Source of the DNA: an uncultured Clostridia bacterium
GTDB taxonomy: Bacteria > Bacillota > Clostridia > Christensenellales > Borkfalkiaceae
Reading direction: 5' to 3'
Length of the DNA stretch: 64,000 nt
NCBI GenBank assembly: GCA_944368775.1
Contig: CALVXB010000004.1
Location: 97,990-161,989, forward strand
The number at the start of each line of letters is the position of its first letter. Positions within the stretch are counted from its first letter, which is position 1. Below are positions 1 to 64,000 of this stretch, one piece after another. The notes below the pieces were generated by a model that saw nothing but the letters and a program-made list of their open reading frames with translations, had not been told where the DNA came from and did no database searches. Both the position numbers and the translations under genes were made by a program.

Positions 1-1263
1 GTACACCTGCACGGTGAGCGCGCCGCCTTCGGCGCGGGCGAGGATGTAGGCGGGGGCGCGGGAAGTATTCTTCACTTTCAAGTCGCAGCTGCTGCCGCTG
101 ACCATCGCGTCGCGCGAGGGGGGCACGTAGCCGACGGCGAGGCTGTGCGGGTGGACCTCGGCGACGGAAAGCCCCGCGAGCAGGGCGGCGTTGTAAAGGG
201 TGGTGCTGACCTGGCACACGCCGCCGCCCACCCCCTCGGCAAACTCGCCGCGCACGATGACGGGCGCTGCGCGGTAGCCGTTTTGCGCGGTGCGCGCGCC
301 CGCGCGCGCGTTGAAGGAGAGCACCTCGCCCGCCGCCAGCACGCAGCCGTTCAGCCGCGACGCCGCCAGCGCGATGTTGTGGGCGCGGCTGCCGCCATCC
401 GCGTAGTACGTCGTAAAGGAAGCGAGCAGCGCAGCCCCCTTTTTGACTTCCGCGAGGGTGCGGCGGGGCGAAAGGGGCAGCAGCGGGGCCTCCGCCTCGC
501 GCGCGCCGCGCGCGAGGGCGTCCTCCACCGCCGCCCGCAATGCCGCGCCGTCGATATACTGCCCCGCCCGCTCTGCCGTGAAGCGAAAGGGCTCGCGCGC
601 GGACGGGCAAAAGGCGGCGGATGCGTCCGCGGGGCGGCGGTACGCCCCCGCGCAGATGCCCGCGAGCGCCCCTTCTTCGCCCGCGAGGCAAAGCCGCACG
701 GCGAGCGGTATATCGCCCCCGCCCAGCGCCCGCAGGAGGGCGGCGGCGACGTCTGCCTTCCAATACACCTGCGGCGGGCGGAACACGTACGCCCGCTCCC
801 CCGCGCGCACGGTCAGCGCGTAGCCGACAAGCCGCGCGTCCAGCGCCGCCGCCACGGCGGCGGCGCCCTGCGCGAGCGTCATGCCGCCCACGTCTACCCC
901 GCCCACGCACGCCCCCTGCGGCAGCCGCGCGCGCGAACAAGCCGCCGCGCACGGCGCGGCCTCGGCAAAATTCACATCAAAACCCGCAAAACGCGGCGCG
1001 CCCAAGCGCGGCGCGGGGCGCGGGGACACATCAAAACCCGCAAAATTCGACCCGCCGCCCGCAAAATTCACATCAAAACCCGCAAAATTCGACCCGCCGC
1101 CCGCAAAATTCACATCAAAACGCGCAAATTCCGCCGCCATTTCCGCGCCCGCCCGCGCGCGGGCGGGCGACGCCGCGCAGGCAAAAGCCTGCGCGGCAAA
1201 GCTCATACACAAAATGGCCGCCGCTGCCAAAATTGCGGCGAGTTTTCGACAAATTGCGCCCAT
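1..1263 (-). CDS. VanW-family cell-envelope protein, C-terminus beyond window edge
   Basis: The frame is open from an ATG at 1263 to base 1, so 421 residues are visible and the C-terminus is missing. An N-terminal signal peptide (about residues 1-30) indicates export. Residues about 120-165 resemble the domain that often precedes VanW. The VanW domain spans about residues 285-400, with the typical FNARAG and GGGVCQVSTTLYNA motifs. VanW proteins often end in a G5 domain, which would lie outside the window. The biochemical role of VanW is not established; cell-wall association is usual. A 14-residue repeat (FAGFDVNFAGGGSN type) follows the signal peptide and is encoded by a 42-bp tandem repeat. 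An AAGGGG ribosome-binding site lies 5' of the ATG. Family assignment is firm. Confidence 0.85.
   Translation of the reverse strand, partial: MGAICRKLAAILAAAAILCMSFAAQAFACAASPARARAGAEMAAEFARFDVNFAGGGSNFAGFDVNFAGGGSNFAGFDVSPRPAPRLGAPRFAGFDVNFAEAAPCAAACSRARLPQGACVGGVDVGGMTLAQGAAAVAAALDARLVGYALTVRAGERAYVFRPPQVYWKADVAAALLRALGGGDIPLAVRLCLAGEEGALAGICAGAYRRPADASAAFCPSAREPFRFTAERAGQYIDGAALRAAVEDALARGAREAEAPLLPLSPRRTLAEVKKGAALLASFTTYYADGGSRAHNIALAASRLNGCVLAAGEVLSFNARAGARTAQNGYRAAPVIVRGEFAEGVGGGVCQVSTTLYNAALLAGLSVAEVHPHSLAVGYVPPSRDAMVSGSSCDLKVKNTSRAPAYILARAEGGALTVQVY
1027..1130. repeat. 42-bp tandem repeat inside the vanW-like gene
   Basis: Copies of the motif acatcaaaacccgc start near 1028, 1070 and 1112 (period 42 bp), with a degenerate partial copy at about 965-991. 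The period is a multiple of three, so it adds 14-residue units to the exported protein without breaking the frame. Confidence 0.85.
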
Positions 1264-1331
1264 TTGCACACCCCTTCGACAGCAGTATGCCCGCCGCCGC
1301 CCCCCTTTATGCCGACGGGCGGGCAAGGCGC

Positions 1332-1356
1332 AAAAAAAGCCCGCGTCGGGGCGGGC
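1332..1356 (-). terminator. Intrinsic terminator downstream of recF
   Basis: Read on the minus strand, gcccgc-cccgac-gcgggc forms a 6-bp G+C hairpin followed immediately by seven T. It lies about 80 bp past the recF stop and upstream of the vanW-like gene, so it separates the two transcripts. Confidence 0.75.
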
Positions 1357-1436
1357 AAACTTTTCCACAGCCGCAGAAGGGCGCGGGCGGCGATCGTTTT
1401 GGGTACGGGAAGAAAGCCCGCCCGCGGGCGAGCGCT

Positions 1437-2549
1437 TCAACTTTCCTTTTTTTTGCGGGGGGCGGGGCGGCAGATCTTGCCGCCGGAGATGCGGATCTTG
1501 CGCACCTCTCTGCCGAAGAGCACCTTTTCGGTATGGGTGCAGGTGAGGATGGCCTGCACGCCGTCCAGCTCGGCGAGCAGCTTGCGGCGGCGGGCGAGGT
1601 CGAGCTCGCTCATCACGTCGTCGAGGATGAGCACGGGCGGCTCGCCCGAGAGGCGGCGGAAAATTTCCACCTCCGCCAGCTTGATGGCGAGCGCGGCGGT
1701 GCGCATCTGCCCCTGCGAGCCGTACACGCGCGCCTCCTTGCCGCCGATGGCGATCTTCAAATCGTCGCGGTGGGGGCCGGAGGCGGTGAAGCCGAGGCGG
1801 ACGTCGCGCTCGTAGTTTTCGGAAAACTCGCGCAGCAGCGCCTGCTCGATCTCCCCTTCCTCCCCCGCGTACTTGCGCTCGGAGGAGATGGACAGCTGCT
1901 CTGCCCCGTCGGTCAGGCGGGCGTGCCGCTCGGCGGCGAGCGGCGAGAGCATGGCGATGTACTCGCCGCGACGGCGGACGATCTCGGCGGCGTAGCGGCA
2001 CAGCTGCGCGTCCCACACGGGGAGCGTTTCAAACACGAGGGAGAGGTCGCGGCTTTTGAGCAGCGCGTTGCGCTGCTCGAGGATCTTGTTGTAGCGCACG
2101 AGGGCGGTGTAGTAGCTGCGCGACATCTGCGAGAGGGAGACGTTGAGAAAGCGGCGGCGCTCCTCCGGGCCGTCTTGCACGATGCGCAGCTCGCTCGGGC
2201 TGAAGAAGACGCCGTCGATGTTGCCGAGCAGGTCTGCGTTGCGCGCGATCTTGCTGCCGTTGATGCGCACCTCGCGGCGGCTTTCAAAGATGTCTGCCTC
2301 GATGCGCACGCTGCCGAAGCGGGTATCGGCAAGGGCGGCGATGTGCGCGCTCTCCTGCCCGGCGCGGATCATCTGCCTGTCTTTGCGGGCGCGCGGCGAG
2401 GTGCCCGTGCAAAGGTAAAACACCGCCTCGGCGCAGTTGGTCTTGCCCTGCGCGTTGCGGCCGTACAGCACGTTGAGGCCGCCGTCGAAGGTGAAGGTCT
2501 CGTCCTCGTAATTTCTGAAATTTTTGAGTGTCAGCGTCCGTATCCGCAT
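1437..2549 (-). CDS. recF: RecF, DNA replication and repair ATPase
   Basis: The 370-residue product has the full RecF plan. The Walker A motif GRNAQGKTN lies near residues 30-38 and the ABC-type Walker B region LILDDVMSELD near 308-318. RecF loads RecA at gaps with RecO and RecR. It is normally in the order dnaA-dnaN-recF-gyrB. Here it is divergent from dnaA, and no dnaN or gyrB is present. The start has only a weak ribosome-binding site. Its promoter (2685-2713) lies inside the dnaA leader, so the recF leader is antisense to dnaA promoter DNA. Length and motifs match the family. Confidence 0.95.
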   Translation of the reverse strand: MRIRTLTLKNFRNYEDETFTFDGGLNVLYGRNAQGKTNCAEAVFYLCTGTSPRARKDRQMIRAGQESAHIAALADTRFGSVRIEADIFESRREVRINGSKIARNADLLGNIDGVFFSPSELRIVQDGPEERRRFLNVSLSQMSRSYYTALVRYNKILEQRNALLKSRDLSLVFETLPVWDAQLCRYAAEIVRRRGEYIAMLSPLAAERHARLTDGAEQLSISSERKYAGEEGEIEQALLREFSENYERDVRLGFTASGPHRDDLKIAIGGKEARVYGSQGQMRTAALAIKLAEVEIFRRLSGEPPVLILDDVMSELDLARRRKLLAELDGVQAILTCTHTEKVLFGREVRKIRISGGKICRPAPRKKKES

Positions 2550-2600
2550 CTCTACACCGCAAAAGCAAACATTTTCCGCCCGAATTTACGGCGTTTTAGC

Positions 2601-2629
2601 TTGTTTTTCCCGCCGTTTTATATTATAAT
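2601..2629 (+). promoter_or_regulatory. dnaA promoter
   Basis: TTGTTT (2601-2606), 17-nt spacer, TATAAT (2624-2629). It leaves a leader of about 95 nt before the dnaA ATG and faces the recF promoter. Confidence 0.7.
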
Positions 2630-2684
2630 AATGGGGCATTCTCGTTCGGGCGGGGCGGCTGCCGCGCCGCTTGCCCGCTTCTTT

Positions 2685-2713
2685 ATTATACCATATTTTA
2701 CGCAAAAAGACAA
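2685..2713 (-). promoter_or_regulatory. recF promoter
   Basis: On the minus strand: TTGTCT (2708-2713), 17-nt spacer, TATAAT (2685-2690). It sits downstream of the dnaA promoter, so the two transcripts overlap at their 5' ends. Confidence 0.65.
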
Positions 2714-2729
2714 AGTGTTGGAGGTGTAT

Positions 2730-4079
2730 ATGTCCGAAAACAATCCGTATTCGATCTTGTGGCGGCAGATCCGCGAGACGCTGCAGGCGAGCCTTTCGCC
2801 CATAACCTACAACACCTATATCTCCAAGCTGGTGCCGGTGGACGTGGAGGACACCAAGATCGTACTGCGGACGGACACCGAATTTTTTGCCAACTTTATC
2901 GGCAAAAACCTGACCGAAAAGATGAAGGAGGCCTTTAAAAAGGCGGGCACGGGCATCACAGACTTCGAGCTGGTGGTGGACGGCAGCGACGACGTCATCT
3001 TTTCGAGCATCGACGACGAGGCGGACGAGGACTTTGCGGCGGCGAGCGTGGACCCGCGCTTTACCTTCGAGTCGTTCGTGGCGGGCAAGAGCAACGAGTT
3101 CGTGTTTGCGGCGGCAAAGGCCGTCGCCAAGGCGCCCGGCTCTGGCTTTAACCCCCTCTACATCTACGGCGCGTCCGGCCTCGGGAAGACGCACCTGCTG
3201 CAGGCGATCGCCAACTACATCGCCGTGCACAAGCCCTCGCTGCGGGTGCTGTACACCACCTGCGAAAAGTTCATCAACGAGCTGATCGACTCCATCTACC
3301 TCAATAAGGGCAACAACCGCGACCGCCAGGCGCGATTCCGCAACCGCTACCGCAGCGTAGACGTGCTGCTCATCGACGACGTGCAGTTCCTCGCCAAAAA
3401 GCAGGCGGTGCAGGAGGAGCTGTTCCACACCTTCAACGCGCTGCAGGCGGACAACAAGCAGGTGGTGCTGACCTCCGACGTGCCGCCCAAGGAGATCGCG
3501 ACGCTCGAAGAGCGGCTGCGCACCCGCTTTGAAGGGGGCCTGATCGCCGACATCCAGCCGCCCGACGCCGAGACCAAGATCGCCATCTTAAAACAAAAGG
3601 CGTACGAGCGCAAGGCGGTGCTGCCGCCCGACGTGCTCGAATTTTTGGCGCGCGACTCGGGCACCGACGTGCGCACCCTCGAGGGGCGGCTGACAAAGGT
3701 CATCTTCGCGAGCAAGCTGCACGAAAAGCCGATCACCCTCGAACTTGCGGCGACGGCGCTCAACGAGGCGGTCAGCGAGGAGCACGAGGCGATCACGGCG
3801 GACAAGATCATCGCGTCGGTATGTTCCTTTTATAAATTGGAAAAGGACAAGCTGCTGGGCAAGAGCAAAAAGAAGGAGCTCGTGCAGCCGCGGCAGATCT
3901 GCGCCTACCTCATGTGCGAGATCCTCAACATCCCGCTCGTATCCATCGGCGAGGCGCTGGGCGGGCGCGACCACACGACCGTCATCCACTCGCGCGAGAA
4001 GGTGGCGAACCTCGTGAAGATCAACGACCACTTCGCCAAAGAGGTGGAAGATATCCGCAACATCATCCTCAAACAGTGA
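2730..4079 (+). CDS. dnaA: DnaA, chromosomal replication initiator
   Basis: The 449-residue protein has domain I at the N-terminus, AAA+ Walker [12 protein letters not shown] (about residue 146), Walker [10 protein letters not shown] (about 213) and the domain IV signature [10 protein letters not shown] (about 411). It binds DnaA boxes and melts the origin. The ATG at 2730 is preceded by GGAGG with 5-nt spacing, which decides the start; the open frame runs much further upstream but is not coding. It is followed by mnmG rather than dnaN. I see no cluster of TTATCCACA-type boxes next to it; one TTTTCCACA lies at 1361-1369. The origin may therefore be elsewhere. Confidence 0.98.
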
Positions 4080-4089
4080 CCGCGCGGCT

Positions 4090-4135
4090 GCGCGGCGGGC
4101 GGAAGGCATTGTGCGCGGCGGGCGGAAGGCATTGT
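4090..4135. repeat. Two perfect 23-bp tandem copies after dnaA
   Basis: Copies at 4090-4112 and 4113-4135 are identical (gcgcggcgggcggaaggcat plus tgt). The second copy provides the left arm of the dnaA terminator stem. Confidence 0.9.
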
Positions 4136-4161
4136 GCGCGGCGCAGTGCCTTCCCTTTTTT
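4124..4161 (+). terminator. dnaA terminator
   Basis: GGAAGGCA (4124-4131) pairs with TGCCTTCC (4147-4154) and is followed by a T-run. The tandem repeat at 4090-4135 offers a second, alternative left arm. Confidence 0.6.
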
Positions 4162-4177
4162 AGAAGAAGGAAACGAT

Positions 4178-6058
4178 ATGGACGTGACCAACAGATTTAC
4201 GACAGACGGATACGGCGCCGTGGTGGTGGGCGCGGGGCACGCGGGCTGCGAGGCGGCGCTCGCCCTCGCGCGGACGGGCATTGAGACGCTGCTGCTCTCT
4301 TTGAACCTCGACAGCATCGCCTTTATGGCGTGCAACCCCTCGGTGGGCGGCACGGCGAAGGGGCACCTCGTGCGCGAGATCGACGCGCTGGGCGGCGAGA
4401 TGGGCGTCAACGCCGACAAGACGGCGCTGCAAATGCGCATGCTCAACGCGGGCAAGGGCGCGGCGGTGCAGAGTTTGCGCTCGCAGGCGGACAAGCACGC
4501 CTACCACGCGCAGATGAAGCACACGCTGGAAAACACGCCGCACCTGACCATCCGCCAGAGCGAGGCGGCAGAAGTTTTGACCGAAAACGGGAAGGTGTGC
4601 GGCGTGCGCACCACCTACGGGGAGGTCATCTCCGCGCGGGCGGCAGTGCTGGCGACGGGCGTGTACCTCAACGGCGCGGTCATCGCGGGCGAATTCCGCC
4701 AGAGCTCCGGGCCAAACGGATTCGCCCCCGCGACCGAGCTGACCAAAAACCTGATCGACCTCGGCTTCACCGTGCGGCGGTTCAAGACGGGCACCCCCGC
4801 GCGCATCGACGGGCGCACCATCGACTATACCAAGTGCGAGATGCAGGAGGGCGACCCGACGGTGTATCCCTTCTCCTACCTCTCCGACGGGGTGCCGCAA
4901 AAGCAGACCCCCTGCTATTTGACGTACACGAACGAGCGCACGCACGCCGTCATCCGCACCAATCTGCACCGTTCCCCCCTGTTTTCGGGCATGATCAAGG
5001 GCACCGGCCCCCGCTACTGCCCCTCCATCGAGGACAAGGTGGTGCGATTTGCAGACAAGGAGCGGCACCAGATCTTCCTCGAACCGGAATGCGCGGGCTC
5101 GAACGAGGTGTACGTGCAGGGGATGAGCTCATCTCTCCCCCACGACGTGCAGCGGGAGATGTACCGCACGGTGCCCGGGCTGGAGCACGCGCGCATCATG
5201 CGCTACGCCTACGCCATCGAGTACGACTGCATCGACACCCTCGACGTGCAGCCCACCCTCGAAAGTAAGATCGTGGAAGGGCTGTACACGGCCGGGCAGA
5301 TCAACGGCACCAGCGGCTACGAGGAGGCGGCCGCGCAGGGGCTGGTGGCGGGGCTGAACGCGTCGCTCAAGCTGCGCGGCAGAGAACCGCTCGTTCTGCG
5401 GCGAGACGAGGCGTACATCGGCGTGCTCATCGACGACCTCGTGACCAAGGGCACCAACGAGCCCTACCGCATGATGACCTCGCGCGCGGAGTACCGCATC
5501 TGCCTGCGGCAGGACAACGCCGACCTGCGCCTGACCGAGCGCGGCTATGCGGCGGGGCTTGTGACCGAGGAGCGGTATGCCCGCTTTTTGCGCCGCAAGG
5601 AGGCGGTCGGGCGCGTCGCCGCCGCGCTGGAGGGGCGGGTGCCGCCCGCGCGCTGCGCGGCGTTTTTGCAGGCGCACGGCTTCCCCGCGCCGCAGGGGGG
5701 CGTTTCCTACGCGGATATGCTGCGCCGCGGCATCCCCGCCGCCGACATCGAGGCGGAGTTCGGCATCTTGCAGGGGGAGCGCGCGGCGGACAAGGAGACG
5801 GCGATCATCGACGTGCAGTACGCCGGCTACCTGCGCCGCAGCCTCGAACAGATCGAAAAGGCAAAGCGGCTGGAAGAAAAGCGGCTGCCGCCCGACATCG
5901 ACTACGAAAAGATCGGCGGGCTGCGGCTGGAGGCGCGGCAGAAACTTGCCAAGATCCGCCCCGAAAACCTCGGCCAGGCGGGGCGCATTTCGGGCGTCAA
6001 CCCCGCCGACATCGCCGTGTTGATGGTGTATATAAGCAATTCACAAAATTTCTTTTGA
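4178..6058 (+). CDS. mnmG: MnmG, tRNA uridine-34 carboxymethylaminomethyl modification enzyme
   Basis: The 626-residue flavoprotein works with MnmE to modify wobble U34 of several tRNAs. The FAD-binding motif [10 protein letters not shown] is at residues 14-23, with the conserved [31 protein letters not shown] and [14 protein letters not shown] blocks. AGAAGG precedes the ATG. The C-terminal sequence keeps the usual [14 protein letters not shown] and then ends in SNSQNFF. These last residues and the stop codon are encoded by a copy of the intergenic repeat family: TGA at 6056-6058 sits at the stem-loop junction of its first palindrome. No mnmE is adjacent. Confidence 0.97.
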
Positions 6059-6408
6059 GCTGACAAAAGAAATTTTCGTGATTTGAGGGAGACACCGCCG
6101 CACTCGTCGTCGCACGCCTTTGCTTGCCCGCCTTTTGCTTTTAGCAAAAGGCTCGGCGTGCTCGGCGGCTCCTCCTCTTCCCAAAAAGTTCTTCGATACT
6201 TTTTGGGAGCCCTTTTAGTACGTGGCGGCGTTTTCTCCCTCGCCGCGCGATATTTTAGGGGCACACCGTTAAAAAATCGCGCGGCTTCACCCTCTTCCCA
6301 AAAGCCTTTCGGCAAATTGAGGGAAAAAGCAAAAAGCGCGGTTTTTGCTTTTTCAATTATTTTAATTAAAATAAATGCGCGAGTCAAAATCGCAATTTTG
6401 ATGAGCGC
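6041..6408 (+). repeat. Modular hairpin repeat, copy 1
   Basis: It begins with palindrome AAATTTCTTTT-GAGCTGAC-AAAAGAAATTT (6046-6075). Next come an interrupted CCGCC/GGCGG stem containing the cgtcgtcgc/cttcccaaaaagt module, and the ggggcacacc hairpin (about 6245-6285). Then follow a cggcaaattgagg block, a gcaaaaagcgcggtttttgc hairpin and the gagtcaaaatc/gattttgat end. It overlaps the mnmG stop. Downstream to spoIIE (6409-6629) I see only a possible -10 hexamer. Confidence 0.85.
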
Positions 6409-6546
6409 ACCCTGTTTGCGCGATAGCGCTCAAAAAAGAATTTACTTTTGCAAGAACGAAAGTGCAATAACGGCGCTTTCGTCTTTTTATTCAATGTTCG
6501 CGAAATTTCTTCATTTTCCAAAAATTATTTTTGTGAGCTTTTCCGC

Positions 6547-6552
6547 TATAAT
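6547..6552 (+). promoter_or_regulatory. Possible -10 element upstream of spoIIE
   Basis: A TATAAT hexamer lies about 80 bp before the likely spoIIE start. I see no convincing -35 or Spo0A box at the right distance, so this is weak. Confidence 0.3.
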
Positions 6553-6629
6553 ATCTTAAATTCCGCGCGCGCGGGCGTGGTATGATGGACAAAAACATGA
6601 GGCGCGGCTTTGCCGCGCACGGAGCTGCT

Positions 6630-8942
6630 ATGATGCCAAAATTCCGCCTGCAATACGGGTACGAGACGGCGCTGTTTTACCTGGCGTTTTTCCTCGGGAT
6701 GCTGTTTTTGAACTTTACCATGGACCGCTTCGAGCCCTTTTCTCTCGCGCTGCTGGCGGCGGCGCTCGCCTGCGGGCTGCCCGTGCTGCCCATGACCGGC
6801 CTGTTTGTGCTGGCTGGCGGGCTGAGCCTGCTCGAGGGCGGGTACCCATTCCTCGTCGTCGCGGTACAGGCAGTGATCGTGGGCGGGGCCTTTTTCCTGT
6901 TCGAGCGGCTGGGGCGGCCCGTCAAGGGGGAGGCGGTGCTCGTGTACTTTGCCGCCGCACTCGCCTTCCTCTTTTTATACGGGCAATTCGTGTACGGAGA
7001 CTACATAAAGGCGGCGCTGGTGGCGCTGGTGCTGTTCGGGCTGTGCTTCGTGTTTTCGGGCGCGCTGCGCTGCCTGCTCTACCGCGCGGGGCGCTGCCGC
7101 CTCGCGCCCGAAGAGCTGGTGTTTTGCGGCGCGGCGGTGGCGGCGGCGGGCATCGGCATGTACAACTGCCTGGGCAGCTATGTGTACGAATCGATCGCGC
7201 TGGCGGCGCTGCTGATCAGCTGCGTGCTGCTGCGCAGCAGCAACGCGGTGCTGTGCTCGCTCGTGTTTTCGCTGCCCGTTTCGGTATGCGAGAGCGCGGC
7301 GGCGGCCGCGCCCCTTTTGACGGCGACGGCGGCGTACGTGCTGTACGCGGCGCTCGTTTTGGCGGCGCTGCGCGCCGGAAAGGTGCCCGCGGCGGCCGTA
7401 CTCTTCCTCGCGGACGTGTTCATGCGCTACTTTACCGACTACTTTGTGGGCGGCGGGGGCATTGCGGCTTTTTCAGATCCCACATTCTACTTACAGATGC
7501 TCGTGCCCTTTGTGCCCTGCCTGCTGTTTGCGCTGCTGCCAGAAAAGTGGCTGCAGGCGGTGTACGCGCGCTTCCGCAAGATCGGCGAGCCGCAGCTGAC
7601 CCGCGCGAGCATCAACCGCAACCGCGCGCGCGTGGGCGAGCGGCTGTTCGAGATCTCCGCCGCCTTCAAGGAGATCGAAAACGTGTTTTTGACTTTGGAC
7701 GCGGACACACAGCCGCAGGAGGACGCGCAGGACTTTTTGCTGCGCACCGTGCGCGAGGAGGTGTGCGCACAATGCGAAAAGCGCAGCGAGTGCGGGCGTG
7801 AGACGGAGGAAGGGCTCGCGCGCCTCATTGCCGTCGGCTGCGCGAAGGGAACGGTCAACCTCATCGACCTGCCCGCCGCGCTGACCGCGCAGTGCCGCAA
7901 CCCCTCTTCCGTGCTCTTTTCCTTGAACAAGCGGCTGGCAGACTGCCGCCGCCGCGCCGTCGGCGACGAAAACGCCGCGCAGGGGCGCAAAATGTTCGCC
8001 GAGCAGGCGCGCGGGCTGGCGGAGATGCTCAAGTCGCTCGCGCTGCAGCAGAGCGCGCCCGTCGGCATCCAGGCGGAGGCGGAGCGCAAGCTCAAGCTCG
8101 CCCTATCGCGGGCGGGGGTGCTGTGCGAGGAGGCGCTCATCTGCGGCAGCGAGCCGGACGTGTACCTGACGACCGCCTCCAACATATCGGGCGAGCGGCT
8201 GCGCGCCATCGCCGAGGGAGCGCTCGGCTTCCGCACGGCCATCGCCGCCAAGCACGCGCAGGCGGCGGGCAAGACGTGCTGGCTGCTGCGCCGCCTGCCC
8301 CGCTACGACGCCGCATTCGGCATCGCCAGCGCGACCAAGGCGGGGGAGGCCGCCTGCGGGGACACCTGCTCGGTCATCCGCATCGACGAACGCACCTTTT
8401 TGTGCGCCCTCGCCGACGGGATGGGCAGCGGCGAGTATGCGCGGCGCATCTCCGACTGCGCCCTCTCCCTGCTCGAGAGCTTTTACCGCGCGGGCATGGC
8501 GGGGGAGACGGTGCTGTCCACCGTCAACCGCCTGCTCTCCTTCAACCGCGAGGAGAGCTTCGCCTGCATGGACATGGCTACGGTCAACCTCGACAGCGGC
8601 CGCGCGGACATCGTGAAGATCGGCTCTCCCCTCACCTTTCTGCTGTCCGAGCAGAGCGTCGAGATCCTCGAGGGAGATTCGCTCCCCCTCGGCCTGCTCG
8701 ACGGGATACACCCCACCGCCCTCGAGCGCACCCTCGAAAACGGCAGCGTGCTGCTGTTCATCAGCGACGGCGTGACGGCGGCCTTCGGCTCGAGCACGGA
8801 CATCGCCGACTACCTGATGCTGCGCCGCACCGAAAACCCGCAGGCGCTGGCAGACGACCTGATCGCCGAGGCGCTCGCCCGCACGGGCGGCGCCCCGCCC
8901 GACGACATGACCGCCGTCGCCGTGCGGCTGTTCGAGCAATAA
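6630..8942 (+). CDS. spoIIE: SpoIIE, stage II sporulation protein E (PP2C phosphatase)
   Basis: The N-terminal half is a multi-span membrane region (about 10 segments, residues about 10-310). The C-terminal part is a PP2C-type phosphatase with ALADGMGSG and LFISDGVTAAF motifs. SpoIIE dephosphorylates SpoIIAA, which frees SpoIIAB and activates sigma-F in the forespore; it also acts at the polar septum. The start at 6630 is chosen for its GGAG five bases upstream. In-frame ATGs at 6582, 6585 and 6597 would add up to 16 residues but lack a clear ribosome-binding site. Length (770 residues) is close to that of the Bacillus protein. Assignment is firm; the exact start is not. Confidence 0.95.
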   Translation: MMPKFRLQYGYETALFYLAFFLGMLFLNFTMDRFEPFSLALLAAALACGLPVLPMTGLFVLAGGLSLLEGGYPFLVVAVQAVIVGGAFFLFERLGRPVKGEAVLVYFAAALAFLFLYGQFVYGDYIKAALVALVLFGLCFVFSGALRCLLYRAGRCRLAPEELVFCGAAVAAAGIGMYNCLGSYVYESIALAALLISCVLLRSSNAVLCSLVFSLPVSVCESAAAAAPLLTATAAYVLYAALVLAALRAGKVPAAAVLFLADVFMRYFTDYFVGGGGIAAFSDPTFYLQMLVPFVPCLLFALLPEKWLQAVYARFRKIGEPQLTRASINRNRARVGERLFEISAAFKEIENVFLTLDADTQPQEDAQDFLLRTVREEVCAQCEKRSECGRETEEGLARLIAVGCAKGTVNLIDLPAALTAQCRNPSSVLFSLNKRLADCRRRAVGDENAAQGRKMFAEQARGLAEMLKSLALQQSAPVGIQAEAERKLKLALSRAGVLCEEALICGSEPDVYLTTASNISGERLRAIAEGALGFRTAIAAKHAQAAGKTCWLLRRLPRYDAAFGIASATKAGEAACGDTCSVIRIDERTFLCALADGMGSGEYARRISDCALSLLESFYRAGMAGETVLSTVNRLLSFNREESFACMDMATVNLDSGRADIVKIGSPLTFLLSEQSVEILEGDSLPLGLLDGIHPTALERTLENGSVLLFISDGVTAAFGSSTDIADYLMLRRTENPQALADDLIAEALARTGGAPPDDMTAVAVRLFEQ

Positions 8943-9083
8943 GTTTTTTTGATTTTGAATTTTTCCGCCGGGGCGGCGCGCTTTGCGCGCCGCCCCCTCT
9001 CCTTTTGCTCCCTTTTTGCCCCGCCGCGCCTTGCGCGCGCCGCCCGCGCGCATACGGGGCGAAAAGATGCACAAACTTGCAGC

Positions 9084-10811
9084 GTGAACGACTTTGAAAA
9101 CGCGAAACGCGGCAGGGGCGGCTGCCATGCCGACCCGAACAGTAGCGAGCAGGGCGCAAACGCGCCTTCTTCCAAACAAAATAATTTTGGCGCGGACCTC
9201 GCCGAAAACGTGCGCGCGCTGAAAGAGCTGCTGCCCGCCGAGGACATCCTCGTGTACGAGTTTGCCGCGGGCGACGGCACCGCCTGCGCCGCCGTGTATG
9301 CGGACGGCATCACCGACAAGCAGCTGCTCGGCGAGCTCGCCGCGCGGCCGCTGGCCGAGGGGGATGCGCCCGAGACGCTTGAAGCGTGCCGCAAGAGGAT
9401 GCTATTCCCCGAGGTGAAGGAGGCGGAGGACGTCGCCGGCGCGGCGGAGGAAATTTTGGCGGGCAACCCCGCGCTGCTCATCGACGGCATGCGCGGGGCG
9501 CTGGTGCTGGGGACGAAGAAGGTATCCCTGCGCGCCGTGGCGGAGCCGCAGACGGCCATCGCCATCAAGGGCCCGCGCGAGGGGTTCATCGAGGACGTCA
9601 AGACCAACATGGGGCTCATTCGCCGCCGCCTCAAGACGCCCGCCCTGCGCTTTGTGACGCTGACGGTGGGCAGGTACAGCAAGACGAGCGTCGCGCTCGC
9701 CTACCTTAGCGGCGTTGCGAGCGAGGCGCGGGTCAAGGAGATCGAGGCGCGGCTCGCCGCGGCGGACATCGACGGCGTGCCCGACTCGTCGTACATCGCG
9801 CGCATTTTGGCGCGGCGGCCGCACTCGCTGTTCAAGCAGGCGGGCACGACGGAGAAGCCGGACATTTTGTGTGCGAAGATGCTGGAGGGGCGCATCGCCG
9901 TGCTCGCGGACGGCTCGCCCATCGCGCTGACGCTGCCCTATATGCTGGCGGAGGACTTCCAGAGCGCGCAAGACTACTTTGTATCCCCCTACCGCGCGAC
10001 GGTCAGCCGCGTTTTGCGGCTGCTGGCGGTGCTCGCCTCCCTGCTGCTGCCCGCGCTGTACGTGGCGGCGCAGCTGTTCCGCCTGCGGCTGATCCCCTTC
10101 GGGCTGCTGCTCATCGTGTCCGGCGGCATCCGCGCCATCCCCCTCTCGCCGGGGCTGGAGATGTTCTTTCTGCTCGCCGTACTCGAAGTGCTCGTCGAAG
10201 CGAGCGTGCGCATGCCCAAATACGTCGCGCTCGCACTCTCCGTCATCGGCGCGCTCGTCCTCGGCGATACCGCCGTCAAGGCGGGGCTGGTCTCTTCCCC
10301 CGCCATCATCATCGTCGCCATCGCGGGCATCTCGGCGTACACCGTGCCCGACCTGACGGGCACCCTCTCCCTCGTGCGCATCCTGTTTGTGGTGGCGGCG
10401 GGGAGCATCGGGCCGTACGGGGTGGTGCTGCTCGCCGCGCTGCTGCTGTGGTACCTTGTTTCGGCGGACAGCTACGGCGTGCCGCTGCTCGCCCCCTTTG
10501 CGCCGCTCGTCTCCCACGACCTGCGCGACGCGCTCATCAAGGCGGACCTCTCCTCCCTCGCCGAGCGGCCGCGCACGCTGCGCGGCAAAAACAGGCGGCG
10601 GCTGCGGCTGTGCGCGGGCGGCTCGCTCCCGCCGCGGCAGGGGGAACAGGGAGAAGGTTCTCCGCGGCGGCCAGCGGAAGAAGAAGGCGCGCCCACGCCG
10701 CAGAAAACTGCGGGGCGCAAAGAGGCGGGCGGCGAAAAGGGCGGCGCGGGGGCGGGGGAACCTTCTTCTCCCCAAACAGACAAAAAGAACGAGGAGGCGC
10801 GGGATGGATAA
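9084..10811 (+). CDS. gerKA: GerKA/GerAA-type spore germinant receptor A subunit
   Basis: The N-terminal hydrophilic region (about residues 30-240) and the following membrane region (about five segments) match the GerA family of receptor A subunits in the spore inner membrane. The GTG at 9084 is inferred because the family homology begins soon after (NVRALKELL); no strong ribosome-binding site is visible, and a TTG at 8949 would extend it. The C-terminus has a K/R/E/P-rich tail of about 75 residues unusual for the family. It overlaps gerKB by 8 bp. A forespore sigma-G promoter would be expected, but only a partial GCATA element is seen near 9049. Confidence 0.9.
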   Translation: MNDFENAKRGRGGCHADPNSSEQGANAPSSKQNNFGADLAENVRALKELLPAEDILVYEFAAGDGTACAAVYADGITDKQLLGELAARPLAEGDAPETLEACRKRMLFPEVKEAEDVAGAAEEILAGNPALLIDGMRGALVLGTKKVSLRAVAEPQTAIAIKGPREGFIEDVKTNMGLIRRRLKTPALRFVTLTVGRYSKTSVALAYLSGVASEARVKEIEARLAAADIDGVPDSSYIARILARRPHSLFKQAGTTEKPDILCAKMLEGRIAVLADGSPIALTLPYMLAEDFQSAQDYFVSPYRATVSRVLRLLAVLASLLLPALYVAAQLFRLRLIPFGLLLIVSGGIRAIPLSPGLEMFFLLAVLEVLVEASVRMPKYVALALSVIGALVLGDTAVKAGLVSSPAIIIVAIAGISAYTVPDLTGTLSLVRILFVVAAGSIGPYGVVLLAALLLWYLVSADSYGVPLLAPFAPLVSHDLRDALIKADLSSLAERPRTLRGKNRRRLRLCAGGSLPPRQGEQGEGSPRRPAEEEGAPTPQKTAGRKEAGGEKGGAGAGEPSSPQTDKKNEEARDG

Positions 10812-11967
10812 AGTGTATGTGCGGCAGGTGTGCTTTTTGCTGGCAGCGGTGCTGCCGGTGGCACGGCTGATCGTGTACCCGGCGACGCTCGCCTACCGCG
10901 CGGGCAACGACCTGCTGCTGCCCGCGGCGGCGAGCCTGGTATGCGAGGGTGCGGCGGTGCTGCTGGCGGCGTGGATCTCGCGGCGGAGCGGACGCACGCT
11001 GTTCGAGCTGGTACAGCTGCGGCTGGGGAAGGGCGCGGCGAAGGTGCTGTCCTTTCTGCTCGCCCTGTTTTTTGCGCTGGCGGCGGTGCTGCCGCTGCTC
11101 GAGCAGCGCGGCTTCGTGTTGCAGATCCTCTACGAGAACGTGCCCTCCTTCCTCTCCTTTACGCCGCTGTTTGCGGTGCTGCTGTTTGCGGCGGCGCAGG
11201 GGCTGCGCTCGCTGGGGCGGATGGCCGACCTCGCCATGCCCGTGTTCGCCGTCTGCTTTACCGCCCTGCTGCTGTTGGGGCTGCCGGGCGCGGACTTTGC
11301 GGCGCTGCTGCCCGTGGGCGGGCACGGGGCGGGCACGCTCGCGCGCGCAGCGCTGCACTCTCTGCCATGGTATACCGCCGCCCCCGGCGTGCTGTGCCTG
11401 TGCGGGCACTTCCGCTGCGAAAAGGGGGATATGAAGAAGGTGCTGCTCGCCTACGCCGTCGGCGGGGCGGCGACGCTGCTCTTCCTCGCGCTCTTCTACG
11501 CGGTGTTTGCGGACATCGCCCTGCTGCAGCAGAACGCGGTGGCGCACCTCTCCAAGTACGCGACGGCGCTCACCCCGCTGGGGCGGGTGGACCTGCTGTT
11601 CGTCATCGCGCTCACCCTCGTGATGGTCGTGGCGGCGGCGCTGCCCGTGCGGCTGTGCGCGCTGTGCCTGCAAGAGACGTTCGGCGGGCCGCCCGCCCTG
11701 CACGCGGGCATCGTGTGCGCGCTGCTGCTGGGGCTGACCGTGCTGCTAAACCCCGCCTTCCGCGAGGCGCAGGCACTTTTGACGGAGAAGCTTTGGCCGG
11801 TGTTCGCGCTGTTCGGCTACGCCCTGCCCCTGCTGTGCGCGCTGTTTTTATGGGACAAGAAGGGCCGCGGCCTGCCCGCTCCGCCGCGCGGAGCGGGCGC
11901 GGGGCGGCAGCTTGCGCGCGCGAAGCAAAGGCCCGCCCGCGTGCGGCTTGGGAAAGGCGGGAGGTGA
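10804..11967 (+). CDS. gerKB: GerKB-type spore germinant receptor B subunit (spore permease)
   Basis: The 387-residue protein has about ten membrane segments and belongs to the spore permease branch of the APC superfamily. This subunit is thought to bind germinant. Its ATG overlaps the end of gerKA, implying translational coupling. The last 35 or so residues form a basic, Ala/Pro/Arg-rich tail. gerKC follows after 4 bp, giving the standard A-B-C operon order. Confidence 0.9.
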   Translation: MDKVYVRQVCFLLAAVLPVARLIVYPATLAYRAGNDLLLPAAASLVCEGAAVLLAAWISRRSGRTLFELVQLRLGKGAAKVLSFLLALFFALAAVLPLLEQRGFVLQILYENVPSFLSFTPLFAVLLFAAAQGLRSLGRMADLAMPVFAVCFTALLLLGLPGADFAALLPVGGHGAGTLARAALHSLPWYTAAPGVLCLCGHFRCEKGDMKKVLLAYAVGGAATLLFLALFYAVFADIALLQQNAVAHLSKYATALTPLGRVDLLFVIALTLVMVVAAALPVRLCALCLQETFGGPPALHAGIVCALLLGLTVLLNPAFREAQALLTEKLWPVFALFGYALPLLCALFLWDKKGRGLPAPPRGAGAGRQLARAKQRPARVRLGKGGR

Positions 11968-11971
11968 CGGG

Positions 11972-13276
11972 GTGCGCAAACTTTCTTCTAAACTCTTATT
12001 GCTGGCGGCGGGGGCGCTGCTGCTGTTGTTTTTGACAAACAACTTCGGGCTGATCGACATCCAAAAGACGGCCATCGTGACGGCGATCGGCATCGACGCG
12101 GGCGAGGGGGGCACCTTTGACGTGACCGCGCAGATCGCCATCCCCGACGCGGGCGGCGCCAACACGGCGAGCAACGTTGCGGTGCCCGCCGCCGAAACGG
12201 TGGGCGAGGCGATCGCCGAGCTCAACCGCAAGACGGGGTGGTTCCCCACCCTCGTACATTGCAGCCTCATTTTGCTGGGCGAGCGGGTGGCGGAGGAGGA
12301 CGTGTTCCGCGCCCTCGACTACTTTTTGCGCAGCGAGTATGTGGAGGACTCGTGCCTGGTGGCGCTGTGCGCGGACACCGCCGCCGCGGCGCTGGGCGCG
12401 GGCTCGCCCATCGGCGAGCTGGCCTCCGCCGCCATCGCCAAGGTGCTGTCCGCCGAGGCGCAAAAGACGGGGCTGGTGTCCGTGACCAACCTGCGCGACT
12501 TTGCCAAAGGATACTTTGCCGAGGGGCAGAGCGGCTTTTTGCCCACCCTGCGCGCCCAGCCGCGCGCACAAAGCGAGGGCGGCGCGGGCGGCTCATCCGG
12601 CAGCTCTTCGGGCGGTTCTTCCGAGGGCGGTTCGGGGGGCTCTTCGGGCGGTTCTTCTGAAGGCGGTTCGGGGGGCTCTTCGGGTGGTTCTTCCGAGGGC
12701 GGTTCGGGAGGCGGCGGCGGCAGCGGCGGGCAAAGTTCTGCCGGGGGCGGGCAAAAATCGGACGTGTTCGACGCCGCGGAGACGGCGCTCTTCTTCCGAG
12801 GGAGGCGCACGGCGGCGCTGAGCGCCGACGAGACGCTCGCCTACAACCTCGCCGTGTCCGGCACCGACATGGCCTTCGGCGACGTGACGGTGTTTGAGGA
12901 GGGCGCCGAGGTGCACTACCAGCTGAAGATGAACATCGGCAAAAAGAAGCGCCGCCTGCGGCTGGAGGGCGGGGTGCCCGTGCTGACCTTTACCATCCGC
13001 GCGCAGGCGCAGGCGGTGGACGCCGACCGCGCGGGCAGCCGCCTCGAGATCGCGCAGACGGCCATCGTACCCGACCATGTGCTGCGCGCCGCCGAGCAAA
13101 AGTTCGAGCGCGAGCTGCGCGCCGCCGCCGAAACGGCGCACGCGGGCGGCTGCGACCTGTTTTCGCTGCAACAGATGCTGCACCGCTTTTACCCAAAGCA
13201 GTTCGACGCGCTGCGCCCCACCCTGCTGCAGAGCGTGCGCATCGCCTGCGACATCCGCTTTGCGACCATGCGATAA
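11972..13276 (+). CDS. gerKC: GerKC-type spore germinant receptor C subunit without a lipobox
   Basis: The GTG at 11972 has GGGAGGTGA five bases upstream. The protein (434 residues) has the family's N-terminal core (GLIDIQKTAIVTAIGID) and C-terminal domain. C subunits are usually lipoproteins with Cys just before the WD(R) motif. Here the N-terminal hydrophobic segment has no Cys, so it may be anchored by a transmembrane helix. A Gly/Ser/Glu linker of about 65 residues, partly three 36-bp tandem units at 12611-12718, separates the two domains. Last gene of the operon; a bidirectional terminator follows at 13522-13548. Confidence 0.88.
   Translation: MRKLSSKLLLLAAGALLLLFLTNNFGLIDIQKTAIVTAIGIDAGEGGTFDVTAQIAIPDAGGANTASNVAVPAAETVGEAIAELNRKTGWFPTLVHCSLILLGERVAEEDVFRALDYFLRSEYVEDSCLVALCADTAAAALGAGSPIGELASAAIAKVLSAEAQKTGLVSVTNLRDFAKGYFAEGQSGFLPTLRAQPRAQSEGGAGGSSGSSSGGSSEGGSGGSSGGSSEGGSGGSSGGSSEGGSGGGGGSGGQSSAGGGQKSDVFDAAETALFFRGRRTAALSADETLAYNLAVSGTDMAFGDVTVFEEGAEVHYQLKMNIGKKKRRLRLEGGVPVLTFTIRAQAQAVDADRAGSRLEIAQTAIVPDHVLRAAEQKFERELRAAAETAHAGGCDLFSLQQMLHRFYPKQFDALRPTLLQSVRIACDIRFATMR
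12611..12718. repeat. Three 36-bp tandem units in gerKC
   Basis: Units start at 12611, 12647 and 12683 and encode GGSSEGGSGGSS-type 12-residue blocks; the third ends in GGGG. Confidence 0.9.
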
Positions 13277-13521
13277 ACCCGCCGCCGAAGCGCCCCGTAG
13301 CCGACTGCACAGGCCCCGCCACAGCGCGCCCGCCGCCGACTGCGCAAGCCCCGCCGCCCTGCCGTCCGTGCGCTTGGCCGCCGCCCGTCTCCTTGCTGCA
13401 AGTGCGGGTTTGAAGCGCTGCCCAAAAGCGCACTGCCTGCAATGCGCGGCGCGGCAAAGGCGCGCCGCGCCCGCCTCGCCGCCTTGCCGACGCGAAACAA
13501 CTTCCCACCCCTTTTATACAC
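13277..13521. other. G+C-rich spacer with no recognisable gene
   Basis: Between gerKC and the terminator I see no start with a ribosome-binding site and no known RNA motif. Confidence 0.5.
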
Positions 13522-13548
13522 AAAAACTCCCCACGCGGGGAGTTTTTT
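13522..13548. terminator. Bidirectional terminator between gerKC and the hydrolase gene
   Basis: aaaactcccc-acgc-ggggagtttt is a perfect hairpin with A-runs on the left and T-runs on the right, so it can stop transcripts from both converging genes. Confidence 0.85.
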
Positions 13549-13562
13549 GTAAAAACGCAAAT

Positions 13563-14612
13563 TTATTCATCTGCGAGCAGTTCTTCCCAAAAGGCGAAGG
13601 CGGCGTGCATCCAGCCCTCTGCCTCCGTGCCCTCGCCCGTGCCGAAGCCGTGCGGCGCGCTTTCAAAGCGGCGCACCTGCGTTCTGACGCCCGCGTCGGC
13701 GAGGGCGGCGATGTACGCCTCGATGCCCGCGACCTTCTCTTGGCCGATGACGGCGTCCTTCTTTGAAAAACAGAAATAGGTGGGCGGCGCTGCGGCGTAA
13801 TCTTTTGCAAAGCGCGCCTCGTGCCAGCCCGAATAGGCGAGCACCGCCAGCGCGGGCTTGGGCACGCCGTGCGCGGCGTAGCCGTACTCGTTGCCCAGCC
13901 CCCACAGATAGCACAGCCTGCCGCCCGCAGAATAGCCCCACACCGCGTAGCCGTCTGTGCGCACGCCGAGGCCCTCGGCGTTTTGAAAGACAAATCGCAG
14001 CGCCGCGCCGAGGTCGGCATTGGCAAGCTTTTCCTGCTCCTCCCACGGGCGCTGCGTGCCGACGCGGTAGAAGAGGATGAACACCGGGTAGCCCTGCGCG
14101 TTAAGCGCGCGGGCGGCGGTGAAGCCCTCCGCCGCGACCGCCTCGCTCGTCATGCCGCCGCCCGGCAGAACGAGGGCGAATGGCTTGCCCGCCTCGCCGG
14201 GGATATAGATGAGCCCGGTATCCGCCTTTTCGGCGTCGGCGGCGACCTCCTCATCATCGTAAAAGCTGAAAAAGTGCGCGCCGCCCGCCTCCTCTCGCTC
14301 GATCATGAAGTTGACGCCGCCGACCACGGCGCCCGCGTTCCAGCCCGTTGTCAAGCACATCCAAAAATAGCTCATGGGCGGAACGGTGACGGACGCCGCC
14401 CCCTCCCGCCAGGGCAAGAGCAGGCGGCCGTACGCCGCAAAGGCGGGGTGCGCCATCGTCCAGGCGATAGAGGACTTCCACGTCGCGCGGCGGTAGCTGC
14501 CGTCATTGTTGTAATACCCGCCGCCGCAGCCGACGACGGCGACGGCAAAAAATATCGCCGCGCACAGCAGCAGCACCCCCGCGCAGATCGCGGCGACCGC
14601 CCAAGCCTTCAT
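13563..14612 (-). CDS. Alpha/beta hydrolase, esterase-like, membrane-anchored or exported
   Basis: The 349-residue protein starts with one hydrophobic segment (about residues 5-28), so it is probably outside the membrane. The hydrolase fold is shown by the oxyanion stretch LPGGG, the nucleophile elbow GYSAGG, an Asp in KKDAVI and the catalytic His in APHGFG near the C-terminus. This resembles BD-FAE/acetylesterase proteins. The substrate cannot be told. The start at 14612 has GGGAGG with 8-nt spacing; an ATG at 14633 is in frame but less well placed. It has its own promoter at 14693-14721. Confidence 0.8.
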   Translation of the reverse strand: MKAWAVAAICAGVLLLCAAIFFAVAVVGCGGGYYNNDGSYRRATWKSSIAWTMAHPAFAAYGRLLLPWREGAASVTVPPMSYFWMCLTTGWNAGAVVGGVNFMIEREEAGGAHFFSFYDDEEVAADAEKADTGLIYIPGEAGKPFALVLPGGGMTSEAVAAEGFTAARALNAQGYPVFILFYRVGTQRPWEEQEKLANADLGAALRFVFQNAEGLGVRTDGYAVWGYSAGGRLCYLWGLGNEYGYAAHGVPKPALAVLAYSGWHEARFAKDYAAAPPTYFCFSKKDAVIGQEKVAGIEAYIAALADAGVRTQVRRFESAPHGFGTGEGTEAEGWMHAAFAFWEELLADE

Positions 14613-14692
14613 TTTTTGTTTCCTCCCCTGCATGCCGCACTCTCCCGCTCCGTTCGTCCGCGCTCCGCTGCGGGCGCGCGGGGTTTATTCAT

Positions 14693-14721
14693 ATTGTACC
14701 ACGCCCAAGCGGCGTTTGCAA
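14693..14721 (-). promoter_or_regulatory. Promoter of the alpha/beta hydrolase gene
   Basis: Minus strand: TTGCAA (14716-14721), 17-nt spacer, TACAAT (14693-14698). Confidence 0.6.
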
Positions 14722-14870
14722 CCCTTCCCTGCAGATCGCCCCGCCGCGCGCGGCAAAAGGGCAAAAAATCCATCCCCCCCCCTCGCAGCAAAAGGGGCAT
14801 AAAAGCTCCCCGAGGCGGGGGCAGCAAAAGGCGCGCCCCTCGGACGGGGAATTTTTGCGGCAAGCAAACC

Positions 14871-14908
14871 AAAAACGGCCGAGAGCACGGTATCGTGCTC
14901 CCGGCCGT
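14871..14908 (-). terminator. Terminator of candidate long RNA 1
   Basis: Minus strand: a 15-bp stem, ACGGCCGGGAGCACG / CGTGCTCTCGGCCGT with one G-U pair, an ATAC loop, then TTTTT. Confidence 0.85.
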
Positions 14909-15530
14909 GGCCTTACTGTTTGATCGCAGGTGCATCCAAGCGAGCGGGGGGATCGAAAAACGGGGAAAAACCCGCGCGCCCGTGCGCCTGCCTGCGGCAC
15001 CGCCACGGCGGGCGAATTGCTGCCCTCCGGCGCTGCGGGGAACCGCCCCCGCCACCCGCGCCCGGCGCGAGGGACCTCCCTCGCATGAGGGTCGCCCGGC
15101 GCGCTGCCGCCGCCTGCGGCAGCGTCGGCCATGCCGCGATCAAAAACTCTGCCGCCCTTCCGCCGCGAAAATCGCCGCGATATATGTGGGAAGGGCCGCC
15201 GAACTATCCATGTGTCCGCCCCTGTGCAGACGCGCCCTTGCGCCGCATTGCAAGCGGCGGACGAGCCGCGCTGCGCAGCGTGAGCGGGAATATACGGGAG
15301 CGCCGAACGGCGCCCGCCCCGCCCCGATGTGGCTGCGCCTTGCCCGCAGAGCGGGGCGAGAAGCAAAAGTGCGCAGGGGGACAAGCCGCCCGCAGAGAGG
15401 AGGTCCCTGCGGGCGAATACGAATAAACTTCGTCAGATATTCAGTTGTATGGACGGTTTTTGAGCGATCCGTTCAAAGTTGCGTATTGCTGCAGGGGCCT
15501 ATTGCCTGCCTGCGGTAGGCGAACCTTTCG

Positions 15531-15563
15531 CTATTTGGCCGTTCCTCTTTTAACGTTGTACAT
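15531..15563 (-). CDS. Ten-residue mini-ORF with perfect ribosome-binding site
   Basis: AGGAGGG (15571-15577) lies 7 nt from an ATG that opens MYNVKRGTAK followed by TAG. It is followed by a small GCGAA/TTCGC hairpin. The spacing is ideal, so translation is plausible. It could be a leader peptide, or a ribosome-contact site in candidate RNA 1. No function can be assigned. Confidence 0.4.
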   Translation of the reverse strand: MYNVKRGTAK

Positions 15564-15889
15564 TGGACTGCCCTCCTATCTCGTGAGCTTGCGTAAATCG
15601 GATCTGTACATACAGTACCTCCCTCCCCGCATTGCCTGAGCGCCCCGCCTCCCGTGCAGGCTCTCGCATTTGCCCGGCGTGTGATTTGGGAGCGGATGCG
15701 CTGCCGCGATCAGCCTTCAAAGGAACATTGATTCGACCTCTCTCGACCCTTACGACGATGTTCGCTGTGCACATTACCGGTGGAAACCGCCGTAAATTTG
15801 TATTTGGGGTGAAGGCTGCAGCGCGTGCGCCGCGAGTTTGAGTTGTACCGCGGAGAAGGTTTTTGGATTTCTTCCCCTTTGGTACCTCT

Positions 15890-15917
15890 ATTATAGCACA
15901 CTTTTTGAATTTGTCAA
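15890..15917 (-). promoter_or_regulatory. Strong promoter of candidate long RNA 1
   Basis: Minus strand: TTGACA (15912-15917), 16-nt spacer ending TGC, TATAAT (15890-15895), an extended -10. A-tracts upstream resemble an UP element. The sequence is nearly identical to the promoter at 54960-54987. Confidence 0.85.
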
Positions 15918-15959
15918 TAGGTTTTTTGAAAATAATTTAACTTTTTTGAAAATGTTTAT

Positions 15960-16235
15960 CAAAAATCCAAAAAGTTTTTTCGTTCGTCACATTCCGCGCC
16001 CCTGCCGCCCAAAAAGCGCCCGGCGCGCACCTCTCCCCCGCCGCCGCGTGACGAGCGGGCAAACTGCGTGAACGTGCGGTGAAAGCCCCGCCGCTTTGCG
16101 CCGCAAAAAACCGCGCGCCGGCGGCAAAGCGCGCCGCCGCGTCGCATCGTTCCACCCTCGCCCCCGCGCGACCATGTTTCCGCCGCCGCAGCAAACTTCG
16201 CCCGCGCGCGGCGGGGCGGCGAACAGAAGAGCAAG
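15960..16235. other. Intergenic spacer, nothing recognised
   Basis: G+C-rich spacer between the UP-element region of RNA 1 and the terminator of the oxidoreductase operon; no credible gene on either strand. Confidence 0.5.
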
Positions 16236-16271
16236 GGCGGCGCCCCGCTGCTTTCGCAGCGGGGCGCCGCC
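16236..16271 (-). terminator. Hairpin ending the 2-oxoacid oxidoreductase operon
   Basis: A perfect 16-bp stem (16236-16251 / 16256-16271) has a GAAA tetraloop when read on the minus strand. It is preceded rather than followed by T-runs, so termination efficiency is uncertain. Confidence 0.6.
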
Positions 16272-16350
16272 GTCATAAAAATTCAAAAATTCAAAAAATC
16301 AAACGTTTGCGAGGGCGCGGCGCGGGTCGGCCGTGCGGTCGGCGCGGGGC

Positions 16351-16887
16351 TCACTTGTTTTGCACGGCCTGCATGCCGAGGCGGAAGGCGCGCTCGTTGT
16401 TGGTATAGACGTTCTGCTTGCCGACGAACTTTTCGCGCAGGCAGTTGAGGATGCTGCGCTCCTGCACGACGCCGGTCAGCGCGACCAAGGCGCCCGTGAC
16501 GACCATGTTGGCGGCGCGCACGTCGCCCGCCTCGATGGCGATGTCGTTGGCGGGGATGTCGTAGACGGACACGTCGTCGCGGCCGGCGAAGCTATCCGAG
16601 ATGGAGCCGTTGACGATGATGATGCCCCCCTTTTTGACGCGGGGCGCGAATTTATGGAAGCTGGGGCTGTTGAGCGCGATGAGCACGTCGGGCACGGTGC
16701 AAAGGGGCGAGGCGATCTCCTCGTCGGAGATGATGACGGCGCAGTTTGCGGTGCCGCCGCGCATTTCGGGGCCGTAGGCGGGCAGATAGGATACCTCTCT
16801 GCCCTCGTGCAGGCCGCTTTCGGCGAGGAACCGGCCGGCGCTGAGTACGCCCTGGCCGCCCTGCCCTGCCAATAAAATACGGATCAT
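16351..16887 (-). CDS. 2-oxoacid:ferredoxin oxidoreductase, gamma subunit
   Basis: The 178-residue protein starts MIRILLAGQGGQG, typical of the gamma domain of pyruvate/ketoisovalerate/2-oxoglutarate:ferredoxin oxidoreductases. It carries YGPEMRGGTANC, seen in four-subunit enzymes. It is last in the operon ferredoxin-alpha-beta-gamma. The complex oxidises a 2-oxoacid with CoA to acyl-CoA and reduced ferredoxin. From sequence alone the branched-chain (Vor) and 2-oxoglutarate (Kor) forms cannot be separated safely. Confidence 0.9.
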   Translation of the reverse strand: MIRILLAGQGGQGVLSAGRFLAESGLHEGREVSYLPAYGPEMRGGTANCAVIISDEEIASPLCTVPDVLIALNSPSFHKFAPRVKKGGIIIVNGSISDSFAGRDDVSVYDIPANDIAIEAGDVRAANMVVTGALVALTGVVQERSILNCLREKFVGKQNVYTNNERAFRLGMQAVQNK

Positions 16888-16926
16888 AGTGTTTTCCTCC
16901 GGGTAAACAGTTTGCAGACGCGCGGA

Positions 16927-17667
16927 TCAGCCCTGCGACTTATCGCGATAGACGCCGAGCGGGAAGGTCTTTGTACATTCTTCCCCCATAAAGCGCAGCG
17001 CATCGACGGGGCGCATATGCCAGTTAGTCGGGCAGGAGACGAGCACCTCGACGAAGGAGTAGCCGCGATCTTCCGCCTGGAATTGGATGGCCTTTTTGAT
17101 CGCCTTTTTGGCGGCGAGGACGTGCTTGACGTCGTGCGTGGAGACGCGCTCGATGTAGTAGGGCGCGTCGAGGGTGGCGAGCAGCTCGCACACGCGGATG
17201 GGGTAGCCGTTGACGGCGGGGTCGCGGCCGTTCTGGCAGGTGGTCGCCTTTTGGCCGATCAGCGTGGTGGGCGCCATCTGGCCGCCCGTCATGCCGTAGA
17301 TGCTGTTGTTGATGAAGATGATGCTGATCTTCTCCCCGCGCGCGGCGGCGTGGACCGTCTCCGCCATGCCGATGGAGGCGAGGTCGCCGTCGCCCTGGTA
17401 GACGAACACGATCTTGTCGGGGTGGGTGCGCTTGATGCCCGTCGCGACGGCGGGCGCGCGGCCGTGGGCGGCCTCCTGCATGTCGCAGTTGAAGTAGTCG
17501 TACGCGAACACCGCGCAGCCGACGGGCGCGATGCCGATGCACTTATCCTGCACGCCCAGCTCTTCGATGCTCTCCGCGACCAGCCTGTGCACGATGCCGT
17601 GCGTGCAGCCGGGGCAGTAATGCAGGTGGGCGTCGGTCAGCATTTTGGTTTTTTGAAAGACTTTCAT
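16927..17667 (-). CDS. 2-oxoacid:ferredoxin oxidoreductase, beta (TPP-binding) subunit
   Basis: 246 residues. The thiamine diphosphate motif begins GDGDLASIG and continues to NNSIYGMTGGQ, with the Cys-containing CPGCTHG block near the N-terminus. The open frame continues upstream, but the ATG at 17667 shares one base with the alpha-subunit stop (TGATG), showing translational coupling, and starts at the family's usual position. This subunit holds the catalytic TPP. Confidence 0.92.
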   Translation of the reverse strand: MKVFQKTKMLTDAHLHYCPGCTHGIVHRLVAESIEELGVQDKCIGIAPVGCAVFAYDYFNCDMQEAAHGRAPAVATGIKRTHPDKIVFVYQGDGDLASIGMAETVHAAARGEKISIIFINNSIYGMTGGQMAPTTLIGQKATTCQNGRDPAVNGYPIRVCELLATLDAPYYIERVSTHDVKHVLAAKKAIKKAIQFQAEDRGYSFVEVLVSCPTNWHMRPVDALRFMGEECTKTFPLGVYRDKSQG

Positions 17668-18740
17668 CAGTTCGCCTCCGCTTTTTTGAGCGATTCGAGC
17701 GCGGCGCGCACGATCTCTTCTTCGTCGGGAACGTTCCCGCCCGTGCGGCCGTAGAAGTAGACGGGCTTTTTGCCGTTGACCGCGAGTTTGACGTCCTCCA
17801 CCATCTGGCCGAGCGACAGCTCGACGGAGAGGAAGGCCTTTGTGCAATCGCGCACGGCGCAGGCGGCGTAGGCGTCGTCGGGGAAGGGGTACAGCGTGAT
17901 CGGGCGGATGCAGCCCGCCTTGACCCCCTGGCGGCGCAGCTCGTTGACCGCGCTCTTGACGATGCGCGCGGGCGTGCCGTAGGCGGTGAGCACGATCTCG
18001 GCGTCCTCCGTCATGTACGAGAGGGCGCGGCGCTCGTTTTTATAGATCTCGTCGTACGTCTTTTGCAATTCGTTGACGTGCGGCTCGAGCTCTTCCGGCT
18101 TGATGATGAGGGAGTTGAGCACCCTGCGTTCCTTTCCGTAGTGGCCGCTCGTCGCCCACTCCTTTTCGGGGATCTCCGAAAGGTCGCGCATGGGCGGCAG
18201 TTCCACCGGCTCCATGAGCTGGCCGATCATGCCGTCGGCGAGGATCATCGCGGGCACGCGGTACTTGTCGGCGAGGTCGAAGGCGCGGTAGGTGAAGTCG
18301 CACGCCTCCTGCACCGACGACGGCGCGAGCACGATGAGGTGGTAGTCGCCGTGGCCGCCGCCTTTGGTGGCCTGGAAGTAGTCGCCTTGGGCGGGCTGGA
18401 TGCCGCCGAGGCCGGGGCCGGCGCGCATGACGTTGACGACCACGCACGGGATGCGCGCGCAGGCGATGTACGAGATGCCCTCCTGCTTGAGGCTGACGCC
18501 GGGGCTTGAAGAGCTGGTCATCGCGCGGGTGCCGGCGCCCGCCGCGCCGTACACCATGTTGATGGCGGCGACTTCAGACTCCGCCTGCACGAAAACGCCG
18601 CCCACCTCGGGCATCTTCACCGACATATACTCGGGGACTTCGTTTTGCGGGGTGATGGGGTACCCGAAGAAGGCGCGGCAGCCGTTGCGGATGGCCCCTT
18701 CGCAGATGGCCTCGGTGCCGTGCAATAAAATTTTAGACAT
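17667..18740 (-). CDS. 2-oxoacid:ferredoxin oxidoreductase, alpha subunit (VorB-like)
   Basis: The 357-residue protein has the pyrimidine-binding domain (FFGYPITPQNEVPEY), the SSSSPGVSLKQEGISY region and the C-terminal transketolase-like domain (YGTPARIVKSAVNELR). Length and order match VorB/KorA of four-subunit enzymes. It is preceded by the small ferredoxin subunit and translationally coupled to beta. Confidence 0.92.
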   Translation of the reverse strand: MSKILLHGTEAICEGAIRNGCRAFFGYPITPQNEVPEYMSVKMPEVGGVFVQAESEVAAINMVYGAAGAGTRAMTSSSSPGVSLKQEGISYIACARIPCVVVNVMRAGPGLGGIQPAQGDYFQATKGGGHGDYHLIVLAPSSVQEACDFTYRAFDLADKYRVPAMILADGMIGQLMEPVELPPMRDLSEIPEKEWATSGHYGKERRVLNSLIIKPEELEPHVNELQKTYDEIYKNERRALSYMTEDAEIVLTAYGTPARIVKSAVNELRRQGVKAGCIRPITLYPFPDDAYAACAVRDCTKAFLSVELSLGQMVEDVKLAVNGKKPVYFYGRTGGNVPDEEEIVRAALESLKKAEAN

Positions 18741-18798
18741 AGTTGCTCCTTTGTTCGGCGCGCCTGTTTGAACAAAGCCGCGGCGCGCGGCGGCGCTG

Positions 18799-19005
18799 TT
18801 ACTTTTCCACTTCGATGGCGCAGTCGGGGCACATGATCGCGCAGAAAGCGCAGCCGATGCAGTTTTGCGGCTCGGCGGCCTCGGCGACGAAATACCCGTT
18901 CGCGTTCATGCGGTGGGCGCTGATGGAGATGACCTTTTTGGGGCAGGCGTTGGCGCACAGCCCGCAGCCCTTGCAGATCAGCTCATCGATCTTGATACTT
19001 GCCAT
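18799..19005 (-). CDS. Two-cluster 4Fe-4S ferredoxin subunit of the 2-oxoacid oxidoreductase
   Basis: 68 residues with CKGCGLCANACPK and CIGCAFCAIMCPD, the ligands of two [4Fe-4S] clusters. It passes electrons from the TPP subunit to external ferredoxin. The ATG at 19005 has GGGAGG five bases upstream; the longer open frame upstream is not coding. First gene of the operon; promoter at 19079-19108. Confidence 0.92.
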   Translation of the reverse strand: MASIKIDELICKGCGLCANACPKKVISISAHRMNANGYFVAEAAEPQNCIGCAFCAIMCPDCAIEVEK

Positions 19006-19068
19006 AATAACCTCCCGCGCCCCGCGGCAAAGCGGGGCGGCGCGCCGCGCGCGCCGTAAGGAAAATGA

Positions 19069-19087
19069 TGATAAAAATATTTTATCA
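19069..19087. promoter_or_regulatory. Palindrome over the -10 of the oxidoreductase operon
   Basis: TGATAAAA-ATA-TTTTATCA is a perfect 8-bp inverted repeat overlapping the -10. It is a candidate operator; the regulator is unknown, and it does not match the usual Rex site well. Confidence 0.45.
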
Positions 19088-19108
19088 CGCCCGCAAACGG
19101 GTTGTAAA
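19079..19108 (-). promoter_or_regulatory. Promoter of the 2-oxoacid oxidoreductase operon
   Basis: Minus strand: TTTACA (19103-19108), 18-nt spacer, TAAAAT (19079-19084). Confidence 0.55.
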
Positions 19109-19149
19109 GCGATTTTTCCCCTTGCCAACCAAAAATGTTCAAAAAATGA

Positions 19150-19178
19150 TTGCAAAGCAAGGAAATTTATTGTATATT
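19150..19178 (+). promoter_or_regulatory. Plus-strand promoter with long leader
   Basis: TTGCAA (19150-19155), 17-nt spacer, TATATT (19173-19178). It would give a leader of about 450 nt before the membrane-protein gene at 19636, running through the G+C-rich repeats at 19425-19590. Confidence 0.5.
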
Positions 19179-19424
19179 TGAAGTAGCAAGCCGTGAGCGG
19201 GGCGCGCTGCCCTGCCCGCGCTGCCGTGCCCGCGCGTGCCGTACGGCAAGAAAGCGCCGCACGCATGACAGACGGCATTTTTGAATGAGCCAAACCGCAG
19301 CCGGGGCGCGTATGCGGGGCACGGCAAGCGGACAAACCGCGCCCGCACACTACACCCCGCCACCACTCAGCGCGCGCCCCGCCTATGCCCGCCCGCCGTT
19401 TGCGCGGCAGCGCAAACGGCGGGC

Positions 19425-19590
19425 GCGAGCGGAGCGAGCGGGCGCGAGCGGAGCGAACGAACGCGGCGGGCGAGCCATAGGCGAGCACGCAGGCGGGCGA
19501 GCCATAGGCGAGCACGCAGGCGGGCGGGCGCGAGCGGAGCGAGCGAACGCGGCGGGCGAGCCATAGGCGAGCACGCAGGCGGGCGGGCAA
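19425..19590. repeat. G+C-rich direct repeats in the leader of the 19636 gene
   Basis: Copies of gagccataggcgagcacgca start at 19472, 19499 and 19558, the first two in tandem with period 27. They are interleaved with cgagcggagcgagcg motifs. No coding function is evident. Confidence 0.75.
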
Positions 19591-19635
19591 AGGTATATTT
19601 GATATAGACCAATTACCGGGGCGGGTGATCTACCA

Positions 19636-20217
19636 TTGAGCTTCACACAAAAACTGAAAATTTCGCGGTTTGTGGTGAGCTGCGTGTTTTTGACGGGCTA
19701 TACCGCCTATACCGCGTATGCCGTGTACTACTACCGCACATTCGGCAATGCGCTGTCCATCGCGCTGCTGGTGCTCATCGGGGTCGCGTTCGGGCTGTCG
19801 GCGTTTATCACCTTTACCAGCTACCGCATCAACCTCAAAGACCGGCCGAGGCCGCTGGCGCTGCGGTTCATCAAGATGACCAAGTACTTTATCCAGCTTG
19901 TGACGAGCGCGATCTCGCTGGCGCTTGTGCTTTCGGCAGTGCACGAGCCGAGCTTGTTTTCGCTGATCATCGCGGCGATCTCCATCCCCTTTCTGCTGTG
20001 GGGCTTGCTTGTGAACGTGCTCGCCGAGTTTATCGACCACATTTTTGCGAACGGATTTGGAAGAAGGGTGTTTATACTGAGCGTGCCGACGGACGCGAGC
20101 GGGCAGCCGATCGACCTGACGGCGGCGATACGCAAAGTGGACGGCGCGGCGCGATATCGCAAATGGATGGAACAAAAAAACCTGAACAAAAAAATGAGTT
20201 CAAAAAATTTTTATTAA
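19636..20217 (+). CDS. Small membrane protein, function unknown
   Basis: The 193-residue frame opens at TTG (19636) with GGGTGA about 8 nt upstream. It has about four predicted membrane helices (near residues 12-30, 40-60, 85-105 and 112-135). A soluble C-terminal tail of about 55 residues, rich in Lys and Asn at the end, follows. I do not recognise the family. A terminator follows directly, and a candidate promoter lies 450 nt upstream. No partner genes are evident. Confidence 0.7.
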   Translation: MSFTQKLKISRFVVSCVFLTGYTAYTAYAVYYYRTFGNALSIALLVLIGVAFGLSAFITFTSYRINLKDRPRPLALRFIKMTKYFIQLVTSAISLALVLSAVHEPSLFSLIIAAISIPFLLWGLLVNVLAEFIDHIFANGFGRRVFILSVPTDASGQPIDLTAAIRKVDGAARYRKWMEQKNLNKKMSSKNFY

Positions 20218-20245
20218 AAAGATCACACGATAATGAGAAAAAGGG

Positions 20246-20280
20246 AACCCCGCGGGCGCGAAGGCGCCTGCGGGGTTTTC
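20246..20280 (+). terminator. Terminator of the 19636 membrane-protein gene
   Basis: AACCCCGC.GGCGC / GCGCC.GCGGGGTT hairpin followed by TTCTT. Confidence 0.8.
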
Positions 20281-20340
20281 TTATACGCCGGCTGCGGCGC
20301 ATGCCCGCCCGATATAGGCCGAGGCATATCGGCGAGCAAA

Positions 20341-20376
20341 GAGAAAGGCCATACGGCATTGCCGTATGGCCCTTTT
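20341..20376. terminator. Hairpin downstream of the Cys-rich lipoprotein gene, also reading forward
   Basis: GGCCATACGGCA / GCCGTATGGCC with tttctcttt on the minus strand and ctttttctg on the plus strand. It suits the minus-strand gene ending at 20422. Confidence 0.75.
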
Positions 20377-20421
20377 TCTGTTATGTTCACATTTGCTTGC
20401 GAACTAAGTTCGTTAGAAACA

Positions 20422-23400
20422 TTAACCGGTGATCGTCGAGGTGCTGACAAAAGTAGCAGCAGCATCCGTCGTGATGGTAACCGTCACCGTATAGTCTTTC
20501 AGAGAGGCACCGTTTTCGATGCTCATGTTCGAGAAAATCCAGGTGTTGTCGCTGTTCGTTTCTGCAGTGTTGTCGGAGCAGAACCCACCGACGGAGACCC
20601 AAAGTTTTTCGGGATTGTCGAGCACATTGTCATCGTTCTGATCCCAGCCCAGGCCCCATTCGTAGGAAGCATCCCAGAGATTCTGCAAAACTTCACCTTC
20701 TGCATCCGCCTGCGCAACTACTGCCCCGGTTGTATTCTTGATTTCAACACGAATCGAGGTGATTGTCGTGTAATCAATCTCGTTGTTGTTGAAGTAGAAC
20801 TCGATATCGAGGACCTGCTTATCTTCCTCACCATACCAATAAGCGGGCTTATTGTTGAAGGAGGTGTTGAAGATCGTGTTGTCCTTATCATCAAGGTCAA
20901 CTTTCTCGGCCGCGATGTACAGGGGCTTGTTGATGTACTGCTGCGAACCATCTGCAGCGATACCGACGAAGTAAGCCTTCAAATCGGCAATTTCAGCAGT
21001 GAAGGACGAATTGCTGTAATATGTAAAGGCATACATATCCGGAGCTGCAGAAGCTTTCAATTCATCCAAGATACCTTCGAGGCGGGCAAGATTCTCTGCG
21101 TCTGTGCGGCAAGAATAGTACGGGATCTGCTGCGCAGCGATCACGCCGTTCTTGAAGGTGACGTCGAGATAATACTGAGGGTTATGGTTACCCGTTACGC
21201 AATCGTAGCAGTAATCATGACCGCAAGGGATCATCTCGCCCTTATGCCAGGTGCCCTTCGCCTTCATATCGGTGATCATGACGTCGGTGACATTCACGAC
21301 ACCATCGCCGTTCTGATCGGTAATGCCTTCCAAGTTGTCCTGATTATAACCGGACAGCCAAGCATACGTTGCGAGCGAGTATTCGCGATCGCTTGCAGGG
21401 TCATGCTTGAACTCAGCCCACGTCTGCACGCGGCCCTCGGCACCGACTTCAAGGCTCGGGTTGCCGCACTTCGGGCAATAGAGGATCATCCAACCATCGT
21501 CCACGCAGTTCACTGCCTGATATTCTGCAAGCTGTGCCTTCGTGTAGGACTCGAGCGGGAGGATCCACCAGTTGTGTTCGCCGGGTTCTCTACCGCCGTA
21601 GTTGCCGACTGCATCGGTCCAATCACGGCCGTACACATCGGTAGTCCAAGAAAGTTTCGTGAGGTTCACATCCTCGATCTTAGAATCAAGGCTCTTCGCA
21701 GTATAGATATTATTGTCTTCCTTTGCCTTAGCAAAAGTTTCCTCGGTAAGTTCGGTATAGATCGCCTCGCCGGCACTCTCCGTTCTCGTATAGAACGTCG
21801 GCTTCACAGAGATGCGAACCGCACCGCACTCGTTGCAGATATCGCGATAGTAAGTACCGGTCAAGCAGCTGATGACATCATCGTCGCCCGTTCTGGAAAC
21901 TTCGATCGTCTTGAAGTGACCGGCCGTCCAATCATAGTGGTTGAGAGCTTCGATTTCTTCAACCGTATAATTCTCACCTTCGACCCATTCGACATCTTCG
22001 TAGCTGCGTGCTACACAGCCAGTGCAGAAATGATACTCATAACCGACCTCGGTGCAAGTCGGAGCCTTGTAGCCAAGACCGTTCTCTTCATCGAAGACGA
22101 CGGGATTCGAGGCGTTGGACCAGCCATTGAGGTTATGATCCAAAGGCATCGTCAGCTCAAGTTTGCAAACCGTGCAGAGGTGACCATGGCCGCAGGTGTT
22201 GTAGTAGCCAAGATCGTCAGCATCCGGGCGGGTATGAGGCGCACCAACTTCGATGTGACCGCAATCGTTGCAGATGAGGTAAACCGTGCAGTCTACACGA
22301 ATGCTCTGATCTTCATACAGCTCATATTCGCATTTATAAGGATCGCCCATGAACGGGTTACCGGAAACGAGCTGATACTTCGCAAAGTCATGCTCCTGCA
22401 CTTCCTGCGGCTGACCGCAAACGGTGCAGACGTATGCATACTTCTCTTTCTCTTCCTGCGTCAATTTGCTTGTGTCGCCCTTATAATTCTCATTATCGGC
22501 GATAGAAACGCAAGGCAGAGCGCCTTCGGGCATCGTATGATCGACAGCAACAAACTTTTCGTCGCAACGATCGCAGATGTTCCAAACCTTCGTACCATCG
22601 CTCAACGTCTCAGCAACGACGCAAGGGTACTCGTTGTCATATTTGTAGTCATGACCGGGAGCGACCAAGAAGGTGAACGCATCCGCAGCCGTATCTTTGT
22701 TTTTCAGATTGTATTCAGGATTGTTTCTGACATCCACGTCGATGAGCAGCGCATTGAATTGTGCATCGCTCATCTTCGCGAGATCGCTACCCGTGTAGGA
22801 GAAATCCTTGCCGCATCTGCTGCATACACCGGACATCGTGCCATCAACCGTGCAGGTCGGAGCGGTGATCTTGGTGGTTTCAGCATTGTAGACAAACGTA
22901 TGGCCCTGAGGCGGAATACGGGTCGAGGTCTCTTCATAGCCGCACTTTGTGCAGAGCTTGTAATAGTAACCATCGACTTCGCAATACTCGTGCTTCAAGA
23001 GCTTATCGGTACCATCAACGTTCTTTTCCCAAGCGTGACCGGTAGCTTCCTTAACGTCATAAGTCTCCTGGGCTTCGCAAACCGTGCACTCATGGGTGCT
23101 ATAGCCGTCCTTATCGCAGGTAGGCGCGACGGTTTCGGCTTCGCCCCACTTGTGGCCGGTGGCCTTGAGGGTGTAGGTGTTGGTGATGCCGCAGTTGGCG
23201 CAGACTTCGATTTCAACACCGTCGACGGTGCAGGTCGCGGCATAAGAATGCTCGTCGTCACGTTCGAAGTTGTGCTTAGCCAAAGGCAGGTTCTCGCGAT
23301 TACGCTCGTTGCCGCAGACGGTGCAGCGCTCGGCGGTGTAACCGGCGGTCGTGCAGGTCGAAGCAACGGTGACTTTTTCGTAGTTGTGCTGGCCGAGAGC

Positions 23401-23967
23401 GGTCTGCTCGGTATATGTATCACCGCAGTTCGCGCACACATAGGTGACAGAACCGTTGGTGAGGCAGGTACCGGCGACGGTCTTAGACTCGTCGATGGCG
23501 TAGTTGTGACCGGTAGGCTCGGTGGGGTTCACCTGCTGCTGCGCGCCGCAAGCGGTGCAGGTCTGCAGGGTGTAACCGCCGGTCGTGCAAGTAGCAGCGA
23601 CGACCTTACCCGCGTCCCAGGTGTGACCGATAGGCTCGGTGGGCTCTACCTGACGCTGCACGGTGCAGCGAGAGCAGGTCTGCACGGTGTAGCCGCCCGC
23701 CGTACAAGTAGCGGCGACGACCGTACCTTCATCCCAATCGTGGCCCAAGGCGGCAGTCTTAGATTCTGTTACATGACCGCAATCGTCGCAAACCGTACGG
23801 GTGATGCCCTCGGTGGTGCAAGTTGCCGCAGCAACGACTTCGTTATGCGTATTTTCATGCGCACATTCGTTGTTGCAGCCGACGAAGACGAACATGACAG
23901 AAGCAACCACAGCCAGAGCCAGAACTACTAAAATTTTAGCAATTCTCGAATGAATGTGTTCCTTCAT
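20422..23967 (-). CDS. Giant Cys-rich repeat lipoprotein with EF-hand-like motif
   Basis: The predicted 1,181-residue protein starts with a lipoprotein signal peptide (lipobox VFVGC at about residues 27-31). It is then dominated by 30-60 residue repeats of the form ATC...GY...C..C(G)...GH.W. Each has a CxxC, a further Cys and a His, as in zinc-ribbon-like knuckles. Near residue 890 lies DQNGDGVVNVTDVMITDM, a dockerin/EF-hand-like calcium loop, and near 1120 DQNDDNVLDNPE is similar. The C-terminal third has few Cys. Similar Cys repeats occur in surface proteins of gut Clostridia; the function is unknown. Base composition is clearly lower in G+C than the neighbours. The ATG at 23967 has GGAG 11 nt upstream and immediately precedes the signal peptide; an ATG at 24012 would add 15 residues. 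Confidence 0.85.
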   Translation of the reverse strand: MKEHIHSRIAKILVVLALAVVASVMFVFVGCNNECAHENTHNEVVAAATCTTEGITRTVCDDCGHVTESKTAALGHDWDEGTVVAATCTAGGYTVQTCSRCTVQRQVEPTEPIGHTWDAGKVVAATCTTGGYTLQTCTACGAQQQVNPTEPTGHNYAIDESKTVAGTCLTNGSVTYVCANCGDTYTEQTALGQHNYEKVTVASTCTTAGYTAERCTVCGNERNRENLPLAKHNFERDDEHSYAATCTVDGVEIEVCANCGITNTYTLKATGHKWGEAETVAPTCDKDGYSTHECTVCEAQETYDVKEATGHAWEKNVDGTDKLLKHEYCEVDGYYYKLCTKCGYEETSTRIPPQGHTFVYNAETTKITAPTCTVDGTMSGVCSRCGKDFSYTGSDLAKMSDAQFNALLIDVDVRNNPEYNLKNKDTAADAFTFLVAPGHDYKYDNEYPCVVAETLSDGTKVWNICDRCDEKFVAVDHTMPEGALPCVSIADNENYKGDTSKLTQEEKEKYAYVCTVCGQPQEVQEHDFAKYQLVSGNPFMGDPYKCEYELYEDQSIRVDCTVYLICNDCGHIEVGAPHTRPDADDLGYYNTCGHGHLCTVCKLELTMPLDHNLNGWSNASNPVVFDEENGLGYKAPTCTEVGYEYHFCTGCVARSYEDVEWVEGENYTVEEIEALNHYDWTAGHFKTIEVSRTGDDDVISCLTGTYYRDICNECGAVRISVKPTFYTRTESAGEAIYTELTEETFAKAKEDNNIYTAKSLDSKIEDVNLTKLSWTTDVYGRDWTDAVGNYGGREPGEHNWWILPLESYTKAQLAEYQAVNCVDDGWMILYCPKCGNPSLEVGAEGRVQTWAEFKHDPASDREYSLATYAWLSGYNQDNLEGITDQNGDGVVNVTDVMITDMKAKGTWHKGEMIPCGHDYCYDCVTGNHNPQYYLDVTFKNGVIAAQQIPYYSCRTDAENLARLEGILDELKASAAPDMYAFTYYSNSSFTAEIADLKAYFVGIAADGSQQYINKPLYIAAEKVDLDDKDNTIFNTSFNNKPAYWYGEEDKQVLDIEFYFNNNEIDYTTITSIRVEIKNTTGAVVAQADAEGEVLQNLWDASYEWGLGWDQNDDNVLDNPEKLWVSVGGFCSDNTAETNSDNTWIFSNMSIENGASLKDYTVTVTITTDAAATFVSTSTITG

Positions 23968-24036
23968 CTTGTTCTTTACTCCTTCTAAAGATTTTTTTGC
24001 TATGGTACGCATGCTCTCGCATGGATACTTGCCTAT

Positions 24037-24065
24037 ATTTTAACAAACGCGTTGTGAGATGTCAA
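24037..24065 (-). promoter_or_regulatory. Promoter of the Cys-rich lipoprotein gene
   Basis: Minus strand: TTGACA (24060-24065), 17-nt spacer, TAAAAT (24037-24042); leader about 65 nt. Confidence 0.75.
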
Positions 24066-24107
24066 GTGATTTTCAACAAAAAGGCTCACACTTTTTGTTT
24101 TATGGGG

Positions 24108-24335
24108 GCTCGGAGATTTCTCGGCAGGCTGCTGCCTGCGAAATCTTCCGATTTGAAGACAACCCCGCGGGCACGCGCGGAGCGCTGGCCGCGGGGTTTT
24201 CCTCGCCACCGCGCGTTAGGGGCACACCTTTGATAGCGCGCGGCGGCTTCACCTTTCCCCCATAAGCCTAACGGCAAATGCAGTGCGCTGGCGCAGAAGC
24301 GTGGTTCTGCTTGCGCGAGTGATTTAATAAAAATT
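24108..24335 (+). repeat. Modular hairpin repeat, copy 2
   Basis: Starts with the variant palindrome GGAGATTTCTCGGCAGGC / GCCTGCGAAATCTTCC, then the ACCCCGCGG...CCGCGGGGTTTTCC hairpin. It continues with the cgcgcgttaggggcacacc / gatagcgcgcg hairpin, the agcctaacggcaaatgcagt block and the gcttgcgcgagtgatttaataaaa end. It fills the gap between the lipoprotein promoter and degV. Confidence 0.85.
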
Positions 24336-24355
24336 TTTTCCTTTTTATTATAGTA

Positions 24356-25171
24356 TCAGTCTTTGCGAATGTAAGCTATCCCAAACGCGCCGCGGCCGGT
24401 GTGGATGGAGAGGACGGGGCCGGCTACGCGCTGATGAATGTACACCTGCGGGTGGCGCTGCTTGAGCATACGGGTGAGCTCGGCGACGTCGGTACTTTCG
24501 CCGCAGCGGGATACGATGATGCGGCGGGCGGTGGCGGGGACGAGGGCGAGCATCTGCTCGAGCCGCTCGCGCGTGCCGCGCGCGTTGCCGCGGAAGAGGA
24601 TCTTTCCCTTTACTTCAAACACGGGGCGAAGATTTAATGTCGTTTTGGCCTTGGGGTCGTTGAGACGGCCGCCGGCTAAAATGGGGGCGAGGGTCTCGAC
24701 CGTGAATACGGAGCCGACCTTCTCCTTCAAAGTTTCGAGATTTTTGCAGATATCCTCGAAGGAGAAGCCGCCCTTTGCCATGTTGACTGCTTCATCGACC
24801 AAAAGGCGGAGGCCGTCGCCTATCGTTTGGGAGTCGATGATGGCGATCTGGCCGCCGACCTGATCGGCGGCGAAGCGGGCGGAGGAGCAGGTACCCGAGA
24901 GCGCGGACGAGAGGAGGATGCACACGACCTGATGACCCGCCTGCACGAGCGCGCCGAAGGTGCGCAGGAAGTTGCCGAGGGTGGGCTGCGCCGTTTTGCA
25001 GGGCGTGGCCCCCTCGATGAGGGGCAAAAACGCGCCGTTGCGGTCGGAGGCGTATTCTTCAAAAAAGGCGCGGCCGATCTGGTAGTTTACGGGCACGACG
25101 GTGACGATGCCGCGGGTGGCGACTTCTTGCGTGGAATAGCCGACGGTGGAATCGGTGACGATGGCGATCAT
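24356..25171 (-). CDS. DegV-family fatty-acid-binding protein
   Basis: The 271-residue protein has the DegV pattern: N-terminal IVTDSTVGY, the middle LSSALSGT motif and the C-terminal HTGRGAFGIAY. DegV (FakB-type) proteins bind a fatty acid and can present it to a fatty-acid kinase. Its place just downstream of the fab/acc operon, on the same strand, fits a lipid role. AGGAGG stands 6 nt before the ATG. No fakA-like kinase is in the window. Confidence 0.9.
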   Translation of the reverse strand: MIAIVTDSTVGYSTQEVATRGIVTVVPVNYQIGRAFFEEYASDRNGAFLPLIEGATPCKTAQPTLGNFLRTFGALVQAGHQVVCILLSSALSGTCSSARFAADQVGGQIAIIDSQTIGDGLRLLVDEAVNMAKGGFSFEDICKNLETLKEKVGSVFTVETLAPILAGGRLNDPKAKTTLNLRPVFEVKGKILFRGNARGTRERLEQMLALVPATARRIIVSRCGESTDVAELTRMLKQRHPQVYIHQRVAGPVLSIHTGRGAFGIAYIRKD

Positions 25172-25266
25172 ATTTTTCCTCCTTGGGGGCGTAATGGCGG
25201 GGGCGGGCGTGCGGGCTTTTTACAAATAAGGACGGTATTTTATAGCCGCCGCGGACGGTATTGATA

Positions 25267-25299
25267 GCCGCCCCGCGCGGCGCAGCCGCGCGGGGCGGC
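25267..25299 (-). terminator. Hairpin downstream of accA
   Basis: A perfect 15-bp G+C stem (25267-25281 / 25285-25299) stands between accA and degV. There is no T-run, so its role as terminator is uncertain. Confidence 0.4.
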
Positions 25300-25354
25300 C
25301 GAGGGGCGCGTTCTTTTTGCAAAAATGCGAGGAAAAGACAACTTTTTTCTTATC

Positions 25355-26119
25355 TTAGAACTTGCGGAAGCGGGCGTAGCGCGCCTCGACAAGGTCGGCG
25401 GCGGGGATGCGCGATTTTTCTTCAAAAAACGAAACGATCTGCGCCTTTAAGCCGGCGTAGAAGTCGGGCGAGAAGCCTTGCTCGGGGATGACGCGCTCGA
25501 CCGCGCCGAGGCGGATGAGGTCGGGGGCGGTCATTTTGAGGCACTCGGCCGCCCGGGCGACTTTGGTGGCGTCCTTCCACAAGATGGAGGCGCAGCCCTC
25601 GGGCGAGATGACGGAGTAGGTCGAAGTTTCGGTGATCCAGACTTCGTCGGCGGCGGAGAGGCCGAGCGCGCCGCCGCTGCCGCCCTCGCCGATGATCAGC
25701 GTGAGGGCGGGGGTCTTTAAGCGGATCATGTCGAAGATGGCGGTGGCGATGGCCTCGCTTTGGCCGCGCTCCTCCGCCCCGATGCCGCAGTAGGCGCCGG
25801 AGGTGTCGACAAGGCACAGGACGGGGCGGTGGAATTTTTCGGCCTGCTGCATGAGGCGCACCGCCTTGCGGTAGCCCTCGGGATGGGCGCAGCCGAAGTT
25901 GCGGGCGACTTTGCTCTTGGTGTCGGCACCCTTTTCGATGCCGATGACGGTGACGGGCCTGCCGCCCATGCGCCCGATGCCGCCGATGATGGCGGCGTCG
26001 TCGGCGAAGCGGCGGTCGCCGTGCAGCTCGATGAAGCCCTCGACCATTTCGTCGATGTATTTTTGCGCGGTCGGCCGACCCTTTTCGCGGCTGGCGCGCA
26101 CGATGTCGTATGCGTTCAT
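25355..26119 (-). CDS. accA: Acetyl-CoA carboxylase, carboxyltransferase alpha subunit
   Basis: 254 residues covering the crotonase-like carboxyltransferase fold, including LCLVDTSGAYCGIGAEERGQ and GEGGSGGALGL. With AccD it transfers the carboxyl group from biotin to acetyl-CoA to form malonyl-CoA. Its ATG overlaps the accD stop by 4 bp. Last gene of the ten-gene fatty-acid operon. Confidence 0.96.
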   Translation of the reverse strand: MNAYDIVRASREKGRPTAQKYIDEMVEGFIELHGDRRFADDAAIIGGIGRMGGRPVTVIGIEKGADTKSKVARNFGCAHPEGYRKAVRLMQQAEKFHRPVLCLVDTSGAYCGIGAEERGQSEAIATAIFDMIRLKTPALTLIIGEGGSGGALGLSAADEVWITETSTYSVISPEGCASILWKDATKVARAAECLKMTAPDLIRLGAVERVIPEQGFSPDFYAGLKAQIVSFFEEKSRIPAADLVEARYARFRKF

Positions 26120-27168
26120 GCGGTGACCTCCTTGCCGCCGTTTTCAGACGCCGCGCCGGTTTGCGCCGCGGGGGCGTTTTCAGACGCGGGGGCGGCGGAA
26201 GGCGCATCTTTTGCCGCGGGGGCGGCGGTTTGGGCCGCTGCGGGCGCGGAAGAGGCGGATGCGGGGGCAAAAGTTTCTGCTTCTCCCTCCCCTGCATTGC
26301 TGTGCAGCTGCAGGAGGGAGGCGAGCAGCGCGGGCATTTCGCGCCGGCCGACGATGCGGTCGACAAAGCCCTTTTGCTGCAAGAACTCGGCGCGCTGGAA
26401 GCCCGCCGGCAGCTTTTGGCGGATGGTCTGCTCGATGACGCGCGGGCCGGCAAAGCCGACGAGCGCGCCCTGCTCGGCGATGATGATATCTGCCTCGAAG
26501 GCGAAGGACGCCGAAACGCCGCCGGTGGTCGGGTCGGTGAGGACGGCGATGTATAAGAGGCCGGCCTCGCTGTGCTTGGCGACCGCCGCGCTGGTTTTGG
26601 CCATCTGCATGAGGGAGATGATGCCCTCCTGCATGCGCGCGCCGCCGCTTAAAATGAAGCCGACGACGGGCAGGCGGTTTGCGGCGGCGTACTCGAAGGT
26701 TTGCGCGATCTTTTCGCCGACGGCGTGGCCCATGCTGCCCATCTGGAAGCGGTAGTCCATGGAAAAGAGGGCGCAGCGCACGCCGCCGATGACGGCGGTG
26801 CCGCAGACGACGCCGTCTTTTTCGCCCGTCTTTTCGCGAAGGGCGGCGAGCTTTTCGTCGTAGCCGGGGAAGTCGAGCGGGTTGCCGCCCTCGACTTCGG
26901 AAAACAGCTCTGCGAACTGCTCGGCGCACAGCGCGATACGCGCGCGCGCGTCTATCTTTTTATAATGGCCGCACTTGGGGCAGATGCCGAAGTTGTCTCG
27001 CAGCTCGTCGGAGAGGATGATCTGGCCGCACTTTTCGCACTTTTCGACGAGTTTTTCGGGAATGGCCGCCTCTTTGGCGGGCTTGTCTGCGGGGGCGGCG
27101 TCTTCGCTGCCCTCGAGCGCGTTCTTCGGCTTGCGGAAGAAAAACTTTTTCAGATCTTCGAAATTCAA
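26116..27168 (-). CDS. accD: Acetyl-CoA carboxylase, carboxyltransferase beta subunit with Ala-rich tail
   Basis: The N-terminus has the zinc ribbon CEKC...CPKC (about residues 43-67), followed by the carboxyltransferase domain (GSMGHAVGEK, LSGGARMQEG). At 350 residues it is longer than the usual 280-300. The excess is an Ala/Pro/Ser/Glu-rich low-complexity tail of about 60 residues with no obvious fold. It overlaps accA by 4 bp. Confidence 0.95.
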   Translation of the reverse strand: MNFEDLKKFFFRKPKNALEGSEDAAPADKPAKEAAIPEKLVEKCEKCGQIILSDELRDNFGICPKCGHYKKIDARARIALCAEQFAELFSEVEGGNPLDFPGYDEKLAALREKTGEKDGVVCGTAVIGGVRCALFSMDYRFQMGSMGHAVGEKIAQTFEYAAANRLPVVGFILSGGARMQEGIISLMQMAKTSAAVAKHSEAGLLYIAVLTDPTTGGVSASFAFEADIIIAEQGALVGFAGPRVIEQTIRQKLPAGFQRAEFLQQKGFVDRIVGRREMPALLASLLQLHSNAGEGEAETFAPASASSAPAAAQTAAPAAKDAPSAAPASENAPAAQTGAASENGGKEVTA

Positions 27169-27240
27169 GGCCGTTTACTCCTTTTTTTCGATCTTTGGAG
27201 GCGGCAGCATCTCTGCCGCCGAAGGGAAGGCGCCGCGGGA

Positions 27241-28587
27241 TCAGCGGTAGTCCTTCAAAAACTTTTCTAAAAAGTTGGTGCAGTAGGTGCCGTCTTTGAA
27301 CTCGGGCTGCGCCAAAATGTCGCCGGAGAGTTCGGCGTTGGTGTGCACGCCGTCGATGACCAGCTCGCACAGGGCGGCCTGCATTTTGCGGATGGCCTCG
27401 GTGCGCTCGCGCGCGTACACGATGAGCTTGCCGATCATGCTGTCGTAGTAGGGCGGGATGACGTAATCTTGGTAGATGGCGGTATCGAAGCGCACCCACG
27501 GCCCGCCGGGGATGTGCATGAAGCGGATCTGCCCGCAGCTGGGGCGGAAGTTGTTGCGCGCGTCCTCCGAGTTGATGCGGCACTCGATGGCGCAGCCGCG
27601 CAGGCGGATGTCCTCCTGCTTGTAGATGAACTCGATGCCCGCCGCGATGCGGATCTGCCACTTGACGACGTCGATGCCCGTGACGTATTCGGTGACGGGG
27701 TGCTCGACCTGCAGGCGGGTGTTCATCTCCATGAAATAGAACTTGCCCTGCTTGTCGAGCAGAAACTCGATGGTGCCGAGGTTGGTGTAGCCGACCGTCT
27801 TTGCCGCGAGGACGGCGCAGCGCATCATCTCTTCGCGCGTCTCCGGCTTTAAGACGACGCAGGGGCTCTCCTCGATGAGCTTTTGGTTTTTGCGCTGCAT
27901 GGAGCAGTCGCGCTCGCCCAGGCAGACGACGTTGCCCTGCTCGTCGGCGACGATCTGCATTTCGACGTGTTTGACGTCGGTGAGGTATTTTTCGAGATAG
28001 ACCTTGCCGTTGCCGAAGGCGCTCTGCGCCTCGGCGGAGGCGGTCTGCACAGCCGTTTCAAAGTCTTCTTCCTTCCAGACGATGCGGATGCCGCGCCCGC
28101 CGCCGCCCGCCGCCGCCTTGACGATGACGGGGTAGCCGATCTCGGCGGCAAATTTTTTGGCCGCGGCGACGTCGGTGATCTCGTCGAGGCCGGGCACGAC
28201 GGGCACGCCCGCGGCCTTCATGGTGCGGCGGGCCTCGTCTTTATCGCCCATGCGGGCGATGACCGACCAGTGCGGCCCGATGAACTTGATGTTGCACTTT
28301 TCGCACAGCTCGGCAAAGCGCGGGTTCTCGCTGAGCAGCCCGTAGCCGGGGTGGATGGCCTGGCAGCCCGTCGCGATGGCGACGTCGATGATGGCCGTCA
28401 TGTTGAGGTAGCTGTCTTTGAGCAGCGCGGGGCCGATGCAGTAACTCTCGTCGGCGAGGTTGACGTGCAGCGCCTGCGCGTCCGCCTCCGAATAGACGGC
28501 GACGGTGCGGATGCCCATCTCGTTGCAGGCGCGGATGATGCGGACGGCGATCTCGCCGCGGTTTGCGATCAAAATTTTACTGAACAT
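27241..28587 (-). CDS. accC: Biotin carboxylase subunit of acetyl-CoA carboxylase
   Basis: The 448-residue ATP-grasp enzyme carboxylates biotin on AccB. It begins MFSKILIANRGEIAVRII, has the glycine-rich loop KAAAGGGGRGIR and the catalytic block FMEMNTRLQVEH. The start at 28587 is fixed by family alignment; a weak GGGA lies upstream. It sits 138 bp downstream of accB in the same direction. Confidence 0.97.
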   Translation of the reverse strand: MFSKILIANRGEIAVRIIRACNEMGIRTVAVYSEADAQALHVNLADESYCIGPALLKDSYLNMTAIIDVAIATGCQAIHPGYGLLSENPRFAELCEKCNIKFIGPHWSVIARMGDKDEARRTMKAAGVPVVPGLDEITDVAAAKKFAAEIGYPVIVKAAAGGGGRGIRIVWKEEDFETAVQTASAEAQSAFGNGKVYLEKYLTDVKHVEMQIVADEQGNVVCLGERDCSMQRKNQKLIEESPCVVLKPETREEMMRCAVLAAKTVGYTNLGTIEFLLDKQGKFYFMEMNTRLQVEHPVTEYVTGIDVVKWQIRIAAGIEFIYKQEDIRLRGCAIECRINSEDARNNFRPSCGQIRFMHIPGGPWVRFDTAIYQDYVIPPYYDSMIGKLIVYARERTEAIRKMQAALCELVIDGVHTNAELSGDILAQPEFKDGTYCTNFLEKFLKDYR

Positions 28588-28725
28588 ACTGTTTCCCTGT
28601 CCGTCTCCCGCCGCGTGCGGCGGGCAGCGAAAAGCGGGGCGGAGCGCAGCCCCTCCCCCGCGCTTTCGGCGATGCGCGCGCACCGTTGCGCGCGCCTGTT
28701 GTGCGGCCTTGCGCCGCCGCGCGGC

Positions 28726-29175
<450 letters not shown>

Positions 29176-29207
29176 GCTTACTCCTTCTTTTACAGTATCC
29201 TGCCCGC

Positions 29208-30440
29208 TTATACCTTGCGGAAGGCGAGGCAGCCGTTATGCCCGCCGAACCCGAGCGAGGTGGACAGCGCCGCCGCGAGGGGAGCGGAGACAGCCTCGTT
29301 GGGGGTGATGTCGAGGTCGCAATCCTCGTCTTTGACGCGGTAGTTGATGGTGGGCGGCACGACGCCCTCGTGCAGGGCGAGGACGGAGGCGATCGCCTCG
29401 ACGCCGCCCGCCGCGCCGAGCATGTGCCCGGTCATCGACTTGGTGGAGGAGACGTGCAGCTTGTAGGCGCCGTCGCCGAACACCTTTTTGAGCATGCGCG
29501 TTTCCGTTTTGTCGTTGAGGGGGGTGCCGGTGCCGTGCGCGTTGACGTACACGTCGCGGCCAGCCTCGATGCCGCCCTCTTTGGCGGCCAGCTCTACCGC
29601 GCGGGCGGAGGCGGTCGCCTCCGGGTCGGGCGCGGTCATATGGTAAGCGTCGTTGGTGCAGCCGTAGCCGACCACCTCGGCGTAGATCTTTGCGCCGCGC
29701 GCCTTGGCGTGCTCGTACTCTTCGAGCATCACCACGGCGCCGCCCTCGCCCATCGTAAAGCCTGCGCGCTCCTTATCGAAGGGGATGGAGGCGCGCGTCT
29801 TGTCCGTCGCCTGCGAGAGCGCCTGGCAGCTGATGAAGCCCGCAAAGCACAGCGGGGTGATGGCCGCCTCGCTGCCGCCGGCGAGCATGACGTCTGCATA
29901 GCCGTGCTTGATGGCGCGGTACGCCTCGCCGATGCTGTTGGTCGAGGTGGCGCAGGCGGTGACGATGCCGATGTTCGGCCCCTGCGCGTGATATTTGATG
30001 GCCACCGTGCCGGAGGCGATGTTCGAGATCATCATCGGCACGAAGAAGGGGGAGATGCGCCCCGGGCCCTTTTCGATGAGTTTGGTATGCTCGGTGACCA
30101 GCGTGCCGATGCCGCCGATGCCCGAGCCGATGTACACGCCGAAGCGGTCGGGAGCGACGCTCCCCTCGGCAAGGCCGGAATCCTCATACGCCTGCGTCGC
30201 CGCGGCGACGGCGTATTGGCAGTACAGGTCCGTCTTGCGCACCTCGCCCTTGGGCATATACAGCGTGGGGTCGAACCCGCGCACTTCGCCCGCGAAGGTG
30301 CATTTATAGCCGGTGGCGTCGAACTTGGTCACCGTGTCGATGCCGAGCACGCCCGCCTTCATATTGTTCCAGGTGGTTTTGACGTCGTTGCCCAGCGGGG
30401 TGACCGCGCCGAGGCCTGTTACGACCACTCTCTTTTCCAT
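29208..30440 (-). CDS. fabF: 3-oxoacyl-ACP synthase II
   Basis: The 410-residue condensing enzyme has the Cys-His-His triad: Cys in VTACATS (about residue 163), His in NAHGTGTPLND and His in STKSMTGHMLGAAGG. It elongates acyl-ACP with malonyl-ACP. It lies between fabG and accB in the operon. Confidence 0.97.
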   Translation of the reverse strand: MEKRVVVTGLGAVTPLGNDVKTTWNNMKAGVLGIDTVTKFDATGYKCTFAGEVRGFDPTLYMPKGEVRKTDLYCQYAVAAATQAYEDSGLAEGSVAPDRFGVYIGSGIGGIGTLVTEHTKLIEKGPGRISPFFVPMMISNIASGTVAIKYHAQGPNIGIVTACATSTNSIGEAYRAIKHGYADVMLAGGSEAAITPLCFAGFISCQALSQATDKTRASIPFDKERAGFTMGEGGAVVMLEEYEHAKARGAKIYAEVVGYGCTNDAYHMTAPDPEATASARAVELAAKEGGIEAGRDVYVNAHGTGTPLNDKTETRMLKKVFGDGAYKLHVSSTKSMTGHMLGAAGGVEAIASVLALHEGVVPPTINYRVKDEDCDLDITPNEAVSAPLAAALSTSLGFGGHNGCLAFRKV

Positions 30441-30469
30441 GATCTTCCTCCTGCTGTCGCCCTGCGGGC

Positions 30470-31210
30470 TCAGATATACATGCCGCCGTCCACTTTGAGG
30501 ACGACGCCGGTGATGTAGCGCGCGTCGTCGGAGACGAGGAACTTGACCGCGTTGGCGATGTCCTGCGTCTCCCCCAGCGAGCCGAGCGGGATGAGCTTAT
30601 ACATGGCCTGTTTCTGCTCGTCGGAGAGGGCGTCCGTCATCGCCGTGCGGATGAAGCCGGGGGCGACGGCGTTGGCGGTGATGCCGCGCGCGCCGAACTC
30701 TTTGGCGACCGTCTTGGTCAGGCCGATGATGCCCGCCTTGGACGCGGCGTAGTTGGCCTGCCCCGCGTTGCCCATCAGCCCGACGACCGAGCTGATGGAG
30801 ACGATGCGGCCGTAGCGCTTGCGCATCATGTGCGCGGTGGCGTGCTTGATCATGTTGAAGCAGCCCTTTAAGTTGATGTTGAGCACGCGGTCCCAATCTG
30901 CCTCGTCCATGCGCAGGATCAGCTTGTCCGCCGTGACGCCCGCGTTGTTGACGAGGATATCGATCTTGCCGAAGTCTTTGACGACGGCGTCGACGACCGC
31001 CTTGGACGCGGCGAAGTCGGAGACGTCGCACTTATAATAGCGCGCCGCGGCGCCCGCCGCGGCGATCGCGTCCAGCGTGTCTTTGGCGGCGCTTTCTTCG
31101 CCGTAGTCGACGACGGCGATGTCGGTGTGTTCTTGCGCGAGGGTGCGCGCGATGCACGCGCCGATGCCCCTGCCCGCGCCCGTGATGAGAGCTACTCGTT
31201 TATCAGACAT
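30470..31210 (-). CDS. fabG: 3-oxoacyl-ACP reductase
   Basis: A 246-residue short-chain dehydrogenase with the nucleotide motif TGAGRGIG, the NNAG motif and the catalytic YAASK with upstream Ser (SSVVG). It uses NADPH to reduce 3-oxoacyl-ACP. The start at 31210 has GAAGGA upstream; the longer open frame is not coding. Confidence 0.96.
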   Translation of the reverse strand: MSDKRVALITGAGRGIGACIARTLAQEHTDIAVVDYGEESAAKDTLDAIAAAGAAARYYKCDVSDFAASKAVVDAVVKDFGKIDILVNNAGVTADKLILRMDEADWDRVLNINLKGCFNMIKHATAHMMRKRYGRIVSISSVVGLMGNAGQANYAASKAGIIGLTKTVAKEFGARGITANAVAPGFIRTAMTDALSDEQKQAMYKLIPLGSLGETQDIANAVKFLVSDDARYITGVVLKVDGGMYI

Positions 31211-31277
31211 GATCCTTCTTTCCTTACAATAATAAAAATATAAAAGGGCGGTGCGCCGCGCTGAAAGCGCGGCGGGC

Positions 31278-32114
31278 TCACCCGCGCTGCACGAGGCCGG
31301 TGAGCACCTTGCCCGGGCCGACTTCGACAAAGGTATCCGCGCCCGCGGCGCGCATGTTGGCGACCGTGGCGGTAAAGCGCACGGGCGAGCGCATCTGCAG
31401 GGCGAGGGTGCGCGCATAGTCTCCCTCGTACGGCTGCGCCGTGAGGTTGGCGTAGACGGGCAGACGGGGGGCCTGCCACGAGAGGGTGCGCAAAAACGCC
31501 TCGAACGCTTCCGATTCGGGCGCGAGCTCGGGGCAATGGAACATGCCGGACACGCGCAGCTTCATCGCGCGGCCGCCGGCAGCCTTCACCTTTGCGGAAA
31601 AATCTGCCTCCGCCTCCGCGCGGCAGGCGACGACCGTCTGCAGCGCGCCGTTATAGTTGGCGGGGTGGGTGTTTACGCCGTCGCACAGCCCCTCGACGGC
31701 GTCGGCGGGCAGTTTGACGCAGGCGATCATGCAGCCGGGAACGCGGGCGGTGTACGCCTCCATCAGTTCGGCGCGGCGCACGATGGCGCGGAAGGCGTCC
31801 TCCTCCGAGAGCATGCCCGCAAAGCAGAGGGCGGGCACCTCCCCCACCGAAAAGCCGCAGGCAAAGTCGGGGGTGCCGCTCTCCTCTTCCTTCGCGTAGG
31901 CGTAGGCGAGGTCGGCGAGGAACATGGTCGGCTGGGTGAGCAGGGTGCGGTTGAGCTCCTCCTGCGTGCCGGAGAGCATCTTTTCGACGACGCCGGGGCG
32001 GATATCCTCGGCGACGGAGAAGAGTTTTTGTACTTTGGGCAGGTCTTTGACGTCTGCCGCCATGCCGGGGACCTGCGCCCCCTGGCCGGCGAAGAGGAAG
32101 GCTACACGTCCCAC
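31278..32114 (-). CDS. fabD: Malonyl-CoA:ACP transacylase, slightly short
   Basis: Has AGQGAQ at the N-terminus, the nucleophile serine in GFSVGE, and SGMFHCPEL near the catalytic His. At 278 residues it is about 30 shorter than most FabD proteins. It overlaps fabK by 13 bp. Confidence 0.94.
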   Translation of the reverse strand: MGRVAFLFAGQGAQVPGMAADVKDLPKVQKLFSVAEDIRPGVVEKMLSGTQEELNRTLLTQPTMFLADLAYAYAKEEESGTPDFACGFSVGEVPALCFAGMLSEEDAFRAIVRRAELMEAYTARVPGCMIACVKLPADAVEGLCDGVNTHPANYNGALQTVVACRAEAEADFSAKVKAAGGRAMKLRVSGMFHCPELAPESEAFEAFLRTLSWQAPRLPVYANLTAQPYEGDYARTLALQMRSPVRFTATVANMRAAGADTFVEVGPGKVLTGLVQRG

Positions 32115-33043
32115 TTGACGCCCTCCATCATCTTTTCTGCCTGCGCCATGATCTCGTCGACGATCTCTTGGGCGGGCTGGGCGCGCTTGACCATGCCGGC
32201 GATCTGCCCGGCGAGGAAGCAGCCCTCGTCGGCGTTGCCGTCCTTTGCGGCCTTGCGCAGCGAGCCGACGCCGAACTGCTCGAGCTCTTCGTCGGGGATG
32301 TTGGAGTTTGCCTCCATCTTGGCGTAGGTGTTCATGTAGGTGTTTTTGATGGCGCGCACGGGGTGGCCGAGCCGCTTGCCGGTGACCATCGTGGAGATGT
32401 CCTTTGCGGCGAGCACCTTCTTTTTATACTCCGCCGAGACGGTACATTCGTCCGCCACGAGGAAGCGCGTGCCCATCTGCACGCCGCAGGCGCCCAGCGC
32501 GAACGCCGCGACCATGCCGCGGCCGTCGCCGATGCCGCCCGCCGCGACGACGGGGATCTTTACGGCGTCCACCACCTGCGGCACGAGCGCCATGGTGGTC
32601 AGGTCGCCGACGTGGCCGCCGCTCTCGCCGCCCTCGGCGATGACGGCGTCGACGCCCGCGCGCTCGACCATCTTTGCGAGCGCGGTGGAGGCGACGACGG
32701 GCAGGATCTTGATGCCCGCCTCCTTCCACAATTTGACGAAGCGCGAGGGGTTGCCCGCGCCGGTGGTGACGACGGGCACCTTCTCTTCGGCGACCATCTG
32801 CGCCACCTCTTCGACGTGGGGGCTCATGAGCATGATATTGACGCCGAACGGCTTATCCGTCAGCGTGCGGCATTTGCGGATCTCCTCGCGCACCCAATCT
32901 GCGCCGGCGTTCATCGCCGAGATGATGCCGAGGCCGCCCGCGTTGGAGACGGCGCTCGCCAGGGAAGCGTCGGCGATCCACGCCATGCCGCCCTGGATGA
33001 TCGGGTGCCGGATACCCAGCAATCTGGTCAGTTTTGTCTGCAT
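32102..33043 (-). CDS. fabK: Enoyl-ACP reductase II (FMN type)
   Basis: The 313-residue TIM-barrel flavoprotein has HPIIQGGMAWIADASLA at the N-terminus, the catalytic-region EGGESGGHVGD and the flavin-binding AAGGIGDGRG and GTRFL. FabK performs the last reduction of the cycle in Bacillota lacking FabI. No fabI is seen nearby. Confidence 0.96.
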   Translation of the reverse strand: MQTKLTRLLGIRHPIIQGGMAWIADASLASAVSNAGGLGIISAMNAGADWVREEIRKCRTLTDKPFGVNIMLMSPHVEEVAQMVAEEKVPVVTTGAGNPSRFVKLWKEAGIKILPVVASTALAKMVERAGVDAVIAEGGESGGHVGDLTTMALVPQVVDAVKIPVVAAGGIGDGRGMVAAFALGACGVQMGTRFLVADECTVSAEYKKKVLAAKDISTMVTGKRLGHPVRAIKNTYMNTYAKMEANSNIPDEELEQFGVGSLRKAAKDGNADEGCFLAGQIAGMVKRAQPAQEIVDEIMAQAEKMMEGVKWDV

Positions 33044-33062
33044 AGCTTCGCCTGCTTTTAAA

Positions 33063-33290
33063 TTACTTGTTGGCGACCGCTTCGTCGATCTTTGCGACCA
33101 GCTCGCCGATGGTGGAGAGCTGCATATTGTCGCCGAGGGAGATGTCGTACGCCTCCTCGATCTGCATGACGATGTCGACTTTGTCGAGGGAATCGAACTC
33201 GAGGGAGTCGAACGTGGTTTCGGGGGTGATGTCGAGCTCCTCGCCCTTGCACTCGCTGAGGATCTCCTTCAATTTTTCTAACGTGTTCAT
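33063..33290 (-). CDS. acpP: Acyl carrier protein
   Basis: 75 residues, acidic, with the phosphopantetheine serine in the DSLD motif (EFDSLDKVDIV). It lies between fabH and fabK, with about 20 bp on each side. Confidence 0.97.
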   Translation of the reverse strand: MNTLEKLKEILSECKGEELDITPETTFDSLEFDSLDKVDIVMQIEEAYDISLGDNMQLSTIGELVAKIDEAVANK

Positions 33291-33308
33291 GATAAATACT
33301 TCTCCTTT

Positions 33309-34274
33309 TTATTGATTCTTTTTCCATTCTATGATGACGGCGCCGCTCGTCAGCCCTCCTCCGAAGGCGACCAGCAGCAGCTTGTCTCCGCAATGAAAGG
33401 TGCCCTTTTTGGCGTATTGATCCAACAGCACCATCACCGACGTCGCGCTCATGTTGCCGCACTCGTCGATGTTGAGCAGCACCTTGTCTTTATCGATCTT
33501 GAACTTTTTTAAACTTGCCGTGATGATGCGCACGTTCGCCTGGTGGGGCAGGTACCAATCGATGTCGGCAGGGGTCAGCCCCGCCTGCGCGCACGCCTCT
33601 TCGATATTGCGGCCCATCGCGTTGACGGCGAACTTGTACACCTCTCCCCCGTCCATCGTCAAAGCGAGCTTTTCCTGCCCGATCATATTGTAGGGGCTGT
33701 TCCCCTCGATGTTGGGCATGCGGATGGCGTGCAGGTCGGGGCGGGTCGAGAGTTCGCCCGCGAGGCGGCCTTCGCCCGCGCGCAGCACCATCGCGCCCGC
33801 GCCGTCGCCGAAGAGGACGCAGGTGGAGCGGTCCGTCCAATCGACCAGCTTGCTCATCGCCTCGCAGGAGACGACGAGCACCGTTTTGGCCTTGCCGGCG
33901 ACGATGAAGGAATCGGCGATCTCCATGCAGTAGAGCACGCCCACGCAGGCGGCGTTGATATCGAAGGCGGGCGCCGCAGAGCCGATGGCTCCCGCGACGG
34001 CGCACGCCGTTGCGGGGGTGACGGTGTCGCCGCGCATGGTGGCGCAGAGGACGAGGTCGACCTCCTCCCCGCCGATGCCCGCGTCGGCGAGCGCCTCCTT
34101 TGCCGAGGCGATGGCGAGATCTTCCAGCCGCTCGTGCGTGAGGATGTGGCGGCGGCGGATGCCCGTGCGCGTCACGATCCACTCGTCGGATGTATCGAGA
34201 AATTGTGCGAGGTCGTCGTTGGAGACGACCTTTTCGGGCAGGGCGCTGCCCGTGCCCGCAACGTAAAAAGACAT
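33309..34274 (-). CDS. fabH: 3-oxoacyl-ACP synthase III
   Basis: The 321-residue enzyme starts the fatty-acid cycle by condensing acyl-CoA with malonyl-ACP. Catalytic residues are visible: Cys in INAACVG (about 111), His in LPHQAN and Asn in CGNMSA. First gene of the operon running to accA. The promoter is at 34398-34426 with a leader of about 115 nt; no FapR palindrome is seen. Confidence 0.97.
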   Translation of the reverse strand: MSFYVAGTGSALPEKVVSNDDLAQFLDTSDEWIVTRTGIRRRHILTHERLEDLAIASAKEALADAGIGGEEVDLVLCATMRGDTVTPATACAVAGAIGSAAPAFDINAACVGVLYCMEIADSFIVAGKAKTVLVVSCEAMSKLVDWTDRSTCVLFGDGAGAMVLRAGEGRLAGELSTRPDLHAIRMPNIEGNSPYNMIGQEKLALTMDGGEVYKFAVNAMGRNIEEACAQAGLTPADIDWYLPHQANVRIITASLKKFKIDKDKVLLNIDECGNMSATSVMVLLDQYAKKGTFHCGDKLLLVAFGGGLTSGAVIIEWKKNQ

Positions 34275-34397
34275 ATCTGTTTGACTCCGAAGCCGCGCCG
34301 CGCGCGCCGATTTGCCCGAAACGCCTGCCGCCTGCGCGGCAAATGCGGGCGGGCGCGGAGAGGCGACCCTTACATACTTTTGCCTTATTCTGCTTTT

Positions 34398-34426
34398 ATT
34401 ATAGTAAATTCGGCCAACTTAGTCAA
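34398..34426 (-). promoter_or_regulatory. Promoter of the fabH-accA operon
   Basis: Minus strand: TTGACT (34421-34426), 17-nt spacer, TATAAT (34398-34403). Confidence 0.8.
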
Positions 34427-34479
34427 GCCATATCGTAAAAAATCGCACAGAATGGCCGCTTTGCAAGCGTTTTTTGCAC

Positions 34480-34510
34480 AAAAAACAAGGCGCGCCCGCG
34501 TGGGGCGCGC
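34480..34510 (-). terminator. fabZ terminator
   Basis: Minus strand gcgcgccc-cacgc-gggcgcgc then cttgtttttt. It separates the secB-fabZ transcript from the fab operon promoter. Confidence 0.8.
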
Positions 34511-34524
34511 TTTTTTGCCCCCTC

Positions 34525-34953
34525 TCAGCTGCGCTGCGGGACGATGGCAAAGGAAAACTCGGCGCTGGTGCACAGCTTGCCGTTCGCCTCGAGCTTGCCC
34601 TTGGCGAAGCAGAAGATGCCCTTGCGCGCGGTCAGATGCACCGTCATAACGGCGGTGTCGCCGGGGAGAAGGGGGTGTTTGAATTTGACGTTACTGAGCC
34701 CCGTGTACATGGGAACTGCATTTTTTGTATCCGGCAGCAGCGCGACCGCAGATTGGGCGATCATTTCGCATTGGATGACGCCGGGAACGATGGGATTGCC
34801 GGGGAAGTGCCCCTGCAAAAAGAACTCGTCGCCGCGGACGGTGTACTTGCCGACGGAGACGGGCTGCCCGTCCTCTTCGAGAAGTTCCACTTCGTCTAAA
34901 AGCAGCATGGGCTCGCGGTGAGGAAGGATAGTTTTGATCTGCTCTCTGTCCAT
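34525..34953 (-). CDS. fabZ: 3-hydroxyacyl-ACP dehydratase
   Basis: 142 residues, hot-dog fold. The catalytic His is in GHFPGNPIVPGV, and the start MDREQIKTILPHREPMLLLD is typical. It supplies the one cycle step missing from the downstream operon but is in a separate transcription unit with the SecB-like gene, 9 bp after it. Confidence 0.96.
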   Translation of the reverse strand: MDREQIKTILPHREPMLLLDEVELLEEDGQPVSVGKYTVRGDEFFLQGHFPGNPIVPGVIQCEMIAQSAVALLPDTKNAVPMYTGLSNVKFKHPLLPGDTAVMTVHLTARKGIFCFAKGKLEANGKLCTSAEFSFAIVPQRS

Positions 34954-34962
34954 CGTATCGCC

Positions 34963-35394
34963 TCAACTGTACATCTCGTTCGAGGAGGGCTCGCGGTCTT
35001 CGGGGAAGATGGAGCCGTTGACGACGGGCAGCACGACGGGCGCGGCGAGCGCGGCGGTCGTGAGGGTGGTGACGGCGGCGCGCAGGTAGGGATAGAGCAG
35101 CGCGGTGCCGCCGATGACGACTTCGCGCCTTTCTGCATCCGTCGAAGCGTCAGACTCGAACACGCCCGTGTAGGTGACGCACAGGTCGAAGGGCTTGGGC
35201 TGGTCGTCCGACTTTTCGATCTTGACGGTCAGCGTGACGAAGCAGATCTTTTCGTTTTCTACGGCGCGGCGCACCTTGCGCGAAAAGGTGGGCTTGAGTT
35301 CCATCCTCGCCCCGTTCTGCGCGCGGACGGCGTTGAGCTTAAAGCTCATTTCGTCGGCGCGGATGCCTTTGAGAGTGAAGTTCGTTCTTTCCAT
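34963..35394 (-). CDS. SecB-like protein-export chaperone
   Basis: 143 residues. The C-terminal half has the SecB-like pattern ALLYPYLRAAVTTL...PVVLPVVNGSIFPE, and the N-terminal strands also fit. SecB keeps preproteins unfolded for SecA in Proteobacteria; SecB-like proteins occur in some Clostridia. The start at 35394 has GGAG 10 nt upstream. It forms a two-gene unit with fabZ under the promoter at 35472-35500. Confidence 0.7.
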   Translation of the reverse strand: MERTNFTLKGIRADEMSFKLNAVRAQNGARMELKPTFSRKVRRAVENEKICFVTLTVKIEKSDDQPKPFDLCVTYTGVFESDASTDAERREVVIGGTALLYPYLRAAVTTLTTAALAAPVVLPVVNGSIFPEDREPSSNEMYS

Positions 35395-35471
35395 AAATCT
35401 ATAACTCCGCTTTCTGATTTTACGCGCGGCGGGCGCGCACCGAGACGCGGCGTGCGCCTGCGTCATATTCT

Positions 35472-35500
35472 ATTATACTTCGTTTGCGGCGGCTTGTCAA
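35472..35500 (-). promoter_or_regulatory. Promoter of the secB-like/fabZ unit
   Basis: Minus strand: consensus TTGACA (35495-35500), 17-nt spacer, consensus TATAAT (35472-35477). Confidence 0.85.
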
Positions 35501-35599
35501 CATTTCCTCCCCAAAAGTTGAAAAAGGGAGCGCGCGCCCGCGCCCCCCTCTCTGCGCCGCGGAAGCCCGCGGCGCATCGCTTTGCGATATGCCCGCCGC

Positions 35600-37195
35600 T
35601 CATCGCAGGCGGCCGTCTGCGCAGGGCGTGCGCACCGCGAGCGTTTCGCCCGTCAATGCGTCGACGTAGGCGTAGTACAGCCGCCCGCCGCGGCTGCCGC
35701 ACACCTCCCAGCACAGCCGCTCTTCCCCACCGGCGGGGATGAGCGCGGCGCGCACATCCGAAAGCTGCATTTTGCGCGCGGCGTTTTCCTCCAACCGCGC
35801 CATGGGCACGAGCGGCGCGGGCAGGGTGCGCGCGCGGTGACGTTGCAGGTAGGCGCGGGCGTCGAGGCCGGTCACCTCGCCGCGGCCGCGGCACACCTTG
35901 ACGGCGACGCGGTCGGGGTACAGCAGCACCCCCTCCTGCACGGGCACGAACTCGATGCGGCACTCGCTGCCCCCCTCGCTCGCCCACACCGCCTGCATCT
36001 CCGCGTAGCCGCAGTGTTCGAGGAATTTTTGCGCCGCCTCGACGCACGCCTCACGCCCGAAGCGAGTGCGGGCGCACTCTTCGTGCCCGTCGAAGAAGGC
36101 GAGCTGCCCCTGCGCGGTGAGCAGCGCCGCGTAGGCGCGACCCTCGGCGTCGGTAAACTCGACGTGGTACATCCCCCGCCCCGTCTTGCCCGCGACGCTT
36201 ACGTCGCGGCAGCCGTAGGCGGAAAACAGCTCGCCGACGCGCGCGGCGACGGCGGCCTCGCCCATGTCCTCGCCCTGCTCCTCTGCCTGTTCGGAAGAAG
36301 TGCGCTCTGCGGGCGCAGGGCGGCGCATCCGATCGGGCATTCCCTCGCCGGCGATGCGGCCGAGAGAGGCGAAGCCCTCTGCAAAGGCGGCGTCATCCGC
36401 GCGGAACGCGCCGTTTGCGCACGGCTCGAGCAGCTTGGGCATGGCCGCGCGCATCTGCTGCACGCGCGCATACAGCGCGGCGACCTCCCCCTCCTCTTCC
36501 GCCGAGAGCGCCTGCCCCGCCGCGAGCTTGCCCGAAAGGGCGCGGGCGCGGCGGCCTGCGTGCCCGAAAAAGGCGGACAGCGGGGCGGAGGCCTGCCCTT
36601 CGGCGGGAAAACTTTCGAGGTCGCGCGCGGCGAGCTCGCATTGCACGACGACATCGGTGAGCGCCCGCTGCAACGCCGCCCCCTCGGCGACCTGCGCCTT
36701 GGCGAGGTCGGTATCCAGCGCCTCTACCCGCTCTGCCAGCTCGTAGGCGGCGCGGCGGTAGCCGCCCGCGAGCTCCGCTTGCGCGGCGTCGAGGTCGAAA
36801 TACCCGACGGCGAGCACCGCGCCCAGCGCGAGCACCGCGACGGACAGCGACACGACCGCCGTCAGCCAGCCGCCGAAGCCGGGCGCGCGCCCCTTTTTGC
36901 GCTCCGCCCGCCGCTCTGCCCGCTCTTGCCTGCGCGCCGCGGCGCGCAGGGCGCGCTCTGCCTGCGCCTCGCTGTCTGCGCGCTGCCTTTCCTGCGCGGC
37001 GCGCTGCTGTTCCTGCGCGGCGGCGACGCGCGCCGCCGCGGCGGCACGTTCTTGCGCGGCGGCGGGGTCTTTTGCCCCGCTCTGCCCCGCTTTGCCCGGC
37101 CCGCCCGCTGCGGCCGACGCACCCTCGCCCTGCCGGATGCGGCGGGCGATCTCTTCTACCTTGTCCGCGCCTGCGGACTGTCTGCGTTCGCTCAT
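35600..37195 (-). CDS. ypeB: YpeB-like germination protein
   Basis: 531 residues. A long Ala/Arg/Glu/Gln-rich cytoplasmic or coiled region (about residues 1-105) precedes one membrane segment (about 110-130). A helical region and a C-terminal part with PepSY-like features follow. YpeB is needed for SleB localisation or stability in the spore. It sits 9 bp downstream of sleB, the conserved pairing. The N-terminal charged extension is longer than in Bacillus. Confidence 0.85.
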   Translation of the reverse strand: MSERRQSAGADKVEEIARRIRQGEGASAAAGGPGKAGQSGAKDPAAAQERAAAAARVAAAQEQQRAAQERQRADSEAQAERALRAAARRQERAERRAERKKGRAPGFGGWLTAVVSLSVAVLALGAVLAVGYFDLDAAQAELAGGYRRAAYELAERVEALDTDLAKAQVAEGAALQRALTDVVVQCELAARDLESFPAEGQASAPLSAFFGHAGRRARALSGKLAAGQALSAEEEGEVAALYARVQQMRAAMPKLLEPCANGAFRADDAAFAEGFASLGRIAGEGMPDRMRRPAPAERTSSEQAEEQGEDMGEAAVAARVGELFSAYGCRDVSVAGKTGRGMYHVEFTDAEGRAYAALLTAQGQLAFFDGHEECARTRFGREACVEAAQKFLEHCGYAEMQAVWASEGGSECRIEFVPVQEGVLLYPDRVAVKVCRGRGEVTGLDARAYLQRHRARTLPAPLVPMARLEENAARKMQLSDVRAALIPAGGEERLCWEVCGSRGGRLYYAYVDALTGETLAVRTPCADGRLR

Positions 37196-37204
37196 AGTCC
37201 CTCC

Positions 37205-37951
37205 TTAAATGGCAAACACGTGCCTGCCGATGGTGATGACCGTCTCGCGCGAGAAGATCCACTCGCTCGTCGCGGTGACGGGGTTGTAGTAGTAGAGGCA
37301 GCCGCCCGTCGGATCCCAGCCGTTCATCGCGTCGCGCGCGGCGGAGATGGCCGTCTCGTCCGGGGTGAGGTTTATTTGCCCGTCGCTGACGGCGGTGAAG
37401 GCGTGCCGCTGGTAGATGACGCCCGCGACGGTGTTGGGGAACTCGGGGCTGCGCACCCGGTTGAGCACGACCGCCCCGACGGCGACCTGCCCGGTGTAAC
37501 TCTCTCCGCGCGCCTCGCCGTAGATGCAGCGGGCGAGCAGGTAGGTATCGGCGTCGGTATAGCCGTTCGCGCCGCCGCTGCTGCCGCCTCCGTTGCCGCT
37601 GTTGCTGCTGCCCGACGAGGCGGGCATGCCCAGCGCCGCGAAGGTGGCGCGCCCGACGACGCCGTCGACGGCGAGACCGTTCTTTTTTTGAAAGGCACGC
37701 ACCGCCCTTTCGGTGGCGGGGCCGTAGATGCCGTCTGCGCTGCCGCTGTAATAGCCCCAGCGCTTGAGCTTTGTTTGCACCGTGCGCACGGTTTCGCCAC
37801 GGCTGCCCTGCCGCAGCGCCGTTTGCGCCACCTGCACCGCATACGCGGCGCGTTCTGCGGGCGGCGCGGTGCGCACGGTGAAAAAGGTGACCGCCGCAAG
37901 CACGGCGGCGAGTGCGAGCGCGAGCGCGCCCGCTTTGACGATTTTGTGCAT
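37205..37951 (-). CDS. sleB: SleB spore cortex-lytic enzyme
   Basis: 248 residues: a signal peptide or anchor, a peptidoglycan-binding domain (about 50-108, RGETVRTVQTKLKRWGYY), a Gly/Ser linker and the Hydrolase_2 domain with catalytic Glu in IYGEARGE. It is a lytic transglycosylase acting on spore cortex muramic-lactam at germination. GGGAGG lies 7 nt before the ATG at 37951. Second gene of spoIIR-sleB-ypeB. Confidence 0.95.
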   Translation of the reverse strand: MHKIVKAGALALALAAVLAAVTFFTVRTAPPAERAAYAVQVAQTALRQGSRGETVRTVQTKLKRWGYYSGSADGIYGPATERAVRAFQKKNGLAVDGVVGRATFAALGMPASSGSSNSGNGGGSSGGANGYTDADTYLLARCIYGEARGESYTGQVAVGAVVLNRVRSPEFPNTVAGVIYQRHAFTAVSDGQINLTPDETAISAARDAMNGWDPTGGCLYYYNPVTATSEWIFSRETVITIGRHVFAI

Positions 37952-37997
37952 TTGTATTCCTCCCGAGTCGAAAAAAAAAGGGCGGGACGGCGGAAAA

Positions 37998-38534
37998 TCA
38001 TCCCGCGAAAAAGTCCCGAATGATGTCGAGCAGGCGCGAGCGAAGCTGCACGCCCCCTCCCGCCGCCGCGCCGGAAAAGCAGAGGGGCGGGTACACGACG
38101 CACCACCAATTTGCCCCCTCCCCCGCGCCCAACTCGACGATGAGCGCGTCGTACACGCCGGCGGGGAGGGTGACCCCCTCGTACACGCGGGCGGGAAACT
38201 GCTCTTTGCGCAGCGAGGCGCGCGCGCCGTAGGTAAAGCCCTGCTCGGCGAGCGCCCGCTCTGCCGCCGCCTCGATGCCGCCCAGCGCGCCCGAGAGCGC
38301 CGCCTGCGCCTCCTCTTTGCTGCCGCAGGACGCGGCGACGGGCATGAGGTAGTCGACGAGGGCGTCTTTGACGGCGTACTTGACCGCCTGGTCGGCATCG
38401 CCGTCTGAATTTGCGCGCACGTGCAGGCGGATGTAGGCGGAGGGGGGCGGCGTCTGCTCCCGCGGCAGCGCCGTCAGCGCCGCCGCCATGAACAGTATGA
38501 ACAGGAAGGCAAAAAGTATGCAGCACTTTTTCAT
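37998..38534 (-). CDS. spoIIR: SpoIIR, stage II sporulation signal protein
   Basis: 178 residues with a signal peptide and the family blocks IRLHVRANSDGDADQAVKYA and NWWCVVYPPLCF. SpoIIR is secreted from the forespore and triggers SpoIIGA to process pro-sigma-E. The ATG at 38534 has AAAGGAG 7 nt upstream. A sigma-F-like promoter lies at 38566-38594, fitting forespore expression; sleB and ypeB follow on the same strand. Confidence 0.94.
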   Translation of the reverse strand: MKKCCILFAFLFILFMAAALTALPREQTPPPSAYIRLHVRANSDGDADQAVKYAVKDALVDYLMPVAASCGSKEEAQAALSGALGGIEAAAERALAEQGFTYGARASLRKEQFPARVYEGVTLPAGVYDALIVELGAGEGANWWCVVYPPLCFSGAAAGGGVQLRSRLLDIIRDFFAG

Positions 38535-38565
38535 GAACGAACTCCTTTGACCCGAACGTACCGCC

Positions 38566-38594
38566 ATTATCGACAGCGCGGTTGCAAAATATAC
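38566..38594 (-). promoter_or_regulatory. Sigma-F/G-like promoter of spoIIR
   Basis: Minus strand: GTATA (38590-38594), 15-nt spacer, GTCGATAAT (38566-38574), close to GYATA-N15-GGnnAnAnT. Confidence 0.5.
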
Positions 38595-38647
38595 ACCTTC
38601 ATCGCAAAAGAACGAGCACACGAGGGAGGGCAAAAGCCGCAGGCGCG

Positions 38648-38915
38648 GCTCGCGAAATTTGTTTCGAGCTGACGAAACAAATTTCTGCGATTTTAGAGAC
38701 AACCCGCTGTTCACCGCTTTTACAAGCGGCTCGGCAGCGGGTTTTCTCTCTTTGCACGATAAATAAGGGCACACCTTAAAGAAATCGTGCAAATTCACTC
38801 TTTCCTCAAAAGCCTAACGGCAAATACAGTGCGCTGGCGCAAAGGCGCGACTTTGCTTGCGCATTTGTTTTAAAAAAAAGTTAGAGGGCTGCGCCCATGC
38901 GCTGTAACAAGCAAA
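38648..38915 (+). repeat. Modular hairpin repeat, copy 3
   Basis: Palindrome GAAATTTGTTTC-GAGCTGAC-GAAACAAATTTC (38654-38685), then CCGCTG-CCGCTT/AAGCGG-CAGCGG nested hairpin with GTTTTCTCTC. It continues with gcacgat/atcgtgc around aagggcacacctt, the agcctaacggcaaatacagt block, a tgcgc end and gggctgcgcccatgcgctg. It is a full-length reference copy. Confidence 0.9.
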
Positions 38916-38944
38916 AGGCGGGCGGGCGCAAATTCTTCTTAAAA

Positions 38945-38974
38945 ATAAAAAGAGGGGCGCCCCTTCGGGCGCCC
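38945..38974 (-). terminator. Terminator of the DUF2156-GNAT gene
   Basis: Minus strand: ggggcgccc-gaag-gggcgcccc followed by tctttttat. Confidence 0.8.
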
Positions 38975-38986
38975 CGCGAGGCCGCG

Positions 38987-40408
38987 CTACATGGCGGCCG
39001 TCTTATAAAAATAATGATAGGTGTCGTCCTCGCCGCAGGGGCGCATGCCCGCCGCGCGCAGGGTGAGGGCGGAGCTTTCGTTCTCCTTAAAGCACTTGGC
39101 CTCGATGCGCTCCAGCCCGAGTTTGAGAAAGCCGTACTCCATCATGCCCAGCAGCGCCTCGCGCGCGATGCCCCGCCGCTGCCAGGCGGGCAGCACGCGC
39201 ATGCCGATCTCCGCCTCGGCGCGGTAGCCGAAGTTGTGCAGCACCACCTCGCCGACCAGCGTTTCCTCCCAATAGATGCCGAGGGGGATCTCGCTCTTGC
39301 GATGAAAATCTGATCGGATATCCTCCAAAAACCACATGTCGGGCGGGTCTTTGGGGGCCTTTTGCCGCCAATCGTACCCCCAATAGCGGTTGAGCTTTGC
39401 GTCGCGCGCGAGCGCGGCGAAGGCGGCGGCGTCTTCGTCGGGGATGGCGCGCAGGGAAAGGCGGGCCGTCTGCAGGGCGGGCAGTTTGGAGAGGGAGTCG
39501 ATGCTGCGATGCACGGCGAGGTTGTACTTGCCGACGAGCCGCACGGGCAGGTACTGCAATTTTGATTTGCGCAGGCCGGCGTCGCCCGAGTCGTCTTCGC
39601 GGTTGATGTAGCGCACGCCGTCCGTGCAGAAGGTGCGCGCGAACGCCTGCGCGACGGCGGGATAGGCGCCCGGCACGCCGCGCAGCGCCTTTTCGATATG
39701 GACGATCATCGTGTCGCCGCAGCGCTCGCCCGCGGTAAAGGCGACCATGCGCCCGCCCGCGTACAGCGCGCCGCAGTACAGGCCGAGCTCGGCAAGGTGG
39801 GGCAAAATGTCGAACACCCCCTGCATCTCCTCGTCGGCGAGGGCGTCCTCTTTGGCGTACTGCGCGCCCGCGTACTCGCGCAAAAACGCCTCGACGGCGG
39901 GGATGTCCTCCGCCTCGACGGTGCGGAATTCGTGGTCGGGGTACAATTTTTCAAACTTATGAACGTGGTTGCGCTGGCCGCTGTAGCGGCCGCCGGGGTA
40001 GCTGCGGAAGTCGGACGCCTCGTACAGATACTCCCGCCAGCGGCGGATGTTGGAGACGTGCAGGTCCGCCCCGTACCGCTCGGCGAGCGCGCCCAGCTGC
40101 TCGGCGGGCACGGCGGACAGGTGCAGCCGCTCTTCCGCGGCGCGGCAGTACTCTTCGAGCAGCTCCAGCCCGCGCGCCTCGGCGGCGGGGTCGCCGTCTT
40201 TGGAGAGGGGGCTCGAAAAATAGGAGTTGCCGAAGTAGCGGTCGCGCAAAAAGAGACAGCCCTCCGCCTCGGCAAAGTGGGTGTCCATAAATTTGCTCCA
40301 CATAAAGAGGAAGCCGGCGGAGTAGTTGGCGATGCGCCGCGTCTGGCCGCGGAAGTACGGGAGCAGGCGCGGAAGGTGCGCACGCTCTAATTTTTGAAAG
40401 CAAAGCAT
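38987..40408 (-). CDS. DUF2156 (LPG-synthase-like) domain fused to a GNAT acetyltransferase
   Basis: 473 residues. Residues about 1-290 match the DUF2156/phosphatidylglycerol-lysyltransferase-like C-terminal domain (FLFMWSKFMDTHFA, VAFTAGERCGDTMIVHIEKA, INREDDSGDAGLRKSK). Residues about 300-470 form a RimJ/RimL-type GNAT domain (ARLSLRAIPDEDAAAF, EIGMRVLPAWQRRGIAREAL). Both folds are GNAT-related acyltransferases, so this is a double-GNAT protein. Substrates are unknown; aminoacyl or acetyl transfer is likely. The start at 40408 is set by the domain start; the ribosome-binding site is weak. Confidence 0.85.
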   Translation of the reverse strand: MLCFQKLERAHLPRLLPYFRGQTRRIANYSAGFLFMWSKFMDTHFAEAEGCLFLRDRYFGNSYFSSPLSKDGDPAAEARGLELLEEYCRAAEERLHLSAVPAEQLGALAERYGADLHVSNIRRWREYLYEASDFRSYPGGRYSGQRNHVHKFEKLYPDHEFRTVEAEDIPAVEAFLREYAGAQYAKEDALADEEMQGVFDILPHLAELGLYCGALYAGGRMVAFTAGERCGDTMIVHIEKALRGVPGAYPAVAQAFARTFCTDGVRYINREDDSGDAGLRKSKLQYLPVRLVGKYNLAVHRSIDSLSKLPALQTARLSLRAIPDEDAAAFAALARDAKLNRYWGYDWRQKAPKDPPDMWFLEDIRSDFHRKSEIPLGIYWEETLVGEVVLHNFGYRAEAEIGMRVLPAWQRRGIAREALLGMMEYGFLKLGLERIEAKCFKENESSALTLRAAGMRPCGEDDTYHYFYKTAAM

Positions 40409-40453
40409 ACGATGCGGGCTTTTTCCTTTTTTGATATAAAGTCGTCGGCAAGC

Positions 40454-40482
40454 ATTATACCACGGCGGACGGCCTTTGACAA
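40454..40482 (-). promoter_or_regulatory. Promoter of the DUF2156-GNAT gene
   Basis: Minus strand: TTGTCA (40477-40482), 17-nt spacer, TATAAT (40454-40459). Confidence 0.7.
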
Positions 40483-40599
40483 GCTGTTTGCGGGGGCAAA
40501 AGCGAGCCGCGCGCGGCGCAATTCGCCGCGCGGGAGGGGCAAGGCCGGGCGCGCGGCACAAATTCTGCAATAAAATACAGAAAAATTTTCGGGCAAGGC

Positions 40600-40628
40600 T
40601 TGATTTCGCGGCGGTTTCGTGCTATCAT
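40600..40628 (+). promoter_or_regulatory. hppA promoter
   Basis: TTGATT (40600-40605), 17-nt spacer, TATCAT (40623-40628). Confidence 0.6.
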
Positions 40629-40689
40629 GTAAAAAAAAGGCGGCTTTTTTGCGGGCGCTGCCCGCGGGCGCGCCTTGAAGGGGGAAACA

Positions 40690-42804
40690 ATGGAATATGC
40701 GATCCTGATCGCGCCCGCCGCGGCGGTGCTCGCGCTCGCGTTTGCGCTGTTTTTTGCGCGGCGGGTGCTGAAGATGCCCGAGGACGAGGGCGCGGGCCGC
40801 GTGGCGGCCATCATCCGCAGGGGCGCGAACGCTTTTTTGAAACGGCAGTACCTGGTGGTCGCCGTCTTTTTTGCTTGTATGTTCCTCGTGCTGGGGGCGC
40901 TCGCCCTGGCGGGCTTTGTGGGGCCGTTTATGCCCTTCGCCTTTGTGACGGGCGGCGTCTTTTCCGGCCTGTCCGGCTTTTTGGGGATGAAGATCGCCAC
41001 CGCCGCCAACGCGCGCACGGCGACCGCCTGTAAAGACAGCCTCAACAAAGGGCTGCGCGCAGCCTTTTCTGCGGGCAGCGTGATGGGGCTGGTCGTCGTC
41101 GGGCTGGGGCTTGCGGATATGTCCATCTGGTTCTTCGTGCTCAAGGGCTTTTACGGCGTGATGGAGAGCGGGCTGACGGAGGCGCAGTTCATCGCCACCA
41201 ACATGGTCACCTTCGGCATGGGCGCCTCGTCGATGGCGCTGTTTGCGCGCGTGGGCGGGGGCATCTTTACGAAGGCGGCAGACGTGGGCGCAGACCTCGT
41301 CGGAAAGGTCGAATCGAACATCCCCGAAGACGACTGCCGCAACCCCGCCGTCATCGCCGACAACGTGGGCGACAACGTGGGCGACGTGGCGGGCATGGGC
41401 GCAGACTTGTACGAATCGTACGTCGGCTCGGTGCTGTCTGCGATGGCGCTGGGCGTTGCGGCGGGGCTCGACTTTATCGGCGCGCTGCTGCCGCTTGCCA
41501 TCGCCGCCATCGGCGTGCTGTTTTCGGTGATCGGCTCCTTTTTTGTGCGCACCAAAGAGAACGTGACGCAGAAGGGGCTGCTGCGCGCGCTGCGCGCGGG
41601 CACGTGGTTCGCCTCCGCGGGCACGGCCGTCGCCTCTGCCCTCTTTATCTGGCTGATCTCGACCGCCGCGCCCGAGGGCGTGGACGCGGCCGATATTTTG
41701 CGCCTGATCGCGCCCGTCGTCATCGGGCTGGCGGCCGGCGTGCTGATCGGCTTCTTTTCCGAATACTTCACGAGCGCCTCGTACAAGCCGACGAAGGACC
41801 TGGCCGCCTCCGCCGAGAGCGGGGCGGGGCCGGTGATCATCAACGGCACGGCGCTGGGCATGCTTTCGACCCTCGCGCCCGTCGTCATCATCGCGGCGGC
41901 GGTGCTGGGCGCGTACTTCGCCGCGGGCGGCTCTGCCGACGCGGAGCTCGGCATGTACGGCATCGGCATCGCGGCGGTAGGGATGCTCTCCACCTTGGGC
42001 ATCACCCTCTCTACCGACGCCTACGGGCCTGTCGCCGACAACGCGGGCGGCATCGCGCAGATGAGCGGCATGAGCGAGCAGGTGCGCGCGCGCACGGACG
42101 CGCTCGACTCGCTCGGCAACACGACCGCCGCGACGGGCAAGGGATTTGCCATCGGCTCGGCCATGCTGACCGCGCTGGCGCTGCTCTCCTCCTTTATCGC
42201 GCAGGTCAAGCTGCTCGAGCCCGACTTTGCCTTCAACCTCGCCGTCGACAACCCGCCCGTGCTCATCGGCGTGTTCGTCGGGGCGATGCTGCCCTTCCTC
42301 TTTTCGGCGCTGACCATGTCGGCCGTGGGCAAGAGCGCGCAGCACGTCGTGCTCGAGGTGCGGCGGCAGTTTGCGCAGGATAAAGGGATCTTGGCGGGCA
42401 CGAGCGAGCCCGACTACGCGCGCTGCGTGACCATTTGCACCAAGTCTGCGCAAAAGCAGATGATACTGCCCGCGGTGATCGCGGTGCTCTCTCCCCTGCT
42501 GGCGGGCACCCTGCTGGGGGTGAACGGCGTGACCGGCCTGCTGCTCGGCTCGACGGTGACGGGATTTTTGCTCGCCGTGTTTATGAGCAACAGCGGCGGC
42601 GCGTGGGACAACGCCAAAAAGTATGTGGAGGACGGAAACTTCGGCGGCAAGGGCAGCGCCGCGCACAAGGCGGCCGTCATCGGCGACACGGTGGGCGACC
42701 CCTTCAAAGACACCTCCGGCCCCTCCATCAACATCCTCATCAAGCTCATCTCGGTGGTGGCGATCGTGTTTGCGCCGGTCATCCTCGCCATCGGGCTGCT
42801 GTAA
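40690..42804 (+). CDS. hppA: Membrane-bound ion-translocating pyrophosphatase, K+-dependent type
   Basis: The 704-residue protein has about 16 membrane segments and all catalytic loops: DVGADLVGKVE, DNVGDNVGDVAGMGADLYES and GDTVGDPFKDTSGPS. It couples pyrophosphate hydrolysis to Na+ and/or H+ pumping. The residue after GNTTA is Ala (GNTTAATGKG), the K+-dependent signature, where K+-independent enzymes have Lys. Na+ or mixed pumping is therefore possible. GGGGAAAC lies before the ATG at 40690. It is monocistronic, with a terminator at 42823-42853. Confidence 0.97.
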   Translation: MEYAILIAPAAAVLALAFALFFARRVLKMPEDEGAGRVAAIIRRGANAFLKRQYLVVAVFFACMFLVLGALALAGFVGPFMPFAFVTGGVFSGLSGFLGMKIATAANARTATACKDSLNKGLRAAFSAGSVMGLVVVGLGLADMSIWFFVLKGFYGVMESGLTEAQFIATNMVTFGMGASSMALFARVGGGIFTKAADVGADLVGKVESNIPEDDCRNPAVIADNVGDNVGDVAGMGADLYESYVGSVLSAMALGVAAGLDFIGALLPLAIAAIGVLFSVIGSFFVRTKENVTQKGLLRALRAGTWFASAGTAVASALFIWLISTAAPEGVDAADILRLIAPVVIGLAAGVLIGFFSEYFTSASYKPTKDLAASAESGAGPVIINGTALGMLSTLAPVVIIAAAVLGAYFAAGGSADAELGMYGIGIAAVGMLSTLGITLSTDAYGPVADNAGGIAQMSGMSEQVRARTDALDSLGNTTAATGKGFAIGSAMLTALALLSSFIAQVKLLEPDFAFNLAVDNPPVLIGVFVGAMLPFLFSALTMSAVGKSAQHVVLEVRRQFAQDKGILAGTSEPDYARCVTICTKSAQKQMILPAVIAVLSPLLAGTLLGVNGVTGLLLGSTVTGFLLAVFMSNSGGAWDNAKKYVEDGNFGGKGSAAHKAAVIGDTVGDPFKDTSGPSINILIKLISVVAIVFAPVILAIGLL

Positions 42805-42822
42805 CAAATTCTTTTCAGCGAC

Positions 42823-42853
42823 AAAAGAGACCCGCCGCTGCGGGTCTCTTTTA
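42823..42853 (+). terminator. hppA terminator
   Basis: aaaagagacccgc-cgct-gcgggtctctttt, a perfect hairpin with T-run. Confidence 0.9.
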
Positions 42854-42859
42854 ATAATG

Positions 42860-43387
42860 ATCGAAAAAGCGGAAATCTCACTTTTCGCTTTTGATCCTAA
42901 AAAATAAATGCGCTCGAAAAAGAGGCGCAGCCGCGCTAAAAATAAATATAAAATCACTCGAAAAAGGCAAAACCGCGCTTTTGCCTTTTTCCCTTTACAG
43001 CGCATGGGCGCTGCACGGATGGGGTGAATGCGGCGCGCTCGTCGTCGCTCGCCTTTGCTTGCCAGCCTTTTGCTTTTAACAAAAGGCTCGGCTTGCGCGG
43101 CGGCTCCTCCTCTTCCCAAAAATCTCGCGACGCTCCGCACCGCTGCGATTTTCGGGAACCCTATTTTTTTTAATTCTTGCGCGAGTCAAAATCACACTTT
43201 TGATGAGCGCACTCAATTTGCCGTGAGGCTTACGAGGAAAGAGTGAATTTGCGCGACTTCTTAATGGCGTGCCCCTAAAATATCGCGCGGCGAGGAAAAC
43301 CCCGCGGATAGCGCTTGCGCGTGCCCGCGGGGTTGTCTTTCAAATCGCAGAAATTTGTTTTAACAGCTTAAAACAAATTTCGCGAGC
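42860..43387 (-). repeat. Modular hairpin repeat, copy 4 (largest)
   Basis: Reading on the minus strand from the rpmA end: palindrome GAAATTTGTTTTAA-GCTG-TTAAAACAAATTTC (43350-43381). Next come the CCCCGCGG/CCGCGGGG hairpin, the ggggcacgcc hairpin, the ctcacggcaaatt block and the caaaagtgtgattttg hairpin. Then follow cccgaaaatcgcagcg, the cttcccaaaaa and cgtcgtcg modules, gcagcgcccatgcgctgtaa and the gcaaaaccgcgcttttgcc hairpin. The palindrome ends 7 bp from the rpmA stop. Confidence 0.88.
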
Positions 43388-43660
43388 TCAATTCGCATAT
43401 ACGCTGACCTGCTTTTTATCTCTGCCGAGACGCTCAAAGCGGACGACGCCGTCGGTGAGGGCGAAGAGGGTATCGTCTTTGCCGATGCCGACGTTGTTGC
43501 CCGGGTGGAACTTGGTGCCGCGCTGGCGAACGAGGATGTTGCCGGCGAGCACGGCCTGGCCGTCAGAGCGCTTTACGCCGAGGCGCTTGGCCTCGCTGTC
43601 GCGCCCGTTGTGCGACGAGCCCGTTCCCTTTTTATGAGCAAACAAACCGAGAATGATCAT
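43388..43660 (-). CDS. rpmA: 50S ribosomal protein L27 with N-terminal extension
   Basis: 90 residues. The mature protein would begin [22 protein letters not shown] short hydrophobic extension, MIILGLF, precedes it, matching in shortened form the Prp-cleaved extension of Bacillota L27. Cleavage after Phe is expected because the mature N-terminus reaches the peptidyl-transferase centre. In most Bacillota a prp gene lies between rplU and rpmA; here the 50-bp gap has none. Confidence 0.96.
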
Positions 43661-43710
43661 TGTTTTGTTCCTCCAATAGTCGTGTGTTTGCAGCCGAAGC
43701 TGCGCTCCCC

Positions 43711-44016
43711 TTACAGCGTGATCTTGTCGATCTGCACTTGGGTGAAGGGCTGACGATGGCCCTGCTTTTTGCGCTCGTTCTTTTTGGCCTTATACTTGAA
43801 GACGATGACCTTTTTGAACTTGTCTTGCGCCTGTACCGTGGCGGTGACCTTTGCCGAAGCGACGTCTGCGCCCGTCTTGACGCCGTTTTCGTCTGCCAGC
43901 ATGAGGACCTTGAAGTCTACGCTGTCGCCGACGTTTGCGCCGAGTTTTTCGACGCGGATGACGTCACCTTCAGACACGCGGTACTGTTTGCTGCCGTTTT
44001 CGATGATCGCGTACAA
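43711..44016 (-). CDS. rplU: 50S ribosomal protein L21
   Basis: 101 residues with the family N-terminus [20 protein letters not shown] and C-terminal [18 protein letters not shown]. It starts the rplU-rpmA operon from the promoter at 44133-44161; the leader is about 110 nt. Confidence 0.97.
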
Positions 44017-44132
44017 AATGCTTTTACCTCCTCTGTCCAGTCTCGCCGGGTGTGTGCAAGGCGGCGCGCGCGGCAGGTTCCCCTGCGCGGCGGGCGCACT
44101 TAAAAAAGCCTGCCCCGAGCGGCTCGGAGACT

Positions 44133-44161
44133 ATTATAATATAGAAAGGGGCGGCTGTCAA
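44133..44161 (-). promoter_or_regulatory. Promoter of rplU-rpmA
   Basis: Minus strand: TTGACA (44156-44161), 17-nt spacer, TATAAT (44133-44138), full consensus. Confidence 0.88.
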
Positions 44162-44198
44162 GCGGTTTTACGGGCACAAATTCAAAATTTTTATGCGC

Positions 44199-44870
44199 TC
44201 AATCGCCGTAGACGGCGGGCTTGAGCACGCCGATGTAGGGCAGATTGCGGTAGCGCCCGGCGTAGTCCATGCCGCAGCCGACGACGAACACGTCGTCTAC
44301 CGCGAAGCCGACGTAGTCGGGCGAAAAGGGCACGGCGCGGCGGGAGGGCTTATCGAGCAGGGTGACGACGCGCACCGAGCGGGGGCGGCGGGCGGCGAGG
44401 TGCCCGCACAAAAAGGCGAGGGTGCGGCCGCTGTCGACGATGTCTTCGACGATGAGCACGTCGCGCCCCGCAACGTCTGCCTCGATGTCTTTGCCGATAT
44501 GCACCGCGCCGGACGATGCGGTGCCCGCGCCGTAGGAGGAGAGCGCGATGTACTCCGTTTCGAGCGGCAGCGGGATGGCGCGGATGAGGTCTGCAAAAAA
44601 GGGCACGCTGCCCTTTAAGATGCACACGGCGAGGGGCATGGCGGGGTTTTGGGCGGGCACGCCCCCCTGCGCGGCGGCGCTTTGGGCGGGCACGCCCCCC
44701 TGCGCGGCGGCGCTTTGGGCGGGCGCGGCGGCCTGTTCGCCCGCCCGCGCGTCCTCGCCCGCTTTGGCGGCGCTTGCGGCAAGGTCCTCGGCGATGCGCT
44801 TGCCCAGCGCGCGGGTGCGCGCCGCGATCTGTTCGGCGGTAAAGAGGATGCGTTCGATGTCGGGGTGCAT
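44199..44870 (-). CDS. hpt: Hypoxanthine phosphoribosyltransferase with Ala-rich insertion
   Basis: 223 residues, against about 180 usually. The PRPP-binding motif is [14 protein letters not shown], and [14 protein letters not shown] is the early conserved block. The extra length is an Ala/Gln/Gly insertion (about residues 33-78) after the first helix, encoded partly by a 33-bp tandem repeat. It converts hypoxanthine or guanine to IMP or GMP. It follows tilS by 3 bp, the same pairing as in Bacillus. Confidence 0.94.
44651..44716. repeat. 33-bp tandem repeat inside hpt
   Basis: Two identical units start at 44651 and 44684, with a partial third at 44717. They encode [15 protein letters not shown] 11-residue blocks. 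Confidence 0.88.
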
Positions 44871-44873
44871 GGC

Positions 44874-46427
44874 TTAATCTCCTTTTGGGATGAGTTCGAG
44901 GACGTACGCGCCCCCCTCCCCCGCGGCGGCGGGGGAGGGCAGGCGGACGCTTTCGGCGATTTCGACGCCGCAGACGGCGAGCACCTCGCCCCCGCTGGCG
45001 AGCAGGGGCAGGCGGCCGCGCAGCGGGCGGGGCAGCTTGCGGTCGATGAAGTAGTCCTTCAACTTTTTGGTGCCGCCGCCGAATTTTCGGAAGGTGTCGC
45101 CTTGGCGCCGGGTGCGCAGCGCGCAGCCGGCGGGGATGGCCGCCGCGCTGACGGCGAGGGGGCGGGGGACAAACGCCCCTTCCCCGGCCTGCCCGCAAGA
45201 ACGGGCTGCCGGGGCGGCGAAGGCGGCTGCGGGCAGCGGCGCGCCCGCGGGCACGAAGCGCACGCGCAGGGTAAAGCCTTCAAAATCGAACTCCCCCTCC
45301 CCGAAGGGATAGGCGGGCGCATCTTCTGCGGGGGCGGGTTCGGCGCTCTTTTCGGGCTTTTTGGCGGGCGCGGGCGGGCGAGAAAAGAGGATGCGGCCGT
45401 ACTCCCTGCGGGCGACGACCCCCCGCGGCAGGTTTGCCATGCGGCCGCCGCCCCCCCGCGCGATGGCGCGCACCGCCTCGAGGTCGGCGGCGGTGTAGTT
45501 TTGTTCGACGCCCAGCGCGCGCAGCGCGCACACGCAGGCGCGCAAAAAGAGGGGGCGGGGGCCGATGCGCACGGCGACGCTTTTGCCCTGCACCGAAATC
45601 AGCAATTTTGCGAGCGAATAGAGGAAGTCGTCGTCTTCGCGGGCGCGGCGCGAAAAGGCGTACAGCGCGCCGTCGACGGCGGGAAATTTTTCGCGCGCGG
45701 GCGCGAGCACGCGCGCCCGCAGGTAGTTGCGGGTGTAGGCAGTATCCGCATTGGTCGCGTCCTCGCAATGCGCGACGCCGTTTGCCTGCACATAGGCGGC
45801 GATGTCGCGCGGGGGAACGCACAGCAGCGGCCGCACGACGCCCCGTTCGGCCTCCGCGGTTTGTTTCGGGTTTGAAGCGCCCGCATCTTCCCCTGCTGCC
45901 GCAGCTTTGCCCGCGGCGGGCAGGGGCGCAGACCACGGTAGAGGGGCGAGCGGCGCTTCTTCCCCCATAAAGGCGGAAAGGGGCAAAAAGGCGCGGATGC
46001 CGCCCGCGCCCGTGAGGGACGCGCCGCGGAAGAGGTGAAAGAGCACGCTTTCGGCATTGTCGCCCGCGTGGTGGGCGGTGGCGACGACGTCTGCCCCGCC
46101 CCCGACGAGGACGCGCGCGAAGGCGGCGTAGCGGACGCGGCGGGCCTCTTCCTCGACGCCCGCGCCGCGCGCCGCGGCGCGGGCGGGCACGTCTGCCGAA
46201 AAGGCGTACAGCGGCACGCCGGCGCGCGCGCAGATGTCGCGCACGAAGGCGGCGTCTGCAAGCGAATCTTTTCCGCGGATGCCGTGCTCGACGTGGACGG
46301 CGGAGAGGGAAATGCCCTCCGCCGCCGCGCAGGCGCACAGATAGTGAAAGAGCGCGGCGGAGTCTTTGCCGCCCGAGAGGGCGACGCACACGCGACGGCC
46401 GCGCAAGAGGGTGAGATCGGGCTTCAT
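44874..46427 (-). CDS. tilS: tRNA(Ile)-lysidine synthase, probably leaderless
   Basis: 517 residues. The PP-loop ATP motif is VALSGGKDSAALFHYL, and ATAHHAGDNAES follows; the C-terminal TilS domain is present. It converts C34 of tRNA(Ile)CAU to lysidine. An Ala-rich stretch (about residues 170-190) lengthens it. The ATG lies 6 nt after the -10 hexamer and no ribosome-binding site is visible, so the mRNA is likely leaderless. hpt follows at 3 bp. Confidence 0.95.
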   Translation of the reverse strand: MKPDLTLLRGRRVCVALSGGKDSAALFHYLCACAAAEGISLSAVHVEHGIRGKDSLADAAFVRDICARAGVPLYAFSADVPARAAARGAGVEEEARRVRYAAFARVLVGGGADVVATAHHAGDNAESVLFHLFRGASLTGAGGIRAFLPLSAFMGEEAPLAPLPWSAPLPAAGKAAAAGEDAGASNPKQTAEAERGVVRPLLCVPPRDIAAYVQANGVAHCEDATNADTAYTRNYLRARVLAPAREKFPAVDGALYAFSRRAREDDDFLYSLAKLLISVQGKSVAVRIGPRPLFLRACVCALRALGVEQNYTAADLEAVRAIARGGGGRMANLPRGVVARREYGRILFSRPPAPAKKPEKSAEPAPAEDAPAYPFGEGEFDFEGFTLRVRFVPAGAPLPAAAFAAPAARSCGQAGEGAFVPRPLAVSAAAIPAGCALRTRRQGDTFRKFGGGTKKLKDYFIDRKLPRPLRGRLPLLASGGEVLAVCGVEIAESVRLPSPAAAGEGGAYVLELIPKGD

Positions 46428-46433
46428 ACCCGC

Positions 46434-46462
46434 ATTATACTACAAATTTGCGGGGTTGGCAA
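46434..46462 (-). promoter_or_regulatory. tilS promoter
   Basis: Minus strand: TTGCCA (46457-46462), 17-nt spacer, TATAAT (46434-46439). Transcription would start at or within 1-2 nt of the ATG. Confidence 0.72.
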
Positions 46463-46736
46463 GCGCCGCGCGCAAACGGTGCGGTTTGCGCGCGGCGCAA
46501 AGGGCGGGGACGGCAAACGGCGGGGCGCAAAGGGCGGGCGCGGCGCGCGTCCGCGCGCCGCGCCCGAACAAGACGGCAACGAGCGGCGGCAGAAATATAA
46601 AAAGCGGCGCGGCGCGCCGCCCCGCGGGGGCGGCGCGCCGAACAAGCGGGCGATGCGGCGGTTTGCGGCGCGTTCCGCGCCGACTGCGCAGAGAGCGGGG
46701 CTGCGGCGGGATCCTTCTTCCCCCACCCGAAAAAAA
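46463..46736. other. Hairpin-rich gap between tilS and clcA
   Basis: Two perfect stems: 15 bp at 46463-46477/46484-46498 and 14 bp near 46533-46565, plus a third weaker one near 46610-46640. No T-runs and no gene. These may end clcA transcripts or insulate the tilS promoter. Confidence 0.5.
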
Positions 46737-48023
46737 TCAGCGGGCGGGGCGGTCGGGGTAGAGCGGCCGCGGCAGGGGCAGCAGCTTTTTGCGGGGGGCG
46801 AGGCGGGCGGCGGCGGCGCGGACGATGTCCTCGCGCACCCGCTGGTCGTACACCGAGTGGCCGAAGTTGAACAGGTAGGCGGCGACGCACACGACGGCGG
46901 CGTACGGGAGCAGGCCGCCGCCGAACAGCTCGACGCACAGCAGCACGGGCGCGATGAGGGTGTTGGTCGCCGCGCCGAACACGGCGGCGTAGCCGAGGCA
47001 GGCGGCGAGCGCGGGCGGCAGGCCGAGCAGGCCGCTCATCGCGCAGCCGAGGCACGCCCCCGCCGCAAAAAAGGTGGTCACCTCCCCGCCCAAAAAGCCC
47101 GCCGAGAGGAATGCGGCGGTAAACGCCATTTTGACCAGCCAATCGTGCGGGGCGGCGGTGCCGGCGAGGGCGAGGTCGATGAGGTTGGTGCCCAGCCCGC
47201 TGTACCGCCCGCCCGTGCAGTACAACAGCGCCGCGAGCAAAAGCCCCGCGAGCGCGGCGCGCGCGAGCGGGTCAGGTGCGGCGGTGCGGAAAAAGGCGGC
47301 AAAGGCGCGGCGCAGCAGGCAAAAGAGCAGCCCCGCGACGCCGCACGCCGCGCCCAAGACGAGCAGGCGCAGCAGCAGCGGCACGCTCCACGAGAGGGCG
47401 ACGGAGACCTCTGCCGCGTGCGCGCCGTAGCCGCACAGCAGCGCGACCGCCCACGCGGTGAAGGAGGCGAAGGCGGCGGCGACCAGCGCGCGCAGGCGCA
47501 GCGTGCCGACGACGGTGACTTCGAGCGCGAAAAAGAGGGCGCACACGGGGGTGCCGAACAGCGCCGAAAAGCCCGCCGCCATGCCCGCGACGAGCAGAAT
47601 TTTGTCCGCGCCCGCCAGCGGCACCCGCGCGCCGATGTTGCCGCCGATGGCCGCGCCGATCTGCACGCCCGCGCCCTCGCGCCCGACGCTGGCGCAAAAC
47701 AGGTGCGCGCCCCACGTGCCCGCGAATTGGAAGAGGGCGTTGCGCAGGGGGTAGTTCTTTTCCTCCCCGCGCGAGGCGCGGAAAGCCGCCGCCATGCCGA
47801 CCGGCCCCTGCCCCCAGCGGCGCAGCATGGCCGCCGTCAGCAGCCCGACGACGGGCAAAAACCAGACGTACAGCGAAAAGTGCGCCGCCCCGTAGCCGGC
47901 GCAAAACTCGACCCCGCGGCCGAACAGCACGATGACCGCCCCCACCGCCGCGCCGAGCAGCGCGCCCAGCAGCGCGTACAGGGCGGGCTCGAACGGGCGG
48001 ATGCGGTCTTTTTTCGGTTGCAT
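46737..48023 (-). CDS. CLC-family anion channel/antiporter
   Basis: 428 residues with about ten membrane helices. The gating-glutamate motif is GREGAGVQIG, and GGEVTTFFAAGACLG is the later selectivity region. The canonical GSGIP motif is not evident, and the GREG-A/T-xVQ variant is reminiscent of fluoride-exporting CLC-F members, so chloride or fluoride transport cannot be decided. GGAGGAAG precedes the ATG at 48023. Imperfect repeats lie upstream (48070-48200). Confidence 0.85.
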   Translation of the reverse strand: MQPKKDRIRPFEPALYALLGALLGAAVGAVIVLFGRGVEFCAGYGAAHFSLYVWFLPVVGLLTAAMLRRWGQGPVGMAAAFRASRGEEKNYPLRNALFQFAGTWGAHLFCASVGREGAGVQIGAAIGGNIGARVPLAGADKILLVAGMAAGFSALFGTPVCALFFALEVTVVGTLRLRALVAAAFASFTAWAVALLCGYGAHAAEVSVALSWSVPLLLRLLVLGAACGVAGLLFCLLRRAFAAFFRTAAPDPLARAALAGLLLAALLYCTGGRYSGLGTNLIDLALAGTAAPHDWLVKMAFTAAFLSAGFLGGEVTTFFAAGACLGCAMSGLLGLPPALAACLGYAAVFGAATNTLIAPVLLCVELFGGGLLPYAAVVCVAAYLFNFGHSVYDQRVREDIVRAAAARLAPRKKLLPLPRPLYPDRPAR

Positions 48024-48069
48024 AACTTCCTCCCCCGCGCCCCCGCGGGGCGCTCGTCCTTCTCTCACC

Positions 48070-48200
48070 TTTGTTTTGCCGCCGCGAGGGCGGCTCGTAT
48101 TTGTTTTAGAAGCGCCGCCGCTTGGGCGCGCTCTCTCTGTATAAAAGCGCCGCTGCGGGCGGCCTTCTCTTTGTTTTTGAAGCGCCGCCGCGTTGGCGGT
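48070..48200. repeat. Three imperfect direct repeats upstream of the CLC gene
   Basis: On the minus strand the pattern gcggcggcgcttc-(t/a)aaa(a)caaa...gccgccc recurs about every 55 bp. Each unit forms a small G+C hairpin with an A-rich loop flank. It does not match the fluoride riboswitch consensus that I know. Confidence 0.55.
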
Positions 48201-48258
48201 ATGCCGCGCGCAGCCGTTGCCGGGCGATAGGCGGCACTTCCTATTTATAATAAGAGGT

Positions 48259-48747
48259 TTACTGCCCCGCCTGCGCCGCGAGGGGAACGAACTTTGCCCC
48301 GACGAAGGCGGCGAGCCGATCGGGCGCGAGGCAGATCTGCCGCCCCCGCCGCCCCGCGCTGACGCAGATGCGCTCGAACTGCAGCGCGCTGTCGTCGATG
48401 AAGGTGGGGAAGCGCTTTTTCATGCCGACGGGCGAGCAGCCGCCGTGCACATAGCCGGTGAGCGGCTCGAGGTCGCGTTGGTGCAGCATGGCGACCGACT
48501 TTGCGCCCGCGGCCTTGGCGGCCTTCTTCAAGTCGAGGGTGGCGCAGACGGGCACGCAGAACACGAAGTGCGCGCCCTTGTCGGACACGGTGACGAGCGT
48601 TTTGAACACGGCGCGCGCGTCCTGCCCGAGCGCGGCGGCGACCGCCTCGCCGTCGGTCAGCTCGGCGCTGTACTCGAACGCCTCGTACTCGATCTTTTTG
48701 CCGTCCAACAGCCGCATGGCGTTGGTCTTGTCCGCTTTTTTATCCAT
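48259..48747 (-). CDS. ybaK: YbaK/EbsC-family aminoacyl-tRNA deacylase
   Basis: 162 residues, matching YbaK: the N-terminal NAMRLLDGKKIEYEAFEY, the central VFKTLVT and HFVFCVP with the conserved Lys, and GYVHGGCSPVGMKKRFPTFID. It hydrolyses mischarged Cys-tRNA(Pro). AGGAG precedes the ATG at 48747; promoter at 48769-48797. Confidence 0.92.
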   Translation of the reverse strand: MDKKADKTNAMRLLDGKKIEYEAFEYSAELTDGEAVAAALGQDARAVFKTLVTVSDKGAHFVFCVPVCATLDLKKAAKAAGAKSVAMLHQRDLEPLTGYVHGGCSPVGMKKRFPTFIDDSALQFERICVSAGRRGRQICLAPDRLAAFVGAKFVPLAAQAGQ

Positions 48748-48768
48748 TTGAATCTTTCTCCTGCGGCC

Positions 48769-48797
48769 ATTATACCACTTTTATACAGAAAAGACAA
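48769..48797 (-). promoter_or_regulatory. ybaK promoter
   Basis: Minus strand: TTGTCT (48792-48797), 17-nt spacer, TATAAT (48769-48774). Repeat copy 5 begins 4 bp upstream. Confidence 0.7.
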
Positions 48798-48800
48798 TCC

Positions 48801-48947
48801 TCGCGAAATTTGTTTTAAGCTGTTAAAACAAATTTCTGCGATTTGAGAGACAACCCGCCGTTCGCCGCTTATGCAAGCGGCTCGGCAGCGGGTTTTCTCT
48901 ATGATCGGAAGATTTCGTAGCCGTCAGCACGGCGAGATTTTCGCGAG
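48801..48947. repeat. Modular hairpin repeat, copy 5 (compact, palindromes at both ends)
   Basis: Left palindrome GAAATTTGTTTTAA-GCTG-TTAAAACAAATTTC (48805-48836), then the CCGCCG-CCGCTT/AAGCGG-CAGCGG hairpin with GTTTTCTCT, then an inverted variant palindrome (ggaagatttcgtagc ... gcgagattttcgcg, 48906-48945). It fills the gap from the ybaK promoter to the glmS stop. Confidence 0.88.
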
Positions 48948-48951
48948 CTTT

Positions 48952-50715
48952 TTATTCCACGGTTACGCTCTTCGCGAGGTTGCGGGGGCGGTCGGGGTCG
49001 TGCCCGCGCAGCAGGGCGAGGCGGCAGGCGAGGTGCTGCAGGGGGATGGCGGCGAGGGCGGGCATGAGCGGCTCGGGCGCGGCGGGCAGGCGGATGTGAA
49101 AGGCCGCGGGGATGGCGAGCGCCTCGGCGTATTGCGAAAAGAGGGCGACTTGCCCGCCGCGCGCGGCGACCTCCGCCGCGGCGGCGGCGCACTTGCGGAC
49201 GAGGGCGCGCGCCGTGCACACGAGCGCGACGGGGAAGCCTTTCTCCACCAGCGCGAGCGGGCCGTGCTTGAGCTCGCCCGCGGGCAGCCCCTCGGCGAAG
49301 ATGTAGGCGATCTCCTTGACCTTGAGCGCGCCCTCGCGCGCGGTGACGGCGTCTTGCCCGCGCCCCAAAAAGTACATGCCGCGCGCGCCCTGCCACGCCG
49401 CGGCGAGCTGTTCGACGGCGGAAAAGCTGCCGAAGGCGCGCCGCGCGAGAGCGGGGAGGGCGGCAAGCGACTGCTCCCATACCTGCGGCGCGCCGCGGCT
49501 TGCGAGCAGGCGGGCGGCGACAAAGTACAGGCAGAGAAGCTGGCAGTTGTAGCTTTTGGTGGCGGCGACGGCGACCTCCGGCCCCGCGCGCAAAAACAGC
49601 GCGGCGTCGGCGAGGGCGGCGAGGGAGGACTGCTCGACGTTGGTGACGGCGAGAAGGAATGCGCCGCGCGCGCGTGCCGCGCGCGCGGCGGCGAGGGTAT
49701 CGGCCGTCTCTCCGCTCTGGCTGACGGCGACGAGCAGCTCCCCCTCCCCCGCGGCGAGGTCGGCGGCCTCGGACGCGGGACGGCAGAGGGCGGGCACCCC
49801 CTGCGAAGCGAGCAGGCCGCAAAAGGCGAGCGTGGCGTGATAGGCGGTGCCGCAGCCGACGGAGAGCACGCGGCGCGCCGCGCGGAAGGGGGCGCGACAG
49901 GCGGAGAGGTCGGCCTCTTGAAGGGAGGCGAGGGTGCCCGCGAGGGCGGCGGGGACTTCGGCGATCTCCGCCTCCATGCGCGTCTTTGCCACGACGGCGC
50001 GCGGGCGGGCCGCGCCGCGCACGCGGGCGAACACCTTGCCGGGCACGGGGGTGCCGTCGGCGCGGAAAAAACCGATCTCCCCCGCGCGGATGACGACAAA
50101 TTCACCCTCCTCCGCCGGGCAGATATACGCGGCGCTGCCGCACAGGGCGGGGATGTCGCTGCACACATACAGCGCGCCCCCGCCCGCCCCCGCGACGAGC
50201 GGGCAGCCGCGGCGGGCGCAGACGATGGTATCGGGATGGTCTGCGCACAGCACGGCGACGGCGTAGCTGCCCTCGATGCGCGCGCAGGCGGCGGAAACGG
50301 CGGCGAAGAAGTCGCCCGCATACGCGCGCGCGATGAGGTGCACGATCAGCTCGCTGTCCGTTTGGGAGAGGAAGCGCTCGCCTTGTGCGGAGAGTTCTGC
50401 GCGCAGCGCGGCGTCGTTTTCGACCACGCCGTTGTGCACGAGGGCGAACTTGCCGCACAGGTGCGGGTGGGCGTTGACGTCGGAAGGGACGCCGTGCGTC
50501 GCCCAGCGGGTATGCCCGATGCCCGCGCAGCCTATAAGCGGCGCGCCCGCGATGGCGGCGACCCCGCCCCTTTTTTTGCGGACGGAAAAGGCGCCCCCCT
50601 CCGACAGCGTGGCGATGCCCGCCGAGTCGTAGCCGCGGTACTCGAGGCGGGTGAGGGCAGAATACAGCTTTTCATAACACCCTTTTTGCGCAAAACAGCC
50701 GACGATGCCGCACAT
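48952..50715 (-). CDS. glmS: Glutamine:fructose-6-phosphate aminotransferase
   Basis: 587 residues. The catalytic N-terminal Cys (MCGIVGCFA) starts the glutaminase domain, with TRWATHG and the oxyanion region. Two SIS sugar-isomerase domains follow (SVGCGTAYHA, VSQSGETADT), ending in NLAKSVTVE. It makes glucosamine-6-phosphate for cell-wall synthesis. A 40-bp tandem duplication covers its ribosome-binding site and first codons, so a 12-residue minicistron precedes it. No glmS ribozyme is seen. Third gene of the glm operon. Confidence 0.97.
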   Translation of the reverse strand: MCGIVGCFAQKGCYEKLYSALTRLEYRGYDSAGIATLSEGGAFSVRKKRGGVAAIAGAPLIGCAGIGHTRWATHGVPSDVNAHPHLCGKFALVHNGVVENDAALRAELSAQGERFLSQTDSELIVHLIARAYAGDFFAAVSAACARIEGSYAVAVLCADHPDTIVCARRGCPLVAGAGGGALYVCSDIPALCGSAAYICPAEEGEFVVIRAGEIGFFRADGTPVPGKVFARVRGAARPRAVVAKTRMEAEIAEVPAALAGTLASLQEADLSACRAPFRAARRVLSVGCGTAYHATLAFCGLLASQGVPALCRPASEAADLAAGEGELLVAVSQSGETADTLAAARAARARGAFLLAVTNVEQSSLAALADAALFLRAGPEVAVAATKSYNCQLLCLYFVAARLLASRGAPQVWEQSLAALPALARRAFGSFSAVEQLAAAWQGARGMYFLGRGQDAVTAREGALKVKEIAYIFAEGLPAGELKHGPLALVEKGFPVALVCTARALVRKCAAAAAEVAARGGQVALFSQYAEALAIPAAFHIRLPAAPEPLMPALAAIPLQHLACRLALLRGHDPDRPRNLAKSVTVE

Positions 50716-50769
50716 ATCACTCCTCCCCCGCAAAACAGCCGACGATGCCGCACATATCACTCCTCCCCC
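50690..50769. repeat. Perfect 40-bp tandem duplication of the glmS start region
   Basis: 50690-50729 and 50730-50769 are identical and each carries GGGGGAGGAGTGAT, ATG and the first nine codons of glmS. As 40 is not a multiple of three, the upstream copy is out of frame with glmS. Confidence 0.97.
50717..50755 (-). CDS. Minicistron MCGIVGCFAGEE upstream of glmS
   Basis: The upstream duplicate start reads 12 codons (MCGIVGCFA then GEE) to TGA at 50717. It begins 2 nt after the glmM stop (TGATATG), and glmS begins the same way after it. Ribosomes ending glmM would likely translate this peptide, then restart at glmS. It is probably a duplication by-product but may lower GlmS output. Confidence 0.6.
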   Translation of the reverse strand: MCGIVGCFAGEE

Positions 50770-52061
50770 GCGCGGATCTCCGCCTCGATGCGCGCCGCGG
50801 CCGCCGCCGCGGCGCGGCGGCTGTCTGCCTCGGCGAAGATGCGCACGACAGGCTCGGTGCCGCTCGCGCGCACGACGAGGCGCTGCACCCCCGCGCTCTC
50901 GCGCGCGATGGCCGCGCGCACCCGCTCGCCGCCCAGCACGCGCACCTTGTCGCGCACGCGCACGCTGCGGTTGATTTGCGGCAGCAGCGGGATGGCGGCA
51001 AGCTGCGACAGCTTTGCCCCCTCCGGCAGCCCCGCGAGCAGCCCCGCCAGCGCGAGCGAGGTGAGGATGCCGTCGCCGGTGGCGGCATATGCGGACAGGA
51101 TGACGTGCCCCGACTGCTCGCCCCCGACCGCCGCGCCCGCGCGGCGCATGGCGGCAGCGACGTACTTGTCGCCGATGTCCGCGCGCAGCAGGCGGATGCC
51201 GCTCTTTGCGAGGGCGCGTTCTACCCCCGTGTTGGTGTGCGCCGTGCCGACGACGACGCCCCCGCGCAGGCGGCCGCGCGCCTGCAATGCCCGCGCGAGG
51301 ATGCAGACGATCTTGTCGCCGTCGACGATTCTCCCCCGTTCGTCGCAGGCGATGACGCGGTCGGCGTCGCCGTCGTAGCAAAAGCCCGCGTCCGCGCCCG
51401 CCTCTTTGACGGCGCGGCACAGCCGCGCGGGGTGCAGCGCCCCGCACCCGACGTTGATGCGCCGCCCGTTTTGCCCGCAGCAGAGGGCGACGACGCGCGC
51501 GCCCAGCTTGCGGAAGGCGCGCGGCGCAAAGGCGGACGCCGCCCCATAGGCGCAGTCGAGCACGATCTTTTTGCCGGCGAGCGGCGCGCCCGCGCCCACG
51601 AGGTGCGCGAGGTACGCCCCGCGGTTTGGCAGCGGCCTGCACGCCCCGCAGGCGAGGGCGGGGGCGAAGGCGTAGGCGCTCATCCACCGCTCGGCGCGCG
51701 CCTCCACTTCCTCTCCCGGCTTGCAGCCGTCCGCGCCGAACATCTTGAGGCCGTTGTACTCGGGCGGGTTGTGCGAGGCGGACACGACGACGCCGAAATC
51801 TGCCCCCTCGCGCAGCACGAAAAAGGAGACGGCCGCCGACGGCAGCACCCCGCCGTCCAAAACTTGCCCGCCGCCCGCCGTGACCCCCGCCGCCAGCGCG
51901 AGCGCGAGCATATCCGACGAGGTGCGCGTATCCCGCCCCAACACCACGCGCGGCGCGCGGCGCAGCCGGCACAGCGCGTTGCCCAGCGCAAAGGCGGTGC
52001 GCGCCGTCAGCTCTTTGCCCGCCACGCCGCGGATGCCGTCGGTACCAAACAGTTCAGCCAT
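50757..52061 (-). CDS. glmM: Phosphoglucosamine mutase
   Basis: 434 residues. The phosphoserine loop is SASHNPPEYNGLKMFG, the metal loop DGDADRV and the phosphate loop RASGTEPVVRIF. It converts glucosamine-6-phosphate to the 1-phosphate. It overlaps the upstream glmU-like gene by 8 bp and ends 1 nt before the glmS minicistron ATG. GGGAGGTG precedes the ATG at 52061. Confidence 0.96.
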   Translation of the reverse strand: MAELFGTDGIRGVAGKELTARTAFALGNALCRLRRAPRVVLGRDTRTSSDMLALALAAGVTAGGGQVLDGGVLPSAAVSFFVLREGADFGVVVSASHNPPEYNGLKMFGADGCKPGEEVEARAERWMSAYAFAPALACGACRPLPNRGAYLAHLVGAGAPLAGKKIVLDCAYGAASAFAPRAFRKLGARVVALCCGQNGRRINVGCGALHPARLCRAVKEAGADAGFCYDGDADRVIACDERGRIVDGDKIVCILARALQARGRLRGGVVVGTAHTNTGVERALAKSGIRLLRADIGDKYVAAAMRRAGAAVGGEQSGHVILSAYAATGDGILTSLALAGLLAGLPEGAKLSQLAAIPLLPQINRSVRVRDKVRVLGGERVRAAIARESAGVQRLVVRASGTEPVVRIFAEADSRRAAAAAAARIEAEIRAGEE

Positions 52062-53658
52062 GCGCACCTCCCGCCCCATTTGCGGGGCCCTGCGCGTTTG
52101 GTTTGGAAGAAGTTGTGCCGCCGCCCCCGCCTTCTTCCTCTCGGCGGCGCGACGGCGCGCCGCCCGCACATTTGCAGCCGCCGCCATTTTGGCAGTTCCG
52201 CCGCCCGCAGCCGTCACAACGGCCGCACTTGCAGCCGGTTTTGTCGTTTTTAGAAGAAGGCGCGGCGGCCGCAGCGGCGGCGCGGACGCCGCGCCCGCCT
52301 CTTTCGGCGCACTTACCGCCTATTTCGGCGCACTTGCCGGCGCTTTCGGCGCATTGACAAGTTGGCGCGGCGCACCCTTCGGGCGGGGTTTGCGGGAGAA
52401 CGGAGGCGGCGGCGCGGGCGGCGGGCACGCCGCCCGCGCCGCCGCACGTTTTATTTTTTTGCGCGCTCGTTGCTGCGCCCGTTTCCGCGCGCTCCTCTCC
52501 GCCCGAGGGCGTTCGTTCTTTTTGCGCCGCGGGGCGAGAACAGTCGCCTTCCGCCCCGTTGCCGCAGGCGGGAGCGGCGGATGGCAGGGGCGCGCAGGGC
52601 GCTGCGGGCGGCGGCGTACCTTCTTCCCCCAAAGCGGGGCGGTAGCGCCCCTTGACGTCGGGGCGGACACTCGTTTGGGCGCGCCCGACGGCAAACGTGT
52701 GTGCGGGCAGCGCGCCCGTGACGGTGGTGCCCGCCGCGACGTAACACCCCGCCCCCAGCGACGCGGGCGCGACGACGTTGACATTGCTGCCCAAAAAACA
52801 GCCCTCCCCCACCGACGCGCGGCGCTTTTGCGCGCCGTCGAAGTTGCAAAAGACCACCCCGCAGCCGACGTTGGTGCCGCGGCCGACGGTACAGTCGCCC
52901 AGGTACGCGAGGTGCCCCGCCCGCACCCCCTCGCCCAGCGTCGCCGCCTTGACCTCGACAAAGCTGCCCACGCGGCAGCGCGCGCCGACGTCCGCGCCCG
53001 GCCGCAGGTGCGCAAACGGCCCCACCTGCGCGCCCTCGCCCACCCGCGCGCCGCACAGCACGCTTTCGGTCACCCGCGCGCCCGCGCCGACGGCGCTCTC
53101 CTCGATGCGGCAGCGCGCGCCCAGCCGCGCGCCCTCGCCGACGGCGGCGTTTTGCAGGATGCAGCCCTGCCCGATTTCTGCGTTCGCGCCGATTTTTGAT
53201 TTTTGAACCTCACACCCCGGCCCGATCTCCGCGCCTTCGCCGACGGCGCCGCCCGCGAGCGTACAGCCGCCGCCGATGCGCGCGTTTTTGCCGACCGTGC
53301 AGTTTTGAACGCTGCAATGCGGGCCGATCTCTGCGCCTTCCCCGATGTCGGCGCCCCCGCCGACGGTGCAAAAGGGGCCGATGTGCGCGTTTTTGCCGAC
53401 GGACGCCCCTTCTTCCACCGTGCAAAAGGGGCCGATGCGCGCGTTTGCGCCGACGGACACCCCTTCTTCTACCATGCAAAAGGGGCCGATCTGCACGCCC
53501 TTGCCGATGGCGGCGCGCGGCGAAATGCGGCAGGTTTGCGGCATGATGAGGGTATATTCCCCCTCGCTTACAGCCGCCGCCCCTTCCGCGCCCGCCGTTT
53601 GCGCAGCCGCCTGCGCCCGCCCGCTTTGCCCGTTTTGCCCGCCCGTTGTCTGCTGCAT
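52054..53658 (-). CDS. GlmU-type acetyltransferase without uridylyltransferase domain, expanded beta-helix
   Basis: 534 residues. There is no N-terminal nucleotidyltransferase domain (no LAAGxGTRM motif). After about 35 residues a long left-handed beta-helix begins (repeats such as IGPFCTVEEGASVG), about 14 coils before the GlmU-like region. That region keeps LRPGADVG, GSFVEVK, GHLAYLGD, GRGTNVGCG, CNFDG and GSNVNVVAP, the GlmU acetyltransferase site. The last about 170 residues are low-complexity, with Cys-rich CKCGRC/CQNGGGCKC patches. The context glmU-like-glmM-glmS supports glucosamine-1-phosphate N-acetyltransferase; uridylylation must be done by another protein. GGAGG precedes the ATG at 53658. 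Confidence 0.85.
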   Translation of the reverse strand: MQQTTGGQNGQSGRAQAAAQTAGAEGAAAVSEGEYTLIMPQTCRISPRAAIGKGVQIGPFCMVEEGVSVGANARIGPFCTVEEGASVGKNAHIGPFCTVGGGADIGEGAEIGPHCSVQNCTVGKNARIGGGCTLAGGAVGEGAEIGPGCEVQKSKIGANAEIGQGCILQNAAVGEGARLGARCRIEESAVGAGARVTESVLCGARVGEGAQVGPFAHLRPGADVGARCRVGSFVEVKAATLGEGVRAGHLAYLGDCTVGRGTNVGCGVVFCNFDGAQKRRASVGEGCFLGSNVNVVAPASLGAGCYVAAGTTVTGALPAHTFAVGRAQTSVRPDVKGRYRPALGEEGTPPPAAPCAPLPSAAPACGNGAEGDCSRPAAQKERTPSGGEERAETGAATSAQKNKTCGGAGGVPAARAAASVLPQTPPEGCAAPTCQCAESAGKCAEIGGKCAERGGRGVRAAAAAAAPSSKNDKTGCKCGRCDGCGRRNCQNGGGCKCAGGAPSRRREEEGGGGGTTSSKPNAQGPANGAGGAHG

Positions 53659-53704
53659 CGCCCTTCCTCCCCCGAAAAAAATGAACGATACATCGTATGC
53701 GGGG

Positions 53705-53734
53705 CAAAAACAAAGGGTGCAGCTCCCCGCACCC
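53705..53734 (-). terminator. Hairpin with T-run in the glm operon leader
   Basis: Minus strand: GGGTGC-ggggagct-GCACCC then TTTGTTTTTG, about 45 bp before the glmU-like start. It could end an upstream transcript or act as an attenuator of the glm operon. Confidence 0.6.
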
Positions 53735-53763
53735 TCGAATGACAACGTATTTTGAATTGATAC

Positions 53764-54098
53764 AACGACCGAAAAAGGCAAAAACCGCACCTTCTCTTTT
53801 ATAAAACAAATGAAAAAGCAATACCGCGCTTTTTGCTTTTTCCCTTTACAGCGCATGGGCGCTGCACGGGGAAAGGTGAAGCCGCCGCGCTCGTCGTCGC
53901 TCGCCGCCGCCAAGCTGCCGCGCGGGCAGCCAACGGCTGCCCGCGGGCTAACGGCGGCGAGCGACGACGAAAAGGCGTGCCCTTAAAAATGCCGCAAAGA
54001 GAGAAAACCCGCTGCCGAGCAGCAATAGCTGTGAGCAGCGGGTTGTCTCTAAAATCGGAAGATTTCGCAGGCGTCAGCTCGCCGAGAAATCTCCGAGC
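53764..54098 (-). repeat. Modular hairpin repeat, copy 6
   Basis: Minus strand from 54098: variant palindrome GGAGATTTCTCGGC-GAGCTGAC-GCCTGCGAAATCTTCC, then the CCGCTG-CAGC/GCTG-CAGCGG hairpin and the aagggcacgcc hairpin. The interior holds a long cgtcgtcgctcgccgccg / cggcggcgagcgacgacg palindrome. It ends with gcagcgcccatgcgctgtaa and a gcaaaaagcgcggtattgc hairpin. Confidence 0.88.
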
Positions 54099-54099
54099 C

Positions 54100-54128
54100 A
54101 AAAAAAGTCGGGGCGCTCTCCGCGCCCC
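54100..54128 (-). terminator. Terminator of candidate long RNA 2
   Basis: Minus strand: GGGGCGC-ggaga-GCGCCCC, ga, then seven-T run. Confidence 0.85.
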
Positions 54129-54953
54129 TCTTTCCCCGAATCTGTTGGATTTTCCTCCGAGCTATTCCGGTGATTCAAGGCGGCTCCCGCGAGGGAACCG
54201 CCTCAATTCCATGATCTTTGCGAACTTGTCTGCCGTTTCGGTCATTCCAAAAAGTTATCCGATGGCGAACCGTTACTTACACTTTTTAACTTTTTTGAGC
54301 ATTCCGCTCGTTAAAACAACGGCTCTTTTGGATATTTTGCTTTTTCTTTTCCGATCCGCTTCGTTTTCCCCTTGACTGCACATCGATCATTACGATCGCC
54401 GTATTTTTTACAACGTTTTTTTGCTGTTTTTGCGTTTTTTGCTTATGCTTAGGGGGGTTTTCAGGAACGCATTTTCAGCTCGTATTCAAAAAATTTCGGC
54501 TTTGGATGTTTTTGCGACATCTTGTTTGGGATGTTGTTGCGACATCTTACTTGTGCGTTCTGCAACGATCATGCAAACGACGGTTTTGTTCTTTACGGCT
54601 TCCTCTCTTCTTCACATTCGTTGCATCTTTTACAGCCTTTTGTGTACGCATTTTGTTGTGTTCAGATTGAAATGCGCCCTTCCGGCCTTTGATTTGCCGC
54701 TTCAAAAAACTTTTTTAAGGCTTTTTTCTGCTTTTGCGAATGTTCTGCAGATGGATGAAGTTCGGATACGATATTTTTGCTTGTATTCGCTTTTGCTCGC
54801 TCTTTTGCCGCTTGCGGGTTTTGTTCAGGCCGCTCTTTTTACGAAGAGCCTGCGCAGTTTGACCGAACGTCGTCGCTTGCGGGAATTGCTTGCGTCTGCG
54901 AAACACTTCCGGCAAATTTACCTGTTCCGTAGAAGACTTCTTCCGTTGTTTGT
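54100..54953 (-). ncRNA. Candidate long non-coding RNA 2 (about 0.85 kb, A-rich)
   Basis: Bounded by a consensus promoter (54960-54987) and the terminator at 54100-54128. The transcript is A-rich and T-poor, unlike surrounding genes. Near its 3' end is a GGCGGTTCCC-TCGC-GGGAGCCGCC hairpin (54179-54202); a 25-bp direct repeat (ggatgtt(t/g)ttgcgacatc on the plus strand) lies near 54504 and 54529. The only ORF of note is a basic 66-codon TTG-initiated frame (54715-54915) with a weak ribosome-binding site. The 5' end (ggtacaaacaacggaagaag) resembles that of RNA 1. I do not recognise the RNA class. Confidence 0.5.
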
Positions 54954-54959
54954 ACCATT

Positions 54960-54987
54960 ATTATAGCACACTTTTTTGATTTGTCAA
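54960..54987 (-). promoter_or_regulatory. Strong promoter of candidate long RNA 2
   Basis: Minus strand: TTGACA (54982-54987), 16-nt spacer ending TGC, TATAAT (54960-54965), A-tracts upstream. It differs from the RNA 1 promoter at only a few bases. Confidence 0.85.
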
Positions 54988-55055
54988 TACCTTTTTGAAA
55001 AATTTTTTGAATTTTTTGTGGAAAAAATTCAAAAAAAGAAATTGTGCAACATAGG

Positions 55056-55790
55056 CTATACCGTTTTGGCGTTGTACGCCTCGAGATAGCGGTTGATGGC
55101 GGGGAAGTCTGACGGGGTCAACAGCAGCAGCACCTTCTCCCCCACGATGCCGTGCTCGGTGACGATGACGGCGTAGAGGTCTTTGCGCTTTTCAAACGCC
55201 TCGAACACGTCGAAGACGGTGGCGGCGGCGTTGAAGAGGGCGTAGCGGGAGAGCAGCGCGGCGTCGAGCACGGCGCCGCAGGGGGTGTTTTGCAGGTAGG
55301 CGGTCAAATTTTCTCCCTTTTGCGCCTGCTCTGCGAGCAGGCGGTAGAGGTAGTACGAGTTGAGCACGCCGACCATGTTGCCGTGGTCGTAGACGACGAG
55401 CGTCTTTTTTTCGCTGCTGCCGAAGGTCTGCACGGCGGTGAGCAGCGGCTTGTCGGCGAAGACGGCGCTGATCTTTTTGCACTTGAACACGTCGATGACG
55501 AGGGGCGGGCGGCACAGCTGGCGCTCGATGTACTCGAGCGTGTCGACGACGTCGTCGCTCGGGTTTGCGATAAACAGCTCCTCTCCCCCCGCGCGGTGGA
55601 CGATGGCGTTGCGCAGCTTGCCGTAGTCGATGAGCTCGTTTTCGTACCGGCGGACGGTGATGTTGCGGTCGCTGCAGCGCTTGACGAGGTCGGTAAACGC
55701 CTGCGTGGGCGGGCCGCCGTACAAAAGCTTCAGCTGGCTTTCGATCTTGTTGTAGCTCTTTAAAAAGCGTTCTGCATTGGCGTATTTCAT
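55056..55790 (-). CDS. HEPN-like domain plus CBS-domain pair
   Basis: 244 residues. The N-terminal helical part (about 1-85) contains KLRNAIVHRAG, the R-x4-H pattern of HEPN domains. The rest (about 90-240) resembles a CBS pair (PPLVIDVFKCKKISAVFADKP, VVYDHGNMVGVLNSYYLYRLL, VIVTEHGIVGEKVLLLLTPSD), which normally senses adenine nucleotides. HEPN domains are often RNases; activity here is not proven. It could be a nucleotide-gated RNase or an inactive sensor. Monocistronic, GGAGG before the ATG at 55790, own promoter. Confidence 0.65.
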   Translation of the reverse strand: MKYANAERFLKSYNKIESQLKLLYGGPPTQAFTDLVKRCSDRNITVRRYENELIDYGKLRNAIVHRAGGEELFIANPSDDVVDTLEYIERQLCRPPLVIDVFKCKKISAVFADKPLLTAVQTFGSSEKKTLVVYDHGNMVGVLNSYYLYRLLAEQAQKGENLTAYLQNTPCGAVLDAALLSRYALFNAAATVFDVFEAFEKRKDLYAVIVTEHGIVGEKVLLLLTPSDFPAINRYLEAYNAKTV

Positions 55791-55809
55791 CGGGCTTCCC
55801 TCCGCCTGT

Positions 55810-55838
55810 ATTATACCATATGCCACGGCTCGATGCAA
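55810..55838 (-). promoter_or_regulatory. Promoter of the HEPN-CBS gene
   Basis: Minus strand: TTGCAT (55833-55838), 17-nt spacer, TATAAT (55810-55815). Confidence 0.65.
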
Positions 55839-55942
55839 GATACAAATTCATTTTTCATGTTTCTATTTTATAAAAGGAAGGGCAAGCTATGGGCGCAGGC
55901 GGCTGCTTTGCCAAATTTGCGCGGCGAAGGGGGCGGGCGGCG

Positions 55943-55971
55943 TTGCCAAACGCGGCGGTTTGTGCTATACT
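55943..55971 (+). promoter_or_regulatory. Promoter of the HNH gene, at leaderless distance
   Basis: TTGCCA (55943-55948), 17-nt spacer, TATACT (55966-55971); the ATG is 6 nt further. Confidence 0.65.
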
Positions 55972-55977
55972 TATCGT

Positions 55978-56415
55978 ATGGAACGGAAAACATACCGGCT
56001 GAACTTTCAGCTCGTGCCGGACGGGTGCTGGCAGGTCAACTTGCGCAGCGCGCTGCCCAGAGAGGCGTGGGACAAGCTGCGGCGCGCCGCCTACGCGCGC
56101 GCGGGCGGGCGGTGCAGCATCTGCGGCGCGGGCGGAAGATTAGAGGCGCACGAGGTGTGGAGCTACGACGACAAAAAGCATATCCAGAAGCTGGAGGACA
56201 TCGTCGCCGTGTGCCCCGCCTGCCACGCCGTCATCCATATCGGCCGCACCGCGCTGCTCGGGCGCGAAAAGCAGGCGCAGGCGCACTTTATGGCGGTGAA
56301 CGGCTGCACGCAGAGCGAGTATCACGCCGCGCTGGGCGAGGCCAACCGCATACACGCCGAGCGCAGCCGCCACGAGTGGGTGACGGACATCTCTAAGCTG
56401 AAAGACTTGCTGTGA
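55978..56415 (+). CDS. HNH-type nuclease-like protein, probably leaderless
   Basis: 145 residues. Two CxxC pairs (CSIC, CPAC) bracket an HNH-like core: LEAHEVWSYDDKKHIQKL, then DIVAVCPACHAVIH. This matches small HNH proteins of Clostridia whose substrates are unknown. The ATG lies 6 nt after the -10 and no ribosome-binding site precedes it, so translation from a leaderless mRNA is likely. TIGR04076 and CDF genes follow in the same direction. Confidence 0.8.
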   Translation: MERKTYRLNFQLVPDGCWQVNLRSALPREAWDKLRRAAYARAGGRCSICGAGGRLEAHEVWSYDDKKHIQKLEDIVAVCPACHAVIHIGRTALLGREKQAQAHFMAVNGCTQSEYHAALGEANRIHAERSRHEWVTDISKLKDLL

Positions 56416-56511
56416 GCGCCCCCCTGCGGGGCGCGAAAGAAGGGAGAGGCGGGGGAGCGGAAACCTTCTTTTCCCAAAAAAATCGTTGAAAAAGTTTTGT
56501 GGAGGCAGGAT

Positions 56512-56856
56512 ATGAACAAAGTGAAGATCACCGTGCTGCGGCGGACGCTGCAGGAAGATCTCGCCAAAGAGTACGGCGCGGAGGGGCTCAAGCGCTGCCC
56601 CATGCTGCGCGAGGGGCAGGTGTTTTACGCCGACTACGCCAAGCCGGAGGGGCTGTGCGACGAGGCGTGGAAGGCCATCTACCAATATGTATTCGCCCTG
56701 GCGCACGGCGCGGGGCGGGATCCCTTTTACTTTGCCGATTGGATCCGCGTGCCGGGGGTGGCGATCGTGTCCTGCAACGACGGGCTGCGGCCGGTCATCT
56801 TCAAGTTGGAGGCGACGGATATCCCCGCCGCCATCGACTACACGCCCGTGGAGTGA
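56512..56856 (+). CDS. TIGR04076-family small protein
   Basis: 114 residues. The conserved pattern VKITVLRRTLQEDLAKEY, GQVFYADYAKPEGLCDEAW and SCNDGLRPVIFKLEA is that of TIGR04076, a small cytoplasmic family of unknown function common in anaerobes. GGAGG lies about 6 nt before the ATG at 56512. The CDF transporter gene begins 5 bp after its stop. Confidence 0.85.
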   Translation: MNKVKITVLRRTLQEDLAKEYGAEGLKRCPMLREGQVFYADYAKPEGLCDEAWKAIYQYVFALAHGAGRDPFYFADWIRVPGVAIVSCNDGLRPVIFKLEATDIPAAIDYTPVE

Positions 56857-56861
56857 GCGCC

Positions 56862-58001
56862 ATGCAAAAGGCAGACGAAGCCCTGCGCGCGCGCATGGGC
56901 GCGGTTTCGGGCGGGGTGGGCATCGCGGTGAACACGCTGCTCGCCGCCGCCAAGATCGCGCTGGGCGCGGTGACGGGGTCGCTGTCCGTTTTGGCGGACG
57001 GCATGAACAATTTGACCGACTGCGGCAGCAACGTCGTGTCGCTGATCGGGCTGAAGGTGAGCGAAAAGCCCGCCGACCGCGAGCACCCCTTCGGGCACAG
57101 GCGGGCGGAGACGGTGGCGGCGCTGATCATCGCGCTGATCGTTTTGGTGGTGGCGGCGGAGCTGGCCATCGAGTCGGTGCAGAAGATCTTTGTCCCCGCG
57201 GAGAGCAGCTTTTCGTGGGCGCTCATCGCGGTGCTCGGGGCGGCGGTGGCGGCGAAGCTGTTCCTCTTTTTTTTCAACCGCTATTGGGGGAAGAAGTTGG
57301 GCGCGGAGACGCTGCGCGCAACGGCTGCCGACAGTATTTCGGACGCGGTCGCGACGGCGGCGGTGACCGCGTCGCTGCTCATCTCTCACTATACGAATTT
57401 TGATTTAGACGGCTACATGGGCGCGGCCGTCGCGGTGTTTATCGGCTTTACGGGCGCGGGCATCCTGCGCGAGACGGTCTCCCGCCTGCTGGGCACCGCG
57501 CCCGAGGCGCAGGTGCTGCGCGACATCGAGGCGCGCGTGCGCGCCTTTGACGGCGTGCACGGGGTGCACGATTTGACGGTGCACAACTACGGGCAGAACA
57601 AGCTGTACGCGACGGTGCACGTCGAGGTGGACTCGAATATGCCGCTGATGGCGACGCACGACTTGGCGGACGCCATCGAAAAGCAGTTTGCGCAGCAGAC
57701 GAACATTTCGCTGACCGTACATATCGACCCCCTCGTGCTGGACGACCCGCAGGTCAACCGCCTGCGCGCGCAGACGGAAGCGGCGGTGCGCGCCATCGAC
57801 CCCGCGCTGCGTGTGCACGACTTCCGCGTGGTGGGCGGCGAAAAGCACGCCAACCTCGTGTTTGAAGTGGCGGCGCCCTTCGAGTGCGCGCTGACGGATG
57901 CGCAGATCCGCGCCCGCATCACAGCCGCCGTCTCCCATATGGAACAAAACAAAAACCTCGGCGCGGTGGTCACGGTGGAACGGGATATAAATGTTTCATA
58001 A
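56862..58001 (+). CDS. Cation diffusion facilitator, divalent-metal efflux transporter
   Basis: 379 residues with six membrane helices. The metal-site residues are visible in LADGMNNLTDCGSN (helix II) and ATAADSISDAVAT (helix V). The cytoplasmic domain is followed by an extra C-terminal region of about 90 residues (to 379), as in the longer MntB/YdfM-like members. It exports Zn2+, Mn2+ or Fe2+ in exchange for protons; the metal cannot be told. Probably co-transcribed with the TIGR04076 gene. Confidence 0.92.
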   Translation: MQKADEALRARMGAVSGGVGIAVNTLLAAAKIALGAVTGSLSVLADGMNNLTDCGSNVVSLIGLKVSEKPADREHPFGHRRAETVAALIIALIVLVVAAELAIESVQKIFVPAESSFSWALIAVLGAAVAAKLFLFFFNRYWGKKLGAETLRATAADSISDAVATAAVTASLLISHYTNFDLDGYMGAAVAVFIGFTGAGILRETVSRLLGTAPEAQVLRDIEARVRAFDGVHGVHDLTVHNYGQNKLYATVHVEVDSNMPLMATHDLADAIEKQFAQQTNISLTVHIDPLVLDDPQVNRLRAQTEAAVRAIDPALRVHDFRVVGGEKHANLVFEVAAPFECALTDAQIRARITAAVSHMEQNKNLGAVVTVERDINVS

Positions 58002-58030
58002 AAATAATGCCCAACTGCACCCTGACATAC

Positions 58031-58066
58031 AAGAGGCCTTCCCTTTGCGGAAAGGCCTCTTTTTTT
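58031..58066 (+). terminator. Terminator of the CDF gene
   Basis: agaggccttccc / ggaaaggcctct hairpin followed by seven T. It lies at the 3' end of the convergent 44-residue gene. Confidence 0.88.
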
Positions 58067-58068
58067 GC

Positions 58069-58203
58069 TTATTCGATGCGGATCGTCCGCACGGTGAAAT
58101 CGGTAAAATGCAATGTGATGGTGTTTCCCTCTGCCACACAATAGGCGAGCACCTCTTCCCGTAAATAAACCAAAAGCAATGCTGTCAGCTCTTCTGCCGT
58201 CAT
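58069..58203 (-). CDS. 44-residue acidic protein divergent from an XRE regulator
   Basis: The frame MTAEELTALLLVYLREEVLA... to ...TVRTIRIE has an ATG at 58203 with GAGG 8-9 nt upstream. A near-consensus promoter (58251-58279) stands 50 bp before it. The sequence predicts a helix followed by two or three strands. It is convergent with the CDF gene and divergent from the XRE gene, which probably controls it. I do not recognise the family. Confidence 0.6.
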   Translation of the reverse strand: MTAEELTALLLVYLREEVLAYCVAEGNTITLHFTDFTVRTIRIE

Positions 58204-58250
58204 CTTCTTTTCCTCACAAATCTATTCTCATGTTTCAGAAGTCCATAATT

Positions 58251-58279
58251 AATATACCATAGTATTTTTACTTTGTCAA
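58251..58279 (-). promoter_or_regulatory. Promoter of the 44-residue gene
   Basis: Minus strand: TTGACA (58274-58279), 17-nt spacer, TATATT (58251-58256). Direct repeats ATAGTATT at 58259-58266 and 58293-58300 flank the region and may be operators. Confidence 0.75.
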
Positions 58280-58294
58280 TTTATATTTTATAAT
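58267..58294 (+). promoter_or_regulatory. Promoter of the XRE regulator gene, overlapping
   Basis: TATAAT (58289-58294) with a poor -35, TTTACT, at 16-nt spacing. It overlaps the divergent promoter, so one bound protein could control both. Confidence 0.45.
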
Positions 58295-58324
58295 AGTATT
58301 GAATTTTTGGACAGGGAGCGCGCG

Positions 58325-58633
58325 ATGCTGCATGAACGGATCAAGGCGCTGCGCACCGCCCTCGGCATGACGCAGGTCGATCTGGCCGCGGCGCTGGGCG
58401 TGAGCAAGCAATGCGTCTCGAATTGGGAAAACGATAATATTCAGCCTTCCGTCGAGATGCTGGCGCGCATCGCGCGGTTCTTTCGCGTCAGTTGTGACTA
58501 TTTGCTCGGTTTGGACAGCGCGGCTCTGCGCGCAGACGGATTGAGCGAAGCGCAGCTTGCGCATATCCGGCTGCTGATCGACGACCTCGCCGCCGCAAAC
58601 GCCGCGGCGCGCGGCACAAAGCAGAAAACGTAA
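58325..58633 (+). CDS. XRE-family transcriptional regulator
   Basis: 102 residues. Residues about 1-62 form a HTH_3 domain (MTQVDLAAALGVSKQCVSNWENDNIQPSVEML), followed by DYLLGLD and a C-terminal helix. It probably binds the shared intergenic region and controls the divergent 44-residue gene, possibly itself. GGGAG precedes the ATG at 58325; an in-frame TTG at 58307 is less likely. Confidence 0.92.
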   Translation: MLHERIKALRTALGMTQVDLAAALGVSKQCVSNWENDNIQPSVEMLARIARFFRVSCDYLLGLDSAALRADGLSEAQLAHIRLLIDDLAAANAAARGTKQKT

Positions 58634-58653
58634 CGCCGCAAGGCATCCCCCTC

Positions 58654-58684
58654 AACGCGCGGGCACATCCCGCGCGTTTTTTAT
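58654..58684 (+). terminator. Terminator of the XRE regulator gene
   Basis: ACGCGCGGG-cacat-CCCGCGCGT followed by TTTTTATT. Confidence 0.88.
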
Positions 58685-59112
58685 TAAATCACTCGCGCAA
58701 GGGAAATCACACTTTTCCGCTGCGATTTTCGGGAACCTTTTTTCATTAAAATACTCGCGCAAGCAGAACCACGCTTCTGCGCCAGCGCACTGTATTTGCC
58801 GTTAGGCTTTTGCAGAAAGAGTGAATTTGCGGCATATAAACAGGGCTCCCAAAAAGTAACTCGCCGCGTTGCGGCGAGAGCTAAGCCCGCCGAACTTTTT
58901 GGGAAGAGGAGGAGCCGCCGAGCACGCCGCGCGGGCAGCCAATGGATGCCCGCGGGCAAGCAAAGGCGAGCGACGACGAAGGCGTGCCCTTATTTATTTA
59001 TCGTGCAAAGAGAGAAAACCCGCTGCCGAGCCGCTTGTATAAGCGGTGAACAGCGGGTTGTCTTTCAAATCGCAGAAATTTGTTTTGACCGCTCAAAACA
59101 AATTTCGCGAGC
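58682..59112 (-). repeat. Modular hairpin repeat, copy 7
   Basis: Minus strand from 59112: palindrome GAAATTTGTTTTGA-GCGG-TCAAAACAAATTTC (59075-59106), then the CCGCTG-CCGCTT/AAGCGG-CAGCGG hairpin. Next is the gcacgataaa...aagggcacgcc arm interrupted by the cgtcgtcgctcgcc and cttcccaaaaagt modules. It ends with aaattcactctttc, the gcctaacggcaaatacagt block and the agaagcgtggttctgc hairpin, followed by a duplicated gcgcgagt end. The tatD promoter starts 7 bp beyond its palindrome. Confidence 0.88.
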
Positions 59113-59118
59113 AATTTG

Positions 59119-59147
59119 TTGACGAATCGTAACAAAAAGGGTACAAT
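59119..59147 (+). promoter_or_regulatory. Promoter of the tatD-rSAM-rsmA operon
   Basis: TTGACG (59119-59124), 17-nt spacer, TACAAT (59142-59147). It lies between repeat copies 7 and 8, so copy 8 is transcribed as leader. Confidence 0.7.
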
Positions 59148-59169
59148 AGAGTTAAAATACAAGGGCGAC

Positions 59170-59540
59170 TGTCACCTCTTCTTCTTTTAATAATTTTTAT
59201 TAAAATTACTCGCGCGAGGGAAATCGCAATTTTCCGCTGCGCAACTCAATTTGCGCGTAAGCGCTTAAGAGGGAAACGTGAAGCCGCCGCGCGCTATCAA
59301 AGGCGTGCCCCTACCAAGGGCTCCCGAAAATCGCAGCGAAGCGAGATTTTTGGGAAAAGGAGGAGCCGCCGAGCACGCCATGCCTTTTGCAAAAAGCAAA
59401 AGGCAGGCAAGCGAAGGCGAGCGACGACGCGCGCGGCGGCGAGGAAAACCCCGCGGCCGGCGCCCCGCGCGCGCCCGCGGGGTTGTCATCAAATCGGAAG
59501 ATTTCGCAGGCGTCAGCTCGCCGAGAAATCTCCGAGCGAG
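59170..59540 (-). repeat. Modular hairpin repeat, copy 8 (in the tatD leader)
   Basis: Minus strand from 59540: palindrome GGAGATTTCTCGGC-GAGCTGAC-GCCTGCGAAATCTTCC (59497-59533), then the CCCCGCGG/CCGCGGGG hairpin. An inserted cgtcgctcgcc...cttttcccaaaaatc...cccgaaaatcgc module precedes the ggggcacgcc/gatagcgcgcg hairpin and the gcgcgagtaattttaataaa end. Its last bases gcgag lead into gtatttATG of tatD, giving GAGG as ribosome-binding site. Confidence 0.88.
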
Positions 59541-59546
59541 GTATTT

Positions 59547-60332
59547 ATGTTTATAGACTCTCACGCACACCTCAACTACGAGGACAAATACAAGGATACG
59601 GGCGAACTGCTGGCGGACATCCGCGCGGCGGGCGTCGGCATGGTCGTCAACGTGGGCTGGAATTACGAATCCTCCGCGCTGGCGGCGCGGCAGGCGCTAT
59701 CGCACCGCGGGCTGTTTTTTGCCGCGGGGCTGCACCCCTCCAACCTCGCCGACTTTGCCGAGGGCGACTTTGCGCGCATGGCGGGCCTGCTTTCCGCGCC
59801 CAAGGGGGTCGCCGTCGGGGAGATCGGGCTGGACTACCACTACGAGGGCACGGACGAGGGGGCGCAGCGGCGCGCCTTTGCCGCGCAGCTCGAGCTTGCA
59901 GACGCGCTCGGCCTGCCCGTGATCATTCACAGCCGCGACGCGGCGGCGGACACGCTGCGCATTTTGCGCGACAACCGCGAAAAGCTGCACAACGGCGGGG
60001 TGATGCACTGCTTTTCGGGCAGCCCCGAGACGGCGAAGGAGTACTTAAAGCTGGGACTGTACATCTCCTTTGCGGGGCCGGTGACATTTAAGAACGCGCG
60101 TCGGCTGGACGAGGTCGCCAAGATGGTGCCCGCCGACCGCATCCTTGCCGAAACGGACTCGCCCTACCTCGCGCCCGAACCGCTGCGCGGCACGCTGAAC
60201 ACGCCCGCGAACGTGGTCAAGGTGTATGAAAAGCTCGCGCTTTTGCGCGGCGAGCCGCTCGAGGCGCTGTGCGAACAGATCGAACAAAACGCGCGCACGC
60301 TGTTTACCAAGCTGCGCGGGGAGACGCTGTAA
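59547..60332 (+). CDS. tatD: TatD-family metal-dependent hydrolase
   Basis: 261 residues, TIM barrel. Metal ligands are visible: DSHAHLNYE near the N-terminus, GEIGLDYHY, VIIHSRDA and ETDSPYLAPEP. TatD proteins are 3'-5' exonucleases or D-aminoacyl-tRNA deacylase-like hydrolases. First gene of an operon with a TatD-linked radical SAM protein (3 bp) and rsmA. Confidence 0.94.
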   Translation: MFIDSHAHLNYEDKYKDTGELLADIRAAGVGMVVNVGWNYESSALAARQALSHRGLFFAAGLHPSNLADFAEGDFARMAGLLSAPKGVAVGEIGLDYHYEGTDEGAQRRAFAAQLELADALGLPVIIHSRDAAADTLRILRDNREKLHNGGVMHCFSGSPETAKEYLKLGLYISFAGPVTFKNARRLDEVAKMVPADRILAETDSPYLAPEPLRGTLNTPANVVKVYEKLALLRGEPLEALCEQIEQNARTLFTKLRGETL

Positions 60333-60335
60333 ATA

Positions 60336-60938
60336 ATGGAACGCTACGAAAATTTCACCTACGAATTGGACAAAAACCTGTACATCAACCTGACCAGCCG
60401 CTGCACCAACGACTGCACCTTTTGCGTGCGCAACGAAAAGGCAGACTACTTCGGCCACAAGCTGTGGCTGGCGCGCGAGCCGCGCGCGGAGGAAGTGATC
60501 GCGCGGCTGCCCGCGGACATCGGCAAATACCGCGAGTACGTATTTTGCGGCTTCGGCGAGCCGACCATCCGCTTAGACGCGCTGCTCGCCGTGGCGAAGG
60601 AGATCAAGGCGCGCGGCGGCGTGACGCGCATCAACACCAACGGCCAGGCCAACCTCATCCACAAGCGGGACGTGACGGCCGAGCTCGCCGGCGCGATCGA
60701 CAAGATCAACGTCAGCCTCAACGAGGCGACGGCGCAGGCGTACGTCGCCCTCTGCCGCCCCGCCTTCGGCGAAGCCGCCTTTACGGGGCTGCAAGAATTT
60801 GCCAAAAAGTGCGCCGAGCGGGGCATCGACACCTGGTTTTCGGTCGTCGATATCATCGGGGAGGAGAAGATCGCCGCCTGCCGCGAGATCGCCGCCCGCG
60901 CGGGGGTCTCATTAAGAGTTCGCGCATATATAGAGTAA
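60336..60938 (+). CDS. TatD-associated radical SAM protein
   Basis: 200 residues. The radical SAM cluster motif is CTNDCTFC (Cys-x3-Cys-x2-Cys, about residues 23-30). GFGEPTIRLD and NTNGQANLIHKR are further family blocks. This family is linked to tatD in many Clostridia and its reaction is unknown. The stop is directly followed by a lone repeat palindrome (copy 9). Confidence 0.92.
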   Translation: MERYENFTYELDKNLYINLTSRCTNDCTFCVRNEKADYFGHKLWLAREPRAEEVIARLPADIGKYREYVFCGFGEPTIRLDALLAVAKEIKARGGVTRINTNGQANLIHKRDVTAELAGAIDKINVSLNEATAQAYVALCRPAFGEAAFTGLQEFAKKCAERGIDTWFSVVDIIGEEKIAACREIAARAGVSLRVRAYIE

Positions 60939-60940
60939 TG

Positions 60941-60980
60941 TTCACAAAATTTCTTTTGAGCTGACAAAAGAAATTTCGCG
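60941..60980 (+). repeat. Modular hairpin repeat, copy 9 (first palindrome only)
   Basis: AAATTTCTTTT-GAGCTGAC-AAAAGAAATTT (60947-60976), almost identical to the start of copy 1, fills the gap between the radical SAM stop and rsmA. Its end cgcgagg supplies part of the rsmA ribosome-binding site. Confidence 0.88.
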
Positions 60981-60993
60981 AGGAAGTTTTTCC

Positions 60994-61830
60994 ATGGATA
61001 TTCGCACCATACTGCAAAAACACGGATTTTCCTTCAAAAAACAGTTCGGGCAGAATTTTATCACGGACACGAACCTGCTCGACTCCATTGCAGAGCTTGC
61101 GGGCATCGACGAAAACGCGACGGTGCTCGAGATCGGCTGCGGGGCGGGCACGCTGACGCGCGCGCTGGCGAAGCGGGCGGGGCGGGTCATCGCCTACGAG
61201 ATCGACGCCAAGCTGCAGCCCGTTCTCGCCGAGACGCTGGCGGGGCTTGACAACGTGGAGGTCGTGTTCCGCGACTTTGCGCGCGAGGACATGGCAAAGC
61301 TGGAAGAGGCGCTGCCCCCCTACGCCGTCGTCGCCAATCTGCCCTACTACATCACGACGCCGCTGGTGACGAAGTTCCTCGACGACGCAAAAAAGGTGCT
61401 GTCGCTGACCGTGATGGTGCAGGACGACGTTGCCCGCCGCTTTTGCGCGCAGCCGGGCACGGCAGACTACGGCGCGATCACCGCGGCCATCGCGCGGCGG
61501 GCGGACGCGAAGATCGTAAAACTCGTGCCGCGGCGGATGTTTTACCCCGTGCCCAACGTGGACAGCGCGGTGGTGCAGCTCAACTTTGTCGAGGGGCGCA
61601 TCCCCGTGCGCGACGCCAAACTGTACCGCGCGACCGTGCGCGCGGCCTTCCTCTCCCGCCGCAAGACGCTGGAAAACAACCTGATGCAGGCCTTTCAGCT
61701 GCCGCGCGAGCGGGCGCAGGCGGTGCTGCAAGCGGCGGGCGTGCCCGAAAAGGCGCGCGGCGAGACGCTTTCGCCCGAGCAGCTGGCAAAACTTGCCGAC
61801 CTGCTGTGCGACGTTCAACAGACAAAATAG
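60994..61830 (+). CDS. rsmA: 16S rRNA dimethyladenosine transferase
   Basis: 278 residues, starting with FKKQFGQNFITD. The SAM motif is VLEIGCGAGTLTRAL, and the catalytic NLPYYITTPLV motif follows. RsmA dimethylates A1518 and A1519 of 16S rRNA. tatD-(rnmV)-rsmA is a usual neighbourhood; here the radical SAM gene replaces rnmV. A terminator follows at 61835. Confidence 0.97.
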   Translation: MDIRTILQKHGFSFKKQFGQNFITDTNLLDSIAELAGIDENATVLEIGCGAGTLTRALAKRAGRVIAYEIDAKLQPVLAETLAGLDNVEVVFRDFAREDMAKLEEALPPYAVVANLPYYITTPLVTKFLDDAKKVLSLTVMVQDDVARRFCAQPGTADYGAITAAIARRADAKIVKLVPRRMFYPVPNVDSAVVQLNFVEGRIPVRDAKLYRATVRAAFLSRRKTLENNLMQAFQLPRERAQAVLQAAGVPEKARGETLSPEQLAKLADLLCDVQQTK

Positions 61831-61834
61831 CCGA

Positions 61835-61858
61835 AGCGGCCGACTTGGCCGCTTTTTT
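61835..61858 (+). terminator. Terminator of the tatD-rsmA operon
   Basis: AGCGGCC-gactt-GGCCGCT followed by TTTTT. Confidence 0.9.
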
Positions 61859-61973
61859 GTTTGCGCGGCGCGCCGCTTATTTTTTTTGAACTTGTCCGCG
61901 CGGGGGCGGTTTTTTCTTCCTTCCCTAAAAAACATATACGCGCAAGCGGCGGCATAAGATAGAGCGGACTGCT

Positions 61974-62675
61974 ATGAACGTACTGTTTTTGCTGCTGTTT
62001 GTGCCGGCGGCGGCGCTGACCGCGCTGCGCGCGCCCGACGAATTTTTGCCCGCGCTGCTCGCGGGGGCGGGCAAGGCGGTGACGCTGTGCCTGACGCTCG
62101 CCGCCGTGTACGCGGTGTGGATGGGCTTTATGCAGGTGGCGCAGGACGCGGGCGCGGTGCGGCTGCTCTCGCGCGGGATGCGGCCGCTGACCCGCCGCCT
62201 GTTCAAAACCGATGACCCCGCCGCGCTGGACGCCGCCGCCCTGTGCATGACCGCCAACTTTTTGGGGATGGGCAGCGCCGCCACCCCCGCGGGCCTGAAC
62301 GCGATGCGCCTTTTGGGGCGCGCCGAGCGGCCGGGCTACGCGCGCGCCATGCTGTTTGCCGTCAACTGCGCGGGGGTGCAGCTGCTGCCGACGACGGCGC
62401 TCGCCGTGCGCATGCAGGCGGGCTCTGCCGCCCCGTACGACGTGGTGCTGCCCGCGCTGCTCGCCGAGTGCGCGGCGCTGCTCGTCGGCGCGGCGCTCGT
62501 GTGGCTATTTTATCTGCCGCCCTTGGAAGCGCTCGCACGCAACGCCACGCGAAAGCGCGGGAACGAACGCGCCCAAGGGCCCGCCCGCGGCGAAAAAGGC
62601 AGGCAAAGCGGCGCGCGCCGGCTTTTGCGCAAGAACGGGCGGGGCGCGAAGCGGAGAACAAAACGATGCAGGTAG
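61974..62675 (+). CDS. spmA: SpmA spore maturation protein
   Basis: 233 residues with five or so membrane helices and the nucleoside-recognition (Gate) domain (ANFLGMGSAATPAGLNAM). SpmA and SpmB are needed for normal spore core dehydration. A basic Lys/Arg-rich tail of about 45 residues is added at the C-terminus. The ribosome-binding site is weak; no clear sigma-G promoter is seen. It overlaps spmB by 10 bp. Confidence 0.92.
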   Translation: MNVLFLLLFVPAAALTALRAPDEFLPALLAGAGKAVTLCLTLAAVYAVWMGFMQVAQDAGAVRLLSRGMRPLTRRLFKTDDPAALDAAALCMTANFLGMGSAATPAGLNAMRLLGRAERPGYARAMLFAVNCAGVQLLPTTALAVRMQAGSAAPYDVVLPALLAECAALLVGAALVWLFYLPPLEALARNATRKRGNERAQGPARGEKGRQSGARRLLRKNGRGAKRRTKRCR

Positions 62676-63172
62676 CGGCGCTGCTCGTTCCGCTGCTGTT
62701 TTTGGCGGTGTTTATTTTTGCGGCGGCGCGGCGGGTGAAGGTGTACGACAGCTTTGCGACGGGCGCGGCGGGGGCGCTGCCGCTGTTAAAAAATCTGTTC
62801 CCCTACATCGCCGCCGTGCTGGTGCTGACCGAACTGTTCGAGGCGAGCGGGCTTTCGGCCGCGCTGCAGCGGGCGCTCTCCCCCGCCTTTGCGGCGCTGG
62901 GCGTGCCGCCCGAGATCGCCCCGCTGGTGCTGGTCAAGCCTTTTTCTGGCAGCGGGGCGACGGCGCTGCTCGCCGATTTGTGCGCGCGGTTCGGGGCGGA
63001 CTCGTACATCGCCCGCTGCGCCTGCGCGGTGTACGCCGCGGGCGACACGGTGTTTTACCTATCCGCCGTGTGGTACGCGGGCGCGCCCCGCCCGCTGCGG
63101 CCCGTCGCCGCCTCGTGCGCGGCCAACCTCATCGCCGCTGTCCTCGCCTGTCTACTCTGCCAAGTGCTGTAG
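62666..63172 (+). CDS. spmB: SpmB spore maturation protein
   Basis: 168 residues, a Gate-domain membrane protein. KPFSGSGATALLADLCARFG and DTVFYLSAVWYAG are typical of SpmB. It pairs with SpmA; the two reading frames overlap. Repeat copy 10 begins directly after its stop and supplies a possible terminator hairpin. Confidence 0.93.
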   Translation: MQVAALLVPLLFLAVFIFAAARRVKVYDSFATGAAGALPLLKNLFPYIAAVLVLTELFEASGLSAALQRALSPAFAALGVPPEIAPLVLVKPFSGSGATALLADLCARFGADSYIARCACAVYAAGDTVFYLSAVWYAGAPRPLRPVAASCAANLIAAVLACLLCQVL

Positions 63173-63420
63173 GGCTCGCGAAATTTGTTTCGAGCTGACG
63201 AAACAAATTTCTGCGATTTGAGAGACAACCCGCTGCTCGCAGCTATTGCTGCTCGGCAGCGGCGTTTTCTCTCTTTGCGCGACGATTAAGGGCACGCCAT
63301 TAAGAAGTCGCGCAAATTCACTCTTTCCGCAAAAGCGCTCACGCGCAAATTGGGGGCGCTGCATCAAAAGTGTGATTTTGACTTGCGCGAGTATTTTAAA
63401 AAATAGGGCTCTGCCCTCTG
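63173..63420 (+). repeat. Modular hairpin repeat, copy 10
   Basis: Palindrome GAAATTTGTTTC-GAGCTGAC-GAAACAAATTTC (63180-63211), CCGCTG-CAGC/GCTG-CAGCGG hairpin with GTTTTCTCTC, gcgcgac/gtcgcgc around aagggcacgcc, and an aaattcactctttccgcaaa block. It ends with the caaaagtgtgattttg hairpin and gcgcgagtatttt. Confidence 0.9.
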
Positions 63421-63625
63421 CCGCGCGCCTCGCCCTCCGCAATTTGTGAAAAATTTACACGCGAGCTGTGCTGCGGCCGCTGCCCCGCTTTAACGTGATA
63501 AATTCAAACAAGAAAAGCCCCCGCCCGCCGTTATTCGCCATAAATCGTGTGAATATGACAATTATAAACAAAATTTGTTGAAAAATATTATCTTAAAAAA
63601 ATTTAAAAAAACCGATTTTTTTTGC

Positions 63626-63654
63626 TTTACTTTTTTCGGCGTATTATATATAAT
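63626..63654 (+). promoter_or_regulatory. Promoter of candidate small RNA
   Basis: TTTACT (63626-63631), 17-nt spacer, TATAAT (63649-63654), preceded by A/T-rich DNA. Confidence 0.65.
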
Positions 63655-63660
63655 ATGAGC

Positions 63661-63778
63661 GTAATCAAACGAAACGCGCGATGCTTCCGTTTGGTTACTC
63701 AAACAGCTCATCATTTTCCCCCTTATCATATATGGATCGGGCACAGAACCGCAAGGCTCTGTGCCCGGTTCATTTTTT
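63661..63778 (+). ncRNA. Candidate small RNA (about 118 nt)
   Basis: It starts at the predicted initiation site with hairpin GTAATCAAACG / CGTTTGGTTAC (63661-63671/63688-63698). A pyrimidine-rich single-stranded stretch follows, then the terminator stem CGGGCACAGA/TCTGTGCCCG (63738-63767) with six T. No ORF of note. No downstream gene is visible, so an attenuator is less likely than an independent RNA. Confidence 0.55.
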
Positions 63779-63851
63779 GCCGAAAAGAGCGGGGGCCCGT
63801 GCGCGGGGAGACGAGCGCGGGGGGACAAGAGCGGGCAACCAACAGCGGCGC

Positions 63852-64000
63852 GCCCGCCACCAAGCGCGCGGGGCGCAGCCGGCCGCCCGAAAGAACGCGG
63901 GGGCCCGCCACCGAGCGCGGGGCGCGCAGCCGGCCGCCCGAAAGAACGCGGGGGCCCGCCACCGAGCGCGGGGCGCGCAGCCGGCCGCCCGAAAGAACGC
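63852..64000. repeat. 51-bp tandem repeat running off the window end
   Basis: gcccgccacc(a/g)agcgcg starts at 63852, 63903 and 63954 (period 51). Three copies are visible, the last cut by the window edge. There are no unique spacers, so it is not a CRISPR array. The minus strand is open through it (Arg/Pro/Gly-rich), but no start or ribosome-binding site supports a gene. Confidence 0.85.

Follow-up and report, generated by a model that had tools for sequence, protein, structure and literature searches.

BOX elements of Streptococcus pneumoniae have the composite structure boxA-(boxB)n-boxC and, in the parts of the account cited here, are ordered intergenic modules with predicted stem-loops, present in many copies, found in clusters and inserted into one another; their mobility is inferred, and they encode no enzyme of their own (PMC3049150). 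The repeat family described here shares these features. It differs from BOX, as far as the two descriptions can be compared, in having five hairpins, in exchanging the stems of whole hairpins, in docking its first hairpin (H1) at gene ends and in its hosts. REP/RAYT-type repeats are palindromes of 20-40 bp with GTAG or CGTC at one foot, and the cited parts of their account describe DNA hairpins with complementary stem changes and variable loops, head-to-head and tail-to-tail dimers and a non-autonomous nature (PMC3733652), all of which resemble the present family. Our repeat is nevertheless about 220 nt long with five hairpins, its H1 lacks a GTAG or CGTC foot, and in these incomplete drafts no link to a companion Y1 (HUH) transposase was seen. 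MITEs, among them Correia elements and RUP, are, in the parts of the source cited, likewise short, non-coding, strongly paired and intergenic with many copies (PMC3049150). The present repeats seem to differ from them: a 6-base terminal match (CTCGCG/CGCGAG) occurs in some copies only, and no cognate insertion sequence was found. ERIC/IRU sequences of enterobacteria and their relatives are single imperfect palindromes of about 130 bp; they too are intergenic palindromic repeats and are distinguished from the five-hairpin family by description only.

Size, range and architecture of the family

A covariance model, R1, was built from 36 copies and run on the window (the whole 64-kb stretch of DNA analysed), on the genome and on related genomes. 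There are 16 matches in the window. Several of them overlap or are weak fragments of a single composite, and joining those no more than 300 bases apart leaves 9 sites. The ten places named in the earlier note all hold family members and correspond to these 9 sites, with those at 58.7k and 59.2k merged. The genome search that the note had set as a test returned 95 matches at 50 sites. E-values of the window copies, calculated for the whole genome, run from 2.3e-75 (38649) and 3.3e-72 (63175) to 1.1e-6 (a solo palindrome) and 2.0e-5 (42951).

The family is present in 35 of the 37 genomes searched from the genus (Candidatus Borkfalkia or close to it), two members having no match. It also occurs in a second family of the same order. 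All six genomes of genus g6, which belongs to another family, have R1 matches, as do one of five genomes of genus g27 and, in the family to which the window belongs, the one genome from another genus; G038 has one marginal match. The five-hairpin architecture survives in another bacterial family. No Rfam family reached its gathering score in the window, and six loci searched at E up to 1 gave only weak, unrelated matches, so the outcome in which the blocks align to an already described family did not arise there. One copy used as a query had no match in phage and plasmid records, and although a 17-base motif was found on 11 IMG/VR contigs, R1 matched none of these at E up to 1. No paper on this repeat appeared among the open-licence papers listed, which included 15 of the 41 that name Borkfalkia.

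The unit comprises five hairpins, H1 to H5, in fixed order. These are the blocks of the earlier note, each existing in alternative versions in which both arms change together. The block order given in that note was right, but the identity of several blocks needs revision on our reading of the sequence: CTAACGGCAAAT is not a plain block but itself a small hairpin, H4; gcagcgcccatgcgctg is not an extra module but an alternative version of H4; and cgtcgtcgctcgcc and cttcccaaaaagt are not separate modules but parts of one second element, which we call module 2. This element is long and composite, begins CGTCGTCGC, and is either inserted in hairpin loops or appended to the repeat. The loops recur: most H1 have AGCTGA or a variant of it, H3 has GGGCACRCC and H5 a GYGYGR-like loop. 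The 3′ foot of H1 carries a one-base bulge, and its feet are CTCGCG, CTCGGAG, TTCAC and the like. H2 is a GC hairpin followed by a T-rich run. Some copies are bounded by CTCGCG ... CGCGAG, giving the 6-base terminal match, and others have different 5′ feet. The modules are ordered; a variable number of inner units is not seen as such, but module 2 and whole units do repeat. Arrangements are tandem (head-to-tail), tail-to-tail and nested. Among 116 tails, 20 lead to a direct copy, 17 to an inverted partner, 12 to module 2 and 6 to another H5; in 61 what follows was not recognised.

Loop orientation is constant in 150 aligned copies. Inversion of a loop is described, in the cited part of the source, as a mark of template switching between hairpin arms (PMC8604942). 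In the 150 aligned copies no H1 loop is inverted; a single H1 whose loop is inverted was observed in G018:C96. Free template switching is therefore not the main force.

Copies in the window

The first full copy, H1-H2-H3-H4-H5 (6040..6346, forward strand, R1 E 7.5e-44), carries module 2 in its H2 loop (6087..6187, forward, CGTCGTCGC...CCTCCTCTTCCCAAAAA; direct repeat D14, 89%, with a related copy at 43022-43122). The MnmG open frame (3914-6058), which has GIDA domains, takes its last codons and its stop from the 5′ arm of this copy's H1. A partial inverted partner (6368..6537, reverse, R1 E 2.2e-9) lies tail-to-tail with this copy across ATTTTAATTAAAAT. Further full copies are found at 24109..24325 (forward, R1 E 1.1e-57), 38649..38871 (forward, R1 E 2.3e-75), 43170..43386 (reverse, R1 E 7.8e-61) and 63175..63397 (forward, R1 E 3.3e-72). 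Beside the copy at 43170 lies the second copy of a composite (42951..43158, reverse, R1 E 2.0e-5), weak and only partial, which has the gcagcgccc version of H4. The short version at 48800..48947 (forward) consists of H1 and H2 and closes with an H1 in inverted orientation, so that H1 stands at both ends; R1 matches it on both strands (48800-48916, forward, E 5.7e-28; 48830-48947, reverse, E 4.3e-8). A full copy at 53803..54097 (reverse, R1 E 7.8e-37) has an additional CGTCGTCGCTCGCC palindrome; of module 2 it has only a cgtcgtcgctcgcc palindrome.

Two full copies lie close together. The first (58676..59111, reverse; R1 58748-58959 and 58892-59111, with nhmmer pieces) has module 2 in its H3 loop and an extra H5 hairpin at its tail. 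The second (59203..59536, reverse; R1 59203-59356 and 59288-59536) has its H1 just upstream of the start of tatD (TatD) and contains module 2 at 59332..59439 (reverse; inverted repeats I4, I5 and I20, a further copy beginning near 58892). The covariance search gave another R1 piece at 59069-59251 (forward). Upstream of ksgA sits a solo H1 palindrome (60942..60981, forward, R1 E 1.1e-6, model positions 2-42), the copy already recognised as consisting of the first palindrome only.

Turnover in a sister species

In the sister species G018 several window copies are missing and others have swapped modules. The copy at 38649..38871 has a 99% identical counterpart at the orthologous place, and at 53.7k the G018 ortholog has swapped modules, the H1 core and other stems being exchanged. 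No copy was seen in G018 at 24.1k, where the left flank in the alignment is short. Near-empty sites stand at 58.7-59.5k, where the copies 58676..59111 and 59203..59536 are both absent, and at 63.17k, where the copy is absent. At a further near-empty site, 60.94k, only a short CTCGGAG remnant is present, and the site looks like a deletion scar. Conversely, a copy at 58.0-58.3k is present in G018 only. Loss of a copy, and not only its gain, could explain the “empty” sites.

No consistent target-site duplication was seen at the near-empty G018 sites; the A-tracts at 58.7k are compatible with a 3-base duplication or none. Of the 17 gap pairs between G000 and G018 loci, the 6 that were viewed likewise gave no consistent duplication. 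Around ksgA, 80 named loci contain 15 R1 matches in 10 loci, and the 26 loci viewed include no exact empty site upstream of the gene. The earlier suggestion of mosaic non-autonomous elements is supported by the exchange of modules, by insertions of one element within another, by arrays in head-to-tail and tail-to-tail order, by the many copies and by the several sites empty in G018; we infer both their mobility and the enzyme responsible.

Pairing in the stems

Two-sided changes are found in 50 of the 63 pairs of a structure that was written from the same sequences. Of the cells, 89.4% are paired, against 73.2% in shuffled and at most 49.2% in slid versions, and covariation is 0.440 against 0.167. 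None of 500 shuffles reached any of the measures and all slid versions were lower. Compensatory changes keep the helices, as they would in a structured RNA family, the other possibility raised in the earlier note. On that reading the copies would be transcribed with the neighbouring gene and fold into an RNA of five hairpins with a regulatory or protective role for the transcript. The fixed hairpin order, the strong covariation, the constant loop orientation, the placement of H1 right after stops or before starts, and the retention of the architecture in another family are all consistent with it.

The kind of pairing points the other way. The 8405 stem cells include 147 G-U (1.7%), 171 A-C (2.0%) and 1802 alternative Watson-Crick pairs. 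RNase P from related genomes, used as a control, has 9.9-11.3% G-U and 0.4-1.1% A-C; the repeat treated by the same procedure has 2.7% and 1.8%. G-U cells number 39 in one H1 pair, and two pairs of H4 are rich in G-U; A-C exceeds G-U in H2 (71 vs 28) and in inner H5 (32 vs 3). RNAalifold on the reverse strand of the repeat gave 7.9% G-U, mostly from a few pairs that in our judgement are not part of the stems. The G-U tolerance on the transcribed strand expected of a structured RNA is not observed: in this one discriminating test the stems lack RNase P-like tolerance and show no overall strand bias, although the reverse-strand run stands at 7.9%. Strand-symmetric pairing of this kind is what inverted repeats in DNA should show and argues against an RNA. 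A few master copies that spread could also account in part for the low G-U. Copies lie in either orientation with respect to the gene next to them, and the Rfam searches, with no match at gathering score in the window and only weak ones at six loci, also count against an RNA. We regard a structured RNA as doubtful.

Position relative to genes

In 34 of 94 copies no more than 6 nt separate the H1 end from a stop codon, a closeness seen at 1.4% of random positions; for the other end of the repeat the count is 2 of 100. Of the 94 scored H1 ends, 48 follow a stop codon at a median distance of 4 nt, 20 precede a start at a median of 13 nt and 26 do neither, with no gene boundary within 60 nt. Random positions fall after a stop in 17.4% and before a start in 6.5% of cases, and the other end of the repeat in 20 and 3 of 100. 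This docking was not seen in the distant genus g6, where 2 of 23 scored copies lie within 6 nt of a stop.

The abutment of H1 on gene ends would suit gene-boundary cassettes domesticated by the host, with H1-H2 kept as a 3′ end protector plus terminator or insulator, and several H2 hairpins between 48 and 64 kb score as terminator-like (for example at 54025, 59032 and 63246). Terminator-like sites are, however, common in that interval anyway (59 against a mean of 28.3 in shuffles), and 20 of the 94 copies face a gene start and not an end. Close to half of the genome is without a copy and two members of the genus are without a match. We consider domestication unlikely.

Search for a mobilising enzyme

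No recurrent transposase was noticed beside the copies among 2240 open frames in flanks of about 1.5 kb, the top clusters being inspected by eye; these were PlsX-, AsnS- and HisS-like proteins, housekeeping-like in appearance, together with antisense frames. The ends of IS200/IS605 elements and REPs are bulged hairpins with DNA-like pairing, and the bulge and pairing of the present repeats recall them. This would suit derivatives of such elements, their hairpins read as single-stranded DNA by a Y1 transposase; Y1 matches occur in 27 of the 61 genomes searched, this one included. The presence of Y1 does not follow the repeats across these incomplete drafts: G002 and G005 have five and three Y1 matches and no R1 match, and Y1 matches are lacking in the repeat-rich G001, G009, G028, G032 and G035 as well as in G022 with its 19 matches. 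A search beside 12 Y1 genes of other genomes gave a single R1 match, at chance level (E 0.59). On these draft genomes the Y1 transposase was accordingly rejected as the mover, which bears out the earlier statement that these are not REPs, and we consider derivation from IS200/IS605 very improbable.

Retention of the copies as cruciform binding sites that organise the chromosome near the replication origin can be given hardly any weight, for although chosen stretches totalling 244 kb, one of which carries dnaA (window 3051-3548), hold 74 of the 95 matches, and some 0.83 Mb of the genome has no copies, these stretches were chosen after seeing the data and lie on unordered contigs, the dnaA contig of G028 has copies only about 45-88 kb away and on one side while its densest contigs are others, and the copies of G030 are spread over many contigs. 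Clustering at the origin, seen in this genome, was dropped as a general rule.

Conclusions

We propose, with a probability of roughly one half, that the family consists of BOX-like composite, likely non-autonomous mobile repeats in which recognition of the hairpins is predicted to act on folded DNA and not on RNA. An enzyme acting in trans would bind the loops and the H1 bulge in single-stranded DNA, such as occurs at a replication fork or in an extruded cruciform, and would then cut and join the ends, allowing the element to spread. Insertions would survive at gene boundaries, and exchange of whole hairpins between copies would generate the mosaics. H2 may end transcripts of the abutting gene, a side effect that could favour retention. 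More speculatively, the family might represent a new class of mobile DNA in which a non-Y1 enzyme reads the loops and bulge of folded single-stranded DNA, insertion is polar against gene ends with H1 at the stop codon, and hairpin-by-hairpin exchange can rewrite every stem while the fold is kept.

If the proposal is correct, the hairpin-based repeats of this gut lineage form an unusually elaborate family, whose stems would offer a clean natural test of structure conservation at the DNA level against that at the RNA level. Polar docking at stop codons would point to a targeting rule or to a function at transcript ends, both of which are testable. The family would also carry a warning, in that DNA hairpins can produce covariation, which by itself is often taken to prove a structured RNA.

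Copies, anatomy and range

The ten places singled out in the earlier note belong to one repeat family, with copies at all ten. Thirty-six copies, hand-chosen for diversity, went into a covariance model of 222 positions and 63 pairs. The genome-wide search that the note had called for located copies outside the window too: in the draft genome (1.78 Mb, 22 contigs, 95.5% complete), of which the window is C4:97990-161989, scoring 150 of the 827 first-look candidates gave at least 95 matches with an E-value of 0.01 or less. Merging matches no more than 300 bases apart gives 50 sites, the window's share being 16 matches and 9 sites; many matches are partial or overlap within composites, so matches do not equal elements, whose number is uncertain. 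We note that 74 of the 95 matches lie inside 244 kb on contigs C4, C6, C14, C17, C18 and C21, in stretches picked post hoc, and that about 0.83 Mb of the genome is without any match; regional clumping of this type was not seen in the genus genomes G028 or G030. The window contains a dnaA domain (3051-3548; PF00308, E 4.2e-66), and the region is therefore likely near the replication origin. Two other repeats are also observed: a short tandem repeat of period 12 at 12584-12712 and, at the window end (63852-64000), a 51-base unit in three tandem copies.

Each copy runs H1, H2, H3, H4, H5 and then an AT-rich tail. H1 is a palindrome with the loop AGCTGA or a 1-2-base variant in most copies and an AAGAGA-like loop in some; its 3′ foot, as read from the sequences, has one extra base. 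H2 is a GC hairpin with GAGAG/CTCTC-like foot bases and a T-rich run directly after it, H3 a stem enclosing GGGCACRCC, and H4 a small hairpin within a short outer stem, variable in sequence (GCCTAACGGC, GCGCTTACGCGC, CAGCGCCCATGCGCTG and others). H5 is a double stem with the loop GYGYGR or similar. A second element, module 2, sits within the H2 loop, within the H3 loop or is appended. The 116 tails examined continue as a direct copy in 20 cases, as an inverted partner (under a strict rule) in 17, as module 2 in 12 and as another H5 in 6; the remaining 61 were unrecognised by the rule, and several of them look like inverted H5 by eye. Tandem arrays occur in G010 and G034, with units of 226 and 224 bases. 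In the sister-species genome G018, adjacent H1 hairpins at positions 6670 and 6818 of contig C96 (locus L084) have exactly inverted loops, GTGCTGAC vs GTCAGCAC; this pair is a mark of template switching.

With a single copy as blastn query, 31 of the 37 genus genomes gave matches and none of 24 genomes from other families did. The covariance model matched 35 of the 37 (the exceptions are G002 and G005); in the other 24 it found at least 23 matches in G041 and one marginal match in G038. All six genomes of the genus around G041, in a second family of the order, carry matches (at least 1-36 each), as do one of five genomes of another genus (at least 4) and G084, a different genus within the window's own family (at least 3); all such counts per genome are lower bounds. 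A copy read from the genus of G041 has H3-region sequences and the H5 loop (AAAAGTGTGATTTT) in common with the genus copies, and a different H1. The genus name Candidatus Borkfalkia is inferred from a KsgA search, which placed the window near Candidatus Borkfalkia and other Clostridia (80% identity to Ca. B. faecigallinarum; 96% in record CASEIS010000010.1).

Position next to genes

H1 starts were taken from 164 distinct nhmmer hits, and gene boundaries were called by a simple open-frame rule. Setting aside 5 of 115 starts with too short a flank and 16 against another copy left 94, which are not independent, orthologous copies in the window's genome and G018 being counted separately. H1 follows a stop codon in 48 of the 94 (median 4 nt; within 6 nt in 34) and lies ahead of a start codon that has a ribosome-site-like motif in 20 (median 13 nt; between 8 and 20 nt in 18); 26 have neither boundary within 60 nt. 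Random positions drawn from these loci (n = 3000) gave 17.4% stop, 6.5% start and 76% neither; a stop lay no more than 6 nt away in 1.4%. The tail side (n = 100) gave 20 stop, 3 start and 77 neither, and 2 within 6 nt of a stop. All three G084 copies place H1 3-11 nt from a gene boundary; in more distant genomes, whose copies also match the model poorly in H1, a stop is no more than 6 nt away in only 2 of 23 scored copies. The MnmG frame (3914-6058) ends inside the H1 arm of the copy at 6040, and that arm encodes its last codons; the first repeat seems to have replaced C-terminal codons of MnmG. In loci L256 and L260 the gene upstream of ksgA has a repeat copy near its 3′ end and, past its stop, an H1-like hairpin with AAATAA-like repeats on the hairpin's flanks.

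Turnover in the sister genome

The window was compared with the G018 draft (84% complete, 5% contaminated) at the repeat sites from 24.1k onward. Where a G018 contig covers both flanks, the two copies at 58.7-59.5k, the copy at 63.17k and the solo H1 at 60.94k are missing, the last leaving a CTCGGAG remnant. No copy was seen in G018 at 24.1k, where the left flank is short, and a copy at 58.0-58.3k is present in G018 only. At 38.6k the copy is common to both genomes (99% identity); at 53.7k both have a copy too, differing by whole-hairpin swaps of the H1 core and other stems. No G018 match spans 43k or 48.8k. With two genomes compared, each difference may be a gain or a loss. The junctions viewed showed no consistent target-site duplication. 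Two contigs of the G018 draft match window 25-32 kb, C17 at 85% and C101 at 91-95%; C17 is accordingly a suspected contaminant.

No mobile gene was seen to recur next to the copies. Y1 (HUH) transposase is an unlikely mover: its matches, in 27 of 61 genomes, do not track the repeat, and the surroundings of 12 Y1 genes gave a sole covariance match at chance level (E 0.59).

Pairing in DNA or RNA

REP elements, as described in PMC3733652, likewise form DNA hairpins whose stems change in a complementary way and which pair head-to-head or tail-to-tail; the present family fails on both the tag and the companion transposase, which bears out the earlier "not REP". It may belong with the MITEs: some copies run from CTCGCG to CGCGAG, others have different 5′ feet, and the near-empty sites in G018 come with no consistent duplication. 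By working mode the nearest kind, as described in PMC3049150, is the BOX-type composite repeat.

In the model's source alignment 89.4% of cells pair (shuffled 73.2%; slid at most 49.2%), 50 of the 63 pairs show two-sided changes and covariation reaches 0.440, against 0.167 when shuffled and no more than 0.138 when slid; a structure drawn from the very sequences tested favours these scores. The best 150 of 193 matches (141 distinct rows) were also aligned to the model. Among 8405 cells 7639 are Watson-Crick, 1802 of them differing from the commonest type; the remainder comprises 147 G-U, 171 A-C and 448 others. An A-C here is a G-U on the opposite strand; overall, then, neither strand is preferred. 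RNase P, found in 33 of the 37 genomes scanned for it, served as control: with MAFFT and RNAalifold, 29 of these loci gave 212 G-U and 24 A-C in 2134 cells; for the 18 loci from the genus the counts were 198 and 7 in 1746. Treated in the same way, the 36 repeat copies gave 39 G-U and 26 A-C in 1471 cells; a random draw of 18 from these gave 8 and 5 in 504. The structured RNA family entertained in the earlier note fails on G-U. Some observations run counter to a DNA-like reading. The same 36 copies, reverse-complemented and given their own predicted structure, yield 124 G-U and 9 A-C in 1575 cells, the G-U cells being mostly in six pairs judged outside the proposed stems. A single H1 pair holds 39 G-U cells in the 150-copy alignment, corresponding in the smaller alignment to 9 copies of a CTCGGC/CTCGCC H1 subtype that contains an internal loop, and two H4 pairs are also G-U-rich. 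In H2 (71 vs 28) and inner H5 (32 vs 3) A-C exceeds G-U. Taken as a whole, the pairing reads as DNA-like, with selection, or a copying process, acting on folded DNA.
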